Shown: positions 1 to 64,000 of the stretch, one piece after another
Layout: every line of letters begins with the position of its first letter
Numbering within the stretch: position 1 is the stretch's first letter
NCBI RefSeq assembly: GCF_003627965.1
Contig: NZ_RBWE01000001.1
Span: forward strand, 1 to 64,000
Source of the DNA: Desulfofundulus salinus
GTDB lineage: Bacteria > Bacillota > Desulfotomaculia > Desulfotomaculales > Desulfovirgulaceae
DNA length: 64,000 nt
Direction: 5' to 3'
Translations under genes and position numbers: made by a program
Notes under the pieces: generated by a model
Seen by the model: the letters and a program-made list of their open reading frames with translations, nothing else
Databases searched by the model: none
Told to the model about the DNA's origin: nothing

Positions 1-252
<252 letters not shown>

Positions 253-414
253 CTTCAAGTCCGTCCATGCTCTTCGGAATTACTGCTCGCCTTCCAACGA
301 GGTTCAGGCCGCTTCCGCACCTCTTAATGGCGCTTCCGCTATACCTTCCCCCCTGCCTTCTTCCTCCCTGTTTAGTTTTCAAGGACCACTACCCGCGCTC
401 AACGCGCATTTTTG

Positions 415-444
415 ATTGTATCAAACTTTTTTAAGCTTAGTCAA
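415..444 (-). promoter_or_regulatory. rrn promoter P2 (sigma-A type)
   Basis: On the minus strand, TTGACT (439-444) and TACAAT (415-420) are separated by 18 bp and point toward the 16S gene. The distance from the -10 box to the mature 16S 5' end is about 160 nt, normal for an rrn leader. A CTTGAAAACTAAAC segment, common in Firmicute rRNA leaders and spacers, follows downstream. Confidence 0.75.
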
Positions 445-530
445 CAGGTAATTTTTACTTTTTTATGGTCCTGCCGGTCACCCTTTTACAGGGCAACCCG
501 GCCGGACTCCATTTAGCGAGTGCAGGATTA

Positions 531-559
531 AATATACCACAGGGGCAAATAGCTGTCAA
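531..559 (-). promoter_or_regulatory. rrn promoter P1 (sigma-A type)
   Basis: On the minus strand, a perfect TTGACA (554-559) and TATATT (531-536) are separated by the ideal 17 bp. The pair lies just after the gyrA stop codon and upstream of P2, so the rRNA operon has tandem promoters, as in Bacillus. Together with P2 it accounts for most of the gene-free stretch 253-593. The rest is leader, including a G+C-rich imperfect hairpin near 470-515. Confidence 0.75.
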
Positions 560-593
560 CCAAGAAATTAAGTTTTCATAGGGTTATATTAAA

Positions 594-3023
594 TCATTCT
601 TCAGCGCTGACCAGGGCTGCGGCCACCAGTTTGTCCCCCGGGGCCAGGCGCATGAGCATTACGCCCTGGGTTGCCCGTCCCATGGTCGAAATGTCGCTGG
701 CTTTTAACCGGATGATAATCCCCTCGGCACTGATGACCATGATCTCCTCTTCCGGTTTGACCACCTGCATGGCCACCACCGGACCGTTGCGCTCGGTCAC
801 CCGGGCGCTGATGATCCCCTTGCCGCCTCGGGACTGGAGGCGGTAATCGGACACGGGGGTACGTTTGCCGTAACCGTTTGCCGTGACCACCAGCACGTCT
901 CCATCCGGGCGCACGATATCCATGGCCACCACCGTATCCCCCGGCTGCAGGGTGATTCCCTTCACCCCCCGGGCGGTGCGCCCGTAGGGATGCACTTCCT
1001 CCTCGGGGAAGCGAATGGCAAGCCCCTGGTTTGTGCCGATGATAATTTCTTCCCGGCCGCTGGTGAGCTTTACTTCCACCAGTTCGTCCTGCTCGTCAAG
1101 CTTGATGGCGATAATGCCGTCCCGGCGGGAAGTATCGAACTGCTCCAGCTCCGTTTTCTTCACCACACCAAAGCGGGTGGCCATGAAAAGATACAGCCCG
1201 TTACTGAATTCCCGCACCGGGATCACCGCAGTGATCCGCTCCTGCTGGCCAATATAGATCAGGTTGACCAGGGCCGTTCCCTTGGCCTGGCGCCCGGCTT
1301 CGGGAATTTCGTGCACCTTCAGGCGGTAGACCTTCCCGCGGTTGGAAAAAAAGAGGAAGTAGTGGTGCGTGCTGGTAATAAATAAATGCCGCACAAAGTC
1401 CTCTTCCTTTGTCCCCATGGCGGTAATGCCCCGGCCGCCGCGCTTCTGGCTCCGGTAGGTATCCAGGGGCATGCGCTTGATATAACCCTGGTTGGTAATG
1501 GTGATTACCACTTCTTCTTCCGGAATCAAATCCTCGGCTTCCAGGGTGGTGTCCTCGTCGCTGATCACCGTGCGGCGGGGATCGGCAAATTTCTGCCGCA
1601 TTTCGGTGAGCTCGTCTTTAATAATCTGCAAGACCTTCCGTTCATCGGCCAGCACACCCCGCAGGTAGGCAATCCTGTCCAAAAGTTCTTTGTACTCCTC
1701 TTCCAGCTTATCCCGCTCCAGGCCGGTAAGGCGCTGCAGGCGCATGTCCAGAATGGCCTGAGCCTGTTTTTCGGAAAGGCCAAACTTTTCCATAAGGGCA
1801 TTTTTCGCTATTTCCACCGTCCGGGAGGCCCGGATGGTATTGATGACCTCGTCAATGTGATCCAGGGCAATGCGTAACCCTTCCACAATGTGGGCCCGGG
1901 CCTCGGCCTTGTCCAGGTCAAAGCGGGTGCGCCGGACGACCACTTCCTTCTGGTGCTCCAGGTAATGGCCCAGCATCTGCCGCAGGTTCAATACCTGGGG
2001 CTGGCCGTCCACCAGGGCCAGCATGATTACCCCGAAGGTTTCCTGCATCTGAGTATGCTTGTAGAGCTGGTTGAGGATCACCTGGGGCTTGACATCCCGC
2101 CGCAGCTCAATGACAATACGCATTCCCCTCCGGTCTGATTCGTCCCGCAGGTCGGTAATACCGTCGATTTTCTTTTCCCGGACCAGCTCGGCTATTTTTT
2201 CAATCAGCCGGGCCTTGTTTACCATAAAGGGCAGTTCGTGGACGATAATGGCGTTCTTACCTCCGCCAATTTTTTCCACCGTGGCCTGGGCGCGCACCTT
2301 TATGGCCCCCCGGCCCGTCTGGTAGGCCTCCCGGATGCCCTGCCGGCCCATAATTTTCCCGCCGGTGGGGAAGTCTGGCCCCTTGATTACCTGCATTAAC
2401 TCCGGAATGGTGATGTCCGGGTTGTCGATCAGCTTGATCACGCCGTCAATTACTTCCCCCAGGTTATGGGGCGGGATATTGGTGGCCATGCCCACGGCAA
2501 TGCCTGAGGAACCGTTCACGAGCAAGTTGGGGATGCGGGCGGGCAATACCTTGGGTTCCTCGGTGCTGCCGTCGTAGTTGGGGATGAAGTCGACCGTATT
2601 CTTTTCAATATCCGCCAGCATGGCCATGGTAATGCGGGCCATGCGGGCTTCCGTGTAGCGCATGGCCGCCGGGGCGTCCCCATCAACGGAGCCAAAGTTG
2701 CCGTGGCCGTCCACCAGGGGATAGCGGCTGGCAAAGTCCTGGGCCATGCGCACCAGGGCGTCGTAAATGGCCATATCCCCGTGGGGGTGGAACTTGGACA
2801 TTACCTCACCCACAATGTGGGCGCTCTTGCGGTGGGGACGGTCGGGGGTAAGCCCCAGCTGGTGCATGGCGTAAAGAATGCGCCGGTGCACTGGTTTCAG
2901 CCCGTCCCGCACATCGGGCAGGGCCCGGCCCACGATTACGCTCATGGCGTAATCCAGGTAGGAATGCTTCATTTCCTCGTTGATGTCGATGGGAATTACC
3001 TTGCCGATATTAACGGACAACAA
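594..3023 (-). CDS. gyrA: DNA gyrase subunit A
   Basis: An 809-residue type IIA topoisomerase A subunit. With GyrB it introduces negative supercoils using ATP. The N-terminal breakage-reunion domain carries the catalytic Tyr123 in the RYTEARM context. The C-terminal beta-pinwheel contains the GyrA box (QKRGGRG), which separates it from ParC. The TTG start is preceded by a GAGGTG Shine-Dalgarno; a second TTG codon follows immediately, so the start is uncertain by one codon. The quinolone-determining segment [10 protein letters not shown] has Met84 where Ser83 of E. coli GyrA usually sits, while Asp88 (E. coli Asp87) is kept. It follows gyrB with a 26-bp gap and is probably co-transcribed. Confidence 0.98.
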
Positions 3024-3049
3024 AGGTCACCTCAAAAAGTTATTTTTGC

Positions 3050-4978
<1,929 letters not shown>

Positions 4979-5041
4979 TCAAAAACGAGTCTCTTTCCAA
5001 CGCCTGTCACTAAAATTATAACCTTATTCTGGCATCTTCAG

Positions 5042-5296
5042 CTAATCTACAGTAAAAATTATCGCTTCCGCCCTTTTCTTTAAGGTGGAACAGGAAATAG
5101 GGGATACATATATTTGCTCACGGGTGAGTACATAGGATTTTTCCTTGCCCTTTTCCGCGATTATCTGGACCGTCTTTTCGCTCCTGACAATTTCCAAAAA
5201 CTCTCGGGTGATGGGAGAATTCTGCGCGCGCACATTTAATATGGCAATCACATCTTTTTTAGGGATGATCACATCGCCGCCGAGATGTAAAAACAA
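5042..5296 (-). CDS. remB: Extracellular matrix regulatory protein RemB-like (DUF370)
   Basis: An 84-residue protein starting MFLHLGGDVIIPKKDVIAIL, typical of the small DUF370 proteins found between recF and gyrB in Firmicutes (YaaB/RemB of Bacillus subtilis). RemB contributes to control of extracellular matrix genes in B. subtilis; its role in this organism is unknown. It begins 3 bp after the recF stop and is therefore translationally linked to recF. The C-terminal half keeps the hydrophobic repeat pattern of the family. Confidence 0.88.
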   Translation of the reverse strand: MFLHLGGDVIIPKKDVIAILNVRAQNSPITREFLEIVRSEKTVQIIAEKGKEKSYVLTREQIYVSPISCSTLKKRAEAIIFTVD

Positions 5297-5299
5297 AAT

Positions 5300-6406
5300 C
5301 TAACCCCCTTCATGAAGTACATGCTCCCGAACGGTTATCACCCGTCCGGAAAGGCCAGCAATATCCCAACCGGCGGATTGGCTGGTCGTCACGAAAACTT
5401 GCGTTTTCTTCCGTATGTGCTCGACCAGCTGTGCCCTCCGGTATTGATCCAGTTCGGAAAAAACGTCATCCAGGAGGATGACGGGGTAGTCCCCCGCAAA
5501 ACGCCTTCCCAGTTCCAGCTGGGCCAGCTTCAGGGCCAACACCATGGTGCGCTGCTGCCCCTGGGAGCCAAAGCGACGGACGTCCTGGCCGTTGATGGTG
5601 GTGCCCAGGTCGTCCCGGTGGGGTCCAACTAAAGTCTGCCCCCGGGCCACTTCCTCGTCATAGCGCCTGGATAATTCCCCCATAAAGCTCTCGCAGATTT
5701 CCGCTTCTCCCGTTGTCCGTTCCAGGGGAAGGGAGGAAAGATAGGAAAGGCCTGCCTTTTCGTCCCTTCCGCCTATCTGGCCGTAAATCTCCCGCACTAT
5801 GGGGGAAAGCTCCGCCAGCAGGCGGCACCGCCAGGCAATGATTTTGGCGCCAAAAGCCGCCAGCTGCTGGTTCCACGGCTCCAGTTCCTGCCGGTTGCGT
5901 TGCTTTACCCTGATCTTCTGCAATAAATTGTTCCGCTGGGCCAGTACCTGCTGGTAGCGGCGAAAACAGGCCAGATAGCCCGGTTGCAGGGGCCCCAGCT
6001 CCTGATCCAGCCAGCGGCGCCGCACTGCAGGACTTCCCTTGATCATCAGCAGGTGATCGGGGGTAAACACCAGGGGCAGCAGGACCGGGTCCATGTCCCG
6101 ACCTGTGCTTGCGTTTAGCTTCCTCTGTTTTTTTCCTTCGGCGGATAAAAGGATAACCGTAGAGTTTTCCTGCTGCCCCGAATGGAAATTTATTTCAACC
6201 CGGCAATAGGAACTGCCCCAGTGGATCATCTCCCTGTCCCGGTTGGTCCGGAAGGAGTGCCCGGTAAAACCAAAAAAAATAGCCTCCAGGAGGTTGGTCT
6301 TACCCTGGGCATTACCTCCCGTGATGACATTAATCAGGGGATCAGGTTGCCAGTGTAGCCGGGCATAGCCACGAAAATTTTCCAGGCGGATCTGCTCTAT
6401 ATGCAC
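5300..6406 (-). CDS. recF: DNA replication/repair protein RecF
   Basis: A 368-residue SMC-like ATPase that loads RecA at gaps in single-stranded DNA. Walker A (GGNAQGKTNLL) is near the N terminus, an ABC-type signature (FGSQGQQRTM) is near residue 300, and Walker B (VILLDDVFSELD) follows. The open frame extends upstream to 6511 inside dnaN. A GTG at 6406 is preceded by GGGAGG with 6-nt spacing and starts the family-typical VHIEQIRLENFRGY, so GTG is taken as the start. It lies between dnaN and remB. Confidence 0.96.
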   Translation of the reverse strand: MHIEQIRLENFRGYARLHWQPDPLINVITGGNAQGKTNLLEAIFFGFTGHSFRTNRDREMIHWGSSYCRVEINFHSGQQENSTVILLSAEGKKQRKLNASTGRDMDPVLLPLVFTPDHLLMIKGSPAVRRRWLDQELGPLQPGYLACFRRYQQVLAQRNNLLQKIRVKQRNRQELEPWNQQLAAFGAKIIAWRCRLLAELSPIVREIYGQIGGRDEKAGLSYLSSLPLERTTGEAEICESFMGELSRRYDEEVARGQTLVGPHRDDLGTTINGQDVRRFGSQGQQRTMVLALKLAQLELGRRFAGDYPVILLDDVFSELDQYRRAQLVEHIRKKTQVFVTTSQSAGWDIAGLSGRVITVREHVLHEGG

Positions 6407-6434
6407 CTGATTCCTCCCGGGCTTATTGCGCCCG

Positions 6435-7544
6435 CTATTCTTTAGGCGGTTTTGCCGGCAGCAGCAGGGACAGGTAATTTTCCTCCCCCGCCGGCCTGAG
6501 CACGGCCGCACTTAAGGGGCCGGTCAATTCCAGACTTAATTCCTCGCTGCCCAGGGCCCGCAGGCTTTCACCCATGTACCGGGCGTTGAACCAGATTTCC
6601 AGGGGCTCCCCTTCCACCGCCCCGCTCACTTCTTCCCGGATCCAGCCGGCCTGGGTCTGCACGGAAACCACGCAGCCGTCCTCCTGCAGTGAGAATTGTA
6701 CCGCCGGGTGCCCATCGCGAACAAGCAGAGAGGCCCTTTCCGTTGCTTCCAGTATTTCCCTGGTAGCCAGCCGCGCGCGCGTAACAAATTCTCTTGGAAT
6801 GACCTGTTCGTAAGGAGGAAACTGGCCGGCAATTAACCGGGAGGCTATTTTCAGTGTTCCGGTAAGAAAGAAAACGTGATTTTCCCCGCAAACAATGGTT
6901 ATTTCTTCCTCATCGCCGCCGATTAACCGGGCCACCTCGTTTAAAGTTTTCCCGGGAATGACGACGTTGATTTGTTGTTCCGGTTCCCGTTCCAGCTGAA
7001 AGCGGCGCACGGCCAGGCGGTAGGTGTCGGTGGCCACCAGCCGCAGCTGGCCTTCCTCCACCTGCATTAAAACGCCGGTGAAGATGGGACGCGTTTCGTC
7101 GTTGGAAACGGCAAAAAGCACCTGCCGTAACATATCCTTAAGTACATCCTGGGCCAGAGAAAGACTGGCTCCTTTTTCCACCGCCGGCAGACGCGGGTAT
7201 TGCTCGGGTTCGAACCCATGAATGTTTATCTGGGAGACACCGTAAATAATGGTAGTGCTGGTACTTTCCGGCAGGGTGTGGAACTGGATGGGCACGTCCG
7301 GCAGGTAGCGGACCAGGTCCGCAATGTACTTGATGGGCAGGACTATCGAACCTTCCCTTTCCGTTTCCACGTTTACCGTGCACTGGATAGTTAGTTCCGT
7401 ATCGGACCCGGTGACAGTCAGCTGGTCACCGTGCGCTTTAAAAAGGACGCCGGAAAGGATTGGCAGCGGCGAACGCGGGGATACTGCTTTTTGTACCGTT
7501 CCTATGGCATGGGCAAGCGTCGATTTGCTGGTGGTGAACTTCAC
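6435..7544 (-). CDS. dnaN: DNA polymerase III beta sliding clamp
   Basis: A 369-residue processivity clamp with the three-domain layout of the family. It starts MKFTTSKSTLAHAI and ends near LSLLLPAKPPKE, a variant of the usual LVLPVR clamp tail. It dimerises around DNA and tethers DNA polymerase III and many repair enzymes. It lies 225 bp downstream of dnaA in the same direction, separated by an intergenic region with DnaA boxes. The order dnaA-dnaN-recF is the standard origin arrangement. Confidence 0.98.
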   Translation of the reverse strand: MKFTTSKSTLAHAIGTVQKAVSPRSPLPILSGVLFKAHGDQLTVTGSDTELTIQCTVNVETEREGSIVLPIKYIADLVRYLPDVPIQFHTLPESTSTTIIYGVSQINIHGFEPEQYPRLPAVEKGASLSLAQDVLKDMLRQVLFAVSNDETRPIFTGVLMQVEEGQLRLVATDTYRLAVRRFQLEREPEQQINVVIPGKTLNEVARLIGGDEEEITIVCGENHVFFLTGTLKIASRLIAGQFPPYEQVIPREFVTRARLATREILEATERASLLVRDGHPAVQFSLQEDGCVVSVQTQAGWIREEVSGAVEGEPLEIWFNARYMGESLRALGSEELSLELTGPLSAAVLRPAGEENYLSLLLPAKPPKE

Positions 7545-7769
7545 GGGTTTTCCCCCACAATCATGATAAAGATTAACTTAACTTTCTTATAAGTAGTACA
7601 TTCTAGTAATGGCTGTGCACTTGTGGATAAATACCGCTTTCTTTGGAAAACGGATTAAAAAATATAATCCTTGTCCTGTGGATAAGTACTTGTTAATTTT
7701 CAACCGGTTGTGATTAAACCGTAACTTTGATCGTTCAAGCTTTTGCGGCCTGGTTGCGTTTAAACACCG
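7545..7769. other. oriC, dnaA-dnaN intergenic part with DnaA boxes
   Basis: This gap between dnaA and dnaN is A+T-rich. It contains two perfect DnaA boxes, TGTGGATAA at 7622-7630 and again at 7677-7685. In Firmicutes such as B. subtilis the origin is bipartite, with box clusters upstream and downstream of dnaA, and unwinding occurs in the dnaA-dnaN gap. The layout here matches that pattern. The region must also hold the dnaN leader. Confidence 0.8.
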
Positions 7770-9110
7770 CTATACTTCTTCTTTAATTTTTTGTCTGATT
7801 TCCTTGATGGCTTCTTCCAGCAGCGTGTCGGTGGCCATCTGGGAGCTTATCTTCTCGCATGCGTGGAGCACGGTGGTGTGGTCTCTTCCCCCGAAGGCGT
7901 CCCCGATTTGCGGCAGGGAAAGATCCGTCAGTTCGCGGGTCAGGTACATGGCGATCTGCCGGGGAAAAGCCACGTTGCGGCTGCGCCTTTTGGACTTGAA
8001 ATCGTCCGGTTTAAGACCGTAATAGGCGGCTACCTTTTCCTGGATTAATTGCGCCGTAATCTGTTTGGGCGACTTTTTGGGCAGGATGTCCTTCAGGATA
8101 TCCCGGGCCAGCTGGGTGGTGATCTGCTGCTTGTACAGGGAGGCGTAGGCCACCACCCGTATGAGTGCCCCCTCCAGCTCACGTATGTTGGACGTGATTT
8201 GTTGCGCTATGTATTCCAGCGTTTCATCAGGTACGTTGACGTTGTCCAGGTGGGCCTTTTTCCTTAGAATGGCAATTCTCGTTTCCAGATCCGGCGGTTG
8301 GATGTCTGTTATCAGGCCCCATTCAAAGCGGGAGCGCAGCCGGTCTTCCAGCGTTGGTATTTCCTTGGGCGGTCGGTCGCTGGAAATGACAATCTGCTTG
8401 TTAGCCTCGTATAAAGTGTTAAAAGTATGGAAGAATTCTTCCTGGGTGCGTTCCTTACCGGCCAGAAATTGGATGTCGTCGATGAGCAGCACGTCCATGC
8501 CCCGGTACTTGTTGCGGAATTCCACCGCCCGCTTTTCTGCGATGGCATTGATCAGCTCATTGGTGAACTTTTCTGAAGTAACGTAAACTATGCGGCTGTA
8601 GGTGCCCCGCTCCAGGATATAGTGGCTTATGGCATGCATCAGGTGGGTTTTCCCCAGCCCAACCCCGCCGTAAATGAACAGGGGATTATAGGTTTCCGCT
8701 GGAGATTCGGCTACTGCCAGACAGGCTGCGTGGGCGAACCGGTTGCTGTTGCCCACCACGAAGGTATCAAAGGTATAACGGGGGTTGAGGGGGCAGGTTT
8801 CCGTAGCTACGGAAGGCGTTGATTTGCGTATTCTGTTGAGTAGTTTTTCATTAACCTCTTCGGCGGGTAGAAATTGTACTTCAATTTCGTCCCTTGTGAT
8901 TTCCTGCAGGTAATTTTTGATTATGGACGCATAGCGGGTGACCAGCCAGTCACGGTAAAATTGGTTTGGGACCTGGATGAAAAATGTGCTCCGGTGAAAC
9001 CCCAGGGGGAGTACCGATTCCTGCCAGATTTCATAGGTTTCCGCATCCAGGCGCGGCTGGATATGGGCCAGGAGTTCATCCCAAATCTCAGTGATATGTG
9101 CTTTTACCAT
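7770..9110 (-). CDS. dnaA: Chromosomal replication initiator DnaA
   Basis: A 446-residue AAA+ initiator that binds DnaA boxes and melts oriC. Domain I is at the N terminus ([14 protein letters not shown]). The Walker A motif GGVGLGKTH is near residues 148-156 and Walker B is [12 protein letters not shown]. The domain IV DNA-binding signature [15 protein letters not shown] is near the C terminus. A GTG start at 9131 is possible, but AGGGGG lies 9 nt before the ATG at 9110, giving [10 protein letters not shown], so ATG is preferred. Confidence 0.97.
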
Positions 9111-9130
9111 ATGAGGTAACCCCCTGCTCA

Positions 9131-9375
9131 CAGTCGTTAATTACAACTTAAAAAAAGCCTCCGTAAACGACTTGACGGGGCTTGTCCCTTGGATTTTTTA
9201 GCATAATTATCGACAGCTTTATACCCAACTTTACCCACAACCTGTGGATAATTTTATCCCCGGTTGCTGGCGATTCAATAATATCAAATTTGCCAGGGCT
9301 TATCAACCGATAAAATGGCATCCTGTGGATAATTGTGTATGTTGTGGACGGGCTATTGCCGTCCAGGGTTTTTTC
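9131..9375. other. oriC, part upstream of dnaA with DnaA-box cluster
   Basis: The gene-free region between dnaA and rpmH holds perfect DnaA boxes TGTGGATAA at 9243-9251 and 9324-9332. There is a one-mismatch TTACCCACA at 9231-9239, and weaker boxes near 9254-9262 (TTATCCCCG) and 9343-9351. Transcription and gene orientation diverge from this point in both directions, which fits a replication start. The dnaA promoter must also lie here, but I cannot place it with confidence. Confidence 0.85.
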
Positions 9376-9405
9376 TTGACTTGGGAAGGGTTTTTCCTAT
9401 ATAAT
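9376..9405 (+). promoter_or_regulatory. rpmH promoter (sigma-A type)
   Basis: TTGACT at 9376-9381 and TATAAT at 9400-9405 are separated by 18 bp. They are followed about 57 bp later by the rpmH start codon. It is the only strong rightward promoter visible before the rpmH-rnpA-yidD-yidC-jag run, so it probably drives that operon. Confidence 0.75.
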
Positions 9406-9462
9406 AACTTGTGATGTGTCTGGTTTTTCCAGTTCGGGATGGTGGTAAGGAGGTGTTACGAC

Positions 9463-9597
9463 TTGAAGCGCACTTATCAGCCTAAGAACAGAAAGCGTAA
9501 AAAGATTCATGGCTTTTTAAAGCGCATGTCCACCAGGGCAGGCCGTAATGTAATTAAGAGGAGAAGGCTGAAGGGAAGAAAAAGACTTACTGCATAA
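9463..9597 (+). CDS. rpmH: 50S ribosomal protein L34
   Basis: A 44-residue, very basic protein with the L34 sequence pattern: [20 protein letters not shown], then [21 protein letters not shown]. The start is TTG at 9463 with a strong AAGGAGGT at 9447-9454, 8 nt upstream. L34 is a late-assembling large-subunit protein. The gene sits immediately right of oriC and upstream of rnpA, the universal bacterial arrangement. Confidence 0.97.
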
Positions 9598-9669
9598 GGC
9601 CGCTTAATAAAAGGGTGGCCTTTTCGTAATTTGGTCGGGTGGTTTTGTGAGCGGGATTGGTCCGTGGCC

Positions 9670-10008
9670 ATGGAGATTTTAAAAAAGAAAAAAGATTTTC
9701 AACGGGTTTACCGGCGGGGTCATTCCGTGGCCTGCGGTGCCCTGGTTTTGTATTTGTCCCGTAATCGAGGACAGGGCCGGCGTTTTGGTTTTTCCGTGAG
9801 TAAAAAAACGGGCAAGGCTGTTGTCCGGAACCGCGTGCGCCGTGTTTTGCGGGAAATCTGCCGTCTAAATGAGGATTGGTTTCCACATGATCATGATGTA
9901 GTGATCATCGCCCGCAGGGAGGCCGTGGGGAAAAACTTTCATGACTTGGCGGGACAGCTATATAACCTTGCCCGTCGGGCTGTCCGCAAGATGACGTCGA
10001 AAGGTTGA
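9670..10008 (+). CDS. rnpA: Ribonuclease P protein component
   Basis: The protein subunit that helps RNase P RNA cleave 5' leaders from pre-tRNAs. The family signature KAVVRNRVRRVLRE is present, along with the N-terminal KDFQRVYRRGHS and FGFSVSKK segments. The chosen ATG at 9670 gives 112 residues, the usual length. The open frame reaches 9631, and no strong Shine-Dalgarno decides between starts. It is followed by yidD after 6 bp. Confidence 0.95.
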   Translation: MEILKKKKDFQRVYRRGHSVACGALVLYLSRNRGQGRRFGFSVSKKTGKAVVRNRVRRVLREICRLNEDWFPHDHDVVIIARREAVGKNFHDLAGQLYNLARRAVRKMTSKG

Positions 10009-10014
10009 TTACCC

Positions 10015-10224
10015 ATGCGCGCTTTGGTTATCGCCGGACTGCGTTTTTACCAGCGTTTTATTTCGCCTTTAAAGCCGCCCAGTTGTCGCTTTTACCCTAC
10101 GTGTTCCGAGTATGCCATACGGGCCGTGGCTAAATACGGTGTAACCCGTGGTTTGCTCTTAGCCCTGTGGCGTCTTTTGCGTTGCCATCCCCTTTGCCGG
10201 GGTGGCTATGATCCGGTTAAATAA
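10015..10224 (+). CDS. yidD: Membrane protein insertion efficiency factor YidD
   Basis: A 69-residue protein with the YidD hallmark: [20 protein letters not shown], then SEYA, and a C-terminal [15 protein letters not shown]. Conserved Cys residues and an amphipathic N-terminal helix are visible. YidD assists YidC-dependent membrane insertion in E. coli. It lies between rnpA and yidC as in most bacteria. Confidence 0.95.
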
Positions 10225-10240
10225 GCAAGGAGGGGATGGT

Positions 10241-10927
10241 TTGTTTCAAGCTCTAGTTGATGGCATGACCGCTCTGTTAAACTGGTTGTACCACCTTACA
10301 GAGCTGGCTCATATGGCAAATTACGGCCTGGCGATCATTTTACTTACCATTCTCATTAAGATTGCCCTTTACCCCTTGTCCGTCAAGCAGATGCGCTCTA
10401 TGGTGATCATGCAGCAGCTGGCGCCCAAGGTTAAGGAGATTCAGGAGCGCTACCGCAATAAAGATCCCCAGAAAATGCAGCAAAAAATCATGGAACTGTA
10501 CCGGGAACATAATGTAAATCCTATGGCCGGATGCCTGCCTCTTTTGATTCAGATGCCCATTTTAATTGCCCTCTATCGCGCGCTTTTGCACTTTAATTAC
10601 GCGGATCCCGCCCATGCCCGGTTCTTGTGGGTGAAAAATCTAAGCCAGGTGGGAGATCCCTATTTTATCCTCCCCCTTTTAGCTGGTTTAACTACCTATG
10701 TTCAATCGCGCATGACCACCAACATGACCGATCCCACCCAGCGCACCATGCTGATCGTCATGCCCATCTTTATTGCCTGGATTAGTGCTACCGTGCCTGC
10801 GGGCCTGGCTTTATACTGGGTGATTTTCAATGCCGTTGGTATTGTCCAGCAGTATTTTGTGAACAGGCATACCCAAGGTTTGAAGGAGGCGCTAAACACC
10901 GGTGGAGGGAGTAGAGAAAACCGCTAA
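10241..10927 (+). CDS. yidC: Membrane protein insertase YidC/Oxa1 (SpoIIIJ type)
   Basis: A 228-residue polytopic insertase of the short Gram-positive type. Transmembrane segments fall near residues 28-48, 100-120, 143-163 and 180-212. The hydrophilic-groove Arg is in LSVKQMRSM, and the amphipathic coiled-coil VKEIQERYRNKDPQKMQQK is present. A longer frame starts at 10202 inside yidD, but GGAGG lies 7 nt before the TTG at 10241, so TTG is chosen. No lipoprotein signal is seen, unlike many SpoIIIJ proteins. The jag start overlaps its 3' end. Confidence 0.95.
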   Translation: MFQALVDGMTALLNWLYHLTELAHMANYGLAIILLTILIKIALYPLSVKQMRSMVIMQQLAPKVKEIQERYRNKDPQKMQQKIMELYREHNVNPMAGCLPLLIQMPILIALYRALLHFNYADPAHARFLWVKNLSQVGDPYFILPLLAGLTTYVQSRMTTNMTDPTQRTMLIVMPIFIAWISATVPAGLALYWVIFNAVGIVQQYFVNRHTQGLKEALNTGGGSRENR

Positions 10928-11522
10928 AACAGTGGACGAGGCGGTTTCCCTGGCGCTGGCCCAACTGGGAATTTCCCGGGAAGAAGCGGAAATTGAGGTT
11001 TTAGAGGAACCTTCCAGAGGTTTTTTGGGACTGCTGGGTTCACGACCGGCTCGGGTCAGGGTACGGGTTAAAGATACGCCGTCGCGCCGGGCAAAGGAAT
11101 TGCTCGATAAGCTTTTAGGGGCCATGAACCTCCCCGTAAATATGGCCATCGAAGAGAAGGAAAATAACGTGTTCATTGATATAGAGGGACGGGATGTGGG
11201 CATACTGATCGGCAGGAGGGGCGAAACCCTTGATGCCCTCCAGTACCTGGTTAGTCTCTATGTCAATAAGAATAAAAGTCAGCGGTGTAAAGTGTTTTTA
11301 GATGTGGAAGGTTACCGCCGCCGGAGGGAGGAAACCCTGCAGCGTTTGGCCGTAAAACTGGCCGAAAAGGCCAAGCAGCGCGGCAGGAATGTGGTACTGG
11401 AACCGATGACTTCCCACGAGCGCAGAATCATCCATACCGCCCTTCAGGGAAGGGACGATATCTATACCTACAGCGAGGGCGAGGAACCTTACCGCAAAAT
11501 AATAATCTCCCCCAAAAAATAA
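10902..11522 (+). CDS. jag: RNA-binding protein Jag/KhpB
   Basis: A 206-residue protein with three parts in order. First is an N-terminal Jag domain with GFLGLLGSRPARVRV, then a KH domain with the GILIGRRGETLDALQYL loop near residue 105. Last is a C-terminal R3H domain (EPMTSHERRIIHTAL). KhpB works with KhpA as an RNA chaperone linked to cell elongation and division in streptococci. The GTG start overlaps the yidC end by 26 bp, implying translational coupling. A terminator follows at 11541. Confidence 0.94.
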   Translation: MEGVEKTAKTVDEAVSLALAQLGISREEAEIEVLEEPSRGFLGLLGSRPARVRVRVKDTPSRRAKELLDKLLGAMNLPVNMAIEEKENNVFIDIEGRDVGILIGRRGETLDALQYLVSLYVNKNKSQRCKVFLDVEGYRRRREETLQRLAVKLAEKAKQRGRNVVLEPMTSHERRIIHTALQGRDDIYTYSEGEEPYRKIIISPKK

Positions 11523-11540
11523 ACGTTTTCTTTACCGTAG

Positions 11541-11572
11541 ACCCAGCCGGTCTTAGCCGGGCTGGGTTTTTT
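11541..11572 (+). terminator. Intrinsic terminator after jag
   Basis: ACCCAGCC (11541-11548) pairs with GGCTGGGT (11560-11567), followed by a run of T. It closes the rpmH-jag operon and separates it from mnmE, whose start lies 20 bp further on. Confidence 0.85.
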
Positions 11573-11591
11573 CAAATGGTGGTGTTGTCTT

Positions 11592-12977
11592 GTGTTGAAT
11601 GATACCATTGCAGCCATTGCCACTCCCCTTGGCGAAGGGGCCATCGGTATCGTGCGTGTTTCCGGTCCCGATGCCGTTGCCATAGCAGAGAAACTTTTTG
11701 TCAGTCGCTCGGGTGCGGACTGGCGGAAGCAGGGTAGCCATCGCCTTTTTTACGGTTTGGTGGTGGATCCGGCCACCGGCCAGCCGGTGGATGAGGTTTT
11801 GCTCGGGGTGATGTATGCCCCCCGGACTTTTACCCGGGAAGATGTGGTGGAATTTAACTGCCACGGGGGTATCGTTCCCTTGCGGCGGACCCTGGAACTG
11901 GTGCTGCAATACGGTGCCAGGCTGGCCGAGCCCGGCGAATTTACCCGGCGCGCCTTTTTAAACGGCCGCCTGGACCTGGCCCAGGCCGAATCCATTCTGG
12001 ATATTATCCGGGCTAAAACGGAAGCCGGCCTTGCGGTGGCCATGTCTTTGCTGGCCGGGGAGCTTTCCTCCCGGGTACGTGCCTTCCAGGATCAGCTGCT
12101 GGGACTGGTGGCCCAGGTGGAGGCAAGCATCGACTTTCCCGAAGAGGGGATTGAAGAGGCCACCCGCGAGGATATGGTGGAATCGGTGCGCGCTGTCATG
12201 GGCGAGCTGGAGGATCTCCTCCGGCAGGCCCGTTCCGGCAAGGTTTACCGGGAAGGATTACGCACTGTCATTGTGGGACGACCCAATGTGGGTAAATCCT
12301 CCCTGCTCAACTCCCTCCTGCGGGAAAAACGGGCCATCGTTACCGAGATCCCAGGCACCACCCGGGATATTATTGAGGAAGTAGTGAACATCCGGGGCAT
12401 ACCCATTCGCCTGGCCGATACGGCCGGGCTGCGGAAGACCGACGACATTGTGGAAAAGATCGGCGTGGAGCGTTCCCGGGATCTGGTGAAAATGGCCGAC
12501 CTGGTGCTGGTGGTTTTGGACGCCAGCACGGGATTGACACCCGAGGACCTCTCCGTCCTTGAACTGGTGCGGGAGCAAAAGGGGATTATTCTGGTAAACA
12601 AGAGCGATATTGGCAATGGTGAGGCCCTGGCGCGGCAGGTGGGCCAGCTTTTCCCGGACAAGCCCGTGAAGGTGATCTCGGTGAAGACCGGCGAGGGCCT
12701 GGCCCAGGTGGAAGAGGCCATCGAACAGATGGTTCTCGGCGGCCAGGCGGTGGCGTCACAACTGCCCCTGGTCAGCCACGTGCGCCACAAGCAGGCCCTG
12801 GCTCGCTGCCACGAGCACCTGCAGGAAGTGATCCGCGCTTTATCCGCCGGCGAAAACCTGGATTTAGTGGCCATCGATTTGCGGGCGGCCTGGGAGGCTT
12901 TGGGTGAAATTACCGGCACCACGGTTGCCGAGGATATCGTGGACCGGATTTTCCGGGATTTCTGTATCGGAAAGTGA
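11592..12977 (+). CDS. mnmE: tRNA-5-carboxymethylaminomethyluridine GTPase MnmE
   Basis: A 461-residue GTPase that works with MnmG to modify the wobble uridine of several tRNAs. The N-terminal formyl-THF-binding domain starts [21 protein letters not shown]. The G domain contains GRPNVGKSS (G1) near residue 227 and [10 protein letters not shown] (G3). The protein ends with the catalytic FCIGK tail. The start is GTG at 11592 (GTG TTG AAT GAT); the next codon, TTG, is an alternative. mnmG follows after 12 bp. Confidence 0.97.
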
Positions 12978-12989
12978 GGTCTGGCTTTC

Positions 12990-14897
12990 GTGGAATACCT
13001 GGCAGGAAAATATGATGTGATCGTCGTGGGGGCGGGCCATGCCGGCTGCGAGGCGGCCCTGGCCGCGGCCCGCATGGGCTGCCGTACCCTGGTTCTGACG
13101 TTAAATTTAGATAATGTGGCCCTGATGCCCTGCAACCCGGCCGTGGGCGGGCCGGCCAAGGCCCAGCTGGTGCGGGAAGTGGATGCCCTGGGGGGCGAGA
13201 TTGGACTCAACACCGACCGCACGGCCATCCAGATGCGTCTGTTAAATACCGCCAAGGGGCCGGCGGTGCGGGCCCTGCGGGCCCAGGCGGACAAAAAACG
13301 CTACCAGTGGAGCATGAAGAAAGTTTTGGAAAGCCAGGAGCGCCTGGACGTAAAGCAGGTCCTGGTGGAGCGCTTGCTGGTGCGGGGCACTCGCGTGGAG
13401 GGAGTCGTGGGAACTACCGGGGCCAAATTTCTGGCTCCAGTGGTGATCCTCACCACCGGGACCTATCTGAACGGCCGTATCATTATCGGCGATCTGGCTT
13501 ATACCGGCGGTCCCAACGGCCAGTTTGCCGCCGTGGGATTGTCCGATTCCCTGCGGGAGCTGGGGCTGGAACTGGGTCGCTTTAAAACCGGCACCCCCGC
13601 CCGGGTGGACCGGCGGACTATAGATTTCAGTAAGCTGACCATCCAGCCGGGGGACGACCGCCTGCTTAACTTTTCATTTGTTTCCCCCGTGACCCACCGG
13701 GAGCAGGTGCCCTGCTGGCTTACGTATACCACTGAGGAAACCCACCGCATTATCCGGGAGAACCTGCACCGCTCTCCCCTTTTCAGCGGTTTCATTAAGG
13801 GGACGGGGCCCCGCTACTGCCCTTCCATTGAGGACAAGGTGGTGCGTTTTGCCCACCGCCCCAGCCACCAGGTGTTCATTGAGCCTGAAGGTCTGGATAC
13901 GGTAGAGATGTACGTCCAGGGCATGAGCACCAGCCTTCCCGAGGATGTTCAGCTGGCCATGCTGCGCTCACTGCCCGGCCTGGAAAAGGTGGAGATAATG
14001 CGCCCGGGCTATGCCATCGAGTACGATTATCTCATTCCCACCCAGTTGAAACTTTCCCTGGAGTGCAAGACCATTAGCGGTTTGTTCAGTGCCGGGCAGG
14101 TTAACGGCACTTCCGGTTACGAAGAGGCGGCCGCTCAGGGCATTATTGCCGGCATTAACGCCGCCCGTTTCATTCAGGATAAAGACCCGTTGATTCTGTC
14201 CCGTTCCGAGGCCTACATTGGCGTGCTGATCGACGACCTGATCACCAAGGGTACCAACGAGCCCTACCGCATGCTTACCTCCCGGGCCGAATATCGTTTA
14301 CTCCTGCGCCAGGATAATGCAGACCTGCGGCTCACGGAAAAGGGTTACGAGGTGGGACTGGTTACTCCCGAACGGTACCGGGTTTTTGAAAAGAGGCGTC
14401 GCCTGATTAATGAAGAGGTTGACCGTTTGCGCCGCACCATGGTCACGGTGGATGAAAAGGTGCAGGCCATACTGGAAGGGGCCGGCAGTTCCCCACTGCA
14501 GCAGGCTGCCTCACTGGCCGCTTTGTTGCGCCGGCCTGAGATTACCTACCGGCACATTAAGGAAATAGATCCGGGGGCTCCCGAGCTGCCCGGGGATGTA
14601 GAAGAAGAAGTGGAGATCCAGATTAAATATGAAGGCTACATTAAAAAGCAGCAGGCCCAGGTGGACCGGTTTGAAAAGCTGGAGAACCGGCGTATTCCCG
14701 ATGACATAGACTATAGCGCCATCAAAGGGCTGGCCACTGAGGCAAGGCAAAAGCTGGAACAAATTCGCCCCCGTTCCATCGGCCAGGCAAGCCGTATATC
14801 AGGGGTCAATCCCGCCGATATTGCCGTGCTCCTGGTTTACCTGGAGAGCCGCCACCGGGCGCAAAAGGTAGAAGATAGCCATGATGGGCAAAAGTAG
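12990..14897 (+). CDS. mnmG: tRNA uridine-5-carboxymethylaminomethyl(34) synthesis enzyme MnmG
   Basis: A 635-residue FAD enzyme, partner of MnmE. It has an N-terminal Rossmann motif [15 protein letters not shown], the [11 protein letters not shown] signature near residue 47, and the [16 protein letters not shown]/tRNA region near residue 370. The C-terminal helical domain has [21 protein letters not shown]. The start is GTG. It lies 12 bp after mnmE and 56 bp before rsmG, forming the mnmE-mnmG-rsmG cluster. Confidence 0.97.
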
Positions 14898-14953
14898 CCT
14901 TCACCCAGGGACAGTGCCGTGCCTTTCGCGGCAGCTTAAGGGGGTAGTATTGT

Positions 14954-15673
14954 TTGCATGAATTCAAGCAATTGCTTCGTGACGCCGCCGGCGCTTTGGG
15001 CATTTCCCTGATGGAAAACATGTGCGAACGTTTTCTTCGTTATTACCGTTTGTTGATCGAGTGGAATGAAAAGTTTAATTTAACCTCTCTGATTGAGCCC
15101 CGGGACGTCGCGATAAAGCATTTTATCGATTCTTTAACCTGCCTGCTGGTCCATAACCCCGCCGGTGGGGCCAGGGTCGTTGATATTGGTACCGGTGCAG
15201 GTTTTCCCGGTTTGCCGGTGAAAATTGTGCGTGAAGATCTACATTGTACCCTGGTCGAATCAACCGGCAAAAAGGTTTCGTTTTTGCGCCACGTGGCCGG
15301 TGCTTTGGGCATGACGGGCGTGGATGTGGCCTGCGGCCGGGCCGAGGATCTGGCCCGTCATGTCCATTACCGGGCTTCTTTTGATCTGGCTCTGGCCCGG
15401 GCAGTAGCTCCGCTTCCCGTATTGCTGGAATTTGCACTTCCCTTTTTGAAAACTGGGGGCCTTTTTATTGCCCTCAAGGGCCCGGCGGTGCAGGAGGAAC
15501 TGCCTGCCAGCGGCAATGCATTGAATATTCTAGGTGGTACTGTAAAAGAGGTTAAAACAGTTTTTTTGCCTTTAACCGGCGACGAAAGGAAAGTGGTCTT
15601 AATTGAAAAAACGGGACCTACACCGGAAAAATATCCGCGACGGCCGGGCGTCCCGCAACGCCGCCCGTTGTAG
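14954..15673 (+). CDS. rsmG: 16S rRNA (guanine527-N7)-methyltransferase RsmG
   Basis: A 239-residue class I SAM methyltransferase acting on G527 of 16S rRNA. The SAM-binding motif VDIGTGAGFPGLPVKI is near residue 76, and the family core WNEKFNLTSL and RAVAPLPVLLEFALPFL are present. The C-terminal tail KYPRRPGVPQRRPL is typical of RsmG. The TTG start at 14954 has no strong Shine-Dalgarno; the ATG-proximal reading is out of frame. Confidence 0.95.
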   Translation: MHEFKQLLRDAAGALGISLMENMCERFLRYYRLLIEWNEKFNLTSLIEPRDVAIKHFIDSLTCLLVHNPAGGARVVDIGTGAGFPGLPVKIVREDLHCTLVESTGKKVSFLRHVAGALGMTGVDVACGRAEDLARHVHYRASFDLALARAVAPLPVLLEFALPFLKTGGLFIALKGPAVQEELPASGNALNILGGTVKEVKTVFLPLTGDERKVVLIEKTGPTPEKYPRRPGVPQRRPL

Positions 15674-15768
15674 GTTTTTCCTGTTGTAGCTTAATTTTCA
15701 AAAAGCTTTTTTATCATACATAAAGTGATACCTTGCGGGGCAACTTATCATTGGAGGTGAGTAGCCCT

Positions 15769-15921
15769 ATGCCACAACAAATTAAATGTTCCGTTTCGGA
15801 GTGCCAGTATAACAGCGATTTGGCATGTGACGCTCCAATGGTTCAGGTAGACCGCAACGGTGTCAGTAAGGCCAGTAATTCTCCTCAAACCAAATGTGAA
15901 ACTTTTAAACCACGGGGTTAG
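15769..15921 (+). CDS. DUF1540 small Cys-rich protein
   Basis: A 50-residue protein, MPQQIKCSVSECQYNSDLAC and onward, with four Cys in the CxVxxCxYN...C...TxCxTF spacing of DUF1540 proteins. These occur in spore-formers and probably bind a metal, but the function is not established. The ATG at 15769 has GGAGGTGAG 9-15 nt upstream and is preferred over the longer frame starting at 15733. A terminator follows directly, so it is a single-gene unit between rsmG and parA. Confidence 0.85.
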   Translation: MPQQIKCSVSECQYNSDLACDAPMVQVDRNGVSKASNSPQTKCETFKPRG

Positions 15922-15927
15922 CACCGG

Positions 15928-15961
15928 GAAATGGCCGCTGTTTTAGACAGTGGCCATTTTC
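15928..15961 (+). terminator. Intrinsic terminator after DUF1540 gene
   Basis: AAATGGCC at 15929-15936 and the following CTGT pair with ACAG and GGCCATTT at 15947-15958, with a short loop and a T-rich tail. It separates the DUF1540 gene from parA. Confidence 0.8.
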
Positions 15962-16028
15962 TTGCAGGAACAGCAGCCGGTTCTGTTGAATAATTGCCCA
16001 CATGAAGCAGTTGAAGGAGTGGTTATCT

Positions 16029-16790
16029 TTGGGAAAGACCATCGCCATTGCCAATCAAAAAGGAGGTGTGGGCAAAACAACCACGGCAGTAAATCTGGCG
16101 GCATGGCTTTCCCTCATGGGAAAACAGGTTCTTCTGGTGGATATTGATCCCCAGGGTAATGCCACCAGCGGCCTGGGCATTGATAAAGACCAGCTGCAGT
16201 TTTGCATTTACGATGTTATCATTGAAGCAGAAGAACTGGTCAATGTTATTGTGGACTCCTCCCTGCCCGGTTTAAAGGTGGTCCCGGCCACCATTGAGCT
16301 GGCCGGGGCTGAAATTGAGCTTGTATCCATGGTCGACCGGGAGCGCATCCTGCGCCGGGCAATTCAACCCGTACGGGAGCAATTTGATTTTATTTTTGTG
16401 GATTGTCCACCTTCCCTTGGTTTACTAACCCTCAACGCCCTGGCTGCCGCCGATTCGGTTTTAATTCCCATTCAATGCGAATATTATGCTCTCGAGGGGG
16501 TTGGTCAATTGATGAATACCATTCACCTGGTTCAAAGACGTTTGAACCCCCAACTGGAGCTGGAAGGCATATTGTTGACCATGTTTGACGGGCGAACCAA
16601 CCTCAGCATTCAGGTGGTGGAAGAGGTAAAAAAATTTTTCCCGGGCAAGGTGTATAAGACCATCATTCCCCGCAATGTTCGCTTGAGTGAGGCCCCCAGT
16701 CACGGGCAGCCGATCATGATTTACGATCGCCGTTCCCGGGGGTCGGAGGTTTATCATGAGCTGGCTAAGGAAGTGATGGGCATTGAGTAA
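16029..16790 (+). CDS. parA: Chromosome partitioning ATPase ParA/Soj
   Basis: A 253-residue deviant-Walker ATPase. It has KGGVGKTTTAVNLA (deviant Walker A), VDIDPQGNATSGLG and FVDCPPSLGLLTLNAL motifs. ParA/Soj moves ParB-parS complexes and regulates DnaA in B. subtilis. The open frame begins at 16002. AAGGAG at 16014-16019 lies 9 nt before the TTG at 16029, and this start gives exactly the length of B. subtilis Soj. The 3' end overlaps the TTG start of parB. Confidence 0.96.
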   Translation: MGKTIAIANQKGGVGKTTTAVNLAAWLSLMGKQVLLVDIDPQGNATSGLGIDKDQLQFCIYDVIIEAEELVNVIVDSSLPGLKVVPATIELAGAEIELVSMVDRERILRRAIQPVREQFDFIFVDCPPSLGLLTLNALAAADSVLIPIQCEYYALEGVGQLMNTIHLVQRRLNPQLELEGILLTMFDGRTNLSIQVVEEVKKFFPGKVYKTIIPRNVRLSEAPSHGQPIMIYDRRSRGSEVYHELAKEVMGIE

Positions 16791-17658
16791 GAAGCGCGGT
16801 CTTGGTAGAGGGCTGGGTGCTTTAATCCCCGTGGTGCAATCCGAAGGTGAGGGTGCGCTCCAGGAGATCCGGGTTGACGAAGTGCAGCCGAACCCCCGCC
16901 AGCCCCGCCAGGCCATTGACCAGGAAAAAATTCAAGAGCTTGCGCTTTCCATACAGGAGCACGGCGTTGTACAGCCCATTGTGGTCCGGCCTGTTCCCGG
17001 CGGCAAGTATGAGATCATAGCCGGGGAGCGTCGCTGGCGGGCCTGCCGTATGCTGGGCCTGGAGTTTATCCCGGCCATCATCCGTGATTACGGCGATCTG
17101 GAGGCTTCAGCCATTTCCCTGATCGAAAATGTGCAGCGGGAAGACCTGAACCCGCTGGAAGAAGCGGTGGCCTACCGCAGGCTAATTGACGAGTTTGGGC
17201 TTACCCAGGAAGATATCGCCAGGCTGGTGGCAAAAAGCAGGCCCTTCATTGCCAATACCCTGCGTTTATTGAGCCTTCCTCCGGAAGTGCAGGATATGCT
17301 CAACGCGGGTCTGATTACAGCCGGCCACGCCCGGGCCATCCTTTCCCTGGACGATGCGGCCACCCAAATTGCCGCGGCCCGGGAAGTGGTTTCTGGTGGT
17401 TTAAATGTCCGTGAGACCGAGGAATTGATCCGCCGTTTTTCCGACAAAGATGGTAAAAACCATGAGCCTGCACAAAAACAGGCATCTCCTTCTTCCCGTA
17501 GTAAAGATGAGGAATTAGAATCTATGGAGGATATGCTTGGTGGTGCCCTGGGTACAAGAGTGCGTATTCGTTCCCGGCGGGGTGGCCGGGGGGTTATTGA
17601 AATTACCTTTGAGAGCCGGGCACAACTGGACGAAATTATTAACCTGCTTATGAATTGA
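16783..17658 (+). CDS. parB: Chromosome partitioning protein ParB/Spo0J
   Basis: A 291-residue CTP-dependent DNA clamp that loads at parS and spreads. The N-terminal KKRGLGRGLGALIP segment is the ParA-stimulating tail. GERRWRACRMLG is the CTP-binding box II, preceded by an EHGVVQPIVVRP segment. The helix-turn-helix lies near ARLVAKSRPFIANTLRLL. A variable linker precedes the C-terminal dimerisation domain (RGVIEITFESRAQLDEIINLL). The TTG start overlaps parA by 8 bp. A parS-like site lies 60 bp after the stop. Confidence 0.96.
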   Translation: MSKKRGLGRGLGALIPVVQSEGEGALQEIRVDEVQPNPRQPRQAIDQEKIQELALSIQEHGVVQPIVVRPVPGGKYEIIAGERRWRACRMLGLEFIPAIIRDYGDLEASAISLIENVQREDLNPLEEAVAYRRLIDEFGLTQEDIARLVAKSRPFIANTLRLLSLPPEVQDMLNAGLITAGHARAILSLDDAATQIAAAREVVSGGLNVRETEELIRRFSDKDGKNHEPAQKQASPSSRSKDEELESMEDMLGGALGTRVRIRSRRGGRGVIEITFESRAQLDEIINLLMN

Positions 17659-17717
17659 TTAATTTTTTATTTTGGAGCTTGCTATAGGTCAATGAAACAA
17701 TTTAAGGGTTTTAAAAA

Positions 17718-17733
17718 TGTTTCACGTGTTACA
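17718..17733. promoter_or_regulatory. parS-like ParB binding site
   Basis: TGTTTCACGTGTTACA matches 14 of 16 positions of the parS consensus TGTTTCACGTGAAACA. A further half-site, GTGAAACA, lies at 17739-17746. Its position just downstream of parB and about 8 kb from oriC fits the usual origin-proximal location of parS. Confidence 0.75.
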
Positions 17734-17765
17734 TGACGGTGAAACAACAATGCGGGGGATAGAGT

Positions 17766-18110
17766 ATGGATGATTTTAAACTCGGCTTTTTGCTCGGTCT
17801 GCTGGTGGGAGAGGGCCATTTTGGCGGTGACGGCAGGCAACCACAGATAACTCTGCGCATGCATGCGCGGCACCACCGTCTTTTTGAGTGGCTGACTCAG
17901 AACGTTCCGGGCTCGCGCCTGTACGGTCCGTATACCCATGGCGGCCGTAACTACTACCAGTGGATGCTCAGGGGCGAAAGTTTGAAAAAAATATTACCCC
18001 TCCTCGATACGCTTCCGATTGCTGAAATTTCTCCAGTTACCTATGCCCGTTACGAAAAGATGAAGGTGGAATACGGTCTTTCCAGTGATCGAAAAACAAA
18101 GGGGTCATAA
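17766..18110 (+). CDS. Small LAGLIDADG-type protein
   Basis: A 114-residue protein starting MDDFKLGFLLGLLVGEGHFG. The LGFLLGLLVGEG segment (residues 6-17) fits the first LAGLIDADG helix with its acidic metal ligand (Glu16). It is followed by a QITLRMHARHHRLFEWLTQ stretch and an aromatic-rich PYTHGGRNYYQW segment typical of LAGLIDADG folds. Only one motif is visible, so if active it would need to dimerise. It is free-standing, not inside an intron or intein. GGGGG lies 7 nt before the ATG. It may be a domesticated DNA-binding protein rather than an active homing nuclease. Confidence 0.7.
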   Translation: MDDFKLGFLLGLLVGEGHFGGDGRQPQITLRMHARHHRLFEWLTQNVPGSRLYGPYTHGGRNYYQWMLRGESLKKILPLLDTLPIAEISPVTYARYEKMKVEYGLSSDRKTKGS

Positions 18111-18111
18111 A

Positions 18112-19308
18112 CTATTCTTGAAGTTTATCCAGGGCCGCCTGCCGGGCGGCGTGGTAAATTTCCTGGATAGGGCGACTCGAGCTCTCGGCCAGCCGGCGGC
18201 AATCCTCATATTCCGGACTGACCTGCAGGGGATTATCCGGCGTCAAATAGGCCACCTTCACCCCGACCTGACCCCATGGGGTCTGCACTTGAACCTGATG
18301 CCGGTTAAGAACGCTTCGCCGCTCTTGCCTGATCCGCACCCCCAGGGTGGTTGTTTCCCGGAAAATAATGCCGAGCAGAACTTCCTCCAGAGCGGGAGGG
18401 CAGAGAACCGTTAAACGGGTGCCGGGACGCCCTTTTTTCATGATGGTGGGCGTAAGAAACACGTCCAGGGCGCCGCCCTGCCGCAACAGGTGGTCAACGT
18501 ACGAAAAAAACTCGGGATTCATATCGTCAATGTCAGTTTCCATGACCAGCACCGTATCGCCGCCCCCGGGCGTTCCAGTGCTTGAGCCCTGGATGTGTTT
18601 GCCCAAAAATACCCGCAACAAGTTAGGGACGGAAAAATTGTGGGCGCCGATGCCGTAGCCAATACCGGCAATTTGCATGGGCGGCAGTGGGCCAAATTCC
18701 GCAGCCAGCGTTGTGGCGATGGCTGCGCCGTCAGCAGTAACCAGTTCCCCTTCAGCATCTACCGTGTATACGGGAACCCCCAGCATCAACTCTGCCGTGG
18801 CCGGGGCCGGAACGGGCATAACACCGCCGGTACGAATCAGGGGGCCGTGGCCCACCGGCAAAGGGGAGCAGTAAACCCGCTCCACCTGCAGCATGAAAAG
18901 GGCCAGACAGCTGCCTGTTACGGCCAGGACTGATTTTATGAATTGCCCACCCTCGAAACACACCTCCCGGGGGGAGATGCCCCGCACCCTGGCTTCGGCA
19001 CAGGCAAGGCGCTCAAAAACGCGGCCGGCAGTTTTTTTAATTGGTGCAGGCAGGGAACTTGAGGCAATGAGCTCCAGGACGTCGCCAAGCTGGTAAGAAG
19101 ACCGGAACGGTGTGTCCACGGAAAAGAACAACCGGATCCCCCGCCAGCCTCCCTTTACTTCTTCTGTTATATTAACCTCAAAGCCACCGAGATGTAGAAA
19201 GTTGAGCTGGCCAGTCAGCTCCCGGGCATTTACTCCCCCGTCTATTAAGGCCGCCAGGAGCATCTCCCCGCTGATACCACCCACACAATCAAGGTAGGCT
19301 ATGTTCAC
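18112..19308 (-). CDS. larC: LarC-family (DUF111) protein, divergent
   Basis: A 398-residue protein aligned over its full length with LarC, the CTP-dependent nickel chelatase that makes the NPN cofactor of lactate racemase. Recognisable blocks are MNIAYLDCVGGISGEM, CSPLPVGHGP, MPVPAPATAELM, ETDIDDMNPEFF and TIMKKGRPGTRLTVL. The usual HFHEVGAxDxIxDI block is replaced by CFEGGQFIKSVLA, and the normal CAHG before the PVPAPAT block is RTGG. Key acidic and His residues are therefore missing. No larA, larB or larE is nearby. It is transcribed leftward, toward the LAGLIDADG gene, with its stop 1 bp away. Confidence 0.82.
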   Translation of the reverse strand: MNIAYLDCVGGISGEMLLAALIDGGVNARELTGQLNFLHLGGFEVNITEEVKGGWRGIRLFFSVDTPFRSSYQLGDVLELIASSSLPAPIKKTAGRVFERLACAEARVRGISPREVCFEGGQFIKSVLAVTGSCLALFMLQVERVYCSPLPVGHGPLIRTGGVMPVPAPATAELMLGVPVYTVDAEGELVTADGAAIATTLAAEFGPLPPMQIAGIGYGIGAHNFSVPNLLRVFLGKHIQGSSTGTPGGGDTVLVMETDIDDMNPEFFSYVDHLLRQGGALDVFLTPTIMKKGRPGTRLTVLCPPALEEVLLGIIFRETTTLGVRIRQERRSVLNRHQVQVQTPWGQVGVKVAYLTPDNPLQVSPEYEDCRRLAESSSRPIQEIYHAARQAALDKLQE

Positions 19309-19469
19309 GGCTTAATAACCATCCTTTCACAGGTTTTTTTTACCCCTTCAAAATTAAAAGAAGTTCACTTTGGCAAACATTTTACGTTTGATTACCCCCG
19401 AATTTAAGTATACTCAAATCAGGGATATAAGCGATAGGTCCAGGATTCAAAAAAGGTGGTGGCAACCAG

Positions 19470-20117
19470 ATGATTTTTTCCGACCGTGTTGAAGCGGGAA
19501 AAAAGTTGGCCGGGGAAATGGCTGGTGTCTGCAAGCACAACGGATTGGTGCTGGCCATACCCCGGGGAGGGGTGGTGGTGGGGGCGGAAATCGCCCGGTC
19601 ACTGGGCATGCCCCTGGACGTGATTATCCCCAGAAAAATTGGGGCGCCGCACAATCCGGAGGTGGCCATCGGAGCAGTGACGCAGGATGGTACAACCTTT
19701 TTCAACCATTCATTGCTTGCTTTTCTGGGGCTGGAAGAAAAAGATCTGACCGGGCTCGTGGATGAACAGAAAAGGGAAATAAAAAGGCGGATGATCCTGT
19801 ACCGGGGCGGGGTTGAATACCCGGATTATAGCGGGCGGTGCATTATCGTTGTTGACGACGGCATTGCCACCGGCTACACGGTGCTGGCCGCCCTTCGCTG
19901 GATCCGGCAAAAATTTAAGCCCCAGAAGCTCATTTTGGCCGTTCCGGTGGCGCCGCGGGACACCCTGGACCGGCTGAAAGACGAGGTGGACCAGCTGGTG
20001 GTGCTGGCGGCTCCGGACGATTTTTACGCCGTGGGGCAGTTTTACCGGGATTTCAGCCAGACCACCGATCAGGAAGTGATTCAAATATTAAAAGAAAGAA
20101 CGGCCCCACAGGCGTAA
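19470..20117 (+). CDS. Phosphoribosyltransferase family protein
   Basis: A 215-residue type I phosphoribosyltransferase fold. The PRPP loop is CIIVVDDGIATGYT near residue 128, and the N-terminal hood contains AIPRGGVVVGAEIA. This is the COG1926-type predicted phosphoribosyltransferase, whose substrate is unknown. The ATG at 19470 follows AAAGGTGGT. It diverges from larC. Confidence 0.85.
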   Translation: MIFSDRVEAGKKLAGEMAGVCKHNGLVLAIPRGGVVVGAEIARSLGMPLDVIIPRKIGAPHNPEVAIGAVTQDGTTFFNHSLLAFLGLEEKDLTGLVDEQKREIKRRMILYRGGVEYPDYSGRCIIVVDDGIATGYTVLAALRWIRQKFKPQKLILAVPVAPRDTLDRLKDEVDQLVVLAAPDDFYAVGQFYRDFSQTTDQEVIQILKERTAPQA

Positions 20118-20240
20118 AATTCTCCGCTCTTCGCCCTCGCCTTACGAGCAAGAAAGGCAAAAGGCGCGGGAACTTCCCGGCGAGGTGAGTTAAAAAAGTA
20201 CCTCCCGGTCATACTAACAGGGAACGGGAGGTGTTTGAAT

Positions 20241-20474
20241 ATGTCCAAAAAAATTGCTGTAGAAGAAAACTTAACGGGGCTGAGGGAGCTCCTGCGGGAG
20301 CAGGGGTATACAGTGGTAAACCCCGGCAACAGTGAAAATGTCCTGGCCATAGTGGTTACGGGGCTGGACAACAACACCATGAACATGCAGGACATTACCA
20401 CAAAGGTACCGGTGATTGATGCGGCCGGGAAAACACCGGACCAGATTTTATCGCGGATTAAGGAACTGGAATGA
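20241..20474 (+). CDS. UPF0180 (YkuS-like) small protein
   Basis: A 77-residue protein, MSKKIAVEENLTGLRELLRE and onward, with the family-typical VTGLDNNTMNMQDITTKVPVIDA segment. UPF0180 proteins such as B. subtilis YkuS have no assigned function. The ATG at 20241 has GGGAGGT 8 nt upstream; an in-frame TTG at 20235 is too close to that site. A fragment of the MITE found at 28981 begins 12 bp after the stop codon. Confidence 0.85.
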   Translation: MSKKIAVEENLTGLRELLREQGYTVVNPGNSENVLAIVVTGLDNNTMNMQDITTKVPVIDAAGKTPDQILSRIKELE

Positions 20475-20486
20475 TCAAAAACGGAC

Positions 20487-20523
20487 GTAAATATTCAGTA
20501 AAACCGTTATGACGAGGATGCGG
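20487..20523 (+). repeat. One-ended fragment of the MITE-like repeat
   Basis: These 37 bp (starting GTAAATATTCAGTAAAACCG, ending GAGGATGCGG) match the left arm of the element at 28981-29087 except for one base (GACGAG here, GAGGAG there). The right arm is absent, so this is a truncated copy. It lies between the UPF0180 gene and a bidirectional terminator. Confidence 0.85.
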
Positions 20524-20549
20524 GTTTAAAGTTAACGGTAACGCCCCTC

Positions 20550-20589
20550 AAACAAGAAACCCGGGTCAAATTTCCCGGGTTTCTTGTTT
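20550..20589. terminator. Bidirectional terminator between UPF0180 gene and yyaC
   Basis: A perfect 16-bp inverted repeat: AAACAAGAAACCCGGG pairs with CCCGGGTTTCTTGTTT across an 8-bp loop. It serves the rightward and leftward transcripts. The last codons and stop of yyaC fall inside the right half of the palindrome. Confidence 0.85.
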
Positions 20590-21171
20590 AGTACAGAGGG
20601 CTATGGTGTGCAATATCCCCTGGGCAATAACATCGGCCATGCGCATAACCAGATTCAGTCTGGTGTTCTGCAGAACAAGGTACTCCATGAAACCGCCCAC
20701 GTTAACAATGCCGGTGATGTGAATCTCACCCACCGGGGGCAGTTTTTTGTTTACCCCGGCTCCCGGGTGCAGGGCACCATCCCCTATGGTAACAAAGCCG
20801 ACGCTGTCCACACTACCCAGGGATGCGTCCACGGCGATTACCAGGGGATTTTGGTGCACCCGGTATATTTCATCCAGCTTTTCCTGTAAATTGCTGGCAT
20901 GAACAGGCTGGTCCAGGGTGCCGTAGACGGCAAAAAGATCCTGATTGCTGGAGGCCAGCTTGGTGCCCACCAGCGGGCCGAGACAGTCGCCGGTGGACCG
21001 GTCGGTGCCAATACACAACAGAACCAGGGGCTGGCCGGATAGCCCGCTGTATCGCTCCAGGCGGGCAAAAAGATCATAACCAAATTTTTTGGCCGCCATG
21101 GGATCTTCTATATGAACCCTTGTCTTACCACCAGCCATTAAATCCTGTATATCCTGGGCCTTGTCAATCAT
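20566..21171 (-). CDS. yyaC: Spore protease YyaC
   Basis: A 201-residue member of the YyaC family, which is related to germination protease GPR and is found in endospore formers. Visible blocks are LCIGTDRSTGDCLGPLVGTKL, VYGTLDQPVHASNL, VIAVDASLG and GDGALHPGAGVNKKLPPVGE. The longer frame starts at 21195, but AGGGGG lies 8 nt before the ATG at 21171, so this start is preferred. It is direct sequence evidence that the organism sporulates. Confidence 0.92.
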   Translation of the reverse strand: MIDKAQDIQDLMAGGKTRVHIEDPMAAKKFGYDLFARLERYSGLSGQPLVLLCIGTDRSTGDCLGPLVGTKLASSNQDLFAVYGTLDQPVHASNLQEKLDEIYRVHQNPLVIAVDASLGSVDSVGFVTIGDGALHPGAGVNKKLPPVGEIHITGIVNVGGFMEYLVLQNTRLNLVMRMADVIAQGILHTIALCTKQETREI

Positions 21172-21281
21172 CTTGGATTCCCCCTGATTTGCCAATAACT
21201 AGTATATTTATTTCCCCTCAAGCCTGGAATTATTCCTGGGAAGCTTAATTTTGGTCAACTTGTCACCCCCGCTGCATAGGA

Positions 21282-22376
21282 ATGAAAAAGGGGGTGGTGG
21301 ACTTGCCGGGAAACGGTTGGTTCCGGCAATGGTTTCAGGTTAGTGCCCTTTATGTTGGCACGGTGATTGGTGCCGGGTTTGCCTCCGGCCAGGAAATTAT
21401 GCAGTTCTTTATTATTTTTGGAGAAAAAGGGCTCTGGGGCGTCATTTTAGCAACTCTGCTCTTTGGCATGATGGGGTTTTTGTTAATGACCCTCACCACG
21501 GCCCTTGGGTGCAGCAGTTACGCGGAACTGCTCCCGCTCTTGATGGGACGCAGGCTGGCCCGGGTGGTAGACTGGCTGAGCCTGGCCATGTTGCCGGGAG
21601 GACTGGCCGTAATGCTGTCCGGCAGCGGTGCCTTATTCCATGAACAATTCGGCCTTCCTACGGAACTGGGGGCACTGCTGGCTGCACTGATTACGGCCCT
21701 GGTCATTTTGGGCGGGCTGGAAGGGGTACTCGTGGCAAACATGATCCTGGTGCCGGTGAAAATATGCATTATCGCCCTGGTTTGCCTCCTCGCCGTTATT
21801 CACCACGGCGGGTGGCCCGAGATAGCGGAAGCAGGCAAGCCACTGACCGGGGCAGGCCGGCACTGGCTCTGGTCCAGCATCCTTTACGTGTCTTACAACA
21901 TGGTCGTACCGCTGGCCGTATTGTCCTCACTGGGGCGCAGCGTGGAGCAAAGGCCGGGGGTTGTGGGCGGATTTACTGGCGGGATTGCCCTGGGCACCAC
22001 GGCAGTCCTGGTCACCCTGGCGGGTCTGTTTTTTTATCCCCAGATAACCTGCTATCAGGTGCCGCTTTTGTGCATTGCCGGCGACCTGGGAGAAGGCTGG
22101 CGGCACGGGTTGGGGATGTTGATCTGGCTGGCCATTTTAACCACCGCCATTGCGGACGCCCATGGCTTTGCCAGCCGCCTTGCTGCCGGCGGGGGCCGGT
22201 CCTACCGCCTGGTAGGCCTGGGGACAATTATACTCACCCTTCCTCTGGCCGGGATGGACTTTACCCGACTGGTGCAAATACTTTACCCGCTATTTGGTTA
22301 CGCCGGCCTGATGATCATGGCCGGCCTGTTAATTACGCCCTTTAAGTTAAAATGGCTCCTCAGGGAATGGAAATAG
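21282..22376 (+). CDS. YkvI-family membrane transporter-like protein
   Basis: A 364-residue integral membrane protein with about ten hydrophobic segments. Near the start is YVGTVIGAGFASGQEIMQFF, a G-rich helix break typical of LeuT-fold transporters; this family (B. subtilis YkvI) is distantly related to amino-acid/cation symporters. No substrate is known. A TTG eight codons in (21303), preceded by GGGGGTGG, is a possible alternative start. A CvpA-family gene follows after 15 bp. Confidence 0.85.
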   Translation: MKKGVVDLPGNGWFRQWFQVSALYVGTVIGAGFASGQEIMQFFIIFGEKGLWGVILATLLFGMMGFLLMTLTTALGCSSYAELLPLLMGRRLARVVDWLSLAMLPGGLAVMLSGSGALFHEQFGLPTELGALLAALITALVILGGLEGVLVANMILVPVKICIIALVCLLAVIHHGGWPEIAEAGKPLTGAGRHWLWSSILYVSYNMVVPLAVLSSLGRSVEQRPGVVGGFTGGIALGTTAVLVTLAGLFFYPQITCYQVPLLCIAGDLGEGWRHGLGMLIWLAILTTAIADAHGFASRLAAGGGRSYRLVGLGTIILTLPLAGMDFTRLVQILYPLFGYAGLMIMAGLLITPFKLKWLLREWK

Positions 22377-22391
22377 GAAGGAATCGGGCAA

Positions 22392-23057
22392 GTGTTGCGA
22401 GAAAAAATGATCTTCAAAATAAAAAAGGCAAAAAAGAAAGGGCGGTTTGGTTTATTGAACTGGCTTGATTTATTCCTGCTGTGGATGATTGGCTGGTCAA
22501 CATGGCGGGGTGTGCAGACCGGCCTGGTGGCAGGCCTGACACGGCTGTGCGGCCTCCTTGTAGGTCTGTTTCTGGCCAGGGAATTTCAGGCCCCCCTGGC
22601 GGCATACCTCAGGCAGCAATGGCCGTTGGATCAATGGATTAAATCCTGGTTTTCCGCCCCTGCTATTGGCCAGGCTCCCGGGCCCCTGTCGGGATGGGAC
22701 CTGTATATAGCGCAGGGCCTGCTCGAGGTGCTGTCCTTTATGGCCATCCTGCTGGTTGCCGCCCGCTTGATTGGCTGGCTGGGACAGTTGCTGGCCCGGG
22801 CGGCCAGGTTCAGCTTTCTCGGTCCCGTTGACCGGGTTGGCGGACTGGTCCTGGGCATTGTCCGGGGGATTGTGGCGGCAGCCATATTATTAGCAGCGAT
22901 CTTTGCCTTTCAGAATGCAACCGGATCCTGGCTTCCCGGTGAGCCCCTGCCATGGCTTGCCCGGGCAGTTGAGTCATCTCGACTGACCCAATTCCTGGCT
23001 CCTGTTGTCGAAGCGTTACAACAGCTAATGCCCGTTCTTATGGCTCTCTACACTTAA
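22392..23057 (+). CDS. CvpA family membrane protein
   Basis: A 221-residue protein with a basic N terminus (KIKKAKKKGR) and four hydrophobic segments near residues 25-40, 45-60, 110-130 and 155-178. The CvpA pattern NWLDLFLLWMIGWSTWRGVQTG and the GPVDRVGGLVLGIVRGIV block are clear. CvpA homologues are linked to colicin V production and envelope homeostasis in proteobacteria; the role here is unknown. GTG start at 22392. Confidence 0.85.
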   Translation: MLREKMIFKIKKAKKKGRFGLLNWLDLFLLWMIGWSTWRGVQTGLVAGLTRLCGLLVGLFLAREFQAPLAAYLRQQWPLDQWIKSWFSAPAIGQAPGPLSGWDLYIAQGLLEVLSFMAILLVAARLIGWLGQLLARAARFSFLGPVDRVGGLVLGIVRGIVAAAILLAAIFAFQNATGSWLPGEPLPWLARAVESSRLTQFLAPVVEALQQLMPVLMALYT

Positions 23058-23137
23058 AAAAGGTACATGAAATGCTAAGTTGCCGGCAGCGGGGAAATAA
23101 TACCTTTGTCCGGAGTATATCGATAGGGGGAGTAAAA

Positions 23138-24532
23138 ATGACACAGAACATAAAAAATCAATCCGGTACCACGCCGGTTTGGACAAAGCTGAACAGCTCG
23201 GAGCAGGAGGCGGTGATGAACCTGACGGAAGAGTATCGACAGTTCATCTCCGCCGCCAAGACGGAACGGGAAACAATCGACATGGCGGTTATGACGGCTC
23301 AAAACAGGGGCTTTGTTCCGCTGGAACAAAGCTCCGCCCTGCAACCGGGAGAGCGGGTTTTTGCCACCTGGCGGGGCAAATGCATGGCCATGGCCGTAAT
23401 CGGCAGCGAACCCCTGGAAAAAGGTTTGAACGTTGTGGGCGCCCACGGGGACAGCCCCCGCCTGGATTTAAAACCCCGGCCGCTTTACGAAGAGGCGGAC
23501 CTGGCCCTGTTCAAGACACACTACTACGGGGGGATTAAAAAATACCACTGGGTTGGCATTCCCCTGGCCCTGCACGGGGTGGTGGTAAAGGAAGACGGGC
23601 AGGTGCTTAAAGTGGTCATCGGAGAAAGGGAAACGGATCCCGTCTTTACCATAGCCGACCTGCTCCCCCACCTGGCCAGGGACCAGATGGAGAAAAAAAT
23701 GGGTGAAGGGATCAGCGGCGAGGGATTGAACCTGCTGGTGGGCGGTCTGCCGTTAACCGGCGGGGAGGTGCAGGAAAAAATCAAGCAGACCGTGCTCGAT
23801 TATCTGAACCGGGAATACGGGTTGCAGGAGGAAGATTTTATCAGCGCGGAAATTGAAGCCGTGCCGGCCTGGCCGGCCCGGGACGTGGGTTTGGACGGGA
23901 GCATGATTGGGGCCTACGGCCAGGATGACCGGGTAAGCGTTTTTACCACCTTGAGGGCCATAGTGGACTTGCCGGCTCCATCGCGAACGGCAGTAGCCCT
24001 TTTCGTGGACAAAGAGGAAATTGGCAGTGTGGGCAACACCGGGATGTACTCGGCCTTTTTCACCAATTTTGTGGCCGAGCTGGCCGCCCGGATTGTTCCC
24101 CGGTACAGTGAACTGGTTTTGCGGCGGATCCTGGCCAACTCCCGGGCTATTTCGGCCGATGTGAATGCCGGGCTTGACCCCAATTATCCCGATGTGATGG
24201 ATAAACTGAATGCCGCCCGGCTGGGGCACGGCGTGGTTTTGACCAAGTACACGGGCTCCGGAGGTAAAAAAGGGGCCAGCGACGCTCACGCCGAGTTCAT
24301 GGGCCTGGTGCGCCAACTGTTTAACCGGCATGGTGTGGCCTGGCAGAGCGGCCTTTTAGGAAAAGTGGACCAGGGGGGCGGCGGTACCATTGCCTATCTG
24401 CTGGCCGTACACGGCATGGACGTGGTTGATTGCGGGGTTCCCCTGCTTGGGATGCATTCCCCCTTTGAGGTGGCCCACAAGGTGGACATTTACATGGCTT
24501 ACCGGGGATACCGGGCTTTCCTCGGGGCCTAG
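23138..24532 (+). CDS. M18 family aminopeptidase
   Basis: A 464-residue zinc aminopeptidase of the M18 (aspartyl aminopeptidase-like) family. Metal-binding and catalytic blocks are VVGAHGDSPRLDLKP, AYGQDDRVSVF, DKEEIGSVGNTGM, SADVNAGLDPNYPD and LLGMHSPFEVAHKVD. The frame opens at 23072, but GGGGGAG lies 5 nt before the ATG at 23138. It probably acts in cytosolic peptide turnover, preferring acidic or neutral N-terminal residues by family analogy. Confidence 0.92.
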   Translation: MTQNIKNQSGTTPVWTKLNSSEQEAVMNLTEEYRQFISAAKTERETIDMAVMTAQNRGFVPLEQSSALQPGERVFATWRGKCMAMAVIGSEPLEKGLNVVGAHGDSPRLDLKPRPLYEEADLALFKTHYYGGIKKYHWVGIPLALHGVVVKEDGQVLKVVIGERETDPVFTIADLLPHLARDQMEKKMGEGISGEGLNLLVGGLPLTGGEVQEKIKQTVLDYLNREYGLQEEDFISAEIEAVPAWPARDVGLDGSMIGAYGQDDRVSVFTTLRAIVDLPAPSRTAVALFVDKEEIGSVGNTGMYSAFFTNFVAELAARIVPRYSELVLRRILANSRAISADVNAGLDPNYPDVMDKLNAARLGHGVVLTKYTGSGGKKGASDAHAEFMGLVRQLFNRHGVAWQSGLLGKVDQGGGGTIAYLLAVHGMDVVDCGVPLLGMHSPFEVAHKVDIYMAYRGYRAFLGA

Positions 24533-24550
24533 AGGCGGAGGGTTGTTGCC

Positions 24551-25444
24551 ATGGAGGGTATTTGGGGATCCCCAATGATGCAGGTCGCCCTGGCCCAGGT
24601 GGCCGCCGTTGACTGGGGCAAAGTTTTCGGTACGGCCATCAAGGTTTTGCTCATCCTCGTGCTGGCCTTCGTGATCATGCGCCTGGGCGACGCTGCTGTG
24701 GAACGTTTTTTCAATAACTGGAACAAGCTTGGTCCCGTGGACGGCCGGCGGGCTCAGACCCTGCGCACCCTGCTGAAAAGCGGCCTGCGCTACACCGTCT
24801 ACTTTATCGCCATGGTTACCATTTTGAACCTCTTCGGTGTGCGGGTGGAAGCCATCCTGGCCGGGGCCGGCGTGGTGGGTCTGGCGGTGGGTTTTGGCGC
24901 CCAAAACCTGGTCCGGGACGTGATCACCGGGTTTTTTCTTCTACTGGAGGACCAGTTTGCCGTAGGTGACTACATTACCGCGGCCGGGGTAAGCGGTACG
25001 GTGGAAGAGATGGGCCTGCGGGTGACCCGCCTGCGGGATTTCGGCGGGGAACTGCACATCATCCCCAACGGCCAAATTACCCAGGTCACCAATCACAGCC
25101 GGGGCAATATGCGGGCCCTGGTGGAAGTGGGCGTTGCCTACGAGGAAGACCTGGACCGGGTTACGGCCGTGCTGCAACAGGTCTGCGAGCAGGCCGCCCG
25201 GGACATGGCCGATATCATAGCCGAAGGCCCCCACGTGCTGGGGGTGGTAAATTTCGGTCAATCGGATGTGGTGATCAGGATCATTGCCTACACCAAACCC
25301 ATGCAGCAATGGTATGTGGAGCGGGAGCTGCGGCGCCGGATCAAAGAAGCTTTTGACCGGGAAAATATCGAAATCCCTTACCCCAGGCGGGTGGTGTTGA
25401 GTATGAGCGGGGGTGAAAGGCGTGATCAGGTATCAGGTTGGTGA
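24551..25444 (+). CDS. MscS-type mechanosensitive ion channel
   Basis: A 297-residue membrane protein with transmembrane segments near 30-50, 74-95 and 97-120. The third contains the pore-lining pattern GAGVVGLAVGFGAQNLVRDVITGFF of MscS. The beta domain follows (FAVGDYITAAGVSGTVEEMGLRVTRLRD) with HIIPNGQITQVTN. It releases solutes on hypo-osmotic shock by family knowledge. The 3' end overlaps the DUF951 gene by 32 bp. Confidence 0.92.
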   Translation: MEGIWGSPMMQVALAQVAAVDWGKVFGTAIKVLLILVLAFVIMRLGDAAVERFFNNWNKLGPVDGRRAQTLRTLLKSGLRYTVYFIAMVTILNLFGVRVEAILAGAGVVGLAVGFGAQNLVRDVITGFFLLLEDQFAVGDYITAAGVSGTVEEMGLRVTRLRDFGGELHIIPNGQITQVTNHSRGNMRALVEVGVAYEEDLDRVTAVLQQVCEQAARDMADIIAEGPHVLGVVNFGQSDVVIRIIAYTKPMQQWYVERELRRRIKEAFDRENIEIPYPRRVVLSMSGGERRDQVSGW

Positions 25445-25631
25445 TGTGGTGAGAACCCGTAAGCCCCACCCCTGCGGGGGTGACCAGTGGGAAGTGATGC
25501 GCACCGGGATAGATTTTCGCATCAAGTGTCTGACCTGCGGCCGGGTGGTAATGATCCCTCGGCCCAAGTTTGAAAAAAGCGTGCGGGCAATTGTGCGCTC
25601 GGGTCGGGATGATAATCAAACAGATAAATAA
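25413..25631 (+). CDS. DUF951 small protein
   Basis: A 72-residue protein with the DUF951 pattern YQVGDVVRTRKPHPCGGDQWE, then RIKCLTCGRVVMIPRPKFEK. Three Cys (one in KPHPCG, two in CLTC) suggest a zinc-binding fold. Function unknown. The family is widespread in Firmicutes and is often found between mscS and rpsF, as here. The GTG at 25413 overlaps mscS; a second GTG at 25422 is possible. Confidence 0.88.
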   Translation: MKGVIRYQVGDVVRTRKPHPCGGDQWEVMRTGIDFRIKCLTCGRVVMIPRPKFEKSVRAIVRSGRDDNQTDK

Positions 25632-25719
25632 TGGATGTACTATTTGCTTCAAAGAGAACCGGGCTTCTCCCCGGGGCCAGGGTTTCTGAAACCGGTTCAT
25701 GCAGGATAGCTGCAGGTTG

Positions 25720-25748
25720 TTGCTATTTGTACATTATTATGCTATAAT
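25720..25748 (+). promoter_or_regulatory. rpsF operon promoter (sigma-A type)
   Basis: TTGCTA (25720-25725) and a perfect TATAAT (25743-25748) are separated by 17 bp. They lie 85 bp before the rpsF start codon, leaving room for a structured leader. Confidence 0.7.
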
Positions 25749-25778
25749 CTTCAAGTCAAATTTTTGACGTCATCCGCC

Positions 25779-25810
25779 CTGCTCTACCCCCAGGAAGGTA
25801 GGGCCAGCAG
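25779..25810 (+). promoter_or_regulatory. Candidate rpsF leader hairpin (S6:S18-type autoregulation)
   Basis: The rpsF leader can fold into an outer stem CTGCT (25779-25783) with AGCAG (25806-25810). An inner stem is CTACC (25784-25788) with GGTAG (25797-25801), and a GGCC bulge lies on the 3' side only. Bulged hairpins in rpsF leaders are known targets of the S6:S18 complex in many bacteria. I do not see the exact consensus CCG in the bulge, so this is a candidate. Confidence 0.4.
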
Positions 25811-25833
25811 TCCACAGGGAGGAGGTGTGTTCA

Positions 25834-26121
25834 GTGCGTAGCTATGAATGTGTTTTCATTCTACGCCCGGATCTTGACGAGGAAAGGGCCGGCGAGGTGG
25901 CGGAAAAGTTCAAGTCCCTCGTGGAAAACCACGGCGGGGAAGTCACCAGGTTGGAGAAATGGGGCAAGCGCCGCCTGGCCTACGAAATTGCCCACACCCG
26001 GGAAGGCCTGTACATGATCATGCAGTTCAATGCCGCTCCGGAAGTGGCCCAGGAGCTGGACCGGGTGCTCAAGATTACGGAAGACGTTCTGCGTCACATC
26101 ATTGTGCGCCAGGCGGCTTAA
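25834..26121 (+). CDS. rpsF: 30S ribosomal protein S6
   Basis: A 95-residue S6 with [17 protein letters not shown] at the start and [20 protein letters not shown] in the core. It forms a dimer with S18 on the 30S platform. The frame extends to 25825, but GGAGG 8 nt before the GTG at 25834 marks the start. It heads the rpsF-ssb-rpsR run. Confidence 0.97.
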
Positions 26122-26204
26122 AAAGAAAAATCTCCCGACAACCGACCGGTTTTAAAAACCGGCCTGCCCTGCCGGGGAGAGAATAAAACCGAGGCGGTGG
26201 AAAG

Positions 26205-26624
26205 ATGCTCAATAAAATCATTCTAATCGGGCGCCTGGTCAGGGAGCCCGAACTGCGGTACACGCCCAGCGGTGTGGCGGTGGCCAGATTTACCATAGCG
26301 GTGGACCGCCCCTTTGCCAACCGGCAGGGGGAGCGGGAGGCTGATTTTATTGACATCGTGGTCTGGCAGAAGCAGGCGGAAGTTTGTACGCAGTACCTGG
26401 GCAAAGGTCGGTTGGTGGCCGTGGAAGGCCGTTTGCAGATCCGCTCCTACGACGACAGCCAGGGAGTGCGGCGCAAAGCGGCCGAAGTGGTGGCCGAACA
26501 GGTGCGCTTCCTGGACCGGCCCCGGGAGGGCCAGGCCGCTGCGGGCGCCGGGAGCAATGATTTTGCACTGGCTGAAAGTGGATACAGCGAAGTTAACTTC
26601 AGCGAGGACGATATACCATTCTAG
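26205..26624 (+). CDS. ssb: Single-stranded DNA-binding protein
   Basis: A 139-residue SSB. The OB-fold begins MLNKIILIGRLVREPELRYT and contains FTIAVDRPF and VEGRLQIRSYDD. A Gly/Ala-rich linker leads to the acidic tip EDDIPF, which recruits SSB partner proteins. AGGCGGTGG lies upstream. Its place between rpsF and rpsR is the conserved Firmicute order. Confidence 0.97.
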   Translation: MLNKIILIGRLVREPELRYTPSGVAVARFTIAVDRPFANRQGEREADFIDIVVWQKQAEVCTQYLGKGRLVAVEGRLQIRSYDDSQGVRRKAAEVVAEQVRFLDRPREGQAAAGAGSNDFALAESGYSEVNFSEDDIPF

Positions 26625-26768
26625 GCGCTACCTCCAGCCCATACTACCTGAGCCCAACGATATCCGGGGCGCGGCCGTCACGGAGGAGCACCGGCGACGA
26701 TGGACGACTGCCGACCGGGGTTTGTGCGCCAATATCTTCTAAAGGCTATGCGGTAAGGGGTGAATTCA

Positions 26769-27002
26769 TTGGCGAAGAGGGAAAGGGGACGCCGGGGCAA
26801 GAAACGCATCTGCAACTTCTGCGTGGATAAAATAGACATTATCGATTATAAGGATGTACCCCGGCTGAAAAAGTACATTACCGAACGGGGTAAGATTTTA
26901 CCCCGGCGCATATCCGGGAACTGTGCCCGGCACCAGCGGATGCTGACCGTGGCCATTAAAAGGGCACGGAACATAGCCCTCCTGCCTTTTACAGCCGAGT
27001 AA
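26769..27002 (+). CDS. rpsR: 30S ribosomal protein S18 (Cys-containing form)
   Basis: A 77-residue S18 from the TTG at 26769, which has AGGGGT 7 nt upstream and gives [18 protein letters not shown]. An in-frame GTG at 26760 is less well placed. The CNFC pair and the later NCARHQR Cys suggest the zinc-binding (C+) type of S18. It partners S6 on the 30S platform. A terminator follows. Confidence 0.96.
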
Positions 27003-27008
27003 AACACG

Positions 27009-27036
27009 AAGGGGAACTGCCGGTTCCCCTTAATTT
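27009..27036 (+). terminator. Intrinsic terminator after rpsR
   Basis: AAGGGGAAC pairs with GTTCCCCTT across a short loop, followed by AATTTATTT. It ends the rpsF-ssb-rpsR transcript. Confidence 0.75.
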
Positions 27037-27219
27037 ATTTGTACCTCCCCTGGGTCTGCCTTTAATGTTATGGGACTGTCTGTGCATCAAAAGGCGTCTA
27101 ACTTTGAGGTCCCCTGCCAGCGGGGCCAGCAAATAACAGGCCCAAGTTAAGTGAAGGGGGCAGGAAAAGCAGGGCCGCTTCGCGAATTTAGTCCTGGATT
27201 ACACGAAAGGGGGCAGCCC

Positions 27220-27543
27220 ATGTTCGGACCCCATCACCATCAGGATACGGATATCGCCAAAAACATACGGGTAGTTGAATGGTTGAAGGCAGATTTGCTG
27301 GCTTCCCTCTCTGCTTTGTTCAAAGCCATGCTGCGGGGTAATGAAGAACGGCTCCTGGATGCCTTTAGCAGCATTATTATTACCTGTTACGTACTGGGGC
27401 GCCGGCTGGGGATTAGCTTTACCCGGATGGATCTCAAGCTGGAGTCCAAACTGCGCCAGGGTATCGATGAGGGACACGAAATGGAACGGTGGTATGGAGA
27501 TCTATCCGCCCTGCTGGCCCACCTGGTAGAAAAAAAGAGGTGA
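27220..27543 (+). CDS. MazG-like family protein
   Basis: A 107-residue protein, MFGPHHHQDTDIAKNIRVVE and onward, predicted mostly helical. It resembles the small MazG-like family found beside yybS/DUF2232 and rplI in Firmicutes. The IRVVEWLKADLLASLSALFKAM and EERLLDAFSSIIITCYVLGRRLG helices match the all-alpha NTP-pyrophosphatase fold. The EExxE metal-binding motif of active MazG is not evident, so enzymatic activity is doubtful. GGGGG lies 6 nt before the ATG; the upstream extension to 27151 is not supported. Confidence 0.7.
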   Translation: MFGPHHHQDTDIAKNIRVVEWLKADLLASLSALFKAMLRGNEERLLDAFSSIIITCYVLGRRLGISFTRMDLKLESKLRQGIDEGHEMERWYGDLSALLAHLVEKKR

Positions 27544-27547
27544 TCCC

Positions 27548-28525
27548 TTGGCTTCCCGGTTACGCCATGATGCCCTGGTGGAGGGGGCGTTTATTGCCGG
27601 CCTGACGGTGGTCATCGCCCTTTCAGGTCTTTCTGTGCCGCCGCTGTTTCTCTTGAGCAACCTCGTTACCCCTTTGCCCCTGGCCGTGCTTGTGCGGAGG
27701 CATGATCTCAAAACCGGTGCCGTAGCCCTGATGGTGGCGGCGGCGCTTTTGTTCGTGCTTTACGGGCGGCCGGTTACCGTGCTGATGCTGGTCATCCAGA
27801 TGGGCCCCCTGGGCCTTTTACTGGGGCTGCTTTTTAAAAACCACGTACGGGCCGGTCTTGCCGTAGCGGTAGCCGCTGTGGTTGCGGCCGGGTTGACCTT
27901 GCTGACCCTTGTTTTGGGCTTTTGGATTACCGGTATTAATCCCCTGGTAATCGGGCCCCAGATGCACCAGGGCGCAGAACATCTCCTCGAGTGGTACCGC
28001 CAGCAGGGCTTTATTGAGCCGGGGATGGAAGAGGAGCTGCGCCGCCTGCTCCAGGAAATGATACAGCTGGCCGCTATTTTGCTGCCGGCCAACCTGGTCA
28101 TCTGGTCACTGGTTTCCACCTTCATTACCTATTACCTGGGGCAGGTGGTTTTCCGGCGCCTGGGATACGTGGTTACGCCCCTGCCTTCTTTCAGGGAATG
28201 GCAATTTCCCTGGTACCTTGTGTGGATCCTGATCCTGGGACTGGCCCTCTTCATGGGGGGCGATGCCCTGGGGAAGCAAGTTTTTTCCGCTGCCGGGAAA
28301 AACCTTTTATACATTGGTGCCTGTCTTTACCTGGTCCTGGGATTGGCTGTGGTCAGCTTTTATTTTGCTCGCTGGCAGCTTTCCAGGTCGGTAAAAATCC
28401 TGCTGGCCGTGGCCCTTTTGCTGTACTGGCCCTTTGCCGTCATTATGCTGATCACCCTGGGTCTGGTGGATTCCCTGTTAAATATCAGGCATCTTAATCA
28501 TCACGGGGATAAAGGAGGGGATTGA
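27548..28525 (+). CDS. DUF2232 (YybS-like) membrane protein
   Basis: A 325-residue membrane protein with about eight hydrophobic segments, matching the YybS/DUF2232 family located upstream of rplI in Firmicutes. The N-terminal part (LVEGAFIAGLTVVIALSGL, PPLFLLSNLVTPLPLAVLV) resembles ECF-transporter S components, and the family is thought to be transport-related. No substrate is known. The start is TTG at 27548, 4 bp after the MazG-like stop, so translation is coupled. rplI starts 3 bp after its end. Confidence 0.87.
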   Translation: MASRLRHDALVEGAFIAGLTVVIALSGLSVPPLFLLSNLVTPLPLAVLVRRHDLKTGAVALMVAAALLFVLYGRPVTVLMLVIQMGPLGLLLGLLFKNHVRAGLAVAVAAVVAAGLTLLTLVLGFWITGINPLVIGPQMHQGAEHLLEWYRQQGFIEPGMEEELRRLLQEMIQLAAILLPANLVIWSLVSTFITYYLGQVVFRRLGYVVTPLPSFREWQFPWYLVWILILGLALFMGGDALGKQVFSAAGKNLLYIGACLYLVLGLAVVSFYFARWQLSRSVKILLAVALLLYWPFAVIMLITLGLVDSLLNIRHLNHHGDKGGD

Positions 28526-28528
28526 AAA

Positions 28529-28978
28529 GTGAAGGTTATTTTGCTGGAAGACGTGAAAAATCTCGGTACCAAGGGTGCCGTGGTGAATGTAAGCGACGGC
28601 TATGCCCGGAACTTTTTAATACCCCGGCGGCTGGCGGTGGAGGCTTCGCCGGGGAGAATGAAGGAGCTGGCCCAGCAAAAGGCCGTCGAGGCCAGAAAAA
28701 AGGAAGAGGCCGAGGCACGGGCCAGGGACCTGGCCGCCCGGTTGGATGGGCTCACCGTACAGGTAAAGGCAAAGGTCGGCGAGGGCGGCCGGTTGTTTGG
28801 CGCGGTAAACAGCAAGGACATCGCCGAGGCTCTGGAACGGCAGCACCAGATTGCCGTAGACAAGAAAAAGATCCTGCTCAAGGAACCCATCAAACAGCTG
28901 GGTGAACAAACCCTGGTGGTTAAACTTCACCCCAACGTACAGGCACAGGTCAAGGTAGCAGTAGTTCCCGCAGAATAA
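28529..28978 (+). CDS. rplI: 50S ribosomal protein L9
   Basis: A 149-residue L9. The N-terminal RNA-binding domain starts MKVILLEDVKNLGTKGAVVNVSDGYARNFLIPRR. A long connecting helix follows, then a C-terminal domain with KVGEGGRLFGAVNSKDIAEAL. A GTG start preceded by AGGAGG is clear. The MITE is inserted 2 bp after the stop codon. Confidence 0.97.
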   Translation: MKVILLEDVKNLGTKGAVVNVSDGYARNFLIPRRLAVEASPGRMKELAQQKAVEARKKEEAEARARDLAARLDGLTVQVKAKVGEGGRLFGAVNSKDIAEALERQHQIAVDKKKILLKEPIKQLGEQTLVVKLHPNVQAQVKVAVVPAE

Positions 28979-29095
28979 TGGTAAATATTCAGTAAAACCG
29001 TTATGAGGAGGATGCGGTGCTGTCGGCGCGGAGCACTGGAGTGAGCGAGGACAGCGCCGCATCCAACCGGATTCACTGAATATTTACGAATAATG
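28973..29095. mobile_element. MITE-like element with 8-bp target duplication
   Basis: The element spans 28981-29087 (107 bp). It has a perfect 13-bp terminal inverted repeat (GTAAATATTCAGT / ACTGAATATTTAC). An inner 15-bp arm, GGATGCGGTGCTGTC / GACAGCGCCGCATCC, has a single mismatch. Both ends are flanked by GAATAATG (28973-28980 and 29088-29095), an exact 8-bp target duplication. It has no coding capacity. A truncated copy occurs at 20487-20523. The parent transposon family is unknown to me. Confidence 0.92.
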
Positions 29096-29128
29096 CAGCA
29101 AGGCACGTAGAAAGGAGTAGCCGGGGCA

Positions 29129-31042
29129 ATGAAAGTTTTTTTGCATAAGTTCAAAGGCAGCAAGGAAGAACCCGGTACCAGGCTCAAGGGAGTGGAACAA
29201 CTTCGCCGCCAGGTGAACGCCCTCTATGGCCTGGTGGCCAACATCTATGGTTCGGATAAACTGGTTTTGCGGGCCGGGAAACTGAATGTCCTGCATTTAA
29301 TGCGCTCTGAGCGCCTGGAAGACAGGGTTCTGGCCCTTCAGAAGCTGGTGTTTGAGGATCCCACCCTGGATACCGTGCCCTGTATAGAGGAGATTCCGGC
29401 TATTTTAGAGCAGATCGAAGAGGAAATTGCCGATATCCTGGCCCGGCGTACGGTGGAAGATGAACTGGAGAAAAAAATCAGTGAAAAGTTGCAGCAACGG
29501 CACGAAGAGTATGTAAAAGAAATTAAAATGCAGGTGCTCAAGGAAAATGCCGGCCCGGAAAATGCCCAGACCCTGAAGAAACTGGCCATTTTGGAGAAGC
29601 TGGAGCAGAAGAAACTGGCCCGTTCGGCAATAGAAGTGCTCCGCCCGGGGGATTTTTCGGAACTGGTAGGCCAGGAAAGGGCCGTGAAGGCGCTGCTGGC
29701 CAAACTGGCCTCCCCCTTTCCCCAGCACATTATTTTGTACGGCCCGCCCGGGGTGGGTAAAACTACCGCCGCCCGGCTGGCTTTGGAAGCGGCCAAGAAC
29801 ATCAACGGCTCCCCCTTTGCCAAGGATGCTCCCTTTGTGGAAGTAAACGGCACCGCCCTGCGGTGGGATCCCCGGGAGGTAACCAATCCCCTGCTCGGTT
29901 CGGTGCACGACCCCATTTACCAGGGTGCGCGGCGGGATTTAGCCGACAGCGGCGTACCCGAGCCCAAGCTGGGCCTGGTTACCGAGGCCCACGGGGGTGT
30001 TCTTTTCATTGATGAAATTGGTGAAATGGATCCCGTGCTGCAAACCAAGCTGCTGAAGGTGCTGGAGGATAAAAGGGTATTTTTTGATTCTCCCTATTAC
30101 GATCCCCATGATCCCGCGGTGCCCCAGTACGTGCGCAAGCTTTTTGAGGAAGGGGCGCCAGCGGACTTCATTTTAATAGGGGCCACCACCAGGGAACCGG
30201 AGGAAATTAACCCGGCCATCCGTTCCCGCTGCGCGGAGGTTTATTTTGAACCCCTGACACCGCAGGACATCGAGCGCATCATCAGGCAGGCAGCAGAAAA
30301 ACTGGGGGTGCGGATGGACGAGCAGGTGCCCCAGGTGATCAGCCAGTACACCATTGAAGGGCGAAAGGCCATTGGCATCCTGGCCGATGCTTACGGCCTG
30401 GCCTGCTACCGGGGCGGGGGAGAAGTGGGGGAAGAAGGCATCACTTTACAGGACGTCTACGAGGTAATTCAAGCCAGCCGCCTGAGCCCCTACGTCCTCC
30501 ACAAGGCCTGCCCGGAAATGGAGGTAGGCAAGGTTTTTGGCCTGGGGGTAATAGGCTTTGTGGGCTCCGTACTGGAAATTGAGGCGGTGACCTTTCCGGC
30601 CCGCAACCAGGGCCAGGGTACCATCCGCTTTAACGATACGGCAGGGAGCATGGCCAGGGACTCTGTTTTTAACGCCGCTTCGGTGATGCGCAAAATTACC
30701 GGCGAGGACCTGGCCAGCTACGACGTACACATTAATGTGGTCGGGGGAGGGCGCATTGACGGCCCTTCCGCCGGTGCGGCCATCTTTCTGGCCATTTTAA
30801 GCGCCATCCAGGAAAGGCCAATTCCCCAGGACGTGGCCATTACCGGGGAGTTGTCCATTCAGGGGCGCATCCGGGGCGTGGGTGGCATCGTTGAAAAAAT
30901 TTACGGTGCCCGCCAGGCCGGGATGCGCCGGGTGATTATCCCCGCGGAAAACAAAAGCGACGTCCCGGCCGGTCTGCAGGGGGTAGAAGTCATTCCGGTT
31001 GCCACGGTGGAGGAAATGCTGGAGCATATTTTCACCAGATAG
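29129..31042 (+). CDS. lonC: ATP-dependent Lon-type protease LonC
   Basis: A 637-residue protease of the LonC group. It lacks the classical Lon N-terminal substrate domain and has a coiled-coil-rich N terminus (residues 1-170). The AAA+ domain carries Walker A GPPGVGKTT (205-213) and Walker B GGVLFIDEIGEMD. The C-terminal serine protease domain has the Ser547-Lys590 dyad in GPSAGAA and GGIVEKIYGARQ. LonC in Gram-positive thermophiles degrades unfolded proteins, reportedly with limited ATP dependence. It sits between rplI and dnaB. Confidence 0.92.
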   Translation: MKVFLHKFKGSKEEPGTRLKGVEQLRRQVNALYGLVANIYGSDKLVLRAGKLNVLHLMRSERLEDRVLALQKLVFEDPTLDTVPCIEEIPAILEQIEEEIADILARRTVEDELEKKISEKLQQRHEEYVKEIKMQVLKENAGPENAQTLKKLAILEKLEQKKLARSAIEVLRPGDFSELVGQERAVKALLAKLASPFPQHIILYGPPGVGKTTAARLALEAAKNINGSPFAKDAPFVEVNGTALRWDPREVTNPLLGSVHDPIYQGARRDLADSGVPEPKLGLVTEAHGGVLFIDEIGEMDPVLQTKLLKVLEDKRVFFDSPYYDPHDPAVPQYVRKLFEEGAPADFILIGATTREPEEINPAIRSRCAEVYFEPLTPQDIERIIRQAAEKLGVRMDEQVPQVISQYTIEGRKAIGILADAYGLACYRGGGEVGEEGITLQDVYEVIQASRLSPYVLHKACPEMEVGKVFGLGVIGFVGSVLEIEAVTFPARNQGQGTIRFNDTAGSMARDSVFNAASVMRKITGEDLASYDVHINVVGGGRIDGPSAGAAIFLAILSAIQERPIPQDVAITGELSIQGRIRGVGGIVEKIYGARQAGMRRVIIPAENKSDVPAGLQGVEVIPVATVEEMLEHIFTR

Positions 31043-31068
31043 CCAGTTAGTTATACAGGTGAAGGACT

Positions 31069-32397
31069 GTGAGTGAAAAAAGACCGCCGCAAAACATAGA
31101 TGCGGAACAATCGGTGCTGGGGGCCCTGTTCCTGGACCGGGAAGCCATACCCCGGGTGGCCCGGTTGCTAAAGCCCGAGGACTTTTACCTGGAGGCCCAC
31201 CGGAAAATATATGAGGCCATTCTCGCCCTGGATGAAGCGGGCGAGCCGGTGGATCTGCTCACCGTGACAAACTACCTGCAGGAAAAAAAGCTCCTGGAAC
31301 TCATCGGCGGGGTTACCTATGTGGCCTCCCTGGCCAACGTGGTTCCTACCGCAGCCAATGTGGAATACTATGCCCGCATTGTCGAGGAAAAGGCCATCCT
31401 GCGCCAGTTAATAGAAGTGGCCGAAAGGATCGCGGGCCTGGGCTACGAGGGCAGCGAAGACGTGGAGCGGCTGATGGACGAGGCCGAAAGGATGATCCTG
31501 GAACTGGCTGCCCGCCGTTCTGCCGGCCTGTTTGTTTCCATAAAAGAAATACTGCAGCAAATTTTCGAGTACATCGAAGAGCGCTACCGCAATAAGGGAA
31601 AGGTCAGCGGCATTGCCAGCGGTTTTACCGATCTGGACCGGCTGCTCTGCGGCTTTCAGCCCGGGGACCTTATCATCATAGCCGGCCGGCCGGCCATGGG
31701 CAAAACCAGCCTGGGCCTCACCATCGCCCACCAGGTGGCCCTGCAGCACCAGGTGCCGGTGGCCGTCTTTAGCTTAGAGATGTCCCGGGCCCAGCTGGTG
31801 CAGCGGATGCTTTGCGCAGAGGCCATGGTGGACCAGCAAAAGGTGCGCAGCGGCTATTTATCCGCGGAGGACTGGGCCCGCCTTACCCAGGCGGCAGCCC
31901 GCCTGGCCAGGGCCCCCCTGTACATAGACGATACGGCCATCCTCTCACCCCGCCAGCTGCGGGCCAAGGCCCGCCGGCTGCAGGCGGAAAAGGGCCTGGG
32001 GTTGATCTTGATTGATTACCTGCAGTTAATGCAGGGCAGCCGCCGGGTAGAAAACCGTCAGCAGGAGATAGCGGAAATCTCCCGTTCCCTGAAAGGTGTG
32101 GCCAAAGACCTGAACGTGCCCGTGCTGGCCCTGGCCCAGCTCAGCCGGTCGGTGGAACAGCGGCAGGACAAAAGACCGATCATGTCCGATTTGCGCGAAA
32201 GTGGGTCGCTCGAACAGGACGCGGATGTGGTCATGTTTATTTACCGCGATGAGTACTACCGGCCCGATACGGAAAAACGGGGCATAGCGGAAATTATTGT
32301 GGCCAAACAAAGAAACGGCCCCACCGGGCTGGTGGAGCTAGCCTTCTTAAAGGAATTCACGCGGTTCATGAACCTGGCCAAAGAAGAGGAGCGTTAA
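31069..32397 (+). CDS. dnaB: Replicative DNA helicase DnaB
   Basis: A 442-residue hexameric fork helicase. The N-terminal domain begins PPQNIDAEQSVLGALFLD. The RecA-like C-terminal domain has Walker A GRPAMGKTSLG near residue 205, Walker B LILIDYLQLM, and the SDLRESGSLEQDADVVMFIYR block. No intein is present. GTG start at 31069. The rplI-lonC-dnaB order departs from the common rplI-dnaB adjacency because lonC and the MITE lie between. Confidence 0.97.
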   Translation: MSEKRPPQNIDAEQSVLGALFLDREAIPRVARLLKPEDFYLEAHRKIYEAILALDEAGEPVDLLTVTNYLQEKKLLELIGGVTYVASLANVVPTAANVEYYARIVEEKAILRQLIEVAERIAGLGYEGSEDVERLMDEAERMILELAARRSAGLFVSIKEILQQIFEYIEERYRNKGKVSGIASGFTDLDRLLCGFQPGDLIIIAGRPAMGKTSLGLTIAHQVALQHQVPVAVFSLEMSRAQLVQRMLCAEAMVDQQKVRSGYLSAEDWARLTQAAARLARAPLYIDDTAILSPRQLRAKARRLQAEKGLGLILIDYLQLMQGSRRVENRQQEIAEISRSLKGVAKDLNVPVLALAQLSRSVEQRQDKRPIMSDLRESGSLEQDADVVMFIYRDEYYRPDTEKRGIAEIIVAKQRNGPTGLVELAFLKEFTRFMNLAKEEER

Positions 32398-32444
32398 TAT
32401 GATAAAATAGCTTACGGGTGAGCAGCCCGGGTAAGGCGTCAAGC

Positions 32445-32832
32445 TTAAAAAAGAGGGCGTACTGTCAAGCGTCAGTGACTTTGTCAGTGAAATTCGTCAG
32501 TGAAAATGTCACTCAGACACATTACTTATCTCATTCATCTGGGCTAAGAAAATGTCACTCCTGGTTTTTAATAAGGCGGCGGTCTTGACAGCCACCCCTC
32601 ACGTGGTTAAGTTAAAAATGCCGACGGGGCGGCTCCGGGGAACATGCAACAAAGACTAATACCAGGGCAGCTTCAAAGGTTGAAATCTGACCTTCCAGAA
32701 CCCGCTGCAAAACCAGCATCCGCTTCAGTTCCGTCTGCGACAGGGTAACCATCTCCTTCATACTGACATTTTCACTGACGGATTTTACCCTGACAATATC
32801 ACAGACGGATCACATTAAAAAAGAGGGCGTAC
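32445..32832. mobile_element. Decayed insertion sequence (ISNCY-like) with 18-bp target duplication
   Basis: TTAAAAAAGAGGGCGTAC occurs at 32445-32462 and again at 32815-32832, flanking a 352-bp element (32463-32814). Its ends are imperfect inverted repeats, TGTCAAGCGTCAGTGAC on the left and TGTGATCCGTCTGTGAT on the right after complementing, with subterminal GTCAGTGA-type repeats. Inside, on the minus strand, is a transposase N-terminus relic. This element fills most of the gene-free stretch 32398-32962 between dnaB and the FAD gene. Long target duplications are known for IS1202-type elements of the ISNCY group. Confidence 0.75.
32612..32761 (-). pseudogene. Transposase N-terminal remnant (ISNCY-like)
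   Basis: A 49-codon frame starting MKEMVTLSQTELKRMLVLQR, then VLEGQISTFEAALVL, resembles the N-terminal helix-turn-helix of ISNCY/IS1202-type transposases. There the pattern is roughly VTMSxKELxRxxVLxxVLxGxLTQxEAAxLLGLS. After about 33 residues the similarity is lost and the frame ends. The rest of the transposase is missing, so it cannot be functional. Confidence 0.6.
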
Positions 32833-32862
32833 TTGACATTTCACTGTAAGCTTTGCTAAAAT
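32833..32862 (+). promoter_or_regulatory. Promoter for the FAD-dependent protein gene
   Basis: TTGACA (32833-32838) and TAAAAT (32857-32862) are separated by 18 bp, about 100 bp before the start codon. The -35 box begins at the first base after the right-hand target duplication. The ancestral IS target therefore ended exactly at this box, and the insertion left the promoter intact. Confidence 0.65.
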
Positions 32863-32962
32863 CAGTATGTTTGGCATGGTGCCCCGGGCAGTTAGATTCT
32901 TTTTATGCTCTGAGTGGTGAAAAAACGAACATGCCCGGGGGTAGCTAAGGGAGGGATTAAAA

Positions 32963-34360
32963 ATGGAACAGGTTTACGACGTGATAATTGTCGGTGCAGG
33001 TCCCGCCGGCATTTTTACTGCCCTGGAGCTGGTCAGGCAAAAAGGCGGTTTAAAAATCCTTATGCTGGAAAAAGGGCGGGATTTGGAACAGCGTAAATGT
33101 CCCTCCAGAGAAAAGAATAACGCCTGTTTTCACTGCAACCCTTGCTCCACCATCTGCGGCTGGGGTGGTGCTGGAGCCTTCAGCGACGGTAAGCTGACCC
33201 TATCCACAGAAATTGGGGGTAGCCTGGAGCAGTATATTGGGGAAGATGCTCTTGGCGAGCTAATTGATTATGTGGACAGAATCTACCGGGAATTTGGGGC
33301 GCCGGAAATGGTTTACGGCCTGGAGCATGCGGAAGCCATCGAAGAGTTTCAGCACCGGGCCGCCCAGGCGGAACTTAAACTGATTCCCGTGGCCATTCGC
33401 CATCTGGGTACCGGCCGGTGCCAGGAGATCCTGGCCCGCATGAAACAATACCTGCTGGCCGCGGGAGTGGAAATCCGCACCTCTTACCCGGTGGAGTCCA
33501 TCCTGGCAGAAAATAATCAAGTACGGGGCATAATTACCACCGGGGGAGAAATCATTTACGGCCGCCATGTGGTTCTTGCCCCCGGGCGGGAAGGAGCCGA
33601 GTGGCTGGCCAGGCAGGCCCAGATGCTGGGACTGACCACGGTGGTCAACCCGGTGGATATCGGCGTGCGGGTGGAAGTGCCGGCGCCGGTGATGGAACCC
33701 CTGACCCGGGTCTTCTATGAAGCCAAGTTCATTTATTATTCCCGGGCCTTTGACGATAAGGTGCGCACCTTTTGTATGAACCCCTACGGTGAGGTGGTCA
33801 TGGAGAATAACGACGGCCTGGTAACCGTCAACGGCCACACCCATGCCTACCGTAAAACCGGGAATACCAACTTTGCGGTTCTGGTTAGCAAAACCTTCAC
33901 CGAGCCCTTTAAAGAGCCCATTGCCTACGGCAAGTATATTGCCAGCCTGGCCAACCTGCTGGGCGGCGGGGTTATCGTCCAGCGGCTGGGCGACCTCCTG
34001 GCCGGGAGGCGGAGCACGGAAGAAAGGATGCGCAAGTGCCTCACCGTTCCCACCCTGACTAAGGCCACGCCGGGAGACCTGAGCCTGGTCTTTCCTTACC
34101 GGCATCTGGTGGCCATTGTGGAAATGTTGAAAGCCATGGACGAAGTCGCGCCGGGAATCTATTCCCGTTACACCCTCCTTTACGGGGTGGAAGTGAAATT
34201 TTATTCTTCCCGTCTGGCCCTGACCCAGGGGTTGGAAACCCAGGTGCAGAATCTCTTTGCCGCCGGAGACGGGGCAGGAGTAACCAGAGGTCTGGCCCAG
34301 GCGTCGGTGTCCGGGATTGTGGCGGCGCGGGAGATCCTGAAAAAGTGGGGGGATAATTAG
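32963..34360 (+). CDS. FAD-dependent oxidoreductase (COG2509-type)
   Basis: A 465-residue flavoprotein. The N-terminal Rossmann motif is VYDVIIVGAGPAGIFTALEL, followed by CPSREKNNACFHCNPCSTICGWGGAGAFSDGKL, quoted here only to note five Cys within 26 residues. The C-terminal FAD segment is NLFAAGDGAGVTRGLAQASVSG. This is the large uncharacterised FAD-dependent dehydrogenase family often next to purA in clostridia. The clustered Cys could support an iron-sulfur site or redox disulfide, but this is untested. AGGGAGG precedes the ATG. purA follows after 3 bp. Confidence 0.88.
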   Translation: MEQVYDVIIVGAGPAGIFTALELVRQKGGLKILMLEKGRDLEQRKCPSREKNNACFHCNPCSTICGWGGAGAFSDGKLTLSTEIGGSLEQYIGEDALGELIDYVDRIYREFGAPEMVYGLEHAEAIEEFQHRAAQAELKLIPVAIRHLGTGRCQEILARMKQYLLAAGVEIRTSYPVESILAENNQVRGIITTGGEIIYGRHVVLAPGREGAEWLARQAQMLGLTTVVNPVDIGVRVEVPAPVMEPLTRVFYEAKFIYYSRAFDDKVRTFCMNPYGEVVMENNDGLVTVNGHTHAYRKTGNTNFAVLVSKTFTEPFKEPIAYGKYIASLANLLGGGVIVQRLGDLLAGRRSTEERMRKCLTVPTLTKATPGDLSLVFPYRHLVAIVEMLKAMDEVAPGIYSRYTLLYGVEVKFYSSRLALTQGLETQVQNLFAAGDGAGVTRGLAQASVSGIVAAREILKKWGDN

Positions 34361-34363
34361 AGC

Positions 34364-35647
34364 ATGTCAACGCTAGTGCTGGTGGGTGCCCAGTGGGGAG
34401 ACGAGGGGAAGGGCAAGATCACAGACTTTCTCGCCGAAAAGGCCGACCTCATTGTGCGCTACCAGGGTGGCAACAATGCTGGCCACACGGTGGTTGTAGC
34501 GGGCCAGCAGTTCAAGCTGCACCTGGTTCCTTCGGGCATCCTGTACCCCGATAAACTGTGCTTAATTGGAAACGGTGTGGTGGTTGATCCCGAGGTCCTC
34601 CTGAGCGAGCTGGATCACCTGGCCGCCCGGGGGATTTCCACGGCCAACCTGCGCATCAGTCCCCGGGCCCATGTCATCCTCCCCTACCACCGGCAGCAGG
34701 ACAAGTGCGAGGAAGAAAAAAAGGGTGCCTGGCGCATCGGCACTACCTGCCGGGGCATCGGTCCCGCCTACACCGATAAAATTGCCCGGGTGGGCATTCG
34801 CATGGGCGAGCTGGTGGATGAGGAAGAATTTCCGGGTCTACTGGCACGAAATCTGGAGAACAAGAACCAGCTCTTCCGGGAGATTTACCACAGCGCGGAA
34901 CTGAAGCTGGAGGAAATTCTTCCCGCCTATTTGGGCTATGGCCGGCGGTTGAAACCTTTCGTGGCCGATGTGTCCGTTATCGTCAGCGAAGCCATTGAGC
35001 AGGGCAAAAAGGTTCTTTTTGAAGGCGCCCAGGGGACCCTCCTGGACGTAGATCACGGTACTTACCCCTACGTAACCTCGTCCCATCCCGTGGCCGCCGG
35101 GGCCTGCATCGGTGCGGGTATCGGTCCCACCCGCATTGACCGGGTGATGGGTGTGGCCAAGGCCTATGTCACCAGGGTGGGTGAAGGCCCCTTCCCCACG
35201 GAGCTAAAAGATGCCCTGGGGGACCATATCCGCACCCGGGGTGGGGAATTTGGCACCACCACCGGCCGGCCGCGCCGCTGCGGCTGGTTTGACGCCGTGG
35301 TGGCCCGTTATGCGGTGCGGATCAACGGCCTGGACTACCTGGCCATCACCAAGCTGGACGTACTTACCGGTTTGGAGACCATCCGCCTGTGCACCGCCTA
35401 CCGCTACAAGGGGGAAATCTTAACCGAGTTTCCGGCCACCCTCAAGGTGCTGGCGGCCTGCGAGCCGGTTTACGAGGAGTGGCCCGGCTGGCAGGAAGAC
35501 ATCAGCCGGGCCCGGCGTTATGAGGACCTGCCCGCCAGTGCCCGGCGGTACCTGGAGCGCATCACCGAGCTGGTGGGCGTTCCCATAGCCATTATTGGCG
35601 TCGGCCCCGGGCGGGAGGAAACCATTATTACCCGGGAGGTATTCTAA
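34364..35647 (+). CDS. purA: Adenylosuccinate synthetase
   Basis: A 427-residue GTP-dependent enzyme that joins IMP and aspartate in AMP synthesis. The glycine-rich loop [19 protein letters not shown] is near the N terminus. [24 protein letters not shown] and [16 protein letters not shown] are the usual substrate-binding blocks. It follows the FAD gene with only 3 bp between them, so the two are probably co-transcribed. Confidence 0.98.
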
Positions 35648-35673
35648 TTTCCCTTTGCCCGGTGGAAAAATAT

Positions 35674-35708
35674 GAGGCAGGCGGTGCGTTGTGGTCACCG
35701 CCTGCCTC
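35674..35708. terminator. Stem-loop after purA, probable terminator
   Basis: A perfect 13-bp stem (GAGGCAGGCGGTG with CACCGCCTGCCTC) and a 9-nt loop. On the plus strand the tail is AATAACAT, with no T-run. On the minus strand the tail is TATTTTT. It probably ends the purA transcript, but efficiency is uncertain. Confidence 0.6.
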
Positions 35709-35792
35709 AATAACATGGAAATCGCCACCATTAAATCGCTAACTTTTTGAACGACACTCTGGCCATGCAACAAACAAACCATAAATTTTGTG

Positions 35793-35821
35793 TTGACACC
35801 GGTGTCCATCTATAGTATCAT
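35793..35821 (+). promoter_or_regulatory. tRNA-Lys/Glu promoter (sigma-A type)
   Basis: A perfect TTGACA (35793-35798) and TATCAT (35816-35821) are spaced 17 bp apart, 21 bp before the tRNA-Lys 5' end. It is well placed to drive both tRNAs. Confidence 0.8.
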
Positions 35822-35842
35822 ATCTACCGGTAACGCTCTTGT

Positions 35843-35918
35843 GAGCCATTAGCTCAGCTGGTAGAGCACCTGACTTTTAATCAGGGTGTCGGTGGTTCGA
35901 GTCCACCATGGCTCACCA
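35843..35918 (+). tRNA. tRNA-Lys (anticodon TTT)
   Basis: A 76-nt cloverleaf. The acceptor GAGCCAT pairs with ATGGCTC; the D arm is GCTCAGCTGGTAGAGC; the anticodon loop CTTTTAA gives UUU; the T arm GGTGGTTCGAGTCCACC is intact. The discriminator A and CCA are encoded in the DNA. Confidence 0.97.
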
Positions 35919-35919
35919 T

Positions 35920-35995
35920 GGCCCCATGGTCAAGCGGCCTAAGACACCGCCCTTTCACGGCGGTAACGCGGGTTCGAATCCCGCTGGGGTCACCA
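35920..35995 (+). tRNA. tRNA-Glu (anticodon TTC)
   Basis: A 76-nt cloverleaf. The acceptor GGCCCCA pairs with TGGGGTC (one G-U pair), the anticodon loop is CTTTCAC, the T arm is GCGGGTTCGAATCCCGC, and CCA is encoded. It begins 1 nt after tRNA-Lys, so the two are processed from one transcript. Confidence 0.97.
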
Positions 35996-35999
35996 ATCT

Positions 36000-36037
36000 T
36001 TAAGCCCCGTGAACAAAGCACGGGGCTTAAATTTTTT
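36000..36037 (+). terminator. Intrinsic terminator after tRNA-Glu
   Basis: TAAGCCCCGTG pairs with CACGGGGCTTA across a 7-nt loop, followed by AATTTTTT. It ends the two-tRNA transcript. Confidence 0.9.
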
Positions 36038-36081
36038 GCCGTTGCTGCGCGGACAACGCCGTGTCTATGACATTACAATAG

Positions 36082-37926
36082 CTACCGCACCACCACCCGG
36101 TACTCCCTGAGCCAGGTGTCAATTTGAATGAGGTAGGCCAGGAGCTGCGGCCCCCTCATCAGCTGGCCGTACCAGGGCATGTTCATGGCAGGCGCATCCA
36201 GCCGGGCAAACTGGCGCACGGCCTCAACGTCTATAAAGGGCAGCAGGGGGGAGGCGGGGTCGTCCAGAATATCCAGGAGCCACCGGCGGACGGCCTCAAA
36301 ATAGGCCGGGTGATGGGTCTTGGGGTAAGGGCTTTTGCGCCGCAGGAGCACCTCCTGTGGCAACACCCCCGCCAGCGCCCGGCGTAAGATACCTTTTTCC
36401 ACGCCCCCGCAGCTTTTCATCTCCCAGGGAATGTTCCAGGCGTATTCCACCAGACGGTGATCGCAAAAGGGGACCCGTACCTCCAGTCCAGTGGCCATAC
36501 TCATGCGGTCTTTACGGTCCAGGAGCGTAGCCATAAACCAGTTAAGATTCAGGTAAAACATTTCACGTATGCGTGCTTCACGGGGGTTTTCCCCCGGAAG
36601 GCGCGGTACTTCGGCCAGGGTATCCCGGTAGCGTTGCGCCACGTATTCCTCCGGGCGGATCATTGCCAGCAGTTCCGGTGACAACAAACGGGTCCGCTCT
36701 CCAGTAATAAGCGCCCAGGGGAAGGTTTGGGCGGCCAGGGCATCCTCCCTCCGGAACCAGGGATAGCCGCCGAAAATTTCGTCGGCGCACTCGCCGGACA
36801 GGGCTACGGTGGCTTCTTTTTTGACCTCCCGGCAGAAGAGCAGAAGGGAAGCGTCCACATCGGCCATACCGGGCAAATCCCGGGCTTGCACGGCAGCGCT
36901 TAGCGCCTCCACCAGCTGTGGCGCGTCGATCAATACGGTCCGGTGGTGGGTGCCCAGAAAATGAGACACCTGTCCTACCCACCGGGCATCGGAATCGGGC
37001 TCAAATTGATTGGGCCGGAAGTGACGGTCGTTATCCACATAGTCCACCGAAAAGGTACGAAGTTGCCCCGTACCATTTTTTTGGAAGGCAGCCGCGGCAA
37101 AGGCTGAAATGGCGCTGGAGTCGAGGCCGCCGGAAAGCAGAGTGCAGACGGGCACATCAGCCACCAGCTGCCGCCGGACCGCATCCTGCAAAAGCCAGCC
37201 TACCTTATCGGCAGTGGTGTCCAGGTCGTCCAGATGGGGATGGCTTTCCAGGGCCCAGTACCGGTAAATGTGCATACCCCGGTGGTCGTAAACCAGGCAG
37301 TGGCCGGGCCTCAGCTCCTTTACTCCCCGGAAAACGCCGTGTCCCGGGGTGCGTCCGGGACCCAAAACAAAGATTTCGGCCAGACCTTCAGCGTCCACCT
37401 CCGGTTGTACGCCCGGGTGGGCCAGGAGTGCCTTCAATTCTGAGCCAAAGATAAAAGCGCTACCCCTCTGGGTATAAAAAAGGGGTTTTACTCCCAGCCG
37501 GTCCCGGGCCATGAACAGGCTTTGCTCCTCTTCATCCCAGATGGCAAAGGCGAAAATACCGTTCAAGCGCGGCACGCATTCTTTGCCCCACTCCATAAAT
37601 GCCGTGAGCAGCACCTCTGTATCCGAGTGGCCCTGGAAACGATAACCCCGGGCTTCCAGCTCCTGGCGCAGTTCGGGGGTATTATATAGTTCTCCATTGT
37701 AGGTGATGATGTACCTTCGCTCCCCCCGCCGGCGGATCATGGGCTGCCCTCCGCCCGCGGGATCAACCACGATCAGGCGGCGGTGGGCCAGGGCGGCCCG
37801 GGGAGACAGCCACACCCCGGCGGCGTCGGGCCCGCGGCAGGCCAGGGTTGCCGCCATGTCCTCGAGTACGGTTTTTTGCCGGGTTAGATCCTCTTCCCAG
37901 TCTATCCAGCCGGTGATTCCGCACAT
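36082..37926 (-). CDS. asnB: Asparagine synthase (glutamine-hydrolysing)
   Basis: A 614-residue enzyme that makes asparagine from aspartate, glutamine and ATP. The N-terminal class II glutaminase domain starts MCGITGWID, with the nucleophile Cys2 and the RGPDAAGVW and LAHRRLIVVDP blocks. The synthetase domain has the PP-loop LLSGGLDSSAISA. The length equals that of B. subtilis AsnO. The frame runs on to 38097, but MCGI at 37926 is the only sensible start, since Cys must follow Met. It is head-on to replication and has a long leader with a possible attenuator. It may belong to the adjacent glycan island. Confidence 0.95.
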   Translation of the reverse strand: MCGITGWIDWEEDLTRQKTVLEDMAATLACRGPDAAGVWLSPRAALAHRRLIVVDPAGGGQPMIRRRGERRYIITYNGELYNTPELRQELEARGYRFQGHSDTEVLLTAFMEWGKECVPRLNGIFAFAIWDEEEQSLFMARDRLGVKPLFYTQRGSAFIFGSELKALLAHPGVQPEVDAEGLAEIFVLGPGRTPGHGVFRGVKELRPGHCLVYDHRGMHIYRYWALESHPHLDDLDTTADKVGWLLQDAVRRQLVADVPVCTLLSGGLDSSAISAFAAAAFQKNGTGQLRTFSVDYVDNDRHFRPNQFEPDSDARWVGQVSHFLGTHHRTVLIDAPQLVEALSAAVQARDLPGMADVDASLLLFCREVKKEATVALSGECADEIFGGYPWFRREDALAAQTFPWALITGERTRLLSPELLAMIRPEEYVAQRYRDTLAEVPRLPGENPREARIREMFYLNLNWFMATLLDRKDRMSMATGLEVRVPFCDHRLVEYAWNIPWEMKSCGGVEKGILRRALAGVLPQEVLLRRKSPYPKTHHPAYFEAVRRWLLDILDDPASPLLPFIDVEAVRQFARLDAPAMNMPWYGQLMRGPQLLAYLIQIDTWLREYRVVVR

Positions 37927-37980
37927 AATGACTTTCTCCCTCCCGTAAAACCCGTGCGGGCTGGCGTTTAAAAGCGGCCC

Positions 37981-38036
37981 GGTAAAAAGAAAGACGCCCC
38001 TCGAAGGCAGTGTTTTTCTGCGCTGCGGGGGGGCGC
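37981..38036 (-). terminator. Candidate attenuator hairpin in asnB leader
   Basis: On the minus strand, GGCGCCCC (38029-38036) can pair with GGGGCGTC (37993-38000), with an inner CTGC/GCAG stem. TTTCTTTTT follows at about 37983-37991. This terminator lies between the leader promoter and the asnB start, so it would block read-through unless prevented. No T-box consensus is present upstream. The ligand or factor is unknown. Confidence 0.55.
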
Positions 38037-38097
38037 CTTTGCCCGGGCCCGTAGTTGCTTTATGGCAACCCGTACGGCAGATTTTTTTCAGGTTCAT

Positions 38098-38126
38098 ATT
38101 ATGCAGTAAGAGAATGATATGTGCAA
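38098..38126 (-). promoter_or_regulatory. Candidate asnB promoter
   Basis: On the minus strand, TTGCAC (38121-38126) and CATAAT (38098-38103) are 17 bp apart. They lie about 170 bp upstream of the asnB start codon, giving a long 5' leader. In that leader, CCGTA/TACGG and GTTGC/GCAAC form a bulged hairpin near 38053-38078. Confidence 0.55.
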
Positions 38127-38214
38127 TTATCTAACCACCTGCGGGGTGGCAGTCAAGGCTGCCACTGTGAAACTAATGTTTTGAGCGGTGAACAGGTTGT
38201 ATCACCGGGCAAAT

Positions 38215-39780
38215 TCACTGCTCGTCTTTCCAGGCCACCAGGTTTGGTTTAGGGTCAAGGATAGACAGATATTGATCAATTAGTCCGTACTGCCCCAGTG
38301 GGTCCAGTTTTTTGTAGCGGTAGTACTTGGCCAGGCGGTCGGCCGGTTTCATCCAGCCCAGGTGTTTCACCCGTAAGGAGCTGGTGGCGCCTCTAAGCTC
38401 AGTGATGTTATGGGGAAATCGCCCGCAGTGCTGGGGGGTTTCCCGCCACTGGTAGGGGAAACCGGGAACATACCTGACCATGAAGGGTCTGTAGTAGTGG
38501 TGAGCCTTCCAGTATTCGTCCTCGCGGTAATGATCTTCATCCCACATGTCGTAGAGGCGGAAATAATAAACCTCAATTTCCGGGTTGACAGCCAGGGACC
38601 TTAGCTCCTTCACCGCGCGCTCTTCAAAAATTTCATCGGCGTCCAAAATTAAAATCCAGTCCGGCCTGGTTCCCACCGCCAGCTCCCAGAGCTGCTTGCG
38701 CAGGATGATTTCGTTATGAAAAGAGGGTTGCTTGTTGGAAACCAGGGTCAAGGGAATGTTTTGCAGGGTTTTTTTACACACTTCCACTGTATTATCCTCG
38801 CTGGCATCGTCTAAAATCACGGCACAATCGATGTACTGCGCCGCGTGCTTGAGAACTCTCTCAAGGTATCTCCCGGCTTCGTTTCTTACCAGCATGGCCA
38901 GGGTAATTTTACTTCCCCGTGTACCAGTCTCTTCATCAGCAGTTTGCAGCATGGCCGCACCGGTTGGAGTTTCCCTGCCGGACGGAAAATATTTCTCTTT
39001 ATAAGCCTTCAGGCCCGCAAGCTCGGACTCCCGGTAAATGTGGTAAGGCGGGTAGTAGGTGTCGGCATACAGTTCCAGCCCCAGGGCAGCCGCCCGGATA
39101 CAAAAGTGCCGGTCCTCCCCGATAAGGCCCAGGTTATATATTTCGCTGAAGGAGACCCCCAACAGGATTGCCCTGCGGCTGATCAGGGTACAGGCACCCA
39201 GGCCGCCTACTTTATAAACACCGGGCTTTTGCAACGTCTCCAGAAATTCTTTCACCCGCCGGGCGATCTCCTTTTCGTCGAGCATCTCGCCCCGCTGCAT
39301 GTGATACAGCCGGTAGTTGTCGGCTACCCAGACCTGAGGAAGGGGGATCATGTCCGGTTCCCACCTGGTCCAGTAGACCTCGGAAACGATATCCTTTCCC
39401 AACCCCACCAGGTGGACCAGCGTTTTCGGGTGCAGCACCAGGTCCGAATCAACCAGGAACAAGAAATCAAAGCCACTGTCCCGGGCCAGCTGGATAAAAC
39501 GGTTCTTATATCCGGCTACTTTCCAGATTAAATCTTCCCGCCAGTGGTGGGTGTGCTCGTCACAGTGGTAAGCGTGCCCTGCACCGTTGCCGGGGAAGAT
39601 ATGAACATTTTTTCTCCCGGCGGCAAACTCCCGCAGCAGGGTACTTTCCCTTTCGTTATCATCAATAAACGCGTATTCAACTTCTAGACCCGTGGTCTCC
39701 AGGTGCGAGAGGGACCACAGGAATTCTCTTAGTATGGACGGTTTCTGCCGGACCGGACTGGCGATGAGCACCCTTTGCAT
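38215..39780 (-). CDS. Two-domain glycosyltransferase
   Basis: A 521-residue protein with two glycosyltransferase-like domains. Residues 1-250 begin MQRVLIASPVRQKPSILREF and contain FLFLVDSDLVLHP (DxD) and GLIGEDRHFCIRAAALG, an Anp1/GT62-like arrangement. Residues 290-510 form a GT2 domain with TLAMLVRNEAGRYLERVLK and WILILDADEIFEE. It probably transfers two sugars or acts as a bifunctional enzyme; substrates are unknown. It is the last gene of a leftward four-gene operon. The ATG at 39780 overlaps the preceding gene by 104 bp. Confidence 0.82.
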   Translation of the reverse strand: MQRVLIASPVRQKPSILREFLWSLSHLETTGLEVEYAFIDDNERESTLLREFAAGRKNVHIFPGNGAGHAYHCDEHTHHWREDLIWKVAGYKNRFIQLARDSGFDFLFLVDSDLVLHPKTLVHLVGLGKDIVSEVYWTRWEPDMIPLPQVWVADNYRLYHMQRGEMLDEKEIARRVKEFLETLQKPGVYKVGGLGACTLISRRAILLGVSFSEIYNLGLIGEDRHFCIRAAALGLELYADTYYPPYHIYRESELAGLKAYKEKYFPSGRETPTGAAMLQTADEETGTRGSKITLAMLVRNEAGRYLERVLKHAAQYIDCAVILDDASEDNTVEVCKKTLQNIPLTLVSNKQPSFHNEIILRKQLWELAVGTRPDWILILDADEIFEERAVKELRSLAVNPEIEVYYFRLYDMWDEDHYREDEYWKAHHYYRPFMVRYVPGFPYQWRETPQHCGRFPHNITELRGATSSLRVKHLGWMKPADRLAKYYRYKKLDPLGQYGLIDQYLSILDPKPNLVAWKDEQ

Positions 39781-41296
39781 CCAGATCAATCCTTTCACCA
39801 AACGTCAGGCTATTCAGTAGAGCAGGTGACCAGGAAGGGCACAACCCCATGACCACCAGTTCCAGGGCGGATGAGGCCAGCCTGAGAAGTCCCTGGACGA
39901 AAGAAAACAACCCACACTCCAGATTCCGCTGCACCGCGCCGGCGTATAAAAGCATCCCGCTGGCGCAGGTAAGAAGGTAGTTGCCCAGCGGCTCTTGCCC
40001 GGGCCGGCTGGCCAGGTACTGTTCCATCATAAACTGGTATTCCCGGCAGGTCTCTATTAATTCCCTGCAGTTTCTGGAGTTAGACGGTTCGACCAGTATA
40101 AGCAGCGCCAGGACCATTGCCAGGGGTAACTCGCCGAGTTTGCACAGCTCTTTGTACAGGGCTTTTTTCCTGGATGGGGAAGCAAACCGGCTTAATGACT
40201 GCCATTGGAGCCTGCCCCGACCCCGCTGTTTTAAACCCAGTATTTGGGTCAGCGGGTACAACATGTGCGGTGCAAGGAGTAAGGCGTGAAAGTACTCATC
40301 TTCTGCTTCCCCATACTGGCCCAAAAGATTATAGCTGTCCCCAAGCAAGGCGTGGATGTGGTAAGGGGGGAGAATCTGGGCTCCCGCAATGAGGGCAAAA
40401 CGCAGTTCTTCGATGGCCGTGTCGCAGCGGCCGTCATACAGGGCCAAAAGTCCTTTGAGCAGGTGCAGGTCCGGGTCGGCGGGCAGCATGGATAGGGCCC
40501 CGTCTAGCAAAAATGTTAACCTGTCCCTTTGACCGGTTCTGAAAAGCCCCAGGCACAGCGTGAGCAACAAATCGCGGAAATAACCCTCGTTCCCGCGCAT
40601 GAAGACCAGGGCTTTCTCCAGCTGTTCAATGCCTTTTTTGATTTCCCCACACTGCAAGTGTTCGATGCCGAGGCTGTATAAAAGAAAAGGGTCATCAGGT
40701 TTATCATCCAGGGCCTTTTTAATTACGCAGATGTTACGCTGGTGCTTGTTTTTGAGCTGCAAGTGCCGGTCGAGATAGCCAAAGTGGTAGATTAACAGAT
40801 CCGAAAAGGCGAGGCCCCCTCCGGCGTTATGCTTTTTGATTGCCCCGGCTACCTGTTCATGGATGGCTCCGGCAAAACGATAGGCGGGTTTATTTCTAAA
40901 CAACCGCACCACCTGGTCCTCGGCCATCCCTTCACCGTACCCCAGGTAGCTGCGGATTTTCACGAAATACCCTTCTACATCCGGTGCGTCAAGGAGTCTG
41001 GCGAATTCTTCCAATTTAACTGGAGCCAGTATTTCATCAGCATCCAGGACCAGGATCCAGTCACCTGTGGCTTTACTAAGGGAGTAGTTTCTTGCCGCCG
41101 CAAAATCATCGCACCAGTGAAAGGTAAAAACCCTGGCTCCACTTTGGGCGGCCACTTCCTTCGTCCGGTCGGTAGAGCCCGTGTCGACCACGACGATTTC
41201 CCGCACCAGGTGCTGCACACTTTGGATGCAGGAGGCAATCCAGTGTTCTTCGTTTCTGGCAATCATGCACAGGCTCACCGGTAACCCGCTGCTCAT
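39677..41296 (-). CDS. GT2 glycosyltransferase with C-terminal TPR region
   Basis: A 539-residue protein. The N-terminal GT2 domain (about residues 1-220) has VSLCMIARNEEHWIASCI, VVVDTGSTDRTKEVA and WILVLDADEIL (DxD). A helical repeat region follows with TPR-like units such as PFLLYSLGIEHLQCGEIKKG. The ATG at 41296 has GGAGGT 7 nt upstream and overlaps the preceding stop by 4 bp. The last 34 codons overlap the next gene in another frame and have a low-complexity look, so the original stop may have been lost by a frameshift. Confidence 0.85.
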   Translation of the reverse strand: MSSGLPVSLCMIARNEEHWIASCIQSVQHLVREIVVVDTGSTDRTKEVAAQSGARVFTFHWCDDFAAARNYSLSKATGDWILVLDADEILAPVKLEEFARLLDAPDVEGYFVKIRSYLGYGEGMAEDQVVRLFRNKPAYRFAGAIHEQVAGAIKKHNAGGGLAFSDLLIYHFGYLDRHLQLKNKHQRNICVIKKALDDKPDDPFLLYSLGIEHLQCGEIKKGIEQLEKALVFMRGNEGYFRDLLLTLCLGLFRTGQRDRLTFLLDGALSMLPADPDLHLLKGLLALYDGRCDTAIEELRFALIAGAQILPPYHIHALLGDSYNLLGQYGEAEDEYFHALLLAPHMLYPLTQILGLKQRGRGRLQWQSLSRFASPSRKKALYKELCKLGELPLAMVLALLILVEPSNSRNCRELIETCREYQFMMEQYLASRPGQEPLGNYLLTCASGMLLYAGAVQRNLECGLFSFVQGLLRLASSALELVVMGLCPSWSPALLNSLTFGERIDLDAKGAHRQSGPAETVHTKRIPVVPLAPGDHGSRS

Positions 41297-43071
41297 GAAA
41301 ATAACCTCCTGGCCGGGCCGCATTTGTAGTCCAGCATGTGACGGGCGGCGCTGGCTTTTTCTTTAAGGTAGGCACACAGGGCCATGCATCCCCTGGGAGA
41401 CAGGCTGGTTAAAAGCTTTATTGTCTCTTGCGCCAGCCGGTGGTACCCCGATGAAACGCGAGCATTACCTGGTTCCAAAGGCCCGGGCCGGTAGCGCAAG
41501 CAGTTCTCCAGGATGGTCAGGGCCGTTTCAATGACTGCCGGCTCACGGTTTTTTTCCGGCCGGCCGCACCTGGAACTGTTGCCGAGCAGCGAAATCAGGT
41601 TCAATAACGTCCAGGCCGGGCTGCGCCCTTGTGGCCGCCGCCACATGGAAATGGTCCTTATTTTCGCCAGGCGGTAATCTTCTTTGAGCATCAGGGCAAC
41701 GATCTCGTCAACTGCCAGGGAGGGATCTATCTCACCACCGGCGTGCCGGATACGCTCCATAAGGGAAAGGGCATGCTCAAACCGGCCTGCATACACGCAA
41801 AACCGTGCCAGGTGCCGGGCATGGTCCTCAGCTGGACTGCCGGCACCTGGACAGGTTTCTTCAAAACACGCACAGGCCAGGTCCGGAAAACCGGCCTCGA
41901 AGAACAGGTCGGCCAGCACTACTACCTGTTGGGGGTGGTTGAGGTGCCCGGCGGCTTTGAGATGGTCGAAGGTACCCTGTGGTCCCTTTTCAGCCAGGTG
42001 GAGCAGGAACAGGTTGTAGAGCGGATAAAGATAGGCAGGGTTTAATGCCAGGGCCTTCTCGTAACAGTTTTTAGCTTCGTTGAACCTGGCCAGTTTTTCG
42101 TGGCAGTAGCCCAGATGATATAACGACAGGAAGCTCTCCGTGCCGTTGGTATGGCTAAACAGGGGGGGCGGTTGGCCGAGACGCAGGGCCTCCTTAAACC
42201 ATTTCAGGGCTATTTCATACTCCCCTTTTTCCTCGAACAGGATTCCTCCGTCGAAAAATAGATCGGTGTAAAAGGGATAGCGCTGGCTTTCTTCCATACA
42301 TATACAGATGGCCTCATCCAGGTTCCCCAGCGCCCTCAAGCAGGCAATCACTAAACGGATGGCCGGTACCCGGAACAGGATGTGCCCGTCCGTCAGCTGT
42401 TTTAAGGCTTCTTGAAGGTACGGGAGCGCCCGTTCAGCCTTGCCCAGGCCCAGCCATTCCACCCCCAGGTAATACTGTAAGAAGGGATTGGCGGGATCCG
42501 CAGCTAATGCCTGCCGCAGCAGGGCCAGATTGCGCCCCCGCTTGCGGTTGCGTTCTCTTTTGGATAAAGGCCTGTGCCAGATAACCGGGCCCTGTGCTGT
42601 ACCTACCGCTTCCGGGCGGCTAATCACCACCTGCTCATGGATGACCCCCTGGAAGCGGTAGCCGGCCTTGTTTCGAAACAGCCTGAGGACGAAAAACCGG
42701 TTGTAGTCACCGGGATTTTCAGTGGCCCGGTTATGGAGGGGCAGGAAAAAGGCCTCGTAACCGCTGTTATTGTTTATAAGCGAGTACAGGTCGCCCGGAC
42801 TGGTATCCAGTTCTTCATCGGCATCAAGGAACAGGATCCAATCGCTTTTAGCCCGGGCAAGGGCATAGTTGCGGGCGGCGCTGAAATCACCGTGCCACGG
42901 GTAACGGTAGACCTTGCCGGTGTAACGGCGGGCGATCTCTACGGTACGGTCCGTCGAACCGGTATCTACAATAACTATTTCATCGACCGCCCCCTTAACG
43001 CTATCCAGGCAGGCGGCCAGGTTTGCCTCCTCGTTGCGCACGATCATCGCTAAAGCTACAGTTGGTATCAT
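41293..43071 (-). CDS. GT2 glycosyltransferase with C-terminal TPR region
   Basis: A 592-residue protein with the same plan as its neighbours. The GT2 domain has ALAMIVRNEEANLAACLDSV, IVDTGSTDRTVEIA, WILFLDADEELD and a YRFQGVIHEQV acceptor-side motif. TPR-like repeats follow (NPFLQYYLGVEWLGLGKAER, FNEAKNCYEKALALNPAYLY). It resembles SunS-like and spore-surface glycosyltransferases that use TPRs to bind protein acceptors. The ATGA overlaps on both sides show tight translational coupling in the operon. Confidence 0.87.
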   Translation of the reverse strand: MIPTVALAMIVRNEEANLAACLDSVKGAVDEIVIVDTGSTDRTVEIARRYTGKVYRYPWHGDFSAARNYALARAKSDWILFLDADEELDTSPGDLYSLINNNSGYEAFFLPLHNRATENPGDYNRFFVLRLFRNKAGYRFQGVIHEQVVISRPEAVGTAQGPVIWHRPLSKRERNRKRGRNLALLRQALAADPANPFLQYYLGVEWLGLGKAERALPYLQEALKQLTDGHILFRVPAIRLVIACLRALGNLDEAICICMEESQRYPFYTDLFFDGGILFEEKGEYEIALKWFKEALRLGQPPPLFSHTNGTESFLSLYHLGYCHEKLARFNEAKNCYEKALALNPAYLYPLYNLFLLHLAEKGPQGTFDHLKAAGHLNHPQQVVVLADLFFEAGFPDLACACFEETCPGAGSPAEDHARHLARFCVYAGRFEHALSLMERIRHAGGEIDPSLAVDEIVALMLKEDYRLAKIRTISMWRRPQGRSPAWTLLNLISLLGNSSRCGRPEKNREPAVIETALTILENCLRYRPGPLEPGNARVSSGYHRLAQETIKLLTSLSPRGCMALCAYLKEKASAARHMLDYKCGPARRLFS

Positions 43072-45044
43072 ATTTCCTGGTTTGCCTCCTCAAAGAGCCT
43101 GCGCAGAACCGGTAGTTCGGGGTATTTATCAATGGCTTCCCGCAGGATTTCCCGGCGCATCTTTTCATAAAGCCTGATCAGGCTGACATAATACCGCGGT
43201 TCTGCTGGATCCAGCGCCAGGGCCCGTCTATAAAGTTCCCCGGCCTCGATGCAGGCGTTTTGACGCTCTTTAATTTCTGCAAGGGTAAAGAGTGTTTCGG
43301 GGCATTCCGGATTGGCCTCCAGGTAAAGACCCAGGTAATATTCTGCGGTCTTGAGGTGGCCGTACCGGTAGAACAGCTGGCCTACGGCCCGGGCGTTCTT
43401 GCTCAGGCACTCCCGGGATAAACCGTCTAACAGCGACTCGGCCCGTTCTTTCTCCCCCAGGTCAAGGGCACGCATTAGAATATCCAGGAGAAGGGACATT
43501 CCCTCATCGCCCAGGGTGACCCCGGGACCTCTGCGCCTGCCCGGGTAGTTTCGCAGCAGGCTTACCACCGCCCCCGTGTCCTGGGAAAGTCCGAGGGCAA
43601 ACAGTTCTTCCACCAGGGGCAGCACTTTACGGCGTTTTCCCTGGAACCAGAAGCACAAGATTTTATTTAATTTGGCCAGCGGGTAAAGCCGGTGGCCGGG
43701 GTCGAACCCCTCAAGGATGCGCAGGGCTTCCAGGTAACGCCTCAGCTGGATCAGGCAGATTGCTTTCCATAATAGAATTTCCGGTGCGGCTTCCTGCTGG
43801 TCCATGCCCCGCTCCAGGTACTCCAGGGCAAGCTTGTAGGCGGACTGGCGGAAAAGGATTTGCCCCATCAGGAGGTTGGCCTGGGGAGTACAGAATTCAC
43901 AAAGCTGTTCCAGGCATTTTTTTGCATAAACCGGATCTTCTTGTGGTTTTAAGAGGCGCGTGATGCTTTCCAGGGCGGGGGTGAAGTGGGGGTTATCCCG
44001 CAGGCTCAAGATGTAATAACGCATGGCTTCTTCGTGGTTCAAAAAAACTTCCGCCAGCTGTCCCATTTGGTAAAGGGAACGGAAACCCCGCGTCCCGCCG
44101 AAAGGTGCGTAGTGGGCCGGCTGTTCGGGCATGGACAGCGCCCTTTGGAAGAACTCGTACGCCCGCCCGTAATCTTTTTGTTCGTAGCTGATCAACCCGC
44201 CGTAGTAATAGAGGTCTGCGTAGTCAGGAAAAAGATCCAGGCCGAGCTGGACAATTTCTAAAGCCTGTTCGGGCTTGCGGGCGGCATGGTAGGCCAGGAC
44301 GATGTAACGCAGGAGTTTGGGCAGGTAGATGGTGTTCGGATCGATACCATTGGCCGCCCTGACCAGTTCTGCTGCTGCTTCATCAAACCTTTCCGCCCGG
44401 TACAGCTCCACACCGTAGTGATAGCGAAGGTGGCGGTTGTCCGGATTCCGGTTTAGCTCCTGGCTGAGCAGGGCCAGGTTCCGGTTCTTTTTATCCTTTG
44501 CCTTTATTTGCCGGTCCAGGTAGCCGTAATGCAGGATCACCAGGTCTTCGGCAATCTGGTACCTGGCCTGGCTGTTTCGTTCTAATATCACGTCTGCGAT
44601 CTGTTCGTGGATAGCCCCGCGAAACCGGTAGTCCTTTCGGTTTTTGAAAAGGCGGAAGACCAGGTCCGGGCAGGTTTCGCCCCATCCCTCGTTGCCTACA
44701 TAGTTAATTATCTTGATAAAATAACCTTCTACATTCTTTTCGTTGGCCAGCCTGCGCAGCACTTCCCTGCTTTCACCAGCCAGTTCTTCATCAGCATCTA
44801 AAAACAAAATCCAGTCTCCCGTGGCCAGTTCAAGTGAGGCATTGCGGGCGTCACTGAAATTGTCATTCCAGGGGAAAGAGTGGACCAGGGCACCAAATTC
44901 CCTGGCTATTTGACAAGTACCGTCGGTAGAGCCCGTATCTACAACAATTATTTCGTCCACGGTCCCGGCCACGCTTTGAAGGCAGCGGCGGATGTTTTGT
45001 TCTTCGTCCTTCACAATCATGCACAAGCTGATTCTGGACTCCAT
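43068..45044 (-). CDS. GT2 glycosyltransferase with C-terminal TPR region
   Basis: A 658-residue protein, first gene of the leftward operon. The N-terminal GT2 domain has ISLCMIVKDEEQNIRRCLQS, VVDTGSTDGTCQIA, WILFLDADEELAG and YRFRGAIHEQIAD. About 400 residues of TPR-like helices follow (HYGVELYRAERFDEAAAELV, YRRALALDPAEPRYYVSLI). The GT2+TPR architecture is typical of protein O-glycosyltransferases in Firmicutes. It diverges from the repeat-protein gene across a 131-bp gap. It is the longest of three related paralogues. Confidence 0.88.
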   Translation of the reverse strand: MESRISLCMIVKDEEQNIRRCLQSVAGTVDEIIVVDTGSTDGTCQIAREFGALVHSFPWNDNFSDARNASLELATGDWILFLDADEELAGESREVLRRLANEKNVEGYFIKIINYVGNEGWGETCPDLVFRLFKNRKDYRFRGAIHEQIADVILERNSQARYQIAEDLVILHYGYLDRQIKAKDKKNRNLALLSQELNRNPDNRHLRYHYGVELYRAERFDEAAAELVRAANGIDPNTIYLPKLLRYIVLAYHAARKPEQALEIVQLGLDLFPDYADLYYYGGLISYEQKDYGRAYEFFQRALSMPEQPAHYAPFGGTRGFRSLYQMGQLAEVFLNHEEAMRYYILSLRDNPHFTPALESITRLLKPQEDPVYAKKCLEQLCEFCTPQANLLMGQILFRQSAYKLALEYLERGMDQQEAAPEILLWKAICLIQLRRYLEALRILEGFDPGHRLYPLAKLNKILCFWFQGKRRKVLPLVEELFALGLSQDTGAVVSLLRNYPGRRRGPGVTLGDEGMSLLLDILMRALDLGEKERAESLLDGLSRECLSKNARAVGQLFYRYGHLKTAEYYLGLYLEANPECPETLFTLAEIKERQNACIEAGELYRRALALDPAEPRYYVSLIRLYEKMRREILREAIDKYPELPVLRRLFEEANQEI

Positions 45045-45175
45045 GATCTCTCATACCTCATTCAGTAAAATAGTTTTTTTGTTAATTTATGCACAGGGCC
45101 TGTAACCTTCCACAATAATGCAGAATATCCTAATAGCGGTAACGTCAAAATTTACCATACGAAGGAGGACAGCTA

Positions 45176-46048
45176 ATGCCAAACTATAAAATTTTTCAAG
45201 ATAATCCAGATCAAGCGCGTATAAAAATCTTTGGCAGCCAGAATGTAGCCTTGAATACCGACTCAACAGGTAACCTGAGCATCACCAGCACCGGTCTGGC
45301 CGTCACCGCACCGGCGAACGGGTTGCTGGTGACGGCACCGGCCACCGGTTTATCGATCACGCCGCCGGCCGGGGGTTTAACCATCACCAGCACCGGTCTG
45401 GCCGTCACCGCACCGGCGAACGGGTTGCTGGTAACGGCACCGGCCACCGGTTTATCGATCACGCCGCCGGCCGGGGGTTTGACCATCACCAGCACCGGTC
45501 TGGCCGTCACCGCACCGGCGAACGGGTTGCTGGTGACGGCACCGGCCACCGGTTTATCGATCACGCCGCCGGCCGGGGGTTTAACCATCACCAGCACCGG
45601 TCTGGCCGTCACCGCACCGGCGAACGGGTTGCTGGTAACGGCACCGGATACTGGTTTGTCGATCACGCCGCCGGCCGGGGGCCTGACTATCACCAGCACC
45701 GGCCTGGCCGTATTGTCAAATCTGGTCACCACTGACGTATCGGCCACGAGGGCAAACGTTACAGACACTGCAGGAAGCCCCGATACCAGTTACACCGTTT
45801 TGAATCTCAGGACCTGGACGTTTGGCGTTGTTAACGCCTCCACAACGATTGCTCCCGCCACTGTCAAGCTGCAGATCAGCCCGGACGGTAGCAGCTGGAT
45901 CGACGAGGCCGGCCCGGTTACCCTGAACACCGGCGATGTAACTACCCTTGTGTCTGCTATTTTCTTGAAATACGCACGTATATACTATGCTGCCGTCGAC
46001 TCGAATAGCGCCGTGACCCTGAATATCTTTTTCCAGGGCCAGAGCTAA
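45176..46048 (+). CDS. Tandem-repeat surface-type protein with DUF6385-like C terminus
   Basis: A 290-residue protein with no Cys or transmembrane segment. After a 34-residue N terminus (MPNYKIFQDNPDQARIKIFG and onward), residues 36-171 are four copies of a 34-residue repeat built of GLAVTAPAN, GLLVTAPAT, GLSITPPAG and GLTITST units; a partial fifth follows. The C-terminal 100 residues (TWTFGVVNAS, VKLQISPDGSSWIDE, FLKYARIYY, FFQGQS) match the module in the next gene, apparently DUF6385. The regular G-L-x-V/I-T spacing suggests a beta-solenoid. Thr and Ser are possible O-glycosylation sites. GGAGG precedes the ATG. I see no secretion signal. Confidence 0.85.
   Translation: MPNYKIFQDNPDQARIKIFGSQNVALNTDSTGNLSITSTGLAVTAPANGLLVTAPATGLSITPPAGGLTITSTGLAVTAPANGLLVTAPATGLSITPPAGGLTITSTGLAVTAPANGLLVTAPATGLSITPPAGGLTITSTGLAVTAPANGLLVTAPDTGLSITPPAGGLTITSTGLAVLSNLVTTDVSATRANVTDTAGSPDTSYTVLNLRTWTFGVVNASTTIAPATVKLQISPDGSSWIDEAGPVTLNTGDVTTLVSAIFLKYARIYYAAVDSNSAVTLNIFFQGQS
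45281..45715 (+). repeat. Tandem 102-bp repeats (4 full copies plus partial)
   Basis: Units begin ATCACCAGCACCGG at 45281, 45383, 45485, 45587 and 45689 (partial), spaced exactly 102 bp apart. Copies 1 and 3 share GTGACG and GTTTAACC, while copies 2 and 4 share GTAACG. This ABAB pattern suggests a 204-bp duplication. Copy 4 has begun to diverge at its end (GATACT, GCCTGACT). The repeats are inside the coding frame of the repeat-protein gene. Confidence 0.95.
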
Positions 46049-46139
46049 CAACAAGGAGAAGGCCGCGGTTTTTCCCGCGGTCTTTCCCCTCCAATTCTGC
46101 CAATGTTGACCGGGTATCTGATTATGGAGGTTTAAGTCT

Positions 46140-46625
46140 ATGGCAAAAATTGGTGCCATGCCGGAAGATTCCAGATTCGCACGGCAAAAAGATAACCTTG
46201 AGCACCTGGGCGTGCTGGGCATTTTTGCCGGGATTGTGCTGGGGGCTGTCGCCATTGTCCTATGCCTTATCTTATACCGCAAGCCCGTTCCCGAATGTCC
46301 TGAACCCGAGTTCACCAGTATTGTCCAGCGTAATCTGGTTAGCCGGGATGTAGAAGGTTTTAGCAAAAGCATTGATCTTTCCCGGATCCGGACCTTTTCT
46401 TTTCTGGTCCGCAATGACGGTCCCAATCCTGTGGTGGCCCAGACCGAGCTGAGTCCGGACGGAGTGACCTGGAGTTCCTTCGGGGAATCGTCGTACGTAA
46501 TCGAGCCCGGGGATAAGCACCTTTTTGTCCCCCAGTTTTTCCTGCGATATGCCCGCATTAAATTCCGGAACAAGAAGCCGGGCATGGATACGGTGATTAC
46601 CGTGTGGTTTCAGGGGCAGGGTTAA
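46140..46625 (+). CDS. Membrane-anchored protein with DUF6385-like domain
   Basis: A 161-residue protein. A short N terminus is followed by one hydrophobic segment (about residues 23-46, LGVLGIFAGIVLGAVAIVLC) and then the same C-terminal module as the repeat protein. That module has FSFLVRNDGPNPVVAQTELS, PDGVTW, FFLRYARIKF and VWFQGQG. GGAGG lies 7-12 nt before the ATG at 46140. It may anchor or cap the repeat protein at the membrane. Function unknown. Confidence 0.8.
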   Translation: MAKIGAMPEDSRFARQKDNLEHLGVLGIFAGIVLGAVAIVLCLILYRKPVPECPEPEFTSIVQRNLVSRDVEGFSKSIDLSRIRTFSFLVRNDGPNPVVAQTELSPDGVTWSSFGESSYVIEPGDKHLFVPQFFLRYARIKFRNKKPGMDTVITVWFQGQG

Positions 46626-46646
46626 GGACAACCATTTCCAGGGCAG

Positions 46647-47486
46647 GTGATAGATAATTTGCCCTTTCTGATGAAGGAAAAACTTACCTCTATTATCATT
46701 CCCACAAGGAACCAGCTGAGCCTGACCGTGTTATGCCTGGAAAACATTATCAAGTACACCCCGGAACCGGTTGAAATTATTGTGGTGGACAACGGTTCCA
46801 CCGACGGCATCCGGGAATACCTGCGCTCAGTGTCTGAAATCCGGCTGCTGGAAAACGGCCGCAACCTGGGTTTTGCCGCCGCCTGCAACCGGGGCCTGGC
46901 CGTTGCCCGGGGCGACTACCTTTTGCTTTTAAACAACGATACCCTGGTAACCCCGGGATGGTTATCCGGGCTCATCTCCCATTTAAAAAAGTATCCCGGC
47001 GCCGGGCTGGTGGGTCCCCTCTCCAACTGTGGCGGTGTAACGCAGACCATGCCGGTAGCCCCGCCTTCCCTGGACCGGCTGGAGGAATTCAGCCGCCGGC
47101 TGGCACTGCAAAACCGGGGCCAGTGCCGCCCGGTCCCGGTGCTCAGCGGTTTTTGCCTGCTGTTCACGCGGCGGGTTTTGAATACCATTGGCGGGCTGGA
47201 TCCCCGTTTTAACCCCGGGAATTTTGAAGATGACGATTTCTGCCTGCGGGCCAGGCTGGCCGGCTTTGTGCTGCTGGTGGCCGCAGACGTATTTGTTTAC
47301 CACTTCGGTCAAAGAACTTTTACCGGGGAAGGAATGGATTACCGGGCTGCCCTGCAGACCGGTTGGGAAAAGTTTCGACTTAAATGGAAGTTGCCGCCCA
47401 ATTTTCCACCGGAAAAGCGCCACACTTCTCCCCTGATCCTGAATCAAGCCTTTGATCCCTGCCGGCATATGATTCCGCTGGAGTAA
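46647..47486 (+). CDS. GT2 family glycosyltransferase
   Basis: A 279-residue GT-A enzyme. It has TSIIIPTRNQLSLTVLCLEN, IIVVDNGSTDGIREYL, LGFAAACNRGLAVARGDYLL, LLNNDTLVTPGWL (DxD-equivalent NNDT), and a C-terminal FEDDDFCLRARLAGF motif. The O-antigen/rhamnosyltransferase-like layout suggests sugar transfer to a glycan or protein. The GTG at 46647 or the ATG at 46671 could be the start. Confidence 0.87.
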   Translation: MIDNLPFLMKEKLTSIIIPTRNQLSLTVLCLENIIKYTPEPVEIIVVDNGSTDGIREYLRSVSEIRLLENGRNLGFAAACNRGLAVARGDYLLLLNNDTLVTPGWLSGLISHLKKYPGAGLVGPLSNCGGVTQTMPVAPPSLDRLEEFSRRLALQNRGQCRPVPVLSGFCLLFTRRVLNTIGGLDPRFNPGNFEDDDFCLRARLAGFVLLVAADVFVYHFGQRTFTGEGMDYRAALQTGWEKFRLKWKLPPNFPPEKRHTSPLILNQAFDPCRHMIPLE

Positions 47487-47650
47487 AACAGCTCTACCCT
47501 TGAGCCCGAAGGGCGCTGTGCGGTCCCTAAAAGTATGTTGCAGATGTCCAAATGCGTCAGTAAAGTATTTCCACAGGGGACTCGAGCACCATATTTTAGC
47601 CCTTTCATAGTATGTTCATAGCAGGAATCACTAAAGAAGGAGTGTCCAGG

Positions 47651-48058
47651 ATGGCCTTTCAACTAACCAGTTTTGACCTGGTTACCCCGCCTGGTGGGAA
47701 CCAGCAGCATTACGACTTTTTCATCCTCCCCGAACCCCGGGCGCTGGCCAGCGGGGTAGTGCGCCGGCCCGATGGTACGCCCGTGCCGGGAGCCGTGGTG
47801 GTCGTGTTTCGGAAGGAAGGGGATAAGCTGGGGCCCGTTATCGGTCACACCTTCACCGATCAGGACGGGCAGTTTTTCCTGGGACCCCTGGCTCCCGGGA
47901 CCGAGTACAAGGTAAAGGTATTCTACATGGAGACCGGTGCTGTACAGGATCAGGCTCAGGTGGTGGAGTCCGGTATTTTCCCGCCGGTCTTCCCGCTGCC
48001 TCCCATAGCTCCATTTCCGACCATAGCTCCGTTTCCTCCAGTTGCTCCGTTGCCATAG
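47651..48058 (+). CDS. Carboxypeptidase-regulatory-like domain protein with Pro-rich tail
   Basis: A 135-residue protein. Residues 33-105 form a prealbumin/CNA-B-like beta-sandwich (ASGVVRRPDGTPVPGAVVVV, TFTDQDGQFFLGPLAPGTEY). The last 26 residues are a Pro-rich tail of repeats such as PPIAPF, PTIAPF and PPVAPLP. The ATG at 47651 has AAGGAG 8 nt upstream, so the frame's earlier start at 47612 is not used. It is similar to small coat or adhesin-type proteins. No signal peptide is visible. Confidence 0.78.
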   Translation: MAFQLTSFDLVTPPGGNQQHYDFFILPEPRALASGVVRRPDGTPVPGAVVVVFRKEGDKLGPVIGHTFTDQDGQFFLGPLAPGTEYKVKVFYMETGAVQDQAQVVESGIFPPVFPLPPIAPFPTIAPFPPVAPLP

Positions 48059-48132
48059 GGAAGCTGGGAAACTTTATCCGAACGTCAGTTTGAGGAATCA
48101 CTTATACCTCGATTGGTTCAAACTGCTATCCT

Positions 48133-49023
48133 TTGCGAAGGGTGGTCGCTCCTTTTGTGCTTTTTTCCATTATAATTCCCTGCCGCAATGAAGGAGATCA
48201 TTTACGGCGGACCGTCCGATCCATGATCCAGGCAAGGGGATCGGAGCAGGAAATTATTGTGGTGGACGACGGGTCCACCGACGGGTGCTGTGATTTCCTG
48301 CGGTCCGGTGAAATGCCCGGTGTGCGGTTGGTTGAGGGGAAAAACCTGGGTGTGGCCGGTGCACGCAATGTTGGGGCGGCCCAGGCCCGGGGAGAAATCC
48401 TTTGTTTCTGCGATGCCCACCTGGAATTGCCGCCCGGTTGGCTGGCGGCTCTGGCCCGCCCCCTCGGGGAGGGTATGGCCGAGGTGGTTTGCCCGGCCAT
48501 GGCCGATTTCCGCCGGCCCCACGCGGTGGGTTACGGGGTTACCTGGGGAGCCAGCCTGCAATGGCGGTGGTTGCACCGCCGTCCCCCGGAACCTTCCTAT
48601 GTCCCCCTGGCTCCCGGGGGCTGTCTTCTGGTATCCCGGCAGGTGTACGAAGCGGTAGGAGGATTTGAAAGGGGTTTTTACGGGTTTGGTTTTGACGACC
48701 AGGAGTTTTCCCTCAAGGTCTGGCTCTTTGGTTACAGGGTTATGGTGCAGCCGCAGGTGCAGGTGCGGCATCTTTTCCGGGAGGCCCACCCTTATCCGGT
48801 AGGGGCGGACGAACTGCTGCACAATTTTTTGCGCATGACTTTTTTGCATTTTAACCGGAGGCGTCTGAAGCGGGTAATGGAGATGGTCAGGGGACAGCCC
48901 GGATTTGCCGGAGTAATGGCAGGGCTGCTGGACAGCGATGTTTGGGAAAAGCGTATGAATTATTTCCGGCGCCGCCGCTATGACGACGATTGGTTCATGG
49001 AGCGTTTTAAAATACCCTTTTAA
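48133..49023 (+). CDS. GT2 family glycosyltransferase (GalNAc-transferase-like)
   Basis: A 296-residue GT-A enzyme. It has FSIIIPCRNEGDHLRRTVRS, IIVVDDGSTDGCCDFLRSGE, ILCFCDAHLELPPGWLAALA (DAH at the DxD position), a GGFERGFYGFGFDDQEFSLK block and a C-terminal RRRRYDDDWFMERFKIPF. The DAH and GG..D..E pattern resembles polypeptide GalNAc-transferases (GT27-like). The start is uncertain (TTG at 48133 or GTG at 48142). It is clearly paralogous to the next gene. Confidence 0.85.
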   Translation: MRRVVAPFVLFSIIIPCRNEGDHLRRTVRSMIQARGSEQEIIVVDDGSTDGCCDFLRSGEMPGVRLVEGKNLGVAGARNVGAAQARGEILCFCDAHLELPPGWLAALARPLGEGMAEVVCPAMADFRRPHAVGYGVTWGASLQWRWLHRRPPEPSYVPLAPGGCLLVSRQVYEAVGGFERGFYGFGFDDQEFSLKVWLFGYRVMVQPQVQVRHLFREAHPYPVGADELLHNFLRMTFLHFNRRRLKRVMEMVRGQPGFAGVMAGLLDSDVWEKRMNYFRRRRYDDDWFMERFKIPF

Positions 49024-49045
49024 TGCCTGGAGTGGTTTACAACAG

Positions 49046-49951
49046 ATGCATGAAGCATCCGCAAGGGGATCAAAAGGTCTGGCTTCGGTAATTATTGCCT
49101 GCCGGGATGAACTGCCCTATCTGGAGCAAACCATCCGGTTTATGCTTACCGTGCCTTCCGGTTGCCCCATGGAGATCATTGTGGTGGATGACGGCTCCCG
49201 GGATGGGTGCGCCGACTTTCTCCGGCGGGGGGGCGAGCTGAGCCGGCGCGTGCACCTTGTCGAAGCCCCCGGTTTGGGGCCGGCCCGGGCCCGGAACCTG
49301 GGAGCTGCCCGGGCCAGGGGTGAGCTCCTGGTTTTTTGCGACGCCCACATCATTGTTCCCGGTGGCTGGCTGGGCGATCTGGCCCGGCCGGTGCTGGCCG
49401 GGCAGGCCCATGCCGTTTGCCCGGCCCTGGTGCATACGGAAAACCCGCACTTGATCATCTACGGCGGCACCTTAAGTAAGGATCTATCCTGGGTGGGGCT
49501 GACCTTTCCTCCCCGTTCCCTCTCACCCGTGCCCCTGGCCCCCGCCGGCTGCCTGGCCGTGGGTCGAGAGGCCTTTTTAGAGGTGGGAGGCTTTGAAGAG
49601 GGTTTAACCACCTGGGGATACGATGATGTAGAATTTTCGCTGAAGTTGTGGCTTTTTGGTTTTGCCGTGGCGGTAATGCCGAGGGTTAAAGTCGTGCACA
49701 TCAGCCGCCCTTTAAAACCCTACCAGAGGCCGGGAAAAAATCTCACCCGCAACCTTCTCCTGCTGGCAGCCCTGCACTTCAGCCCCCACCGCCTGGCCAG
49801 GGTGGCGTCAATGGCCGGGCGCTATCCTGGCTTTTCCGAATCGTGGGCCCGGGTGAGTACACCGGGCGTCTTAAAAAAACGGGATGAGTATTTTCGCCGC
49901 CGGGTTCGCGACGATGACTGGTTCATGCATACCTTCGGTATTCCGGTTTGA
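49046..49951 (+). CDS. GT2 family glycosyltransferase, paralogue of preceding gene
   Basis: A 301-residue enzyme from the ATG at 49046 (MHEASARGSKGLASVIIACR). It shares IIVVDDGSRDGCADFLRRGG, LLVFCDAHIIVPGGWLGDLA, GGFEEGLTTWGYDDVEFSLK and the ending RRRVRDDDWFMHTFGIPV with the upstream gene, so the two arose by tandem duplication. The frame extends to 48980, overlapping the previous gene, but the ATG reading is more natural. The acceptor is unknown. Confidence 0.83.
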   Translation: MHEASARGSKGLASVIIACRDELPYLEQTIRFMLTVPSGCPMEIIVVDDGSRDGCADFLRRGGELSRRVHLVEAPGLGPARARNLGAARARGELLVFCDAHIIVPGGWLGDLARPVLAGQAHAVCPALVHTENPHLIIYGGTLSKDLSWVGLTFPPRSLSPVPLAPAGCLAVGREAFLEVGGFEEGLTTWGYDDVEFSLKLWLFGFAVAVMPRVKVVHISRPLKPYQRPGKNLTRNLLLLAALHFSPHRLARVASMAGRYPGFSESWARVSTPGVLKKRDEYFRRRVRDDDWFMHTFGIPV

Positions 49952-50009
49952 GGGAGGCCCCTTTTCACCGGCGGGGCACAATAAGCATATCCTGGATGGA
50001 GGGTCACGT

Positions 50010-50672
50010 GTGGAGCATTTTGCCTTTATCATTTGCAGCCAGGACGATGCCCGTTACCGCCGCTGCCTCCAGTACCTGCAGGCGCTGGAACGCCCTGACG
50101 TGCAGATGGAGGTTCTGCGGGTGGCGTCCCGGCACAGTATTGCGGCTGCTTATAACCGGGCGATGGAAAGGAGCGCGGCTACCTATAAGGTTTACCTGCA
50201 CGACGATGTATTTATTTTAAACCGTCACTTTTGCCGGGACGTTCTGAAGATTTTTCGGGCAGACCCCTCCATCGGCCTTATAGGCATGTGCGGGTGCAAA
50301 AAGATACCGCCCGGGGGGATGTGGTGGGAGGGGAAAAGTTACGGCAAAGTTTCTCATGGGGACCCACCCCGGGTGCTCCTCTTCAACCAGCCCGCGGGCC
50401 TTTACGAGGTGGTGCAGGCGGTGGACGGCCTGCTCATGGTCACCCGCTACGATGTGCCCTGGCGGGAGGACATAATCGACGGTTTTCACTTTTACGACCT
50501 TTCCCAGTGCCTGGAATTTGCCCGCCGGGGATACCGGGTGGTGGTGCCCCGCCAGGAAGAACCCTGGTGCTATCACCGGAGTCCGGGCAGGATTGATGCG
50601 GAATATGAGCGGCTGCGGCAGGTTTTCTTAAGGGAATATGCTGAGGAATTATCTGGCAATCAGGTGGGGTAA
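50010..50672 (+). CDS. Glycosyltransferase-like family protein
   Basis: A 220-residue protein from the GTG at 50010, which has GGAGGG 6 nt upstream and gives VEHFAFIICSQDDARYRRCL. Recognisable features are ASRHSIAAAYNRAMERS, YLHDDVFIL (DD at the nucleotide-sugar site), VDGLLMVTRYDVPW and a FHFYDLSQCLEFARRGYRV block. It fits the short GT-A family often found in surface-polysaccharide clusters. The longer frame from 49884 overlaps the previous gene. The next gene starts 2 bp after its stop. Confidence 0.8.
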   Translation: MEHFAFIICSQDDARYRRCLQYLQALERPDVQMEVLRVASRHSIAAAYNRAMERSAATYKVYLHDDVFILNRHFCRDVLKIFRADPSIGLIGMCGCKKIPPGGMWWEGKSYGKVSHGDPPRVLLFNQPAGLYEVVQAVDGLLMVTRYDVPWREDIIDGFHFYDLSQCLEFARRGYRVVVPRQEEPWCYHRSPGRIDAEYERLRQVFLREYAEELSGNQVG

Positions 50673-50673
50673 G

Positions 50674-51795
50674 ATGGCCAGCGTGCTGTTTATTGACGGA
50701 GTTCTTCCCTCATTCCCCCATCCCGAACGGGGATGGCGCGTTTTGCGTATTTTAAAAGCTATTGCAGAAGCCGGGCACAGGGTGGTTTACCTGTTGCTCC
50801 AGGGAGAGCGGTACGAAATCTACCGGCCAGTTTTTGAGGAAGCCGGTATTGAGTTTATGGTGGAAAAAGGAGCCCGGATCTGCCGGCAGGGTCCGGTGAA
50901 GTGCCGGGTGGTGGGGCTGGACCAGCTGGTGCAGGAAGTCCCCTTTCACCTTGCCTGCATTCATTTTGCGGCCAACGCCCTCGCGTGCATTCCGGTAATC
51001 CGCCGCCATTCCCCCCGCACCAGGATTGCCGTGGATACGGTGGATCTCGCCCATATCCGGTTGTGGCGGGAGGCCCTGGTTACCGGGCGGCAGGAGAAGG
51101 TTGTAGAAGCCTACCGCCACTGGGAAATGGAAACGGCCGTTTTCCGGCAGGCCGATGCGGTTATTGCCGTTACCCCTTTGGAAGCCAAAATGATTTCCCG
51201 CCTGGCACCAGGTGTCAAAACAGTGGTCATTCCCGTTATTGCCGATGCCTGGCCACAAGTCAACCCCTTTTCCAGCCGCCAGGGCCTGCTTTACGTGGGA
51301 AACTTTTTTCACCCGCCCAATGCGGATGCCGTGTTTTACCTGGTCTATCACATCTGGCCCCATTTGCAAAAGGCCCTCCCCGGGGTGGACCTCTACATTG
51401 TGGGCCACAATCCCCCGCGAGAGATCCGGGATCGGGCAGCAGACGGAATCAAGGTGACTGGCTATGTGCCCTCTCTGGCTCCTTACTTTGAGCAGTGCCG
51501 CCTGATGGTGGCCCCCATCCGCTACGGGGCGGGGATAAAGACCAAGATAGTGGAGGCCATGGCCGCCGGCCTGCCGGTGGTGACCACCAGCATGGGTGCC
51601 GAGGGTATGGGGCTGCAGCCTGGTGAAAACGTGCTGGTGGCCGATGATCCCGTCTCCTTCAGCCGGGCGGTGGCCACCCTTTATCAAAACCAGTCCCTGT
51701 GGGAGCGCCTGTCTCAAAAAGGACGGGAGCATGTGCGCCGCTATTACAGTTTTCCCGTGGTGGCCCCGGCCATTTATAGTTTGCTGTCAAGCTGA
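50674..51795 (+). CDS. GT4 family glycosyltransferase
   Basis: A 373-residue GT-B enzyme. The N-terminal half starts MASVLFIDGVLPSFPHPERG. The C-terminal half holds LLYVGNFFHPPNADAVFYLV, VDLYIVGHNPP, IKVTGYVPSLAPYFEQCRLM and the nucleotide-sugar block APIRYGAGIKTKIVEAMAAG, then LPVVTTSMGAEGM. GGTGGGG precedes the ATG. It is the only clear GT-B enzyme of the island, probably adding or extending a sugar from a nucleotide donor. Confidence 0.87.
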   Translation: MASVLFIDGVLPSFPHPERGWRVLRILKAIAEAGHRVVYLLLQGERYEIYRPVFEEAGIEFMVEKGARICRQGPVKCRVVGLDQLVQEVPFHLACIHFAANALACIPVIRRHSPRTRIAVDTVDLAHIRLWREALVTGRQEKVVEAYRHWEMETAVFRQADAVIAVTPLEAKMISRLAPGVKTVVIPVIADAWPQVNPFSSRQGLLYVGNFFHPPNADAVFYLVYHIWPHLQKALPGVDLYIVGHNPPREIRDRAADGIKVTGYVPSLAPYFEQCRLMVAPIRYGAGIKTKIVEAMAAGLPVVTTSMGAEGMGLQPGENVLVADDPVSFSRAVATLYQNQSLWERLSQKGREHVRRYYSFPVVAPAIYSLLSS

Positions 51796-51881
51796 GATAC
51801 CAGGCCGGTCAGGCAGTCATTAGCAGATTAGCCAGCTAAATAGAAGGTAAGGCAAGATGCAGGGATTCGAGGAGTGACACC

Positions 51882-52685
51882 ATGCTGGTTTCCATCATCA
51901 TACCCGTACACAACCAGCTGGAACACATACAAAACTGCCTGCGGGCATTGTGGAAAAACACCAGCCGCACCTTCCCCTGGGAACTGATCATCGTGGACAA
52001 CAACTCGGACAGGGAAACGGCGACCTGGCTCCAAACACTGGGCAATGTGGTGCGCTTAATTTCCAACTCCACCAACCTGGGTTTTGTCCATGCCTGCAAT
52101 CAAGGGGCGGCGGCGAGCCGGGGCAAATACCTTCTCTTTTTAAACAGCGACACCCGGCCCCTCCCCGGCTGGCTGACAGCCCTGGTAGCTGCTTTGCAGG
52201 AAAACCCGCGGGCGGGGGCGGCGGGTGCCAGGCTGCTTTACCCCGACGGGAGGTTGCAGGAGGCCGGCGCCATCATCTGGAGGGACGGTACCGGCTGGAA
52301 CTACGGCCGGGGCGACGATCCCGCCCTGCCCAGGTACAATTACCCCCGCCCGGTGGATTACTGTTCCGGGGCCTGCCTGATGGTAAGGGCAGATCTCTTC
52401 CGTAGTCTGGGAGGTTTTGATCCCCGCTATGCTCCCATGTACTACGAGGATGCCGATCTTTGCTTTGGCCTGCGTCGGGCGGGATGGGCCGTGCTTTACG
52501 TACCCACGGCTGCGGTCATCCATTACGACGGCGGAACCGCCGCAGCCGGCAACGGGGGATGGCGGCGTTACATGGCCGTGAACAGGGAAAAATTCGTGGC
52601 CAAATGGAAAGATGTCCTGCGCTATCATTATCCACCTTCCCCGGAGAATGTGGAGCGGGCCTGCTGCCGTCCTCTGGACGCATAA
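51882..52685 (+). CDS. GT2 family glycosyltransferase
   Basis: A 267-residue GT-A enzyme. It has VSIIIPVHNQLEHIQNCLRA, LIIVDNNSDRETATWL, LGFVHACNQGAAASRGKYLL, FLNSDTRPLPGWL, GGFDPRYAPMYYEDADLCFG and an aromatic C terminus. The NSDT and YEDADLC motifs match rhamnosyl-type GT2 enzymes. ATG at 51882 follows a GAGTGA region. It lies just upstream of the GDP-mannose dehydratase-like gene. Confidence 0.86.
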   Translation: MLVSIIIPVHNQLEHIQNCLRALWKNTSRTFPWELIIVDNNSDRETATWLQTLGNVVRLISNSTNLGFVHACNQGAAASRGKYLLFLNSDTRPLPGWLTALVAALQENPRAGAAGARLLYPDGRLQEAGAIIWRDGTGWNYGRGDDPALPRYNYPRPVDYCSGACLMVRADLFRSLGGFDPRYAPMYYEDADLCFGLRRAGWAVLYVPTAAVIHYDGGTAAAGNGGWRRYMAVNREKFVAKWKDVLRYHYPPSPENVERACCRPLDA

Positions 52686-52692
52686 GGGGTGA

Positions 52693-53709
<1,017 letters not shown>

Positions 53710-53807
53710 CCTGGAAAACAACCTGTTTGGTAATTATTCCCGCAGTGTTTGCGGTCAAAATGATAAAAGGCTAAAAATTTGAGCTGCCTTTTCCAAGGAG
53801 GTACCCT

Positions 53808-54461
53808 ATGCTCACGGAAAAGATTGAGCGTTCCAAAGAAATCATTGCTGCCGCGCTCGAGCAGGCCAAAGGGGCCATGGTGACCTTTTCCGGCGGTAAG
53901 GATTCCCTGGTGCTGCTTCACCTGATCCGTACCGTTCAAGGCGGGAAGATAGCCTTACCCGTATTAAACATTGACACCGGGGTAAAGTTTCCGGAAATTT
54001 ACCGGTTTATTGATAAGATGCAGCGTCTCTGGGGGTTTAACCTGGTGCGGGAAAATAACATCGGGGCCATTCCCCCGGAAGAAATTGGCCGGGACCAGGT
54101 TCAATGCTGTTACCGGCTGAAGACCGTTCCCTTGAAACGGGCACTGGAGAAATACCGCGTCTCCCACCTTTTCACCGCCATCCGGCGGGATGAGCACCCG
54201 GCCCGGGCCGGCGAGGATTATATTTCCCCGCGGGAAGACCACATCCGCGTGCAGCCCCTGCTGCATTTCACCCGGGAGGATATCTGGGCCTACATCCGCC
54301 TGCACCACCTGCCCTACTGCTCCCTTTATGACCGGGGATATGTCAGCCTGGGCTGCAGGCCCTGCACCAGCCCGGCCGGTCCCGGTGAAGCGGAGCGCTC
54401 CGGGCGGGCTCCGGCCAAGGAAATAGCCATGCCCGATTTAAGGCAACTGGGGTATTTTTAA
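53808..54461 (+). CDS. PAPS-reductase-family (CysH/CysD-like) protein
   Basis: A 217-residue N-type ATP-pyrophosphatase-fold protein. The PP-loop SGGKDS is at residues 28-33. Cys100-Cys101 and Cys183-x2-Cys186 match the CC...CxxC set that binds a [4Fe-4S] cluster in assimilatory APS reductases. LFTAIRRDEHPAR and PYCSLYDRGYVSLGCRPCT also fit. AAGGAGG precedes the ATG. It could supply or consume activated sulfate. In a glycosylation island beside a sulfatase-fold gene it may relate to sulfated sugars, but this is inference. Confidence 0.8.
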   Translation: MLTEKIERSKEIIAAALEQAKGAMVTFSGGKDSLVLLHLIRTVQGGKIALPVLNIDTGVKFPEIYRFIDKMQRLWGFNLVRENNIGAIPPEEIGRDQVQCCYRLKTVPLKRALEKYRVSHLFTAIRRDEHPARAGEDYISPREDHIRVQPLLHFTREDIWAYIRLHHLPYCSLYDRGYVSLGCRPCTSPAGPGEAERSGRAPAKEIAMPDLRQLGYF

Positions 54462-54476
54462 GCGGGAGGAGTCTGC

Positions 54477-55673
54477 ATGATCTTTTCCATACTGATGATT
54501 ACCATTGATACCCTGCGGGCGGATCACCTGGGGTGCTACGGTTATCAACGGGAAACCTCGCCCCACCTGGATGCGCTGGCCCGGGAAGCCATTCTTTTCC
54601 GCCGGGCTTACTCCCCATGCTCTTATACTTTACCGGTTCATGCCTCAATTATGACGGGGAAATATGTGCCCCATCATTCAGTCGGTTACAGGCAGGGGGA
54701 CGGAAAAATGGACCCCGACCGGGAAGTGACCCTGGCCGAAATCCTCCTGAGCCTGGGCTGGTCCACTGCGGCCTTTGTCAGCTGCGCCGTTCTGGACGCC
54801 AGCCGGGGGCTTTCCCAGGGCTTTGTGCTGTACGACGACGAGATGACCAGGGGAGAAGAAAACAGACCTCATGAGCTGGTGCGGGACGGCCCCCTTACCA
54901 CGGCGCGGGCACTGGCATGGTTAAAAGACAACACCGGCAAACCGTTTTTTGTCTGGATACACTATTTTGATGTTCACGGTCCGTATATACAACCTGCTCC
55001 CTTTAACACTTTTTTCAGGCCGGAGGATTACGGGAAAAGACCCCTCTTGTTGCCGGTGGTGAATGAAGGGGAGGCCGGGGGAATTCCCCGTTACCAGCTG
55101 CTGGCCGATGATTCCGATGGTGTGGCAAAACACCAGCATGATGTCCGTTTTTACCTGGCTCGATATGACTGCGGTATCCGGTACCAGGACCATATTGTGG
55201 GTGATTTATTCCAGACATTAAAGGAAATGGGCCTCTGGGATGAACTGATGATCATTGTCACTGCCGATCACGGCGAGGCCCTGGGGGAAAACGGCGTCTA
55301 CTTTTACCACGGTCTCACTTTGACCCCCGACCAGATCCATGTGCCCCTGATCACCAAAATGCCCCGTTCCATTGGTCCGGCCGGCGTGCAGGTTGACGTG
55401 CCGGTGAGTACGGTGGATATTATGCCCACGGTCCTGGAATTATTGGGATTTGACTGTAGCCGCATGGCTTTAGACGGGTTGCCGCTGCAGTTTGCCCTGA
55501 CAAGGCCGGATCTTTTAGCACAAAGGGCCGTGCATAGCGATCTGAAATGTCAAGGAGCGCTTATCTGCGGAAAGGAGCTGCACCTCTGGCCCCGCACCTC
55601 CACCATCTGCTCGCCTGGCTATCTATATAACCCGTCCCTGGTTTTTGAAGAGACAAAAATTTACCTGTTCTGA
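54477..55673 (+). CDS. Sulfatase/alkaline-phosphatase superfamily protein with Thr at nucleophile position
   Basis: A 398-residue protein of the sulfatase fold. It has SILMITIDTLRADHLGCYGY (metal Asp), ADHGEALGENG (metal Asp and His) and SVDIMPTVLE-type blocks (here STVDIMPTVLELLGF). At the C/S-x-P-x-R active site it has Thr51-Leu-Pro-Val-His, so it cannot form formylglycine from Cys or Ser there. Thr is the nucleophile in related phosphotransferases and phosphodiesterases, so a phospho- rather than sulfo-substrate is plausible. No signal peptide is visible. GGGAGGAG precedes the ATG. Confidence 0.82.
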   Translation: MIFSILMITIDTLRADHLGCYGYQRETSPHLDALAREAILFRRAYSPCSYTLPVHASIMTGKYVPHHSVGYRQGDGKMDPDREVTLAEILLSLGWSTAAFVSCAVLDASRGLSQGFVLYDDEMTRGEENRPHELVRDGPLTTARALAWLKDNTGKPFFVWIHYFDVHGPYIQPAPFNTFFRPEDYGKRPLLLPVVNEGEAGGIPRYQLLADDSDGVAKHQHDVRFYLARYDCGIRYQDHIVGDLFQTLKEMGLWDELMIIVTADHGEALGENGVYFYHGLTLTPDQIHVPLITKMPRSIGPAGVQVDVPVSTVDIMPTVLELLGFDCSRMALDGLPLQFALTRPDLLAQRAVHSDLKCQGALICGKELHLWPRTSTICSPGYLYNPSLVFEETKIYLF

Positions 55674-55700
55674 ATTCGAACTGGAAGGGAGTATCAACCG

Positions 55701-56351
55701 ATGAACAATTCCGTGGTAAGCGGTGAAAGGGCGGTTCCCGGGTTTAGTGACCCGATTACCATGGCCGAACACCTGGCCCGCTACGAGTTTGCCCTGGCTT
55801 TCGTGGCCGGCCGGGAGGTGCTGGATGCGGCCTGCGGGGTGGGTTACGGCAGCCGGATGATGGCTGAACGGGCGAAGAAGGTGGTGGGGGTGGATATTGA
55901 TCAGGAGTGCCTTGAGTATGCCCGGGAAAATTACACCCATCCCCGGGTTGTTTACCAGCAGGGGGATGTCTGCGCCCTCCCTCTCCCCGGCGGGAGCTTT
56001 GACGTGGTGGTTTCCTTTGAAACCATTGAACACGTTGCCGATGGCGAGGCCTGCGTCCGGGAAGCATGGCGGGTGCTGAGGCCGGGAGGCCTCTACCTGG
56101 TTTCCACGCCCAACCGGCTGCTCATTTCACCCGGCCGGGGACCCCAGGACCCGCCGGCCAACAGCTTCCACGTGCGGGAGTACACCCTGGAGGAATTTCA
56201 AGAACTGGTAGGGAGCTATTTCCAGAACCTGCAACTTTTCCGGCAGAATCTCGAAGAAGAGGGGCGGGGCCGGAACCCGGCCGTAAAACCCCTTTTGCCC
56301 GGGGAGGGCGCCTGGTTTTACGTTATTGTCGGCGTCAAGGGGGCTGAATAA
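55701..56351 (+). CDS. Class I SAM-dependent methyltransferase
   Basis: A 216-residue methyltransferase. Motif I is VLDAACGVGYGSRMMAERA near residues 40-58. VVGVDIDQECLEYAR and FDVVVSFETIEHVADGEACV are post-I and motif II regions, followed by the VLRPGGLYLVSTPNR block. It probably methylates a sugar or small molecule and is the last gene of the rightward island. GGAGTATCAACCG precedes the ATG. A candidate structured RNA begins directly after the stop. Confidence 0.86.
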   Translation: MNNSVVSGERAVPGFSDPITMAEHLARYEFALAFVAGREVLDAACGVGYGSRMMAERAKKVVGVDIDQECLEYARENYTHPRVVYQQGDVCALPLPGGSFDVVVSFETIEHVADGEACVREAWRVLRPGGLYLVSTPNRLLISPGRGPQDPPANSFHVREYTLEEFQELVGSYFQNLQLFRQNLEEEGRGRNPAVKPLLPGEGAWFYVIVGVKGAE

Positions 56352-56354
56352 GGC

Positions 56355-56438
56355 GACGTCCAATCGTTTCAAAATGGGCTGGCGAAAATGCGCCATCCCT
56401 GGCCCGGACGGCCTCCGTGCCTTGCTTAACTGGACGTG
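56355..56438 (+). other. Candidate structured RNA (three-way junction)
   Basis: ACGTCCA (56356-56362) pairs perfectly with TGGACGT (56431-56437). Within it, GGGCTGGCG (56376-56384) can pair with CGCCATCCC (56391-56399) with one mismatch, and ACGG/CCGT form a short third stem near 56408-56418. It has no open frame and lies between the methyltransferase stop and the tRNA-Gly promoter. It does not match any riboswitch consensus I can recall. Confidence 0.35.
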
Positions 56439-56512
56439 ATGCGTGCCCCCCCCCTGGGAAAACTTTGTGAATGATAATCTGGTTAAGCCGTAAAGCCTGC
56501 TGCAATGATCCC

Positions 56513-56540
56513 TTGACTATTTTTTTGAAATTGCTATAAT
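56513..56540 (+). promoter_or_regulatory. tRNA-Gly promoter
   Basis: TTGACT (56513-56518) and a perfect TATAAT (56535-56540) are separated by 16 bp, 10 bp before the tRNA 5' end. Confidence 0.75.
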
Positions 56541-56550
56541 AAAAAAGTAA

Positions 56551-56625
56551 GCGGGTGTAGCTCAATGGTAGAGCATCAGCTTCCCAAGCTGAGGGCTGCG
56601 GGTTCGATCCCCGTCACCCGCTCCA
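56551..56625 (+). tRNA. tRNA-Gly (anticodon CCC)
   Basis: A 75-nt cloverleaf. The acceptor GCGGGTG pairs with CACCCGC, the anticodon stem TCAGC pairs with GCTGA, and the loop TTCCCAA gives CCC. The T arm GCGGGTTCGATCCCCGT is intact, and the discriminator T plus CCA are encoded. Confidence 0.96.
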
Positions 56626-56647
56626 ATTTTTTATAAAAAAGATTTAA

Positions 56648-56674
56648 GCCTCCCGTTCAGGCGGGAGGTTTTTT
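56648..56674 (+). terminator. Intrinsic terminator after tRNA-Gly
   Basis: CCTCCCG pairs with CGGGAGG across a 6-nt loop and is followed by six T residues. Confidence 0.9.
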
Positions 56675-56780
56675 ATAGTAAACTAATAGTAAACTATATG
56701 CAGGCCAATCCATGTCAAAAGGCGGGGCCGTTGATTTGCGGTAAGGCGCGGTAAAAGGCACAGAAATAAGGAGGAGCTGT

Positions 56781-57281
56781 ATGTCTGAAACGAGAAAAGT
56801 TAGGGAGCTCATGGTGCCGCTGTCCGAATATCCGGTGGTGTATGAAACCGATACCTTAAAGGATGCCATTAAGGTACTTAGAAATTACCGCGCCGCCGGC
56901 CACGAGCACCGTTCCCTGCTGGTCTTCAGCAAGACCAGGAAAGTAGGGGACGAGGAGCAGCTGGTGGGAATTCTCACTACCCGGGACATCCTCAATGCCA
57001 TTAAGAAAAACCGCATGCTTTATGACAATACTGAACTCTTCACCATGTCCTGGGCCTTTTTCTACCGCAAGGAACCTCTCAATGAACTCACCGTGACCAG
57101 GGTGGGGCAGGCCATCCGGCCCCTGGTGGATGCTTACGTACAGGCTGACGATATCGTAACCAGGGCCATCGAACTGATGTTGACCAAAAACGTGAATATC
57201 CTGCCCGTGTTCGAAGGTAAAAAAGCCGTAGGCATCATCAGGGCGATAGACCTCCTGGACTACATCGCCGGGATGCTGTAA
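56781..57281 (+). CDS. CBS-domain pair protein
   Basis: A 166-residue protein with two CBS domains (about residues 8-72 and 105-166). The pattern VRELMVPLSEYPVVYETDTL and GILTTRDILNAIKK marks the first, and IELMLTKNVNILPVFEGKKA and VGIIRAIDLLDYI the second. Such pairs bind adenine nucleotides and act as regulatory modules; the target is unknown. AAGGAGG lies 9 nt before the ATG. It is a single-gene unit between tRNA-Gly and the scf genes. Confidence 0.9.
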   Translation: MSETRKVRELMVPLSEYPVVYETDTLKDAIKVLRNYRAAGHEHRSLLVFSKTRKVGDEEQLVGILTTRDILNAIKKNRMLYDNTELFTMSWAFFYRKEPLNELTVTRVGQAIRPLVDAYVQADDIVTRAIELMLTKNVNILPVFEGKKAVGIIRAIDLLDYIAGML

Positions 57282-57407
57282 CAGAACCATAATTTACCTG
57301 TTCCCGCATTAAAACGTCATTTAACCGCCAGCTTTCACTGCGTTGGACCTGCCTTTTGGTGTATGCCGCCCGTTGGTGGCTCCTGCCAAACTAAAGGCAT
57401 CAGGGTC

Positions 57408-57437
57408 TTGTCTGGCTGGCCTGGACCGGGGTATAAT
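57408..57437 (+). promoter_or_regulatory. scfA promoter candidate
   Basis: TTGTCT (57408-57413) and a perfect TATAAT (57432-57437) are 18 bp apart, about 38 bp before the scfA start codon. Confidence 0.65.
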
Positions 57438-57474
57438 GTACATAGTCTTAACAAAAGGAGGCGGGTTTGAACCT

Positions 57475-57624
57475 ATGGGCAAGCACATCAAGACCATCAG
57501 CCGCCCTTCCCTGGCCAGGACTGTTCAGGGCAGGGGCTGCGGGGAATGCCAGACTTCCTGCCAGTCGGCCTGTAAAACCTCCTGTACCGTAGGCAACCAG
57601 GCCTGCATGAAGGAGGACAAGTAA
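57475..57624 (+). CDS. scfA: SCIFF ranthipeptide precursor (six cysteines in forty-five)
   Basis: A 49-residue peptide, MGKHIKTISRPSLARTVQGR followed by six Cys at positions 22, 25, 29, 33, 37 and 44 in the invariant GCGECQTSCQSACKTSCTVGNQAC context. It is the precursor of a ranthipeptide found across clostridia, where ScfB makes thioether links from Cys to non-alpha carbons. The mature product has been linked to quorum sensing or metabolism in some clostridia. GGAGG lies 13 nt before the ATG, a long spacing. A terminator separates it from scfB. Confidence 0.96.
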   Translation: MGKHIKTISRPSLARTVQGRGCGECQTSCQSACKTSCTVGNQACMKEDK

Positions 57625-57662
57625 TTAAAAAAACCTGATCCCGTCCGGGATGAGGTTTTTTT
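57625..57662 (+). terminator. Terminator/attenuator between scfA and scfB
   Basis: AAAAAACCTGATCCCG pairs with CGGGATGAGGTTTTTT with a two-base loop and a T-run. It would keep maturase expression well below precursor expression if both come from the scfA promoter. Confidence 0.85.
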
Positions 57663-57677
57663 CTTGAGGGAAGGACA

Positions 57678-59033
57678 ATGATCCACAAGTTTATCTTTGA
57701 CGATCACCGCATTGTACTGGACGTGCACAGCGGCGCCGTTCACCTGGTGGATGAACTGACCTGGTACCTGCTGGACGATTATCCCTTTCTCAGCCGCCGG
57801 GAACTGGTGACCAAATACTCCCGTGGTTACCCGCCCTCCGAAGTGGAGGAGGCCATTGGGGAAATTGAAGAGCTGGTCGGGGAAGGACTGCTGTTTTCTC
57901 CCGACCCCCTGCACGGCCGTTATGAACCGGCGGGTAACGAGGTGGTCAAGGCCCTTTGCCTGCACCTGGCCCATGAGTGCAATCTGGCCTGTCGCTACTG
58001 TTTTGCCGGGCAGGGTCACTTTGGAGGACCCGTCGGACTGATGCCCTTGGAAACGGGGCGGCAGGCGCTGGATTTTCTCTTTGCCGCTTCCGGTTCCCGG
58101 CGCCATGTGGAAGTGGATTTTTTTGGGGGAGAACCGTTGTTGAACCTTACCGTTCTCAAGGAGCTGGTGGAGTACGGCCGGCAGCGGGCCGACCGGCTGG
58201 GCAAGGTGATCAAGTTTACCGTGACCACCAATGCCTTACTCCTCACCCCGGAGGTAGGCCGCTACTTAAACGAGCATGATCTGGCGGTGGTGCTCAGCCT
58301 GGACGGGCGGCAGGAAATCCACGACGCCATGCGTATCTTTCCCGGCGGCAAGGGTTCCTACGGGCAGGTACTGGACAATATCAGCCGTTTCGTTTCCTCC
58401 CGGCCGGGGGGTGAGTATTATGTGCGGGGCACCTTTACCCGGCATAACTTGGATTTTTCCCGGGATGTGCTGCATATGGCCGACCTGGGATTTGAGCACA
58501 TTTCCGTGGAGCCGGTGGTGGCGGCCTATGATGAGGAGTATGCCCTGCAACCACAGGACGTCCCCCGCATCTGTGCGGAATATGAAGAACTAACCCGGCA
58601 AATACTTGGTCGCGCCCGGAAGGGCCAGCGGATCAACTTTTTCCACTTTAACATCGACCTGGACGGGGGGCCATGCCTGCCCAAGCGTTTGACGGGCTGC
58701 GGGGCCGGGCGGGAATATCTTGCCGTCTCCCCGGAGGGCAAACTTTACCCCTGCCACCAGTTTGTGGGCCGGCCGGAATACTGCATGGGGGATGTGGAGC
58801 GGGGTATCATCCGTCCCGAACTGGTGGAAGAGTTTCGTGCCGCCCATGTGTATAACAAAGATGCCTGCAGGGACTGCTGGGCGCGTTTTTACTGCAGCGG
58901 CGGCTGCCATGCCAATGCTCATGCCTTTCACGGCAATATCTTTACGCCCTACGAAATTGCCTGTGCATTGATTAAAAAGAGGATTGAGTGTGCCCTGTAT
59001 TTGAAGGCAGCCATGGCGAACGAAGGCGCTTAA
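57678..59033 (+). CDS. scfB: Thioether cross-link-forming SCIFF maturase (radical SAM)
   Basis: A 451-residue radical SAM/SPASM enzyme. An N-terminal RiPP-recognition region (about residues 1-85) binds the precursor leader. The radical SAM cluster is Cys101-x3-Cys105-x2-Cys108 (CNLACRYC). The SPASM region with auxiliary-cluster Cys is near GCGAGREYLAVSPEGKLYPCHQ and CRDCWARFYCSGGCHA. It forms thioether bridges in ScfA. The gene follows scfA with a terminator between them. Confidence 0.96.
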   Translation: MIHKFIFDDHRIVLDVHSGAVHLVDELTWYLLDDYPFLSRRELVTKYSRGYPPSEVEEAIGEIEELVGEGLLFSPDPLHGRYEPAGNEVVKALCLHLAHECNLACRYCFAGQGHFGGPVGLMPLETGRQALDFLFAASGSRRHVEVDFFGGEPLLNLTVLKELVEYGRQRADRLGKVIKFTVTTNALLLTPEVGRYLNEHDLAVVLSLDGRQEIHDAMRIFPGGKGSYGQVLDNISRFVSSRPGGEYYVRGTFTRHNLDFSRDVLHMADLGFEHISVEPVVAAYDEEYALQPQDVPRICAEYEELTRQILGRARKGQRINFFHFNIDLDGGPCLPKRLTGCGAGREYLAVSPEGKLYPCHQFVGRPEYCMGDVERGIIRPELVEEFRAAHVYNKDACRDCWARFYCSGGCHANAHAFHGNIFTPYEIACALIKKRIECALYLKAAMANEGA

Positions 59034-59295
59034 ATCGCGGATCTCCCTCTGGCCCGGGATCAGCCCGGGCTAAAATTATCGGCGTAAACTTGCAAAAACA
59101 TAAGTAAATGTGACTAAACTTGCCTTATCTCGACCATAACCGGCTTTAATGGACAAAATTCATAGTGTTATAATACCCTTATCAGTTATATATTTATGTA
59201 GGGTTGACTTGGCCCGACAAGCAACCTGTTTTTTGTATCCGGGTTGCCGGTTGTCTGGTTGTGCAGCCAGTCTTTCACCAAAGGAGTAGACACAC

Positions 59296-60669
59296 ATGAC
59301 GCTTTCAGCCTGCATAGATGGTATCAGGCAAGCGGTGCGCCGTATATTGATCGAGGATCCCCTGACTCCGACCCAGGTAATCTGCCTGGTGGCCATTACC
59401 GTGGTGGTAATGACCTACGGTTCTCTCTTGACGCGTGCTACCGGCGGCTGGGCCCTGCTGGTGGACGACCGGGTGGTAGTCGTCTGTCCCAGCCGGGAGG
59501 CGCTGGAGACAACCATCAATGAAAGATTCTATTTCGGGGAATCTGCCGATGATCTGCTTCACCGGGTAACCATCCGTCGTGCCGCTTTTGGAGAGGGACC
59601 GCTGTTGTTGTCGAACCAGCAACTGGAAGACACCCTTGCCCGGGCCCTGGGTGCCGGAGGCAGGGGTACGGCCCTGGTGGTGAACGACGAGATTAAGCTG
59701 GTGGTAGCCGACCGCCGGACAGCGCAGGATCTGGTGGAACAGTTGAAAAGCCGGTACAGTGTTCCCGGGGCAGAGGTTCGACTGCTTGAAAAGGTGAGCT
59801 TTGCAGATGTCCGGGCACCTGCTTCCGCCATTTTGAGCTTCCAGGAAGCGTTTGATTTCATCCGCACGGGTGGACGCCAGCTTGACCGCTACACCGTTCG
59901 GGCAGGAGATACCCTGTGGACCATTGCCGCCAGGGCAGGCATGCCGGTGGAAGAGTTGCAGGCAGCAAACCCGGGTTTGACACCCGAGAGGCTGCAGGTA
60001 GGCCAGGAGCTCAATTTATCCCGCGCTGTGCCGGTGATCAACGTTCTGGCTACTGCGCGGCGCACCGAAAAGCGGGAAGTTCCCTTTACGGAGGAGCGGC
60101 GGCGGGATAACAGCATGTATCGCGGTCAGCAACGGATTATACAGCCGGGGAAGCCCGGCCTGGAGGAGGTCACCTACCAGGTCGCCTATTTAAACGGCCG
60201 GGAAGTGAGCAGGGACGTACTGGACAGGCGGGTGATCAGAAAATCCCAGACCCGGGTGGTGGCGGTAGGCTCGCGGATGTTGCTGGCTTCCCGTTCCGGG
60301 ACGGGGGGCAGGCTGGCCTGGCCCACAGTGGGAGCCATCGAGTCGCCCTTCGGGCCGCGCTGGGGACGGCTGCACGCCGGGGTTGACATAGCTGCGGGTA
60401 CCGGCGCCCCGGTCCGGGCCGCTGAGTCGGGACGGGTAACCAGCGCTGGCTGGAATGGCGGCTACGGCTTGATGGTGGAAGTTTATCACGGGGATGGCGT
60501 GGTTACCCGTTACGCCCACCTGTCCAGGATTGAGGTACGGGTCGGCCAGCGGGTGGAACGCGGCCAGTTGCTGGGACGGGTAGGGAGCACCGGCAGTACC
60601 ACCGGGCCCCACCTGCACTTTGAGGTACTGGTAAACGGGCGACCGGTGAATCCGGCGCAATTTCTTTAA
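59296..60669 (+). CDS. M23 family metallopeptidase with LysM and G5 domains
   Basis: A 457-residue cell-wall enzyme. A transmembrane anchor lies at residues 27-45 (VICLVAITVVVMTYG). A LysM domain (YTVRAGDTLWTIAARAGMPV) is near residue 196, a G5 domain covers about 255-330, and a C-terminal M23/LytM domain follows. The last carries GRLHAGVDIA, RYAHLSRI and GPHLHFEV zinc-binding motifs. It probably cleaves peptidoglycan cross-links during growth or sporulation. AAAGGAG precedes the ATG. The upstream 262 bp show a TATAAT at 59169 with no good -35 box. Confidence 0.93.
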   Translation: MTLSACIDGIRQAVRRILIEDPLTPTQVICLVAITVVVMTYGSLLTRATGGWALLVDDRVVVVCPSREALETTINERFYFGESADDLLHRVTIRRAAFGEGPLLLSNQQLEDTLARALGAGGRGTALVVNDEIKLVVADRRTAQDLVEQLKSRYSVPGAEVRLLEKVSFADVRAPASAILSFQEAFDFIRTGGRQLDRYTVRAGDTLWTIAARAGMPVEELQAANPGLTPERLQVGQELNLSRAVPVINVLATARRTEKREVPFTEERRRDNSMYRGQQRIIQPGKPGLEEVTYQVAYLNGREVSRDVLDRRVIRKSQTRVVAVGSRMLLASRSGTGGRLAWPTVGAIESPFGPRWGRLHAGVDIAAGTGAPVRAAESGRVTSAGWNGGYGLMVEVYHGDGVVTRYAHLSRIEVRVGQRVERGQLLGRVGSTGSTTGPHLHFEVLVNGRPVNPAQFL

Positions 60670-60752
60670 AGCAAATTTCAACCACGCGGGTGGTTTGTTA
60701 GGGATATCCCGCGTTTTTAAGGGATGCGCAATCCAGTTCAGTTAAGAAACCA

Positions 60753-60796
60753 GACACCCCTCCTTAAATAGATGACCTTTAGGAGGGGTGTTTTTT
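60753..60796 (+). terminator. Intrinsic terminator after M23 gene
   Basis: ACACCCCTCCT pairs with AGGAGGGGTGT across a loop of about 16 nt, followed by TTTTTT. Confidence 0.88.
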
Positions 60797-60832
60797 ATGG
60801 GAAGCGGTGGGATCGGAAAAAATGATTATTCC

Positions 60833-60861
60833 TTCAGTGCTACAAACAATTGTGGTATAAT
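60833..60861 (+). promoter_or_regulatory. Promoter candidate for TPR protein gene
   Basis: A weak TTCAGT (60833-60838) and perfect TATAAT (60856-60861) with 17 bp between, 39 bp before the start codon. Confidence 0.5.
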
Positions 60862-60899
60862 GATCGAAAAATAGTTTGCTTTAAAAAGGGGTTATAGTC

Positions 60900-61478
60900 A
60901 TGGCTTTTTCTTACCGTGAACGCAAAAAAAGGCGCCAGCGGATTGCCTTTATTATCCTCACCGTTTTTCTTTCCCTGGGTTTACTGGGAACTTCCATCGG
61001 CTGGTTTTTTGACCTTCCCGCTGCCGACTCTCCATCCGGGGCCCAACCGCCGCCCCTGGAAAAAATAATTGCTGATCTGGAGTCCCAGGCCAAAGCCAAC
61101 CCTGAAGATGCCGATATTGCCGTCCGGCTGGCCCGGGCCTATCTCGATGCGGGAAAGGTGGATCAGGCTCTTAAAGCCTACGAAAATACTGTGCAACTGA
61201 AACCGGAAAACAGTGATTTTCGCATCGAGCTGGCCCTGGTACAGTTTTTGCTAGGGCGTTACGACGAGTCCGTAGCCAATTTTAAAGAAGAAATCAAGCG
61301 TCACCCCGACAATGCCCGGGCCCACTATTATTACGGCCAGGTCCTGGCCCTTGGGAAGGGGGACTACGAGGGCGGCATCCGGGAGCTGGAAAAATTTATT
61401 CAGCTTGCCGGTCAGGGCGATGACGTGGCCCAGGCGCGCAAAATGATCGAGGAGTGGAAGGCGCAGTTGAAAAAGTAA
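60900..61478 (+). CDS. TPR-repeat membrane-anchored protein
   Basis: A 192-residue protein. A basic N terminus (YRERKKRRQR) and one transmembrane segment (about residues 15-36) precede three TPR units covering residues 62-165, for example PEDADIAVRLARAYLDAGKV and PDNARAHYYYGQVLALGKGD. The C-terminal part would face outside. It probably mediates protein contacts in envelope processes; no partner is indicated. Confidence 0.85.
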   Translation: MAFSYRERKKRRQRIAFIILTVFLSLGLLGTSIGWFFDLPAADSPSGAQPPPLEKIIADLESQAKANPEDADIAVRLARAYLDAGKVDQALKAYENTVQLKPENSDFRIELALVQFLLGRYDESVANFKEEIKRHPDNARAHYYYGQVLALGKGDYEGGIRELEKFIQLAGQGDDVAQARKMIEEWKAQLKK

Positions 61479-61670
61479 ATAAGCCGGGAACCGCTTACTG
61501 CGACTGATGCATGTGTATCAACCGGTAACTGGCTTTGGATAACGCCAGGCCCCGGCGGTTTAGAAGATCAGGGGACTGGCGGAGTAACGCGGACCAGGCA
61601 GGTTTGCCTTTAGTTTCCTCTAGGAGGAGGACCCCGCTAACGTTATAATTAAAAGAGAAAAATCTTAAAT

Positions 61671-61700
61671 AAGGCCCCCGGGAGGAGGCCTTTGTTTTTT
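61671..61700 (+). terminator. Intrinsic terminator after TPR gene
   Basis: AAGGCC (61671-61676) pairs with GGCCTT (61687-61692), followed by TGTTTTTT. The surrounding 288-bp gap between the TPR and peptidase genes holds nothing else clear. Confidence 0.7.
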
Positions 61701-61766
61701 AACAATGCTTATCCAATTAATCAGCTAATTAACATGGAAATATATTGTTAGTGGGAGGTAGGTGCT

Positions 61767-62675
61767 GTGAACATTTACCCGCTGATTAAAACGCAACCTC
61801 CCCCCGGCACGGGGCAGCTTTTGCTCTGGTTCTGGTTGAAAATAATGGCCGTTTTTGTGGCCCTCGTGTTTATCCTCGTCATACGGGTACCCGGGCAAAT
61901 ACGGGGGTACGTATACAACATCTTTCGCGAGGCGGCCCGGGCGCAGGTGATGATCAGCACCCGCCATATGCTCACCCTATCCGACGGTCATTTCGTAGTG
62001 CGCTACTATCCCGGGGATGCCGACAGCGCCCTGCTGGTGTTAAAAACCGCCCGGGAGTTTTACCCGCTCGTGTCGCGGGACTTTCGCTTTTCCTCAAAGA
62101 AAAAGATCCCCCTGATTGTCCATCCTACACGGGAATCACTGAACGCCAGTTTGGGCTGGCCAGCCAGTGAAAATGCCATGGGCGTATACTGGGCGGGGGT
62201 GATTAGAGTTCTTTCGCCCAACGCCTGGATAGATGCCCGGGACCCCCGGCAGGTGGAAGAGGTCTTTGTTGTCTCGGGGCCGGTGGCCCATGAGTTAACC
62301 CACCTGGTGGTGGACTATATTACCCGGGGCAATGTGCCCCGCTGGTTCACCGAGGGCGTCGCCCAGTACGAGGAGTACAGGCTCACCGGCTTCCGGTTTG
62401 CCAGAACCGGGGATTTTGCAGGAGAGCCACTCTATGACTTTGCGGAGATGGAGCGGGATTTTGACCAGCTGCCCAACCAGACCCTGGCCTACTGGCAGTC
62501 CCTGGCGGCCGTGGAATACCTGGTGGAAGTCTATGGCGAGGAAAGCCTGCATAAAATTTTAGCAGCGCTGGGACAGGGACGGGATATGGATGCCGCCCTC
62601 CAACAGGTTACCGGACAGGATCTCGACCAGTTCGCCGCCGGTCTTTGCTCGTGGCTTGGGCAAAAACGGGCTTAA
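61767..62675 (+). CDS. Peptidase MA-like membrane metalloprotease
   Basis: A 302-residue protein with a transmembrane segment at residues 23-42 and an extracellular zinc-protease-like domain. The HExxH motif is HELTH in GPVAHELTHLVVDYITRG, followed by PRWFTEGVAQYEEYR, which supplies the third ligand Glu of gluzincins. It matches the peptidase MA-like family seen upstream of murA in this group. GGGAGG lies upstream of the GTG start. Substrate unknown. Confidence 0.87.
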   Translation: MNIYPLIKTQPPPGTGQLLLWFWLKIMAVFVALVFILVIRVPGQIRGYVYNIFREAARAQVMISTRHMLTLSDGHFVVRYYPGDADSALLVLKTAREFYPLVSRDFRFSSKKKIPLIVHPTRESLNASLGWPASENAMGVYWAGVIRVLSPNAWIDARDPRQVEEVFVVSGPVAHELTHLVVDYITRGNVPRWFTEGVAQYEEYRLTGFRFARTGDFAGEPLYDFAEMERDFDQLPNQTLAYWQSLAAVEYLVEVYGEESLHKILAALGQGRDMDAALQQVTGQDLDQFAAGLCSWLGQKRA

Positions 62676-62775
62676 AGCGATTGATTGTTGGAAAAGCTTA
62701 TTTTGTGGCAGGAATTGCGGGGTGGGATCGAGAATATAGGTTTAGTTTTTTCATGACGGGAGGAAAACGTTTTCT

Positions 62776-64000
62776 ATGGATAAATTGGTTGTTGCCGGGG
62801 GAACATCCCTGCGGGGGCGGGTTGCCATTAGCGGGGCCAAAAACGCTTCCCTGGCTATTTTGTGTGCGGCCATAATGGCCACAGAACTGGTAACCCTGGA
62901 AAATGTTCCCGACATCAGGGATGTACAGGTAATGGTGGAGATCCTCCGTTCCCTGGGGGCCCAAGTTCACCGCACCACTCCAGGTGGCAGCTTGCGCATA
63001 CTCATGACAGACCCGCCTGTCCAAATGCCCGCTTACCACCTGGCGAAGCAACTCCGGGCTTCCAATTTGTTGCTGGGACCCCTGCTGGCCCGTTTTGGCC
63101 GGGCGGAAATCTCCCTCCCCGGAGGGTGCAATATTGGGACCAGGCCCATGGATTTGCATTTCAAAGGTCTGACTGCCCTGGGAGCGCAGCTTTCCCTTGA
63201 ACGGGGCACAGTGGTCGCGCGGGCCGCCAGGCTGGAAGGGAACCGGGTGTACCTGGACTTCCCCAGCGTAGGGGCCACGGAAAATATCATGATGGCCGCG
63301 TGCCTGGCCCGGGGACAGACGGTGATCGAAAATGCCGCCCGGGAGCCGGAAGTGGTGGATCTGGCCAACTTTTTGAACTGCCTGGGAGCCAGGGTGCGGG
63401 GAGCCGGCACCGATGTGATCAAAATCGAAGGCGTGGATTCCCTGGGCGGTTGCCTGCGCTATGCGGTTATCCCCGACCGCATTGAGGCAGGTACCTTTAT
63501 GGTGGCGGCTGCTGCCACCCGGGGAGACGTGGTTTTGGAAAATGTCATCCCCCGTCACCTGGAACCATTGATTGCCAAACTGCGGGAGGCCGGAGTGGAG
63601 GTAGAGGAAGAGGAGGACCGCATCCGGGTCAGGGTCAGTGGTCCTTTAAGCCCCATCGACATCAAAACCATGCCCTACCCGGGGTTCCCCACGGATATGC
63701 AGTCCCAAATGATGGCCCTGTTGTCCACCGTTCCCGGTACCAGCGTGATCGTGGAAAATATTTTTGAAAATCGTTTCCGGGTTGCCGATGAACTGAAACG
63801 TATGGGTGCCCGGATCAAGGTGGAAGGCCGCCTGGCCGTGGTGGAGGGTGTGGAACGGCTGCAGGGGGCCTGTGTCCGGGCTACGGACCTGCGGGCGGGG
63901 GCTGCCCTGGTGGTGGCCGGGCTCATAGCTGAAGGTGAAACCCGGATCAGCAACGTGGTCTATATAGACCGGGGCTATTTCAATTTGGAAGAAAAGCTGA
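62776..64000 (+). CDS. murA: UDP-N-acetylglucosamine 1-carboxyvinyltransferase (truncated by window end)
   Basis: 408 codons are visible of about 418 expected, with no stop before the window ends. MurA adds enolpyruvate to UDP-GlcNAc, the first step of peptidoglycan synthesis. The start MDKLVVAGGTSLRGRVAISG includes the conserved Lys-Asn (AKNA). The catalytic Cys118 lies in LPGGCNIGTRPMDLHFKGL, and PGFPTDMQSQMMALL and NRFRVADELKRMGA are conserved. GGAGG precedes the ATG. Confidence 0.96.
   Translation, partial: MDKLVVAGGTSLRGRVAISGAKNASLAILCAAIMATELVTLENVPDIRDVQVMVEILRSLGAQVHRTTPGGSLRILMTDPPVQMPAYHLAKQLRASNLLLGPLLARFGRAEISLPGGCNIGTRPMDLHFKGLTALGAQLSLERGTVVARAARLEGNRVYLDFPSVGATENIMMAACLARGQTVIENAAREPEVVDLANFLNCLGARVRGAGTDVIKIEGVDSLGGCLRYAVIPDRIEAGTFMVAAAATRGDVVLENVIPRHLEPLIAKLREAGVEVEEEEDRIRVRVSGPLSPIDIKTMPYPGFPTDMQSQMMALLSTVPGTSVIVENIFENRFRVADELKRMGARIKVEGRLAVVEGVERLQGACVRATDLRAGAALVVAGLIAEGETRISNVVYIDRGYFNLEEKL

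Follow-up and report, generated by a model that had tools for sequence, protein, structure and literature searches.

The locus between the tRNA-Glu and tRNA-Gly genes in a window of 64,000 nucleotides from Desulfofundulus salinus (the whole stretch of DNA that was analysed; contig NZ_RBWE01000001.1) raises the question of what is built by two proteins of the DUF6385 family, a family without known function, and by the ten glycosyltransferases encoded beside them. In the literature searched, which included few subscription journals and no bioRxiv preprints, we found no paper on DUF6385 by name and nothing relevant on the appendages of sulfate-reducing or acetogenic spore-formers (Desulfotomaculum, Sporomusa) or on Desulfofundulus with spores and glycosyltransferases.

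Gene content and protein architecture

The initial annotation had listed genes that could form a surface or spore-surface glycoprotein system. Domain searches recovered all the listed elements in their places, and two of the three putative structural proteins belong to DUF6385, the third being carboxypeptidase-regulatory-like; at the island border, a tRNA-Lys gene adjoining tRNA-Glu has been added as a correction. The glycosyltransferases comprise nine GT2-type enzymes, three of them with TPR repeats, and one group 1 enzyme. The genes are the following:

35843-35918: tRNA-Lys
35920-35995: tRNA-Glu
36082-37926, minus strand: asnB, asparagine synthase/amidotransferase (TIGR01536 above cut-off, 517 bits)
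38215-39801, minus strand: GTb528, core GT2 without TPR, start codon uncertain
39677-41323, minus strand: GTt548, core GT2 with TPR repeats
41293-43071, minus strand: GTt592, core GT2 with TPR repeats
43068-45044, minus strand: GTt658, core GT2 with TPR repeats (PF00535 and TPR), kept beside D6385a
45045-45175: intergenic region between the diverging operons, carrying conserved promoter-like elements
45176-46048, plus strand: D6385a, 290 aa, putative fibre subunit (PF19912, 80.6 bits)
46140-46625, plus strand: D6385b, 161 aa, hookless partner, putative anchor (PF19912, 89 bits)
46647-47486, plus strand: GT279, GT2
47612-48058, plus strand: carboxypeptidase-regulatory-like protein, 148 aa, Pro-rich tail, third putative structural protein (PF13620, 37.5 bits)
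48133-49023, plus strand: GT296, GT2
48980-49951, plus strand: GT323, GT2
49884-50672, plus strand: GT262, PF13712 glycosyltransferase, true start probably further in
50638-51795, plus strand: GT4-type (group 1) glycosyltransferase, 385 aa (PF13692, 102 bits)
51882-52685, plus strand: GT267, GT2
52699-53709, plus strand: Gmd, GDP-mannose 4,6-dehydratase (TIGR01472, 459.7 bits, cut-off 415)
53808-54461, plus strand: PP-loop protein, PAPS-reductase family (PF01507, 156 bits)
54477-55673, plus strand: sulfatase-fold (alkaline phosphatase superfamily) protein (PF00884, 149.8 bits)
55701-56351, plus strand: SAM-dependent methyltransferase (PF08241, 95.2 bits)
56551-56625: tRNA-Gly

The island consists of two operons that diverge from a single gap of 131 bp (45045-45175). 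The mixed strand use, formerly read as a sign of acquisition, is thus real, but it is that of two diverging blocks, as in a divergent-operon layout. As read from the sequence, asnB probably starts at 37926 (MCGITG...) and not at 38097. GTt548 and GTb528 overlap, so that either the 3' end of the former or the start of the latter is uncertain. The PP-loop protein exceeds the Pfam cut-off and stays below the NCBIfam cut-offs for PAPS/APS reductases (best 135.7 versus 154 bits), and the sulfatase-fold protein reaches no NCBIfam cut-off among the matches listed.

Both D6385 proteins exceed the PF19912 cut-off of 26.8 bits. D6385a displays a conserved N-terminal hook (residues 1-9, MPN[YF]K[IV]F), invariant in 10 of 10 aligned sequences, then a shaft of Thr/Pro-rich repeats that varies in length, here four repeats of 34 aa, and a C-terminal DUF6385 head (208-290). 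Its gene carries a 102-bp tandem repeat (45280-45711; 4.2 copies, 95% matches) with a score of 780, whereas the four other tandem arrays in the window score only 50-52. No signal peptide or other export signal was detected in D6385a or in the hook proteins. D6385b has the head and no hook; an N-terminal hydrophobic membrane helix (hydropathy 2.91) takes its place, and the predicted structure (pLDDT 81) contains a helix at residues 11-45. The structure prediction of D6385a was discarded (pLDDT 39.6).

With the head alone as criterion, 60 loci were selected (one hand-picked stretch per genome, several of them stopping at contig ends) from 41 of the 56 DUF6385-positive genomes of a phylum sample and from 19 of the 20 positive genomes of a Sporomusa-class sample; the remaining genomes are G000, G003, G018, G030, G040, G405, G044, G081, G084, G087, G094, G150, G190, G220 and G382 in the former and G446 in the latter. 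A hook-like N-terminus is present in 41 of the 105 DUF6385 ORFs of these loci, a count obtained with a hand-made motif that misses some likely hook proteins (e.g. L192, L196) and the ORFs cut at their start. The shafts of these 41 proteins range from 35 to 1048 residues. One hook and one hookless DUF6385 ORF are associated in 35 of the 60 loci, while 13 loci contain a single hookless ORF and 6 contain two, some ORFs being truncated where a contig stops or escaping the motif. A CBM96 domain replaces the membrane helix of the D6385b-type partner in some other taxa. The core TPR-type glycosyltransferases are found near DUF6385 in 40 of the 60 loci and in none of 10 control stretches; in 16 loci, the stretch read contains no related glycosyltransferase.

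SunS transfers sugar straight onto a cytoplasmic polypeptide. The TPR-GT2 proteins of the island match the profile of this peptide S-glycosyltransferase (TIGR04195) with 93.5 and 110.2 bits, far under the cut-off of 350 bits, and D6385a has no cysteine for an S-linked sugar.

Association with sporulation and promoter-like elements

DUF6385 was detected in 56 of the 398 genomes of the phylum sample, all 56 of which possess SpoIVA (base rate 341 of 398), and in 20 of the 150 genomes of the Sporomusa-class sample, again all with SpoIVA (base rate 47 of 150). The chance of such a co-occurrence, uncorrected for kinship, is 8.5e-5 and 2.7e-12, respectively. These counts were obtained by comparing the two match lists by reading, and two of the 56 positives (G044 and G190) fall under the Pfam cut-off. 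Among the genomes of the 31 named loci (out of 47) taken for a further check, SpoIVA was unmatched in two, both MAGs. DUF6385 tracks sporulation in the genomes sampled. It is nevertheless dispensable, since two genomes of the same genus, G002 and G004, are devoid of DUF6385 although G002 has SpoIVA.

These data bear on the possibility that the island is an ordinary locus for a vegetative capsule or a cell-surface glycoprotein, with no tie to spores. Exopolysaccharide loci commonly contain Gmd, GT2 and GT4 enzymes and amidotransferases of the asnB type, and a polymerase or a flippase would be unnecessary if the target is a protein. We regard this reading as improbable, in view of the presence of SpoIVA in all 76 DUF6385-positive genomes of the two samples, of the hook proteins devoid of signal peptide and of the fact that no export gene was recognised among the island ORFs scanned.

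The divergent gap contains the sequence AAC-N17-AATATCCTA (45104-45132), a candidate mother-cell-type promoter element. For comparison, 45 hook-start loci were read, of which 24 have a divergent ORF start SLC[ML] within 400 nt, the near copies G003 and G005 being left out; removal of the near copies G001, L114 and L105 gave a set of 21 loci. With the AAC-N17 form and the choice of A or C at -10 fixed only after viewing the sequences, promoter-like elements are found on the D6385a side in 14 of the 21 loci (shuffle mean 0.34) and on the glycosyltransferase side in all 21 (shuffle mean 5.5), and the same elements occur upstream of the control gene purA in 0 and 1 of 13 loci (14 were taken, the start not being located in one). 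These candidate sigma-E/K-type elements have A as the first -10 base on the D6385a side and no clear -35 on the glycosyltransferase side. On the D6385a side, the textbook form of the element, CATANNNTA, shows no enrichment (5 of 21 loci versus 2.4 expected, a level reached by 21 of 300 shuffles). A regulon search found the D6385a site exactly and six further places with one or two mismatches, versus five control matches, so that no regulon emerges. We infer that the island operons would be expressed in the mother cell. The spore-surface glycoprotein system envisaged in the initial annotation is thus supported by the occurrence of DUF6385 only with SpoIVA in both samples, by the conserved promoter-like elements of mother-cell type and by hook proteins without export signal.

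The same sporulation evidence (SpoIVA co-occurrence and promoter-like elements) would also fit a spore coat, crust or nap layer that is glycosylated but has no head-to-tail fibre, in which the DUF6385 proteins would form a brush or lattice in or on the coat; moreover, the C-terminal domains of BclA appear in the fold list of the predicted D6385b head (Z 8.2). Such an arrangement seems rather unlikely to us, as it leaves unexplained the strictly conserved N-terminus, the pairing of hook and hookless proteins in 35 of 60 loci and the range of shaft lengths.

Conservation of the locus and insertion into a tRNA cluster

G001, G003 and G005, which belong to the same genus, carry all 18 genes in unchanged order, and G008 carries nearly all of them, so the gene set is not a chance cluster; in G005, an insert splits the methyltransferase gene. 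The locus is likewise present in Desulfofundulus thermosubterraneus DSM 16057 and D. thermobenzoicus DSM 14055. The divergent core is present in 13 of the 18 DUF6385-positive relatives (own genome counted), whereas the accessory genes differ among relatives. The scattering of genes in relatives, which had been proposed as evidence against a functional unit, therefore concerns the accessory genes and not the core.

The right half of the island, from GT262 to the methyltransferase, could be an independent locus for a spore or cell polysaccharide, next to the fibre genes by position alone and without action on their products. It persists in G004, devoid of DUF6385, where gas-vesicle genes stand in place of the fibre half; most other relatives possess the core without the right half, and Gmd-like matches are limited to 6 of the 60 DUF6385 loci. 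However, the right half follows D6385b on the same strand and with short gaps in G000, G001, G003, G005 and G008. The gas-vesicle genes that it adjoins in G004 are linked to sporulation in Desulfotomaculum acetoxidans, so that it may still serve the spore there. We consider a separate locus unlikely, while granting it appreciable weight.

In G009, G015 and G018, tRNA-Glu is close to tRNA-Gly and the DUF6385 genes are located elsewhere, which indicates that this tRNA cluster has indeed received the locus by insertion, as the initial annotation had supposed in speaking of acquisition as a unit. The remaining features do not point to a mobile unit: the locus occupies the tRNA cluster in three genera of the family, its GC content (0.569) is similar to that of the flanks (0.555 and 0.560), no direct repeat of at least 11 bp is shared by the island ends (35901-36120 versus 56341-56700) and a scan of 20 ORFs matched no family of integrases or transposases. 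A recent mobile island was rejected on the last two grounds; the insertion into the tRNA cluster is an old one.

Proposed fibre and comparison with known spore-surface systems

The best reading is that the island is probably an undescribed, glycosylated, ENA-like spore-surface system, whose two back-to-back gene sets probably build, anchor and sugar-coat a hair-like spore fibre; for the island as a spore-surface fibre together with its sugar coat, the balance tips modestly in favour. In the model that we infer for spore localisation, assembly, anchoring and glycosylation, the sporulating mother cell would transcribe both operons, which lead away from a shared divergent promoter region. D6385a would be synthesised in the cytoplasm and then polymerise, the hook MPNYKIF of each subunit docking on the DUF6385 head of the one before it, with the Thr/Pro-rich repeats as a shaft whose length would be set by the repeat number. 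D6385b, having a head and no hook, could stand only at the fibre base, where its membrane helix (CBM96 in some other taxa) would fix the fibre on the spore. Sugars would be added to the protein in the cytoplasm by the four glycosyltransferases of the divergent set, three of which have TPR repeats. A lineage-specific glycan would be made or modified by the glycosyltransferases encoded downstream, together with Gmd, the methyltransferase, the amidotransferase and the sulfatase-fold enzyme. A family that combines a hook, a shaft, a head and an anchor with glycosylation genes of its own opens three questions to testing: what covers the spores of sulfate-reducing and acetogenic bacteria, whether fibres of this kind are an ancient trait of Bacillota common to the diderm Sporomusa, and how a cytoplasmic fibre acquires sugars.

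The predicted D6385b head resembles the S/L-ENA subunits in fold: Ena2A, Ena3A, Ena1C and Ena1B are all among the best 11 Foldseek matches (E 2.8e-5 to 2.8e-4, Z 9.0-10.7), although this jelly-roll fold is common and the scores of PirA, YomS and XepA equal or exceed those of the ENA entries. No F-ENA (DUF4183) chain is among the structural matches listed, which counts in neither direction. XepA and YomS, together with the lambda tail tip in the fold lists and the shaft-and-head layout, would suit a fibre of the phage-tail kind, from a remnant prophage or an injection device. This is highly improbable, because the island ORFs scanned contain no phage structural family, conserved glycosyltransferases adjoin the DUF6385 gene instead, and DUF6385 is restricted to SpoIVA genomes in the samples. 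A sequence link between DUF6385 and the ENAs was dropped: hhalign of 47 DUF6385 heads against one Enas protein gave a probability of 1.8%, and two PDB profile searches retrieved no ENA chain (one chance match in the first; a beta-galactosidase, E 0.0067, as the best in the second). The profile PF13157 (Enas, formerly DUF3992) matches neither D6385a nor D6385b, nothing in the own genome and 1 of 199 in the phylum sample.

The solved spore-appendage structures described in PMC11952670 come from Bacillus, Paenibacillus and one clostridial family. There, F-ENA is a small cytosolic protein without export signal, with an N-terminal hook, a variable neck and a C-terminal beta-rich head, and its C3 trimers make up a beads-on-string fibre on the spore; F-Anchor has the same head and a different N-terminus, and the clostridial F-ENA carries probable O-glycans. 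D6385a is similar in its missing export signal, its hook starting with M-P and bearing an aromatic residue at position 7, its variable neck and its C-terminal head, and D6385b, a putative anchor, shares the head of the subunit with another N-terminus, as F-Anchor does. Compared with the F-ENA motif M-P-psi-psi-polar-P-psi, residues M1, P2, polar K5 and aromatic F7 of MPNYKIF fit, whereas N3 and I6 do not. Unlike the F-ENA head, which is DUF4183 (PF13799), that of the D6385 proteins is DUF6385, and their trimer and fibre are putative; PF13799 matches neither of them at E up to 1, nor anything above cut-off in 41 relatives. The D6385a shaft is also wholly N-terminal to the head and repeat-rich, and a large dedicated glycosylation gene set adjoins the D6385 genes, in contrast with F-ENA.

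Other systems share parts of this design. ExsL joins a CotZ domain to a C-terminal DUF3992 domain (PMC12921279) and follows the anchor logic of the S/L-ENA, and D6385b likewise joins the head domain of the subunit to another N-terminal part. ENA subunits bear a CC motif in the N-terminal connector (PMC11952670), a motif excluded in D6385a by the lack of any cysteine, and D6385a has no profile match to Enas. Like the collagen-like exosporium glycoproteins of the BclA type with SgtA (PMC7157674), D6385a is a repeat-bearing putative spore protein that would be glycosylated by enzymes dedicated to it, encoded nearby or elsewhere in the same genome, but it has no GXY collagen repeats and its head is of another family. 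By analogy, the D6385 design is that of an endospore appendage, the subunit and anchor of F-ENA, with a different head. We tentatively suggest, with a little less than even confidence, that DUF6385 represents a further undescribed class of endospore appendages, extending from Desulfotomaculum-type and Desulfosporosinus to Syntrophomonas-type bacteria and to the two-membraned Sporomusa, with hook-shaft-head fibres, a matching hookless anchor, TPR-glycosyltransferases of their own that glycosylate the fibres in the mother cell, a shaft length set by repeats and glycan genes exchanged between lineages.

Organization of the locus and its history at the tRNA cluster

The gene content listed by the initial annotation for the interval between tRNA-Glu and tRNA-Gly is present in that region. 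The minus strand carries an asparagine synthase and four glycosyltransferases, three of them with TPR repeats. On the plus strand, the block begins with two DUF6385 proteins (D6385a and D6385b), a carboxypeptidase-regulatory-like protein and six more glycosyltransferases, continues with Gmd, a PP-loop member of the PAPS-reductase family and a protein of sulfatase fold, and ends with a methyltransferase. The GC content of the island is 0.569 (flanks 0.555 and 0.560) in a genome of 2.89 Mb and 10 contigs.

1-251, minus strand: 16S rRNA gene, within which the window starts
45045-45175: 131-bp gap between the back-to-back starts of the two blocks
54477-55673, plus strand: sulfatase-fold protein, CSYTLPVHAS at the position of the classical sulfatase motif
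57678-59033, plus strand: SCIFF peptide maturase a short way right of tRNA-Gly (TIGR03974, 600.6 bits against a cut-off of 425), also found in several relatives

Classical sulfatases contain the motif C/S-x-P-x-R. Since CSYTLPVHAS stands in its place, the sulfatase-fold protein may be a phospho-transferase or a hydrolase instead of a sulfatase.

Counting the own genome, 18 of the 41 relatives carry DUF6385, as do 56 of 398 genomes of a phylum sample and 20 of 150 of a Sporomusa class sample; none of 14 control genomes does. The named matches (47 loci) include Desulfofundulus, Desulforamulus, Desulfosporosinus, Pelotomaculum, Carboxydocella, Syntrophomonas and Sporomusa; the nearest to D6385a comes from Desulfofundulus thermosubterraneus DSM 16057 (99%). 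The core glycosyltransferases on the minus strand diverge from D6385a in 13 of the 18 positive relatives: G000 (own genome), G001, G003, G005, G006 (without GTt548, a core TPR-glycosyltransferase), G007, G008, G009, G015, G016 (second DUF6385 gene on a separate contig), G030, G032 and G040 (second DUF6385 gene beyond the glycosyltransferases, on the far side). The other five are rearranged (G018, G034, G036), at a contig end (G019) or fragmented (G011).

All 18 genes lie in unchanged order between tRNA-Glu and tRNA-Gly in G001, G003 and G005, of the same genus. Some 2.5 kb of other sequence interrupts the island methyltransferase gene in G005 (L036/L092). In G007, the same tRNAs enclose the four core glycosyltransferases, the DUF6385 gene pair and a single accessory glycosyltransferase. 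G008 has one contig with the right part up to tRNA-Gly and another with purA-tRNA-asnB and some 5 kb of other sequence beyond asnB. CBS and/or SCIFF-maturase genes follow tRNA-Gly on the right in G002, G003, G007 and G008, with no match in G001 (15 kb read) or G005 (4 kb read). In G002 (L079), the interval holds nothing but asnB matches, split into two short stretches of 49 and 371 of the 671 residues; this asnB, at a site without fibre genes, looks broken. G004 retains asnB and the right half, the left half being replaced by about 19 kb of other genes including gas-vesicle genes (GvpL/GvpF match of 219 bits; GvpH-like protein slightly below the cut-off); an AAA protein is read as GvpN. The tRNAs are at most 200 bp apart, or have one extra tRNA-Lys between them, in G009, G015 and G018, where DUF6385 genes occupy other sites, and 2.5 kb apart in G031. 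This comparison was made without G012 and G006, not readable across the interval. From these empty, partial and replaced intervals, it follows that the locus entered a tRNA cluster within the family and later swapped parts. The tRNA borders, proposed at first as a sign of acquisition as a unit, are a weak argument, and acquisition as a unit is only partly supported.

Where the fibre half stands elsewhere, G004 encodes GvpL/F, a GvpH-like protein, a CDC48-type AAA protein and a further AAA protein (L081 4962-13053 and 15023-18877). The replacement segment also encodes a 766-aa coiled-coil protein and a beta-propeller protein, and the decoration half is retained. In Desulfotomaculum acetoxidans, gas vacuoles accompany sporulation, according to an excerpt of PMC3035247.

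Hook, shaft and head proteins

The N-terminus of D6385a, MPN[YF]K[IV]FQD in 10 of 10 aligned relatives, leads into a shaft rich in Thr and Pro, and the head lies at the C-terminus. Sixty loci, picked solely through the head HMM, yielded 105 DUF6385 ORFs, of which 41 have a hook-like start. These loci comprise one hook and one hookless protein (35), one hookless (13), two hookless (6), one hook (4), or one hook and two hookless proteins (2). The hook-to-head distance ranges from 35 to 1048 residues, with a median Ser+Thr content of 28% in this segment and 20% in the heads. Extremely long shafts are seen in hook proteins of 1172 aa (L182 5373-8888, minus strand) and 835 aa (L202 5326-7830, minus strand); both share this N-terminus and have one DUF6385 head, at the C-terminus.

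With a maximal 19-residue hydropathy of 1.61 within the first 60 residues, the 41 hook proteins show neither an evident signal peptide nor an evident membrane helix. Among the aligned hookless partners, a hydrophobic stretch occurs in six of eight (1.93-2.91; about 0.6 in the remaining two); in the wide set, only 3 of the 64 hookless ORFs have one. CBM96 was matched in three of seven hookless proteins scanned for domains, above the cut-off in two.

Sporulation link and promoter-like elements

SpoIVA (PF09547) was detected in 341 of the 398 phylum-sample genomes and 47 of the 150 Sporomusa-class genomes, among them all 56 and all 20 that are DUF6385-positive (chance of full overlap 8.5e-5 and 2.7e-12, figures that ignore kinship). 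It is matched in 29 of the 31 genomes behind named DUF6385 loci, the two misses being MAGs. The converse fails: many SpoIVA genomes lack DUF6385, including G002 of the same genus.

The divergent gap contains elements conserved across genera. On the D6385a side, AAC-N17-[CA]ATANNNT is present in 14 of 21 sequences (shuffles: mean 0.34, maximum 3) and AC-N16-18-[CA]ATANNNT in 17 (shuffle mean 3.0). The glycosyltransferase side has CATANNNT in 21 of 21 (shuffle mean 5.5), CATANNNTA in 13 (shuffle mean 1.9) and the AC-N16-18 form in only 7; for CATANNNTA, the D6385a side shows no enrichment (5 of 21, shuffle mean 2.4). As these sequences are kin, the shuffles overstate the strength of the signal. 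Upstream of the control gene purA (n=13), the AAC-N17 and AC-N16-18 forms are both absent, and CATANNNT and CATANNNTA occur once each. A search for a regulon sharing the elements found none. The mother-cell sigma factors of C. difficile have the -10 in common and differ in the -35 (ATA for E, AC for K), as an excerpt of PMC3789822 describes, and sigma-K is considered likely for ENA (endospore appendage) genes in an excerpt of PMC12921279. Arguing against a mother-cell promoter of this type are the missing CATANNNTA enrichment next to D6385a, the few AC-N16-18 matches on the opposite side and the negative regulon search.

Resemblance to endospore appendages

The predicted head of D6385b has pLDDT values that mostly exceed 90. 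Ena2A, Ena3A, Ena1C and Ena1B are among the first 11 Foldseek rows, below PirA; VIA-align gave Z values of 10.7 for Ena1B, 9.9 for Ena2A, 9.8 for Ena3A and 9.0 for Ena1C, and of 10.9-11.4 for YomS, XepA and PirA. Sequence profile comparisons gave no link between DUF6385 and the ENA families. On these structural similarities the predicted head is ENA-like as a fold, a resemblance and not an established kinship.

The TPR-glycosyltransferases resemble the SunS profile, below the cut-off. Core glycosyltransferases were matched in 40 of the 60 DUF6385 loci (any island glycosyltransferase in 44); 10 control stretches, about 125 kb in total, gave no match. Together, these observations point to direct glycosylation of the putative fibre in the mother cell. 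In one clostridial F-ENA, five serines and three threonines carry densities that are likely O-glycans (excerpt of PMC11952670).

In suggesting a spore-surface glycoprotein system, the initial annotation probably named the right kind of system. Filing the DUF6385 pair as F-ENA or S/L-ENA was rejected because their defining domains, DUF4183 and Enas respectively, were tested and not found. What is new is the hook-shaft-head pair, which we place as an undescribed ENA-like variant. In F-ENA, the N-terminal hook of each subunit on the preceding head drives polymerisation, the neck varies in length, and the fibre is tied to the spore by a protein that shares the head and carries a different N-terminal part (PMC11952670). 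The predicted layout of the D6385a/D6385b pair follows this design and differs in the head.
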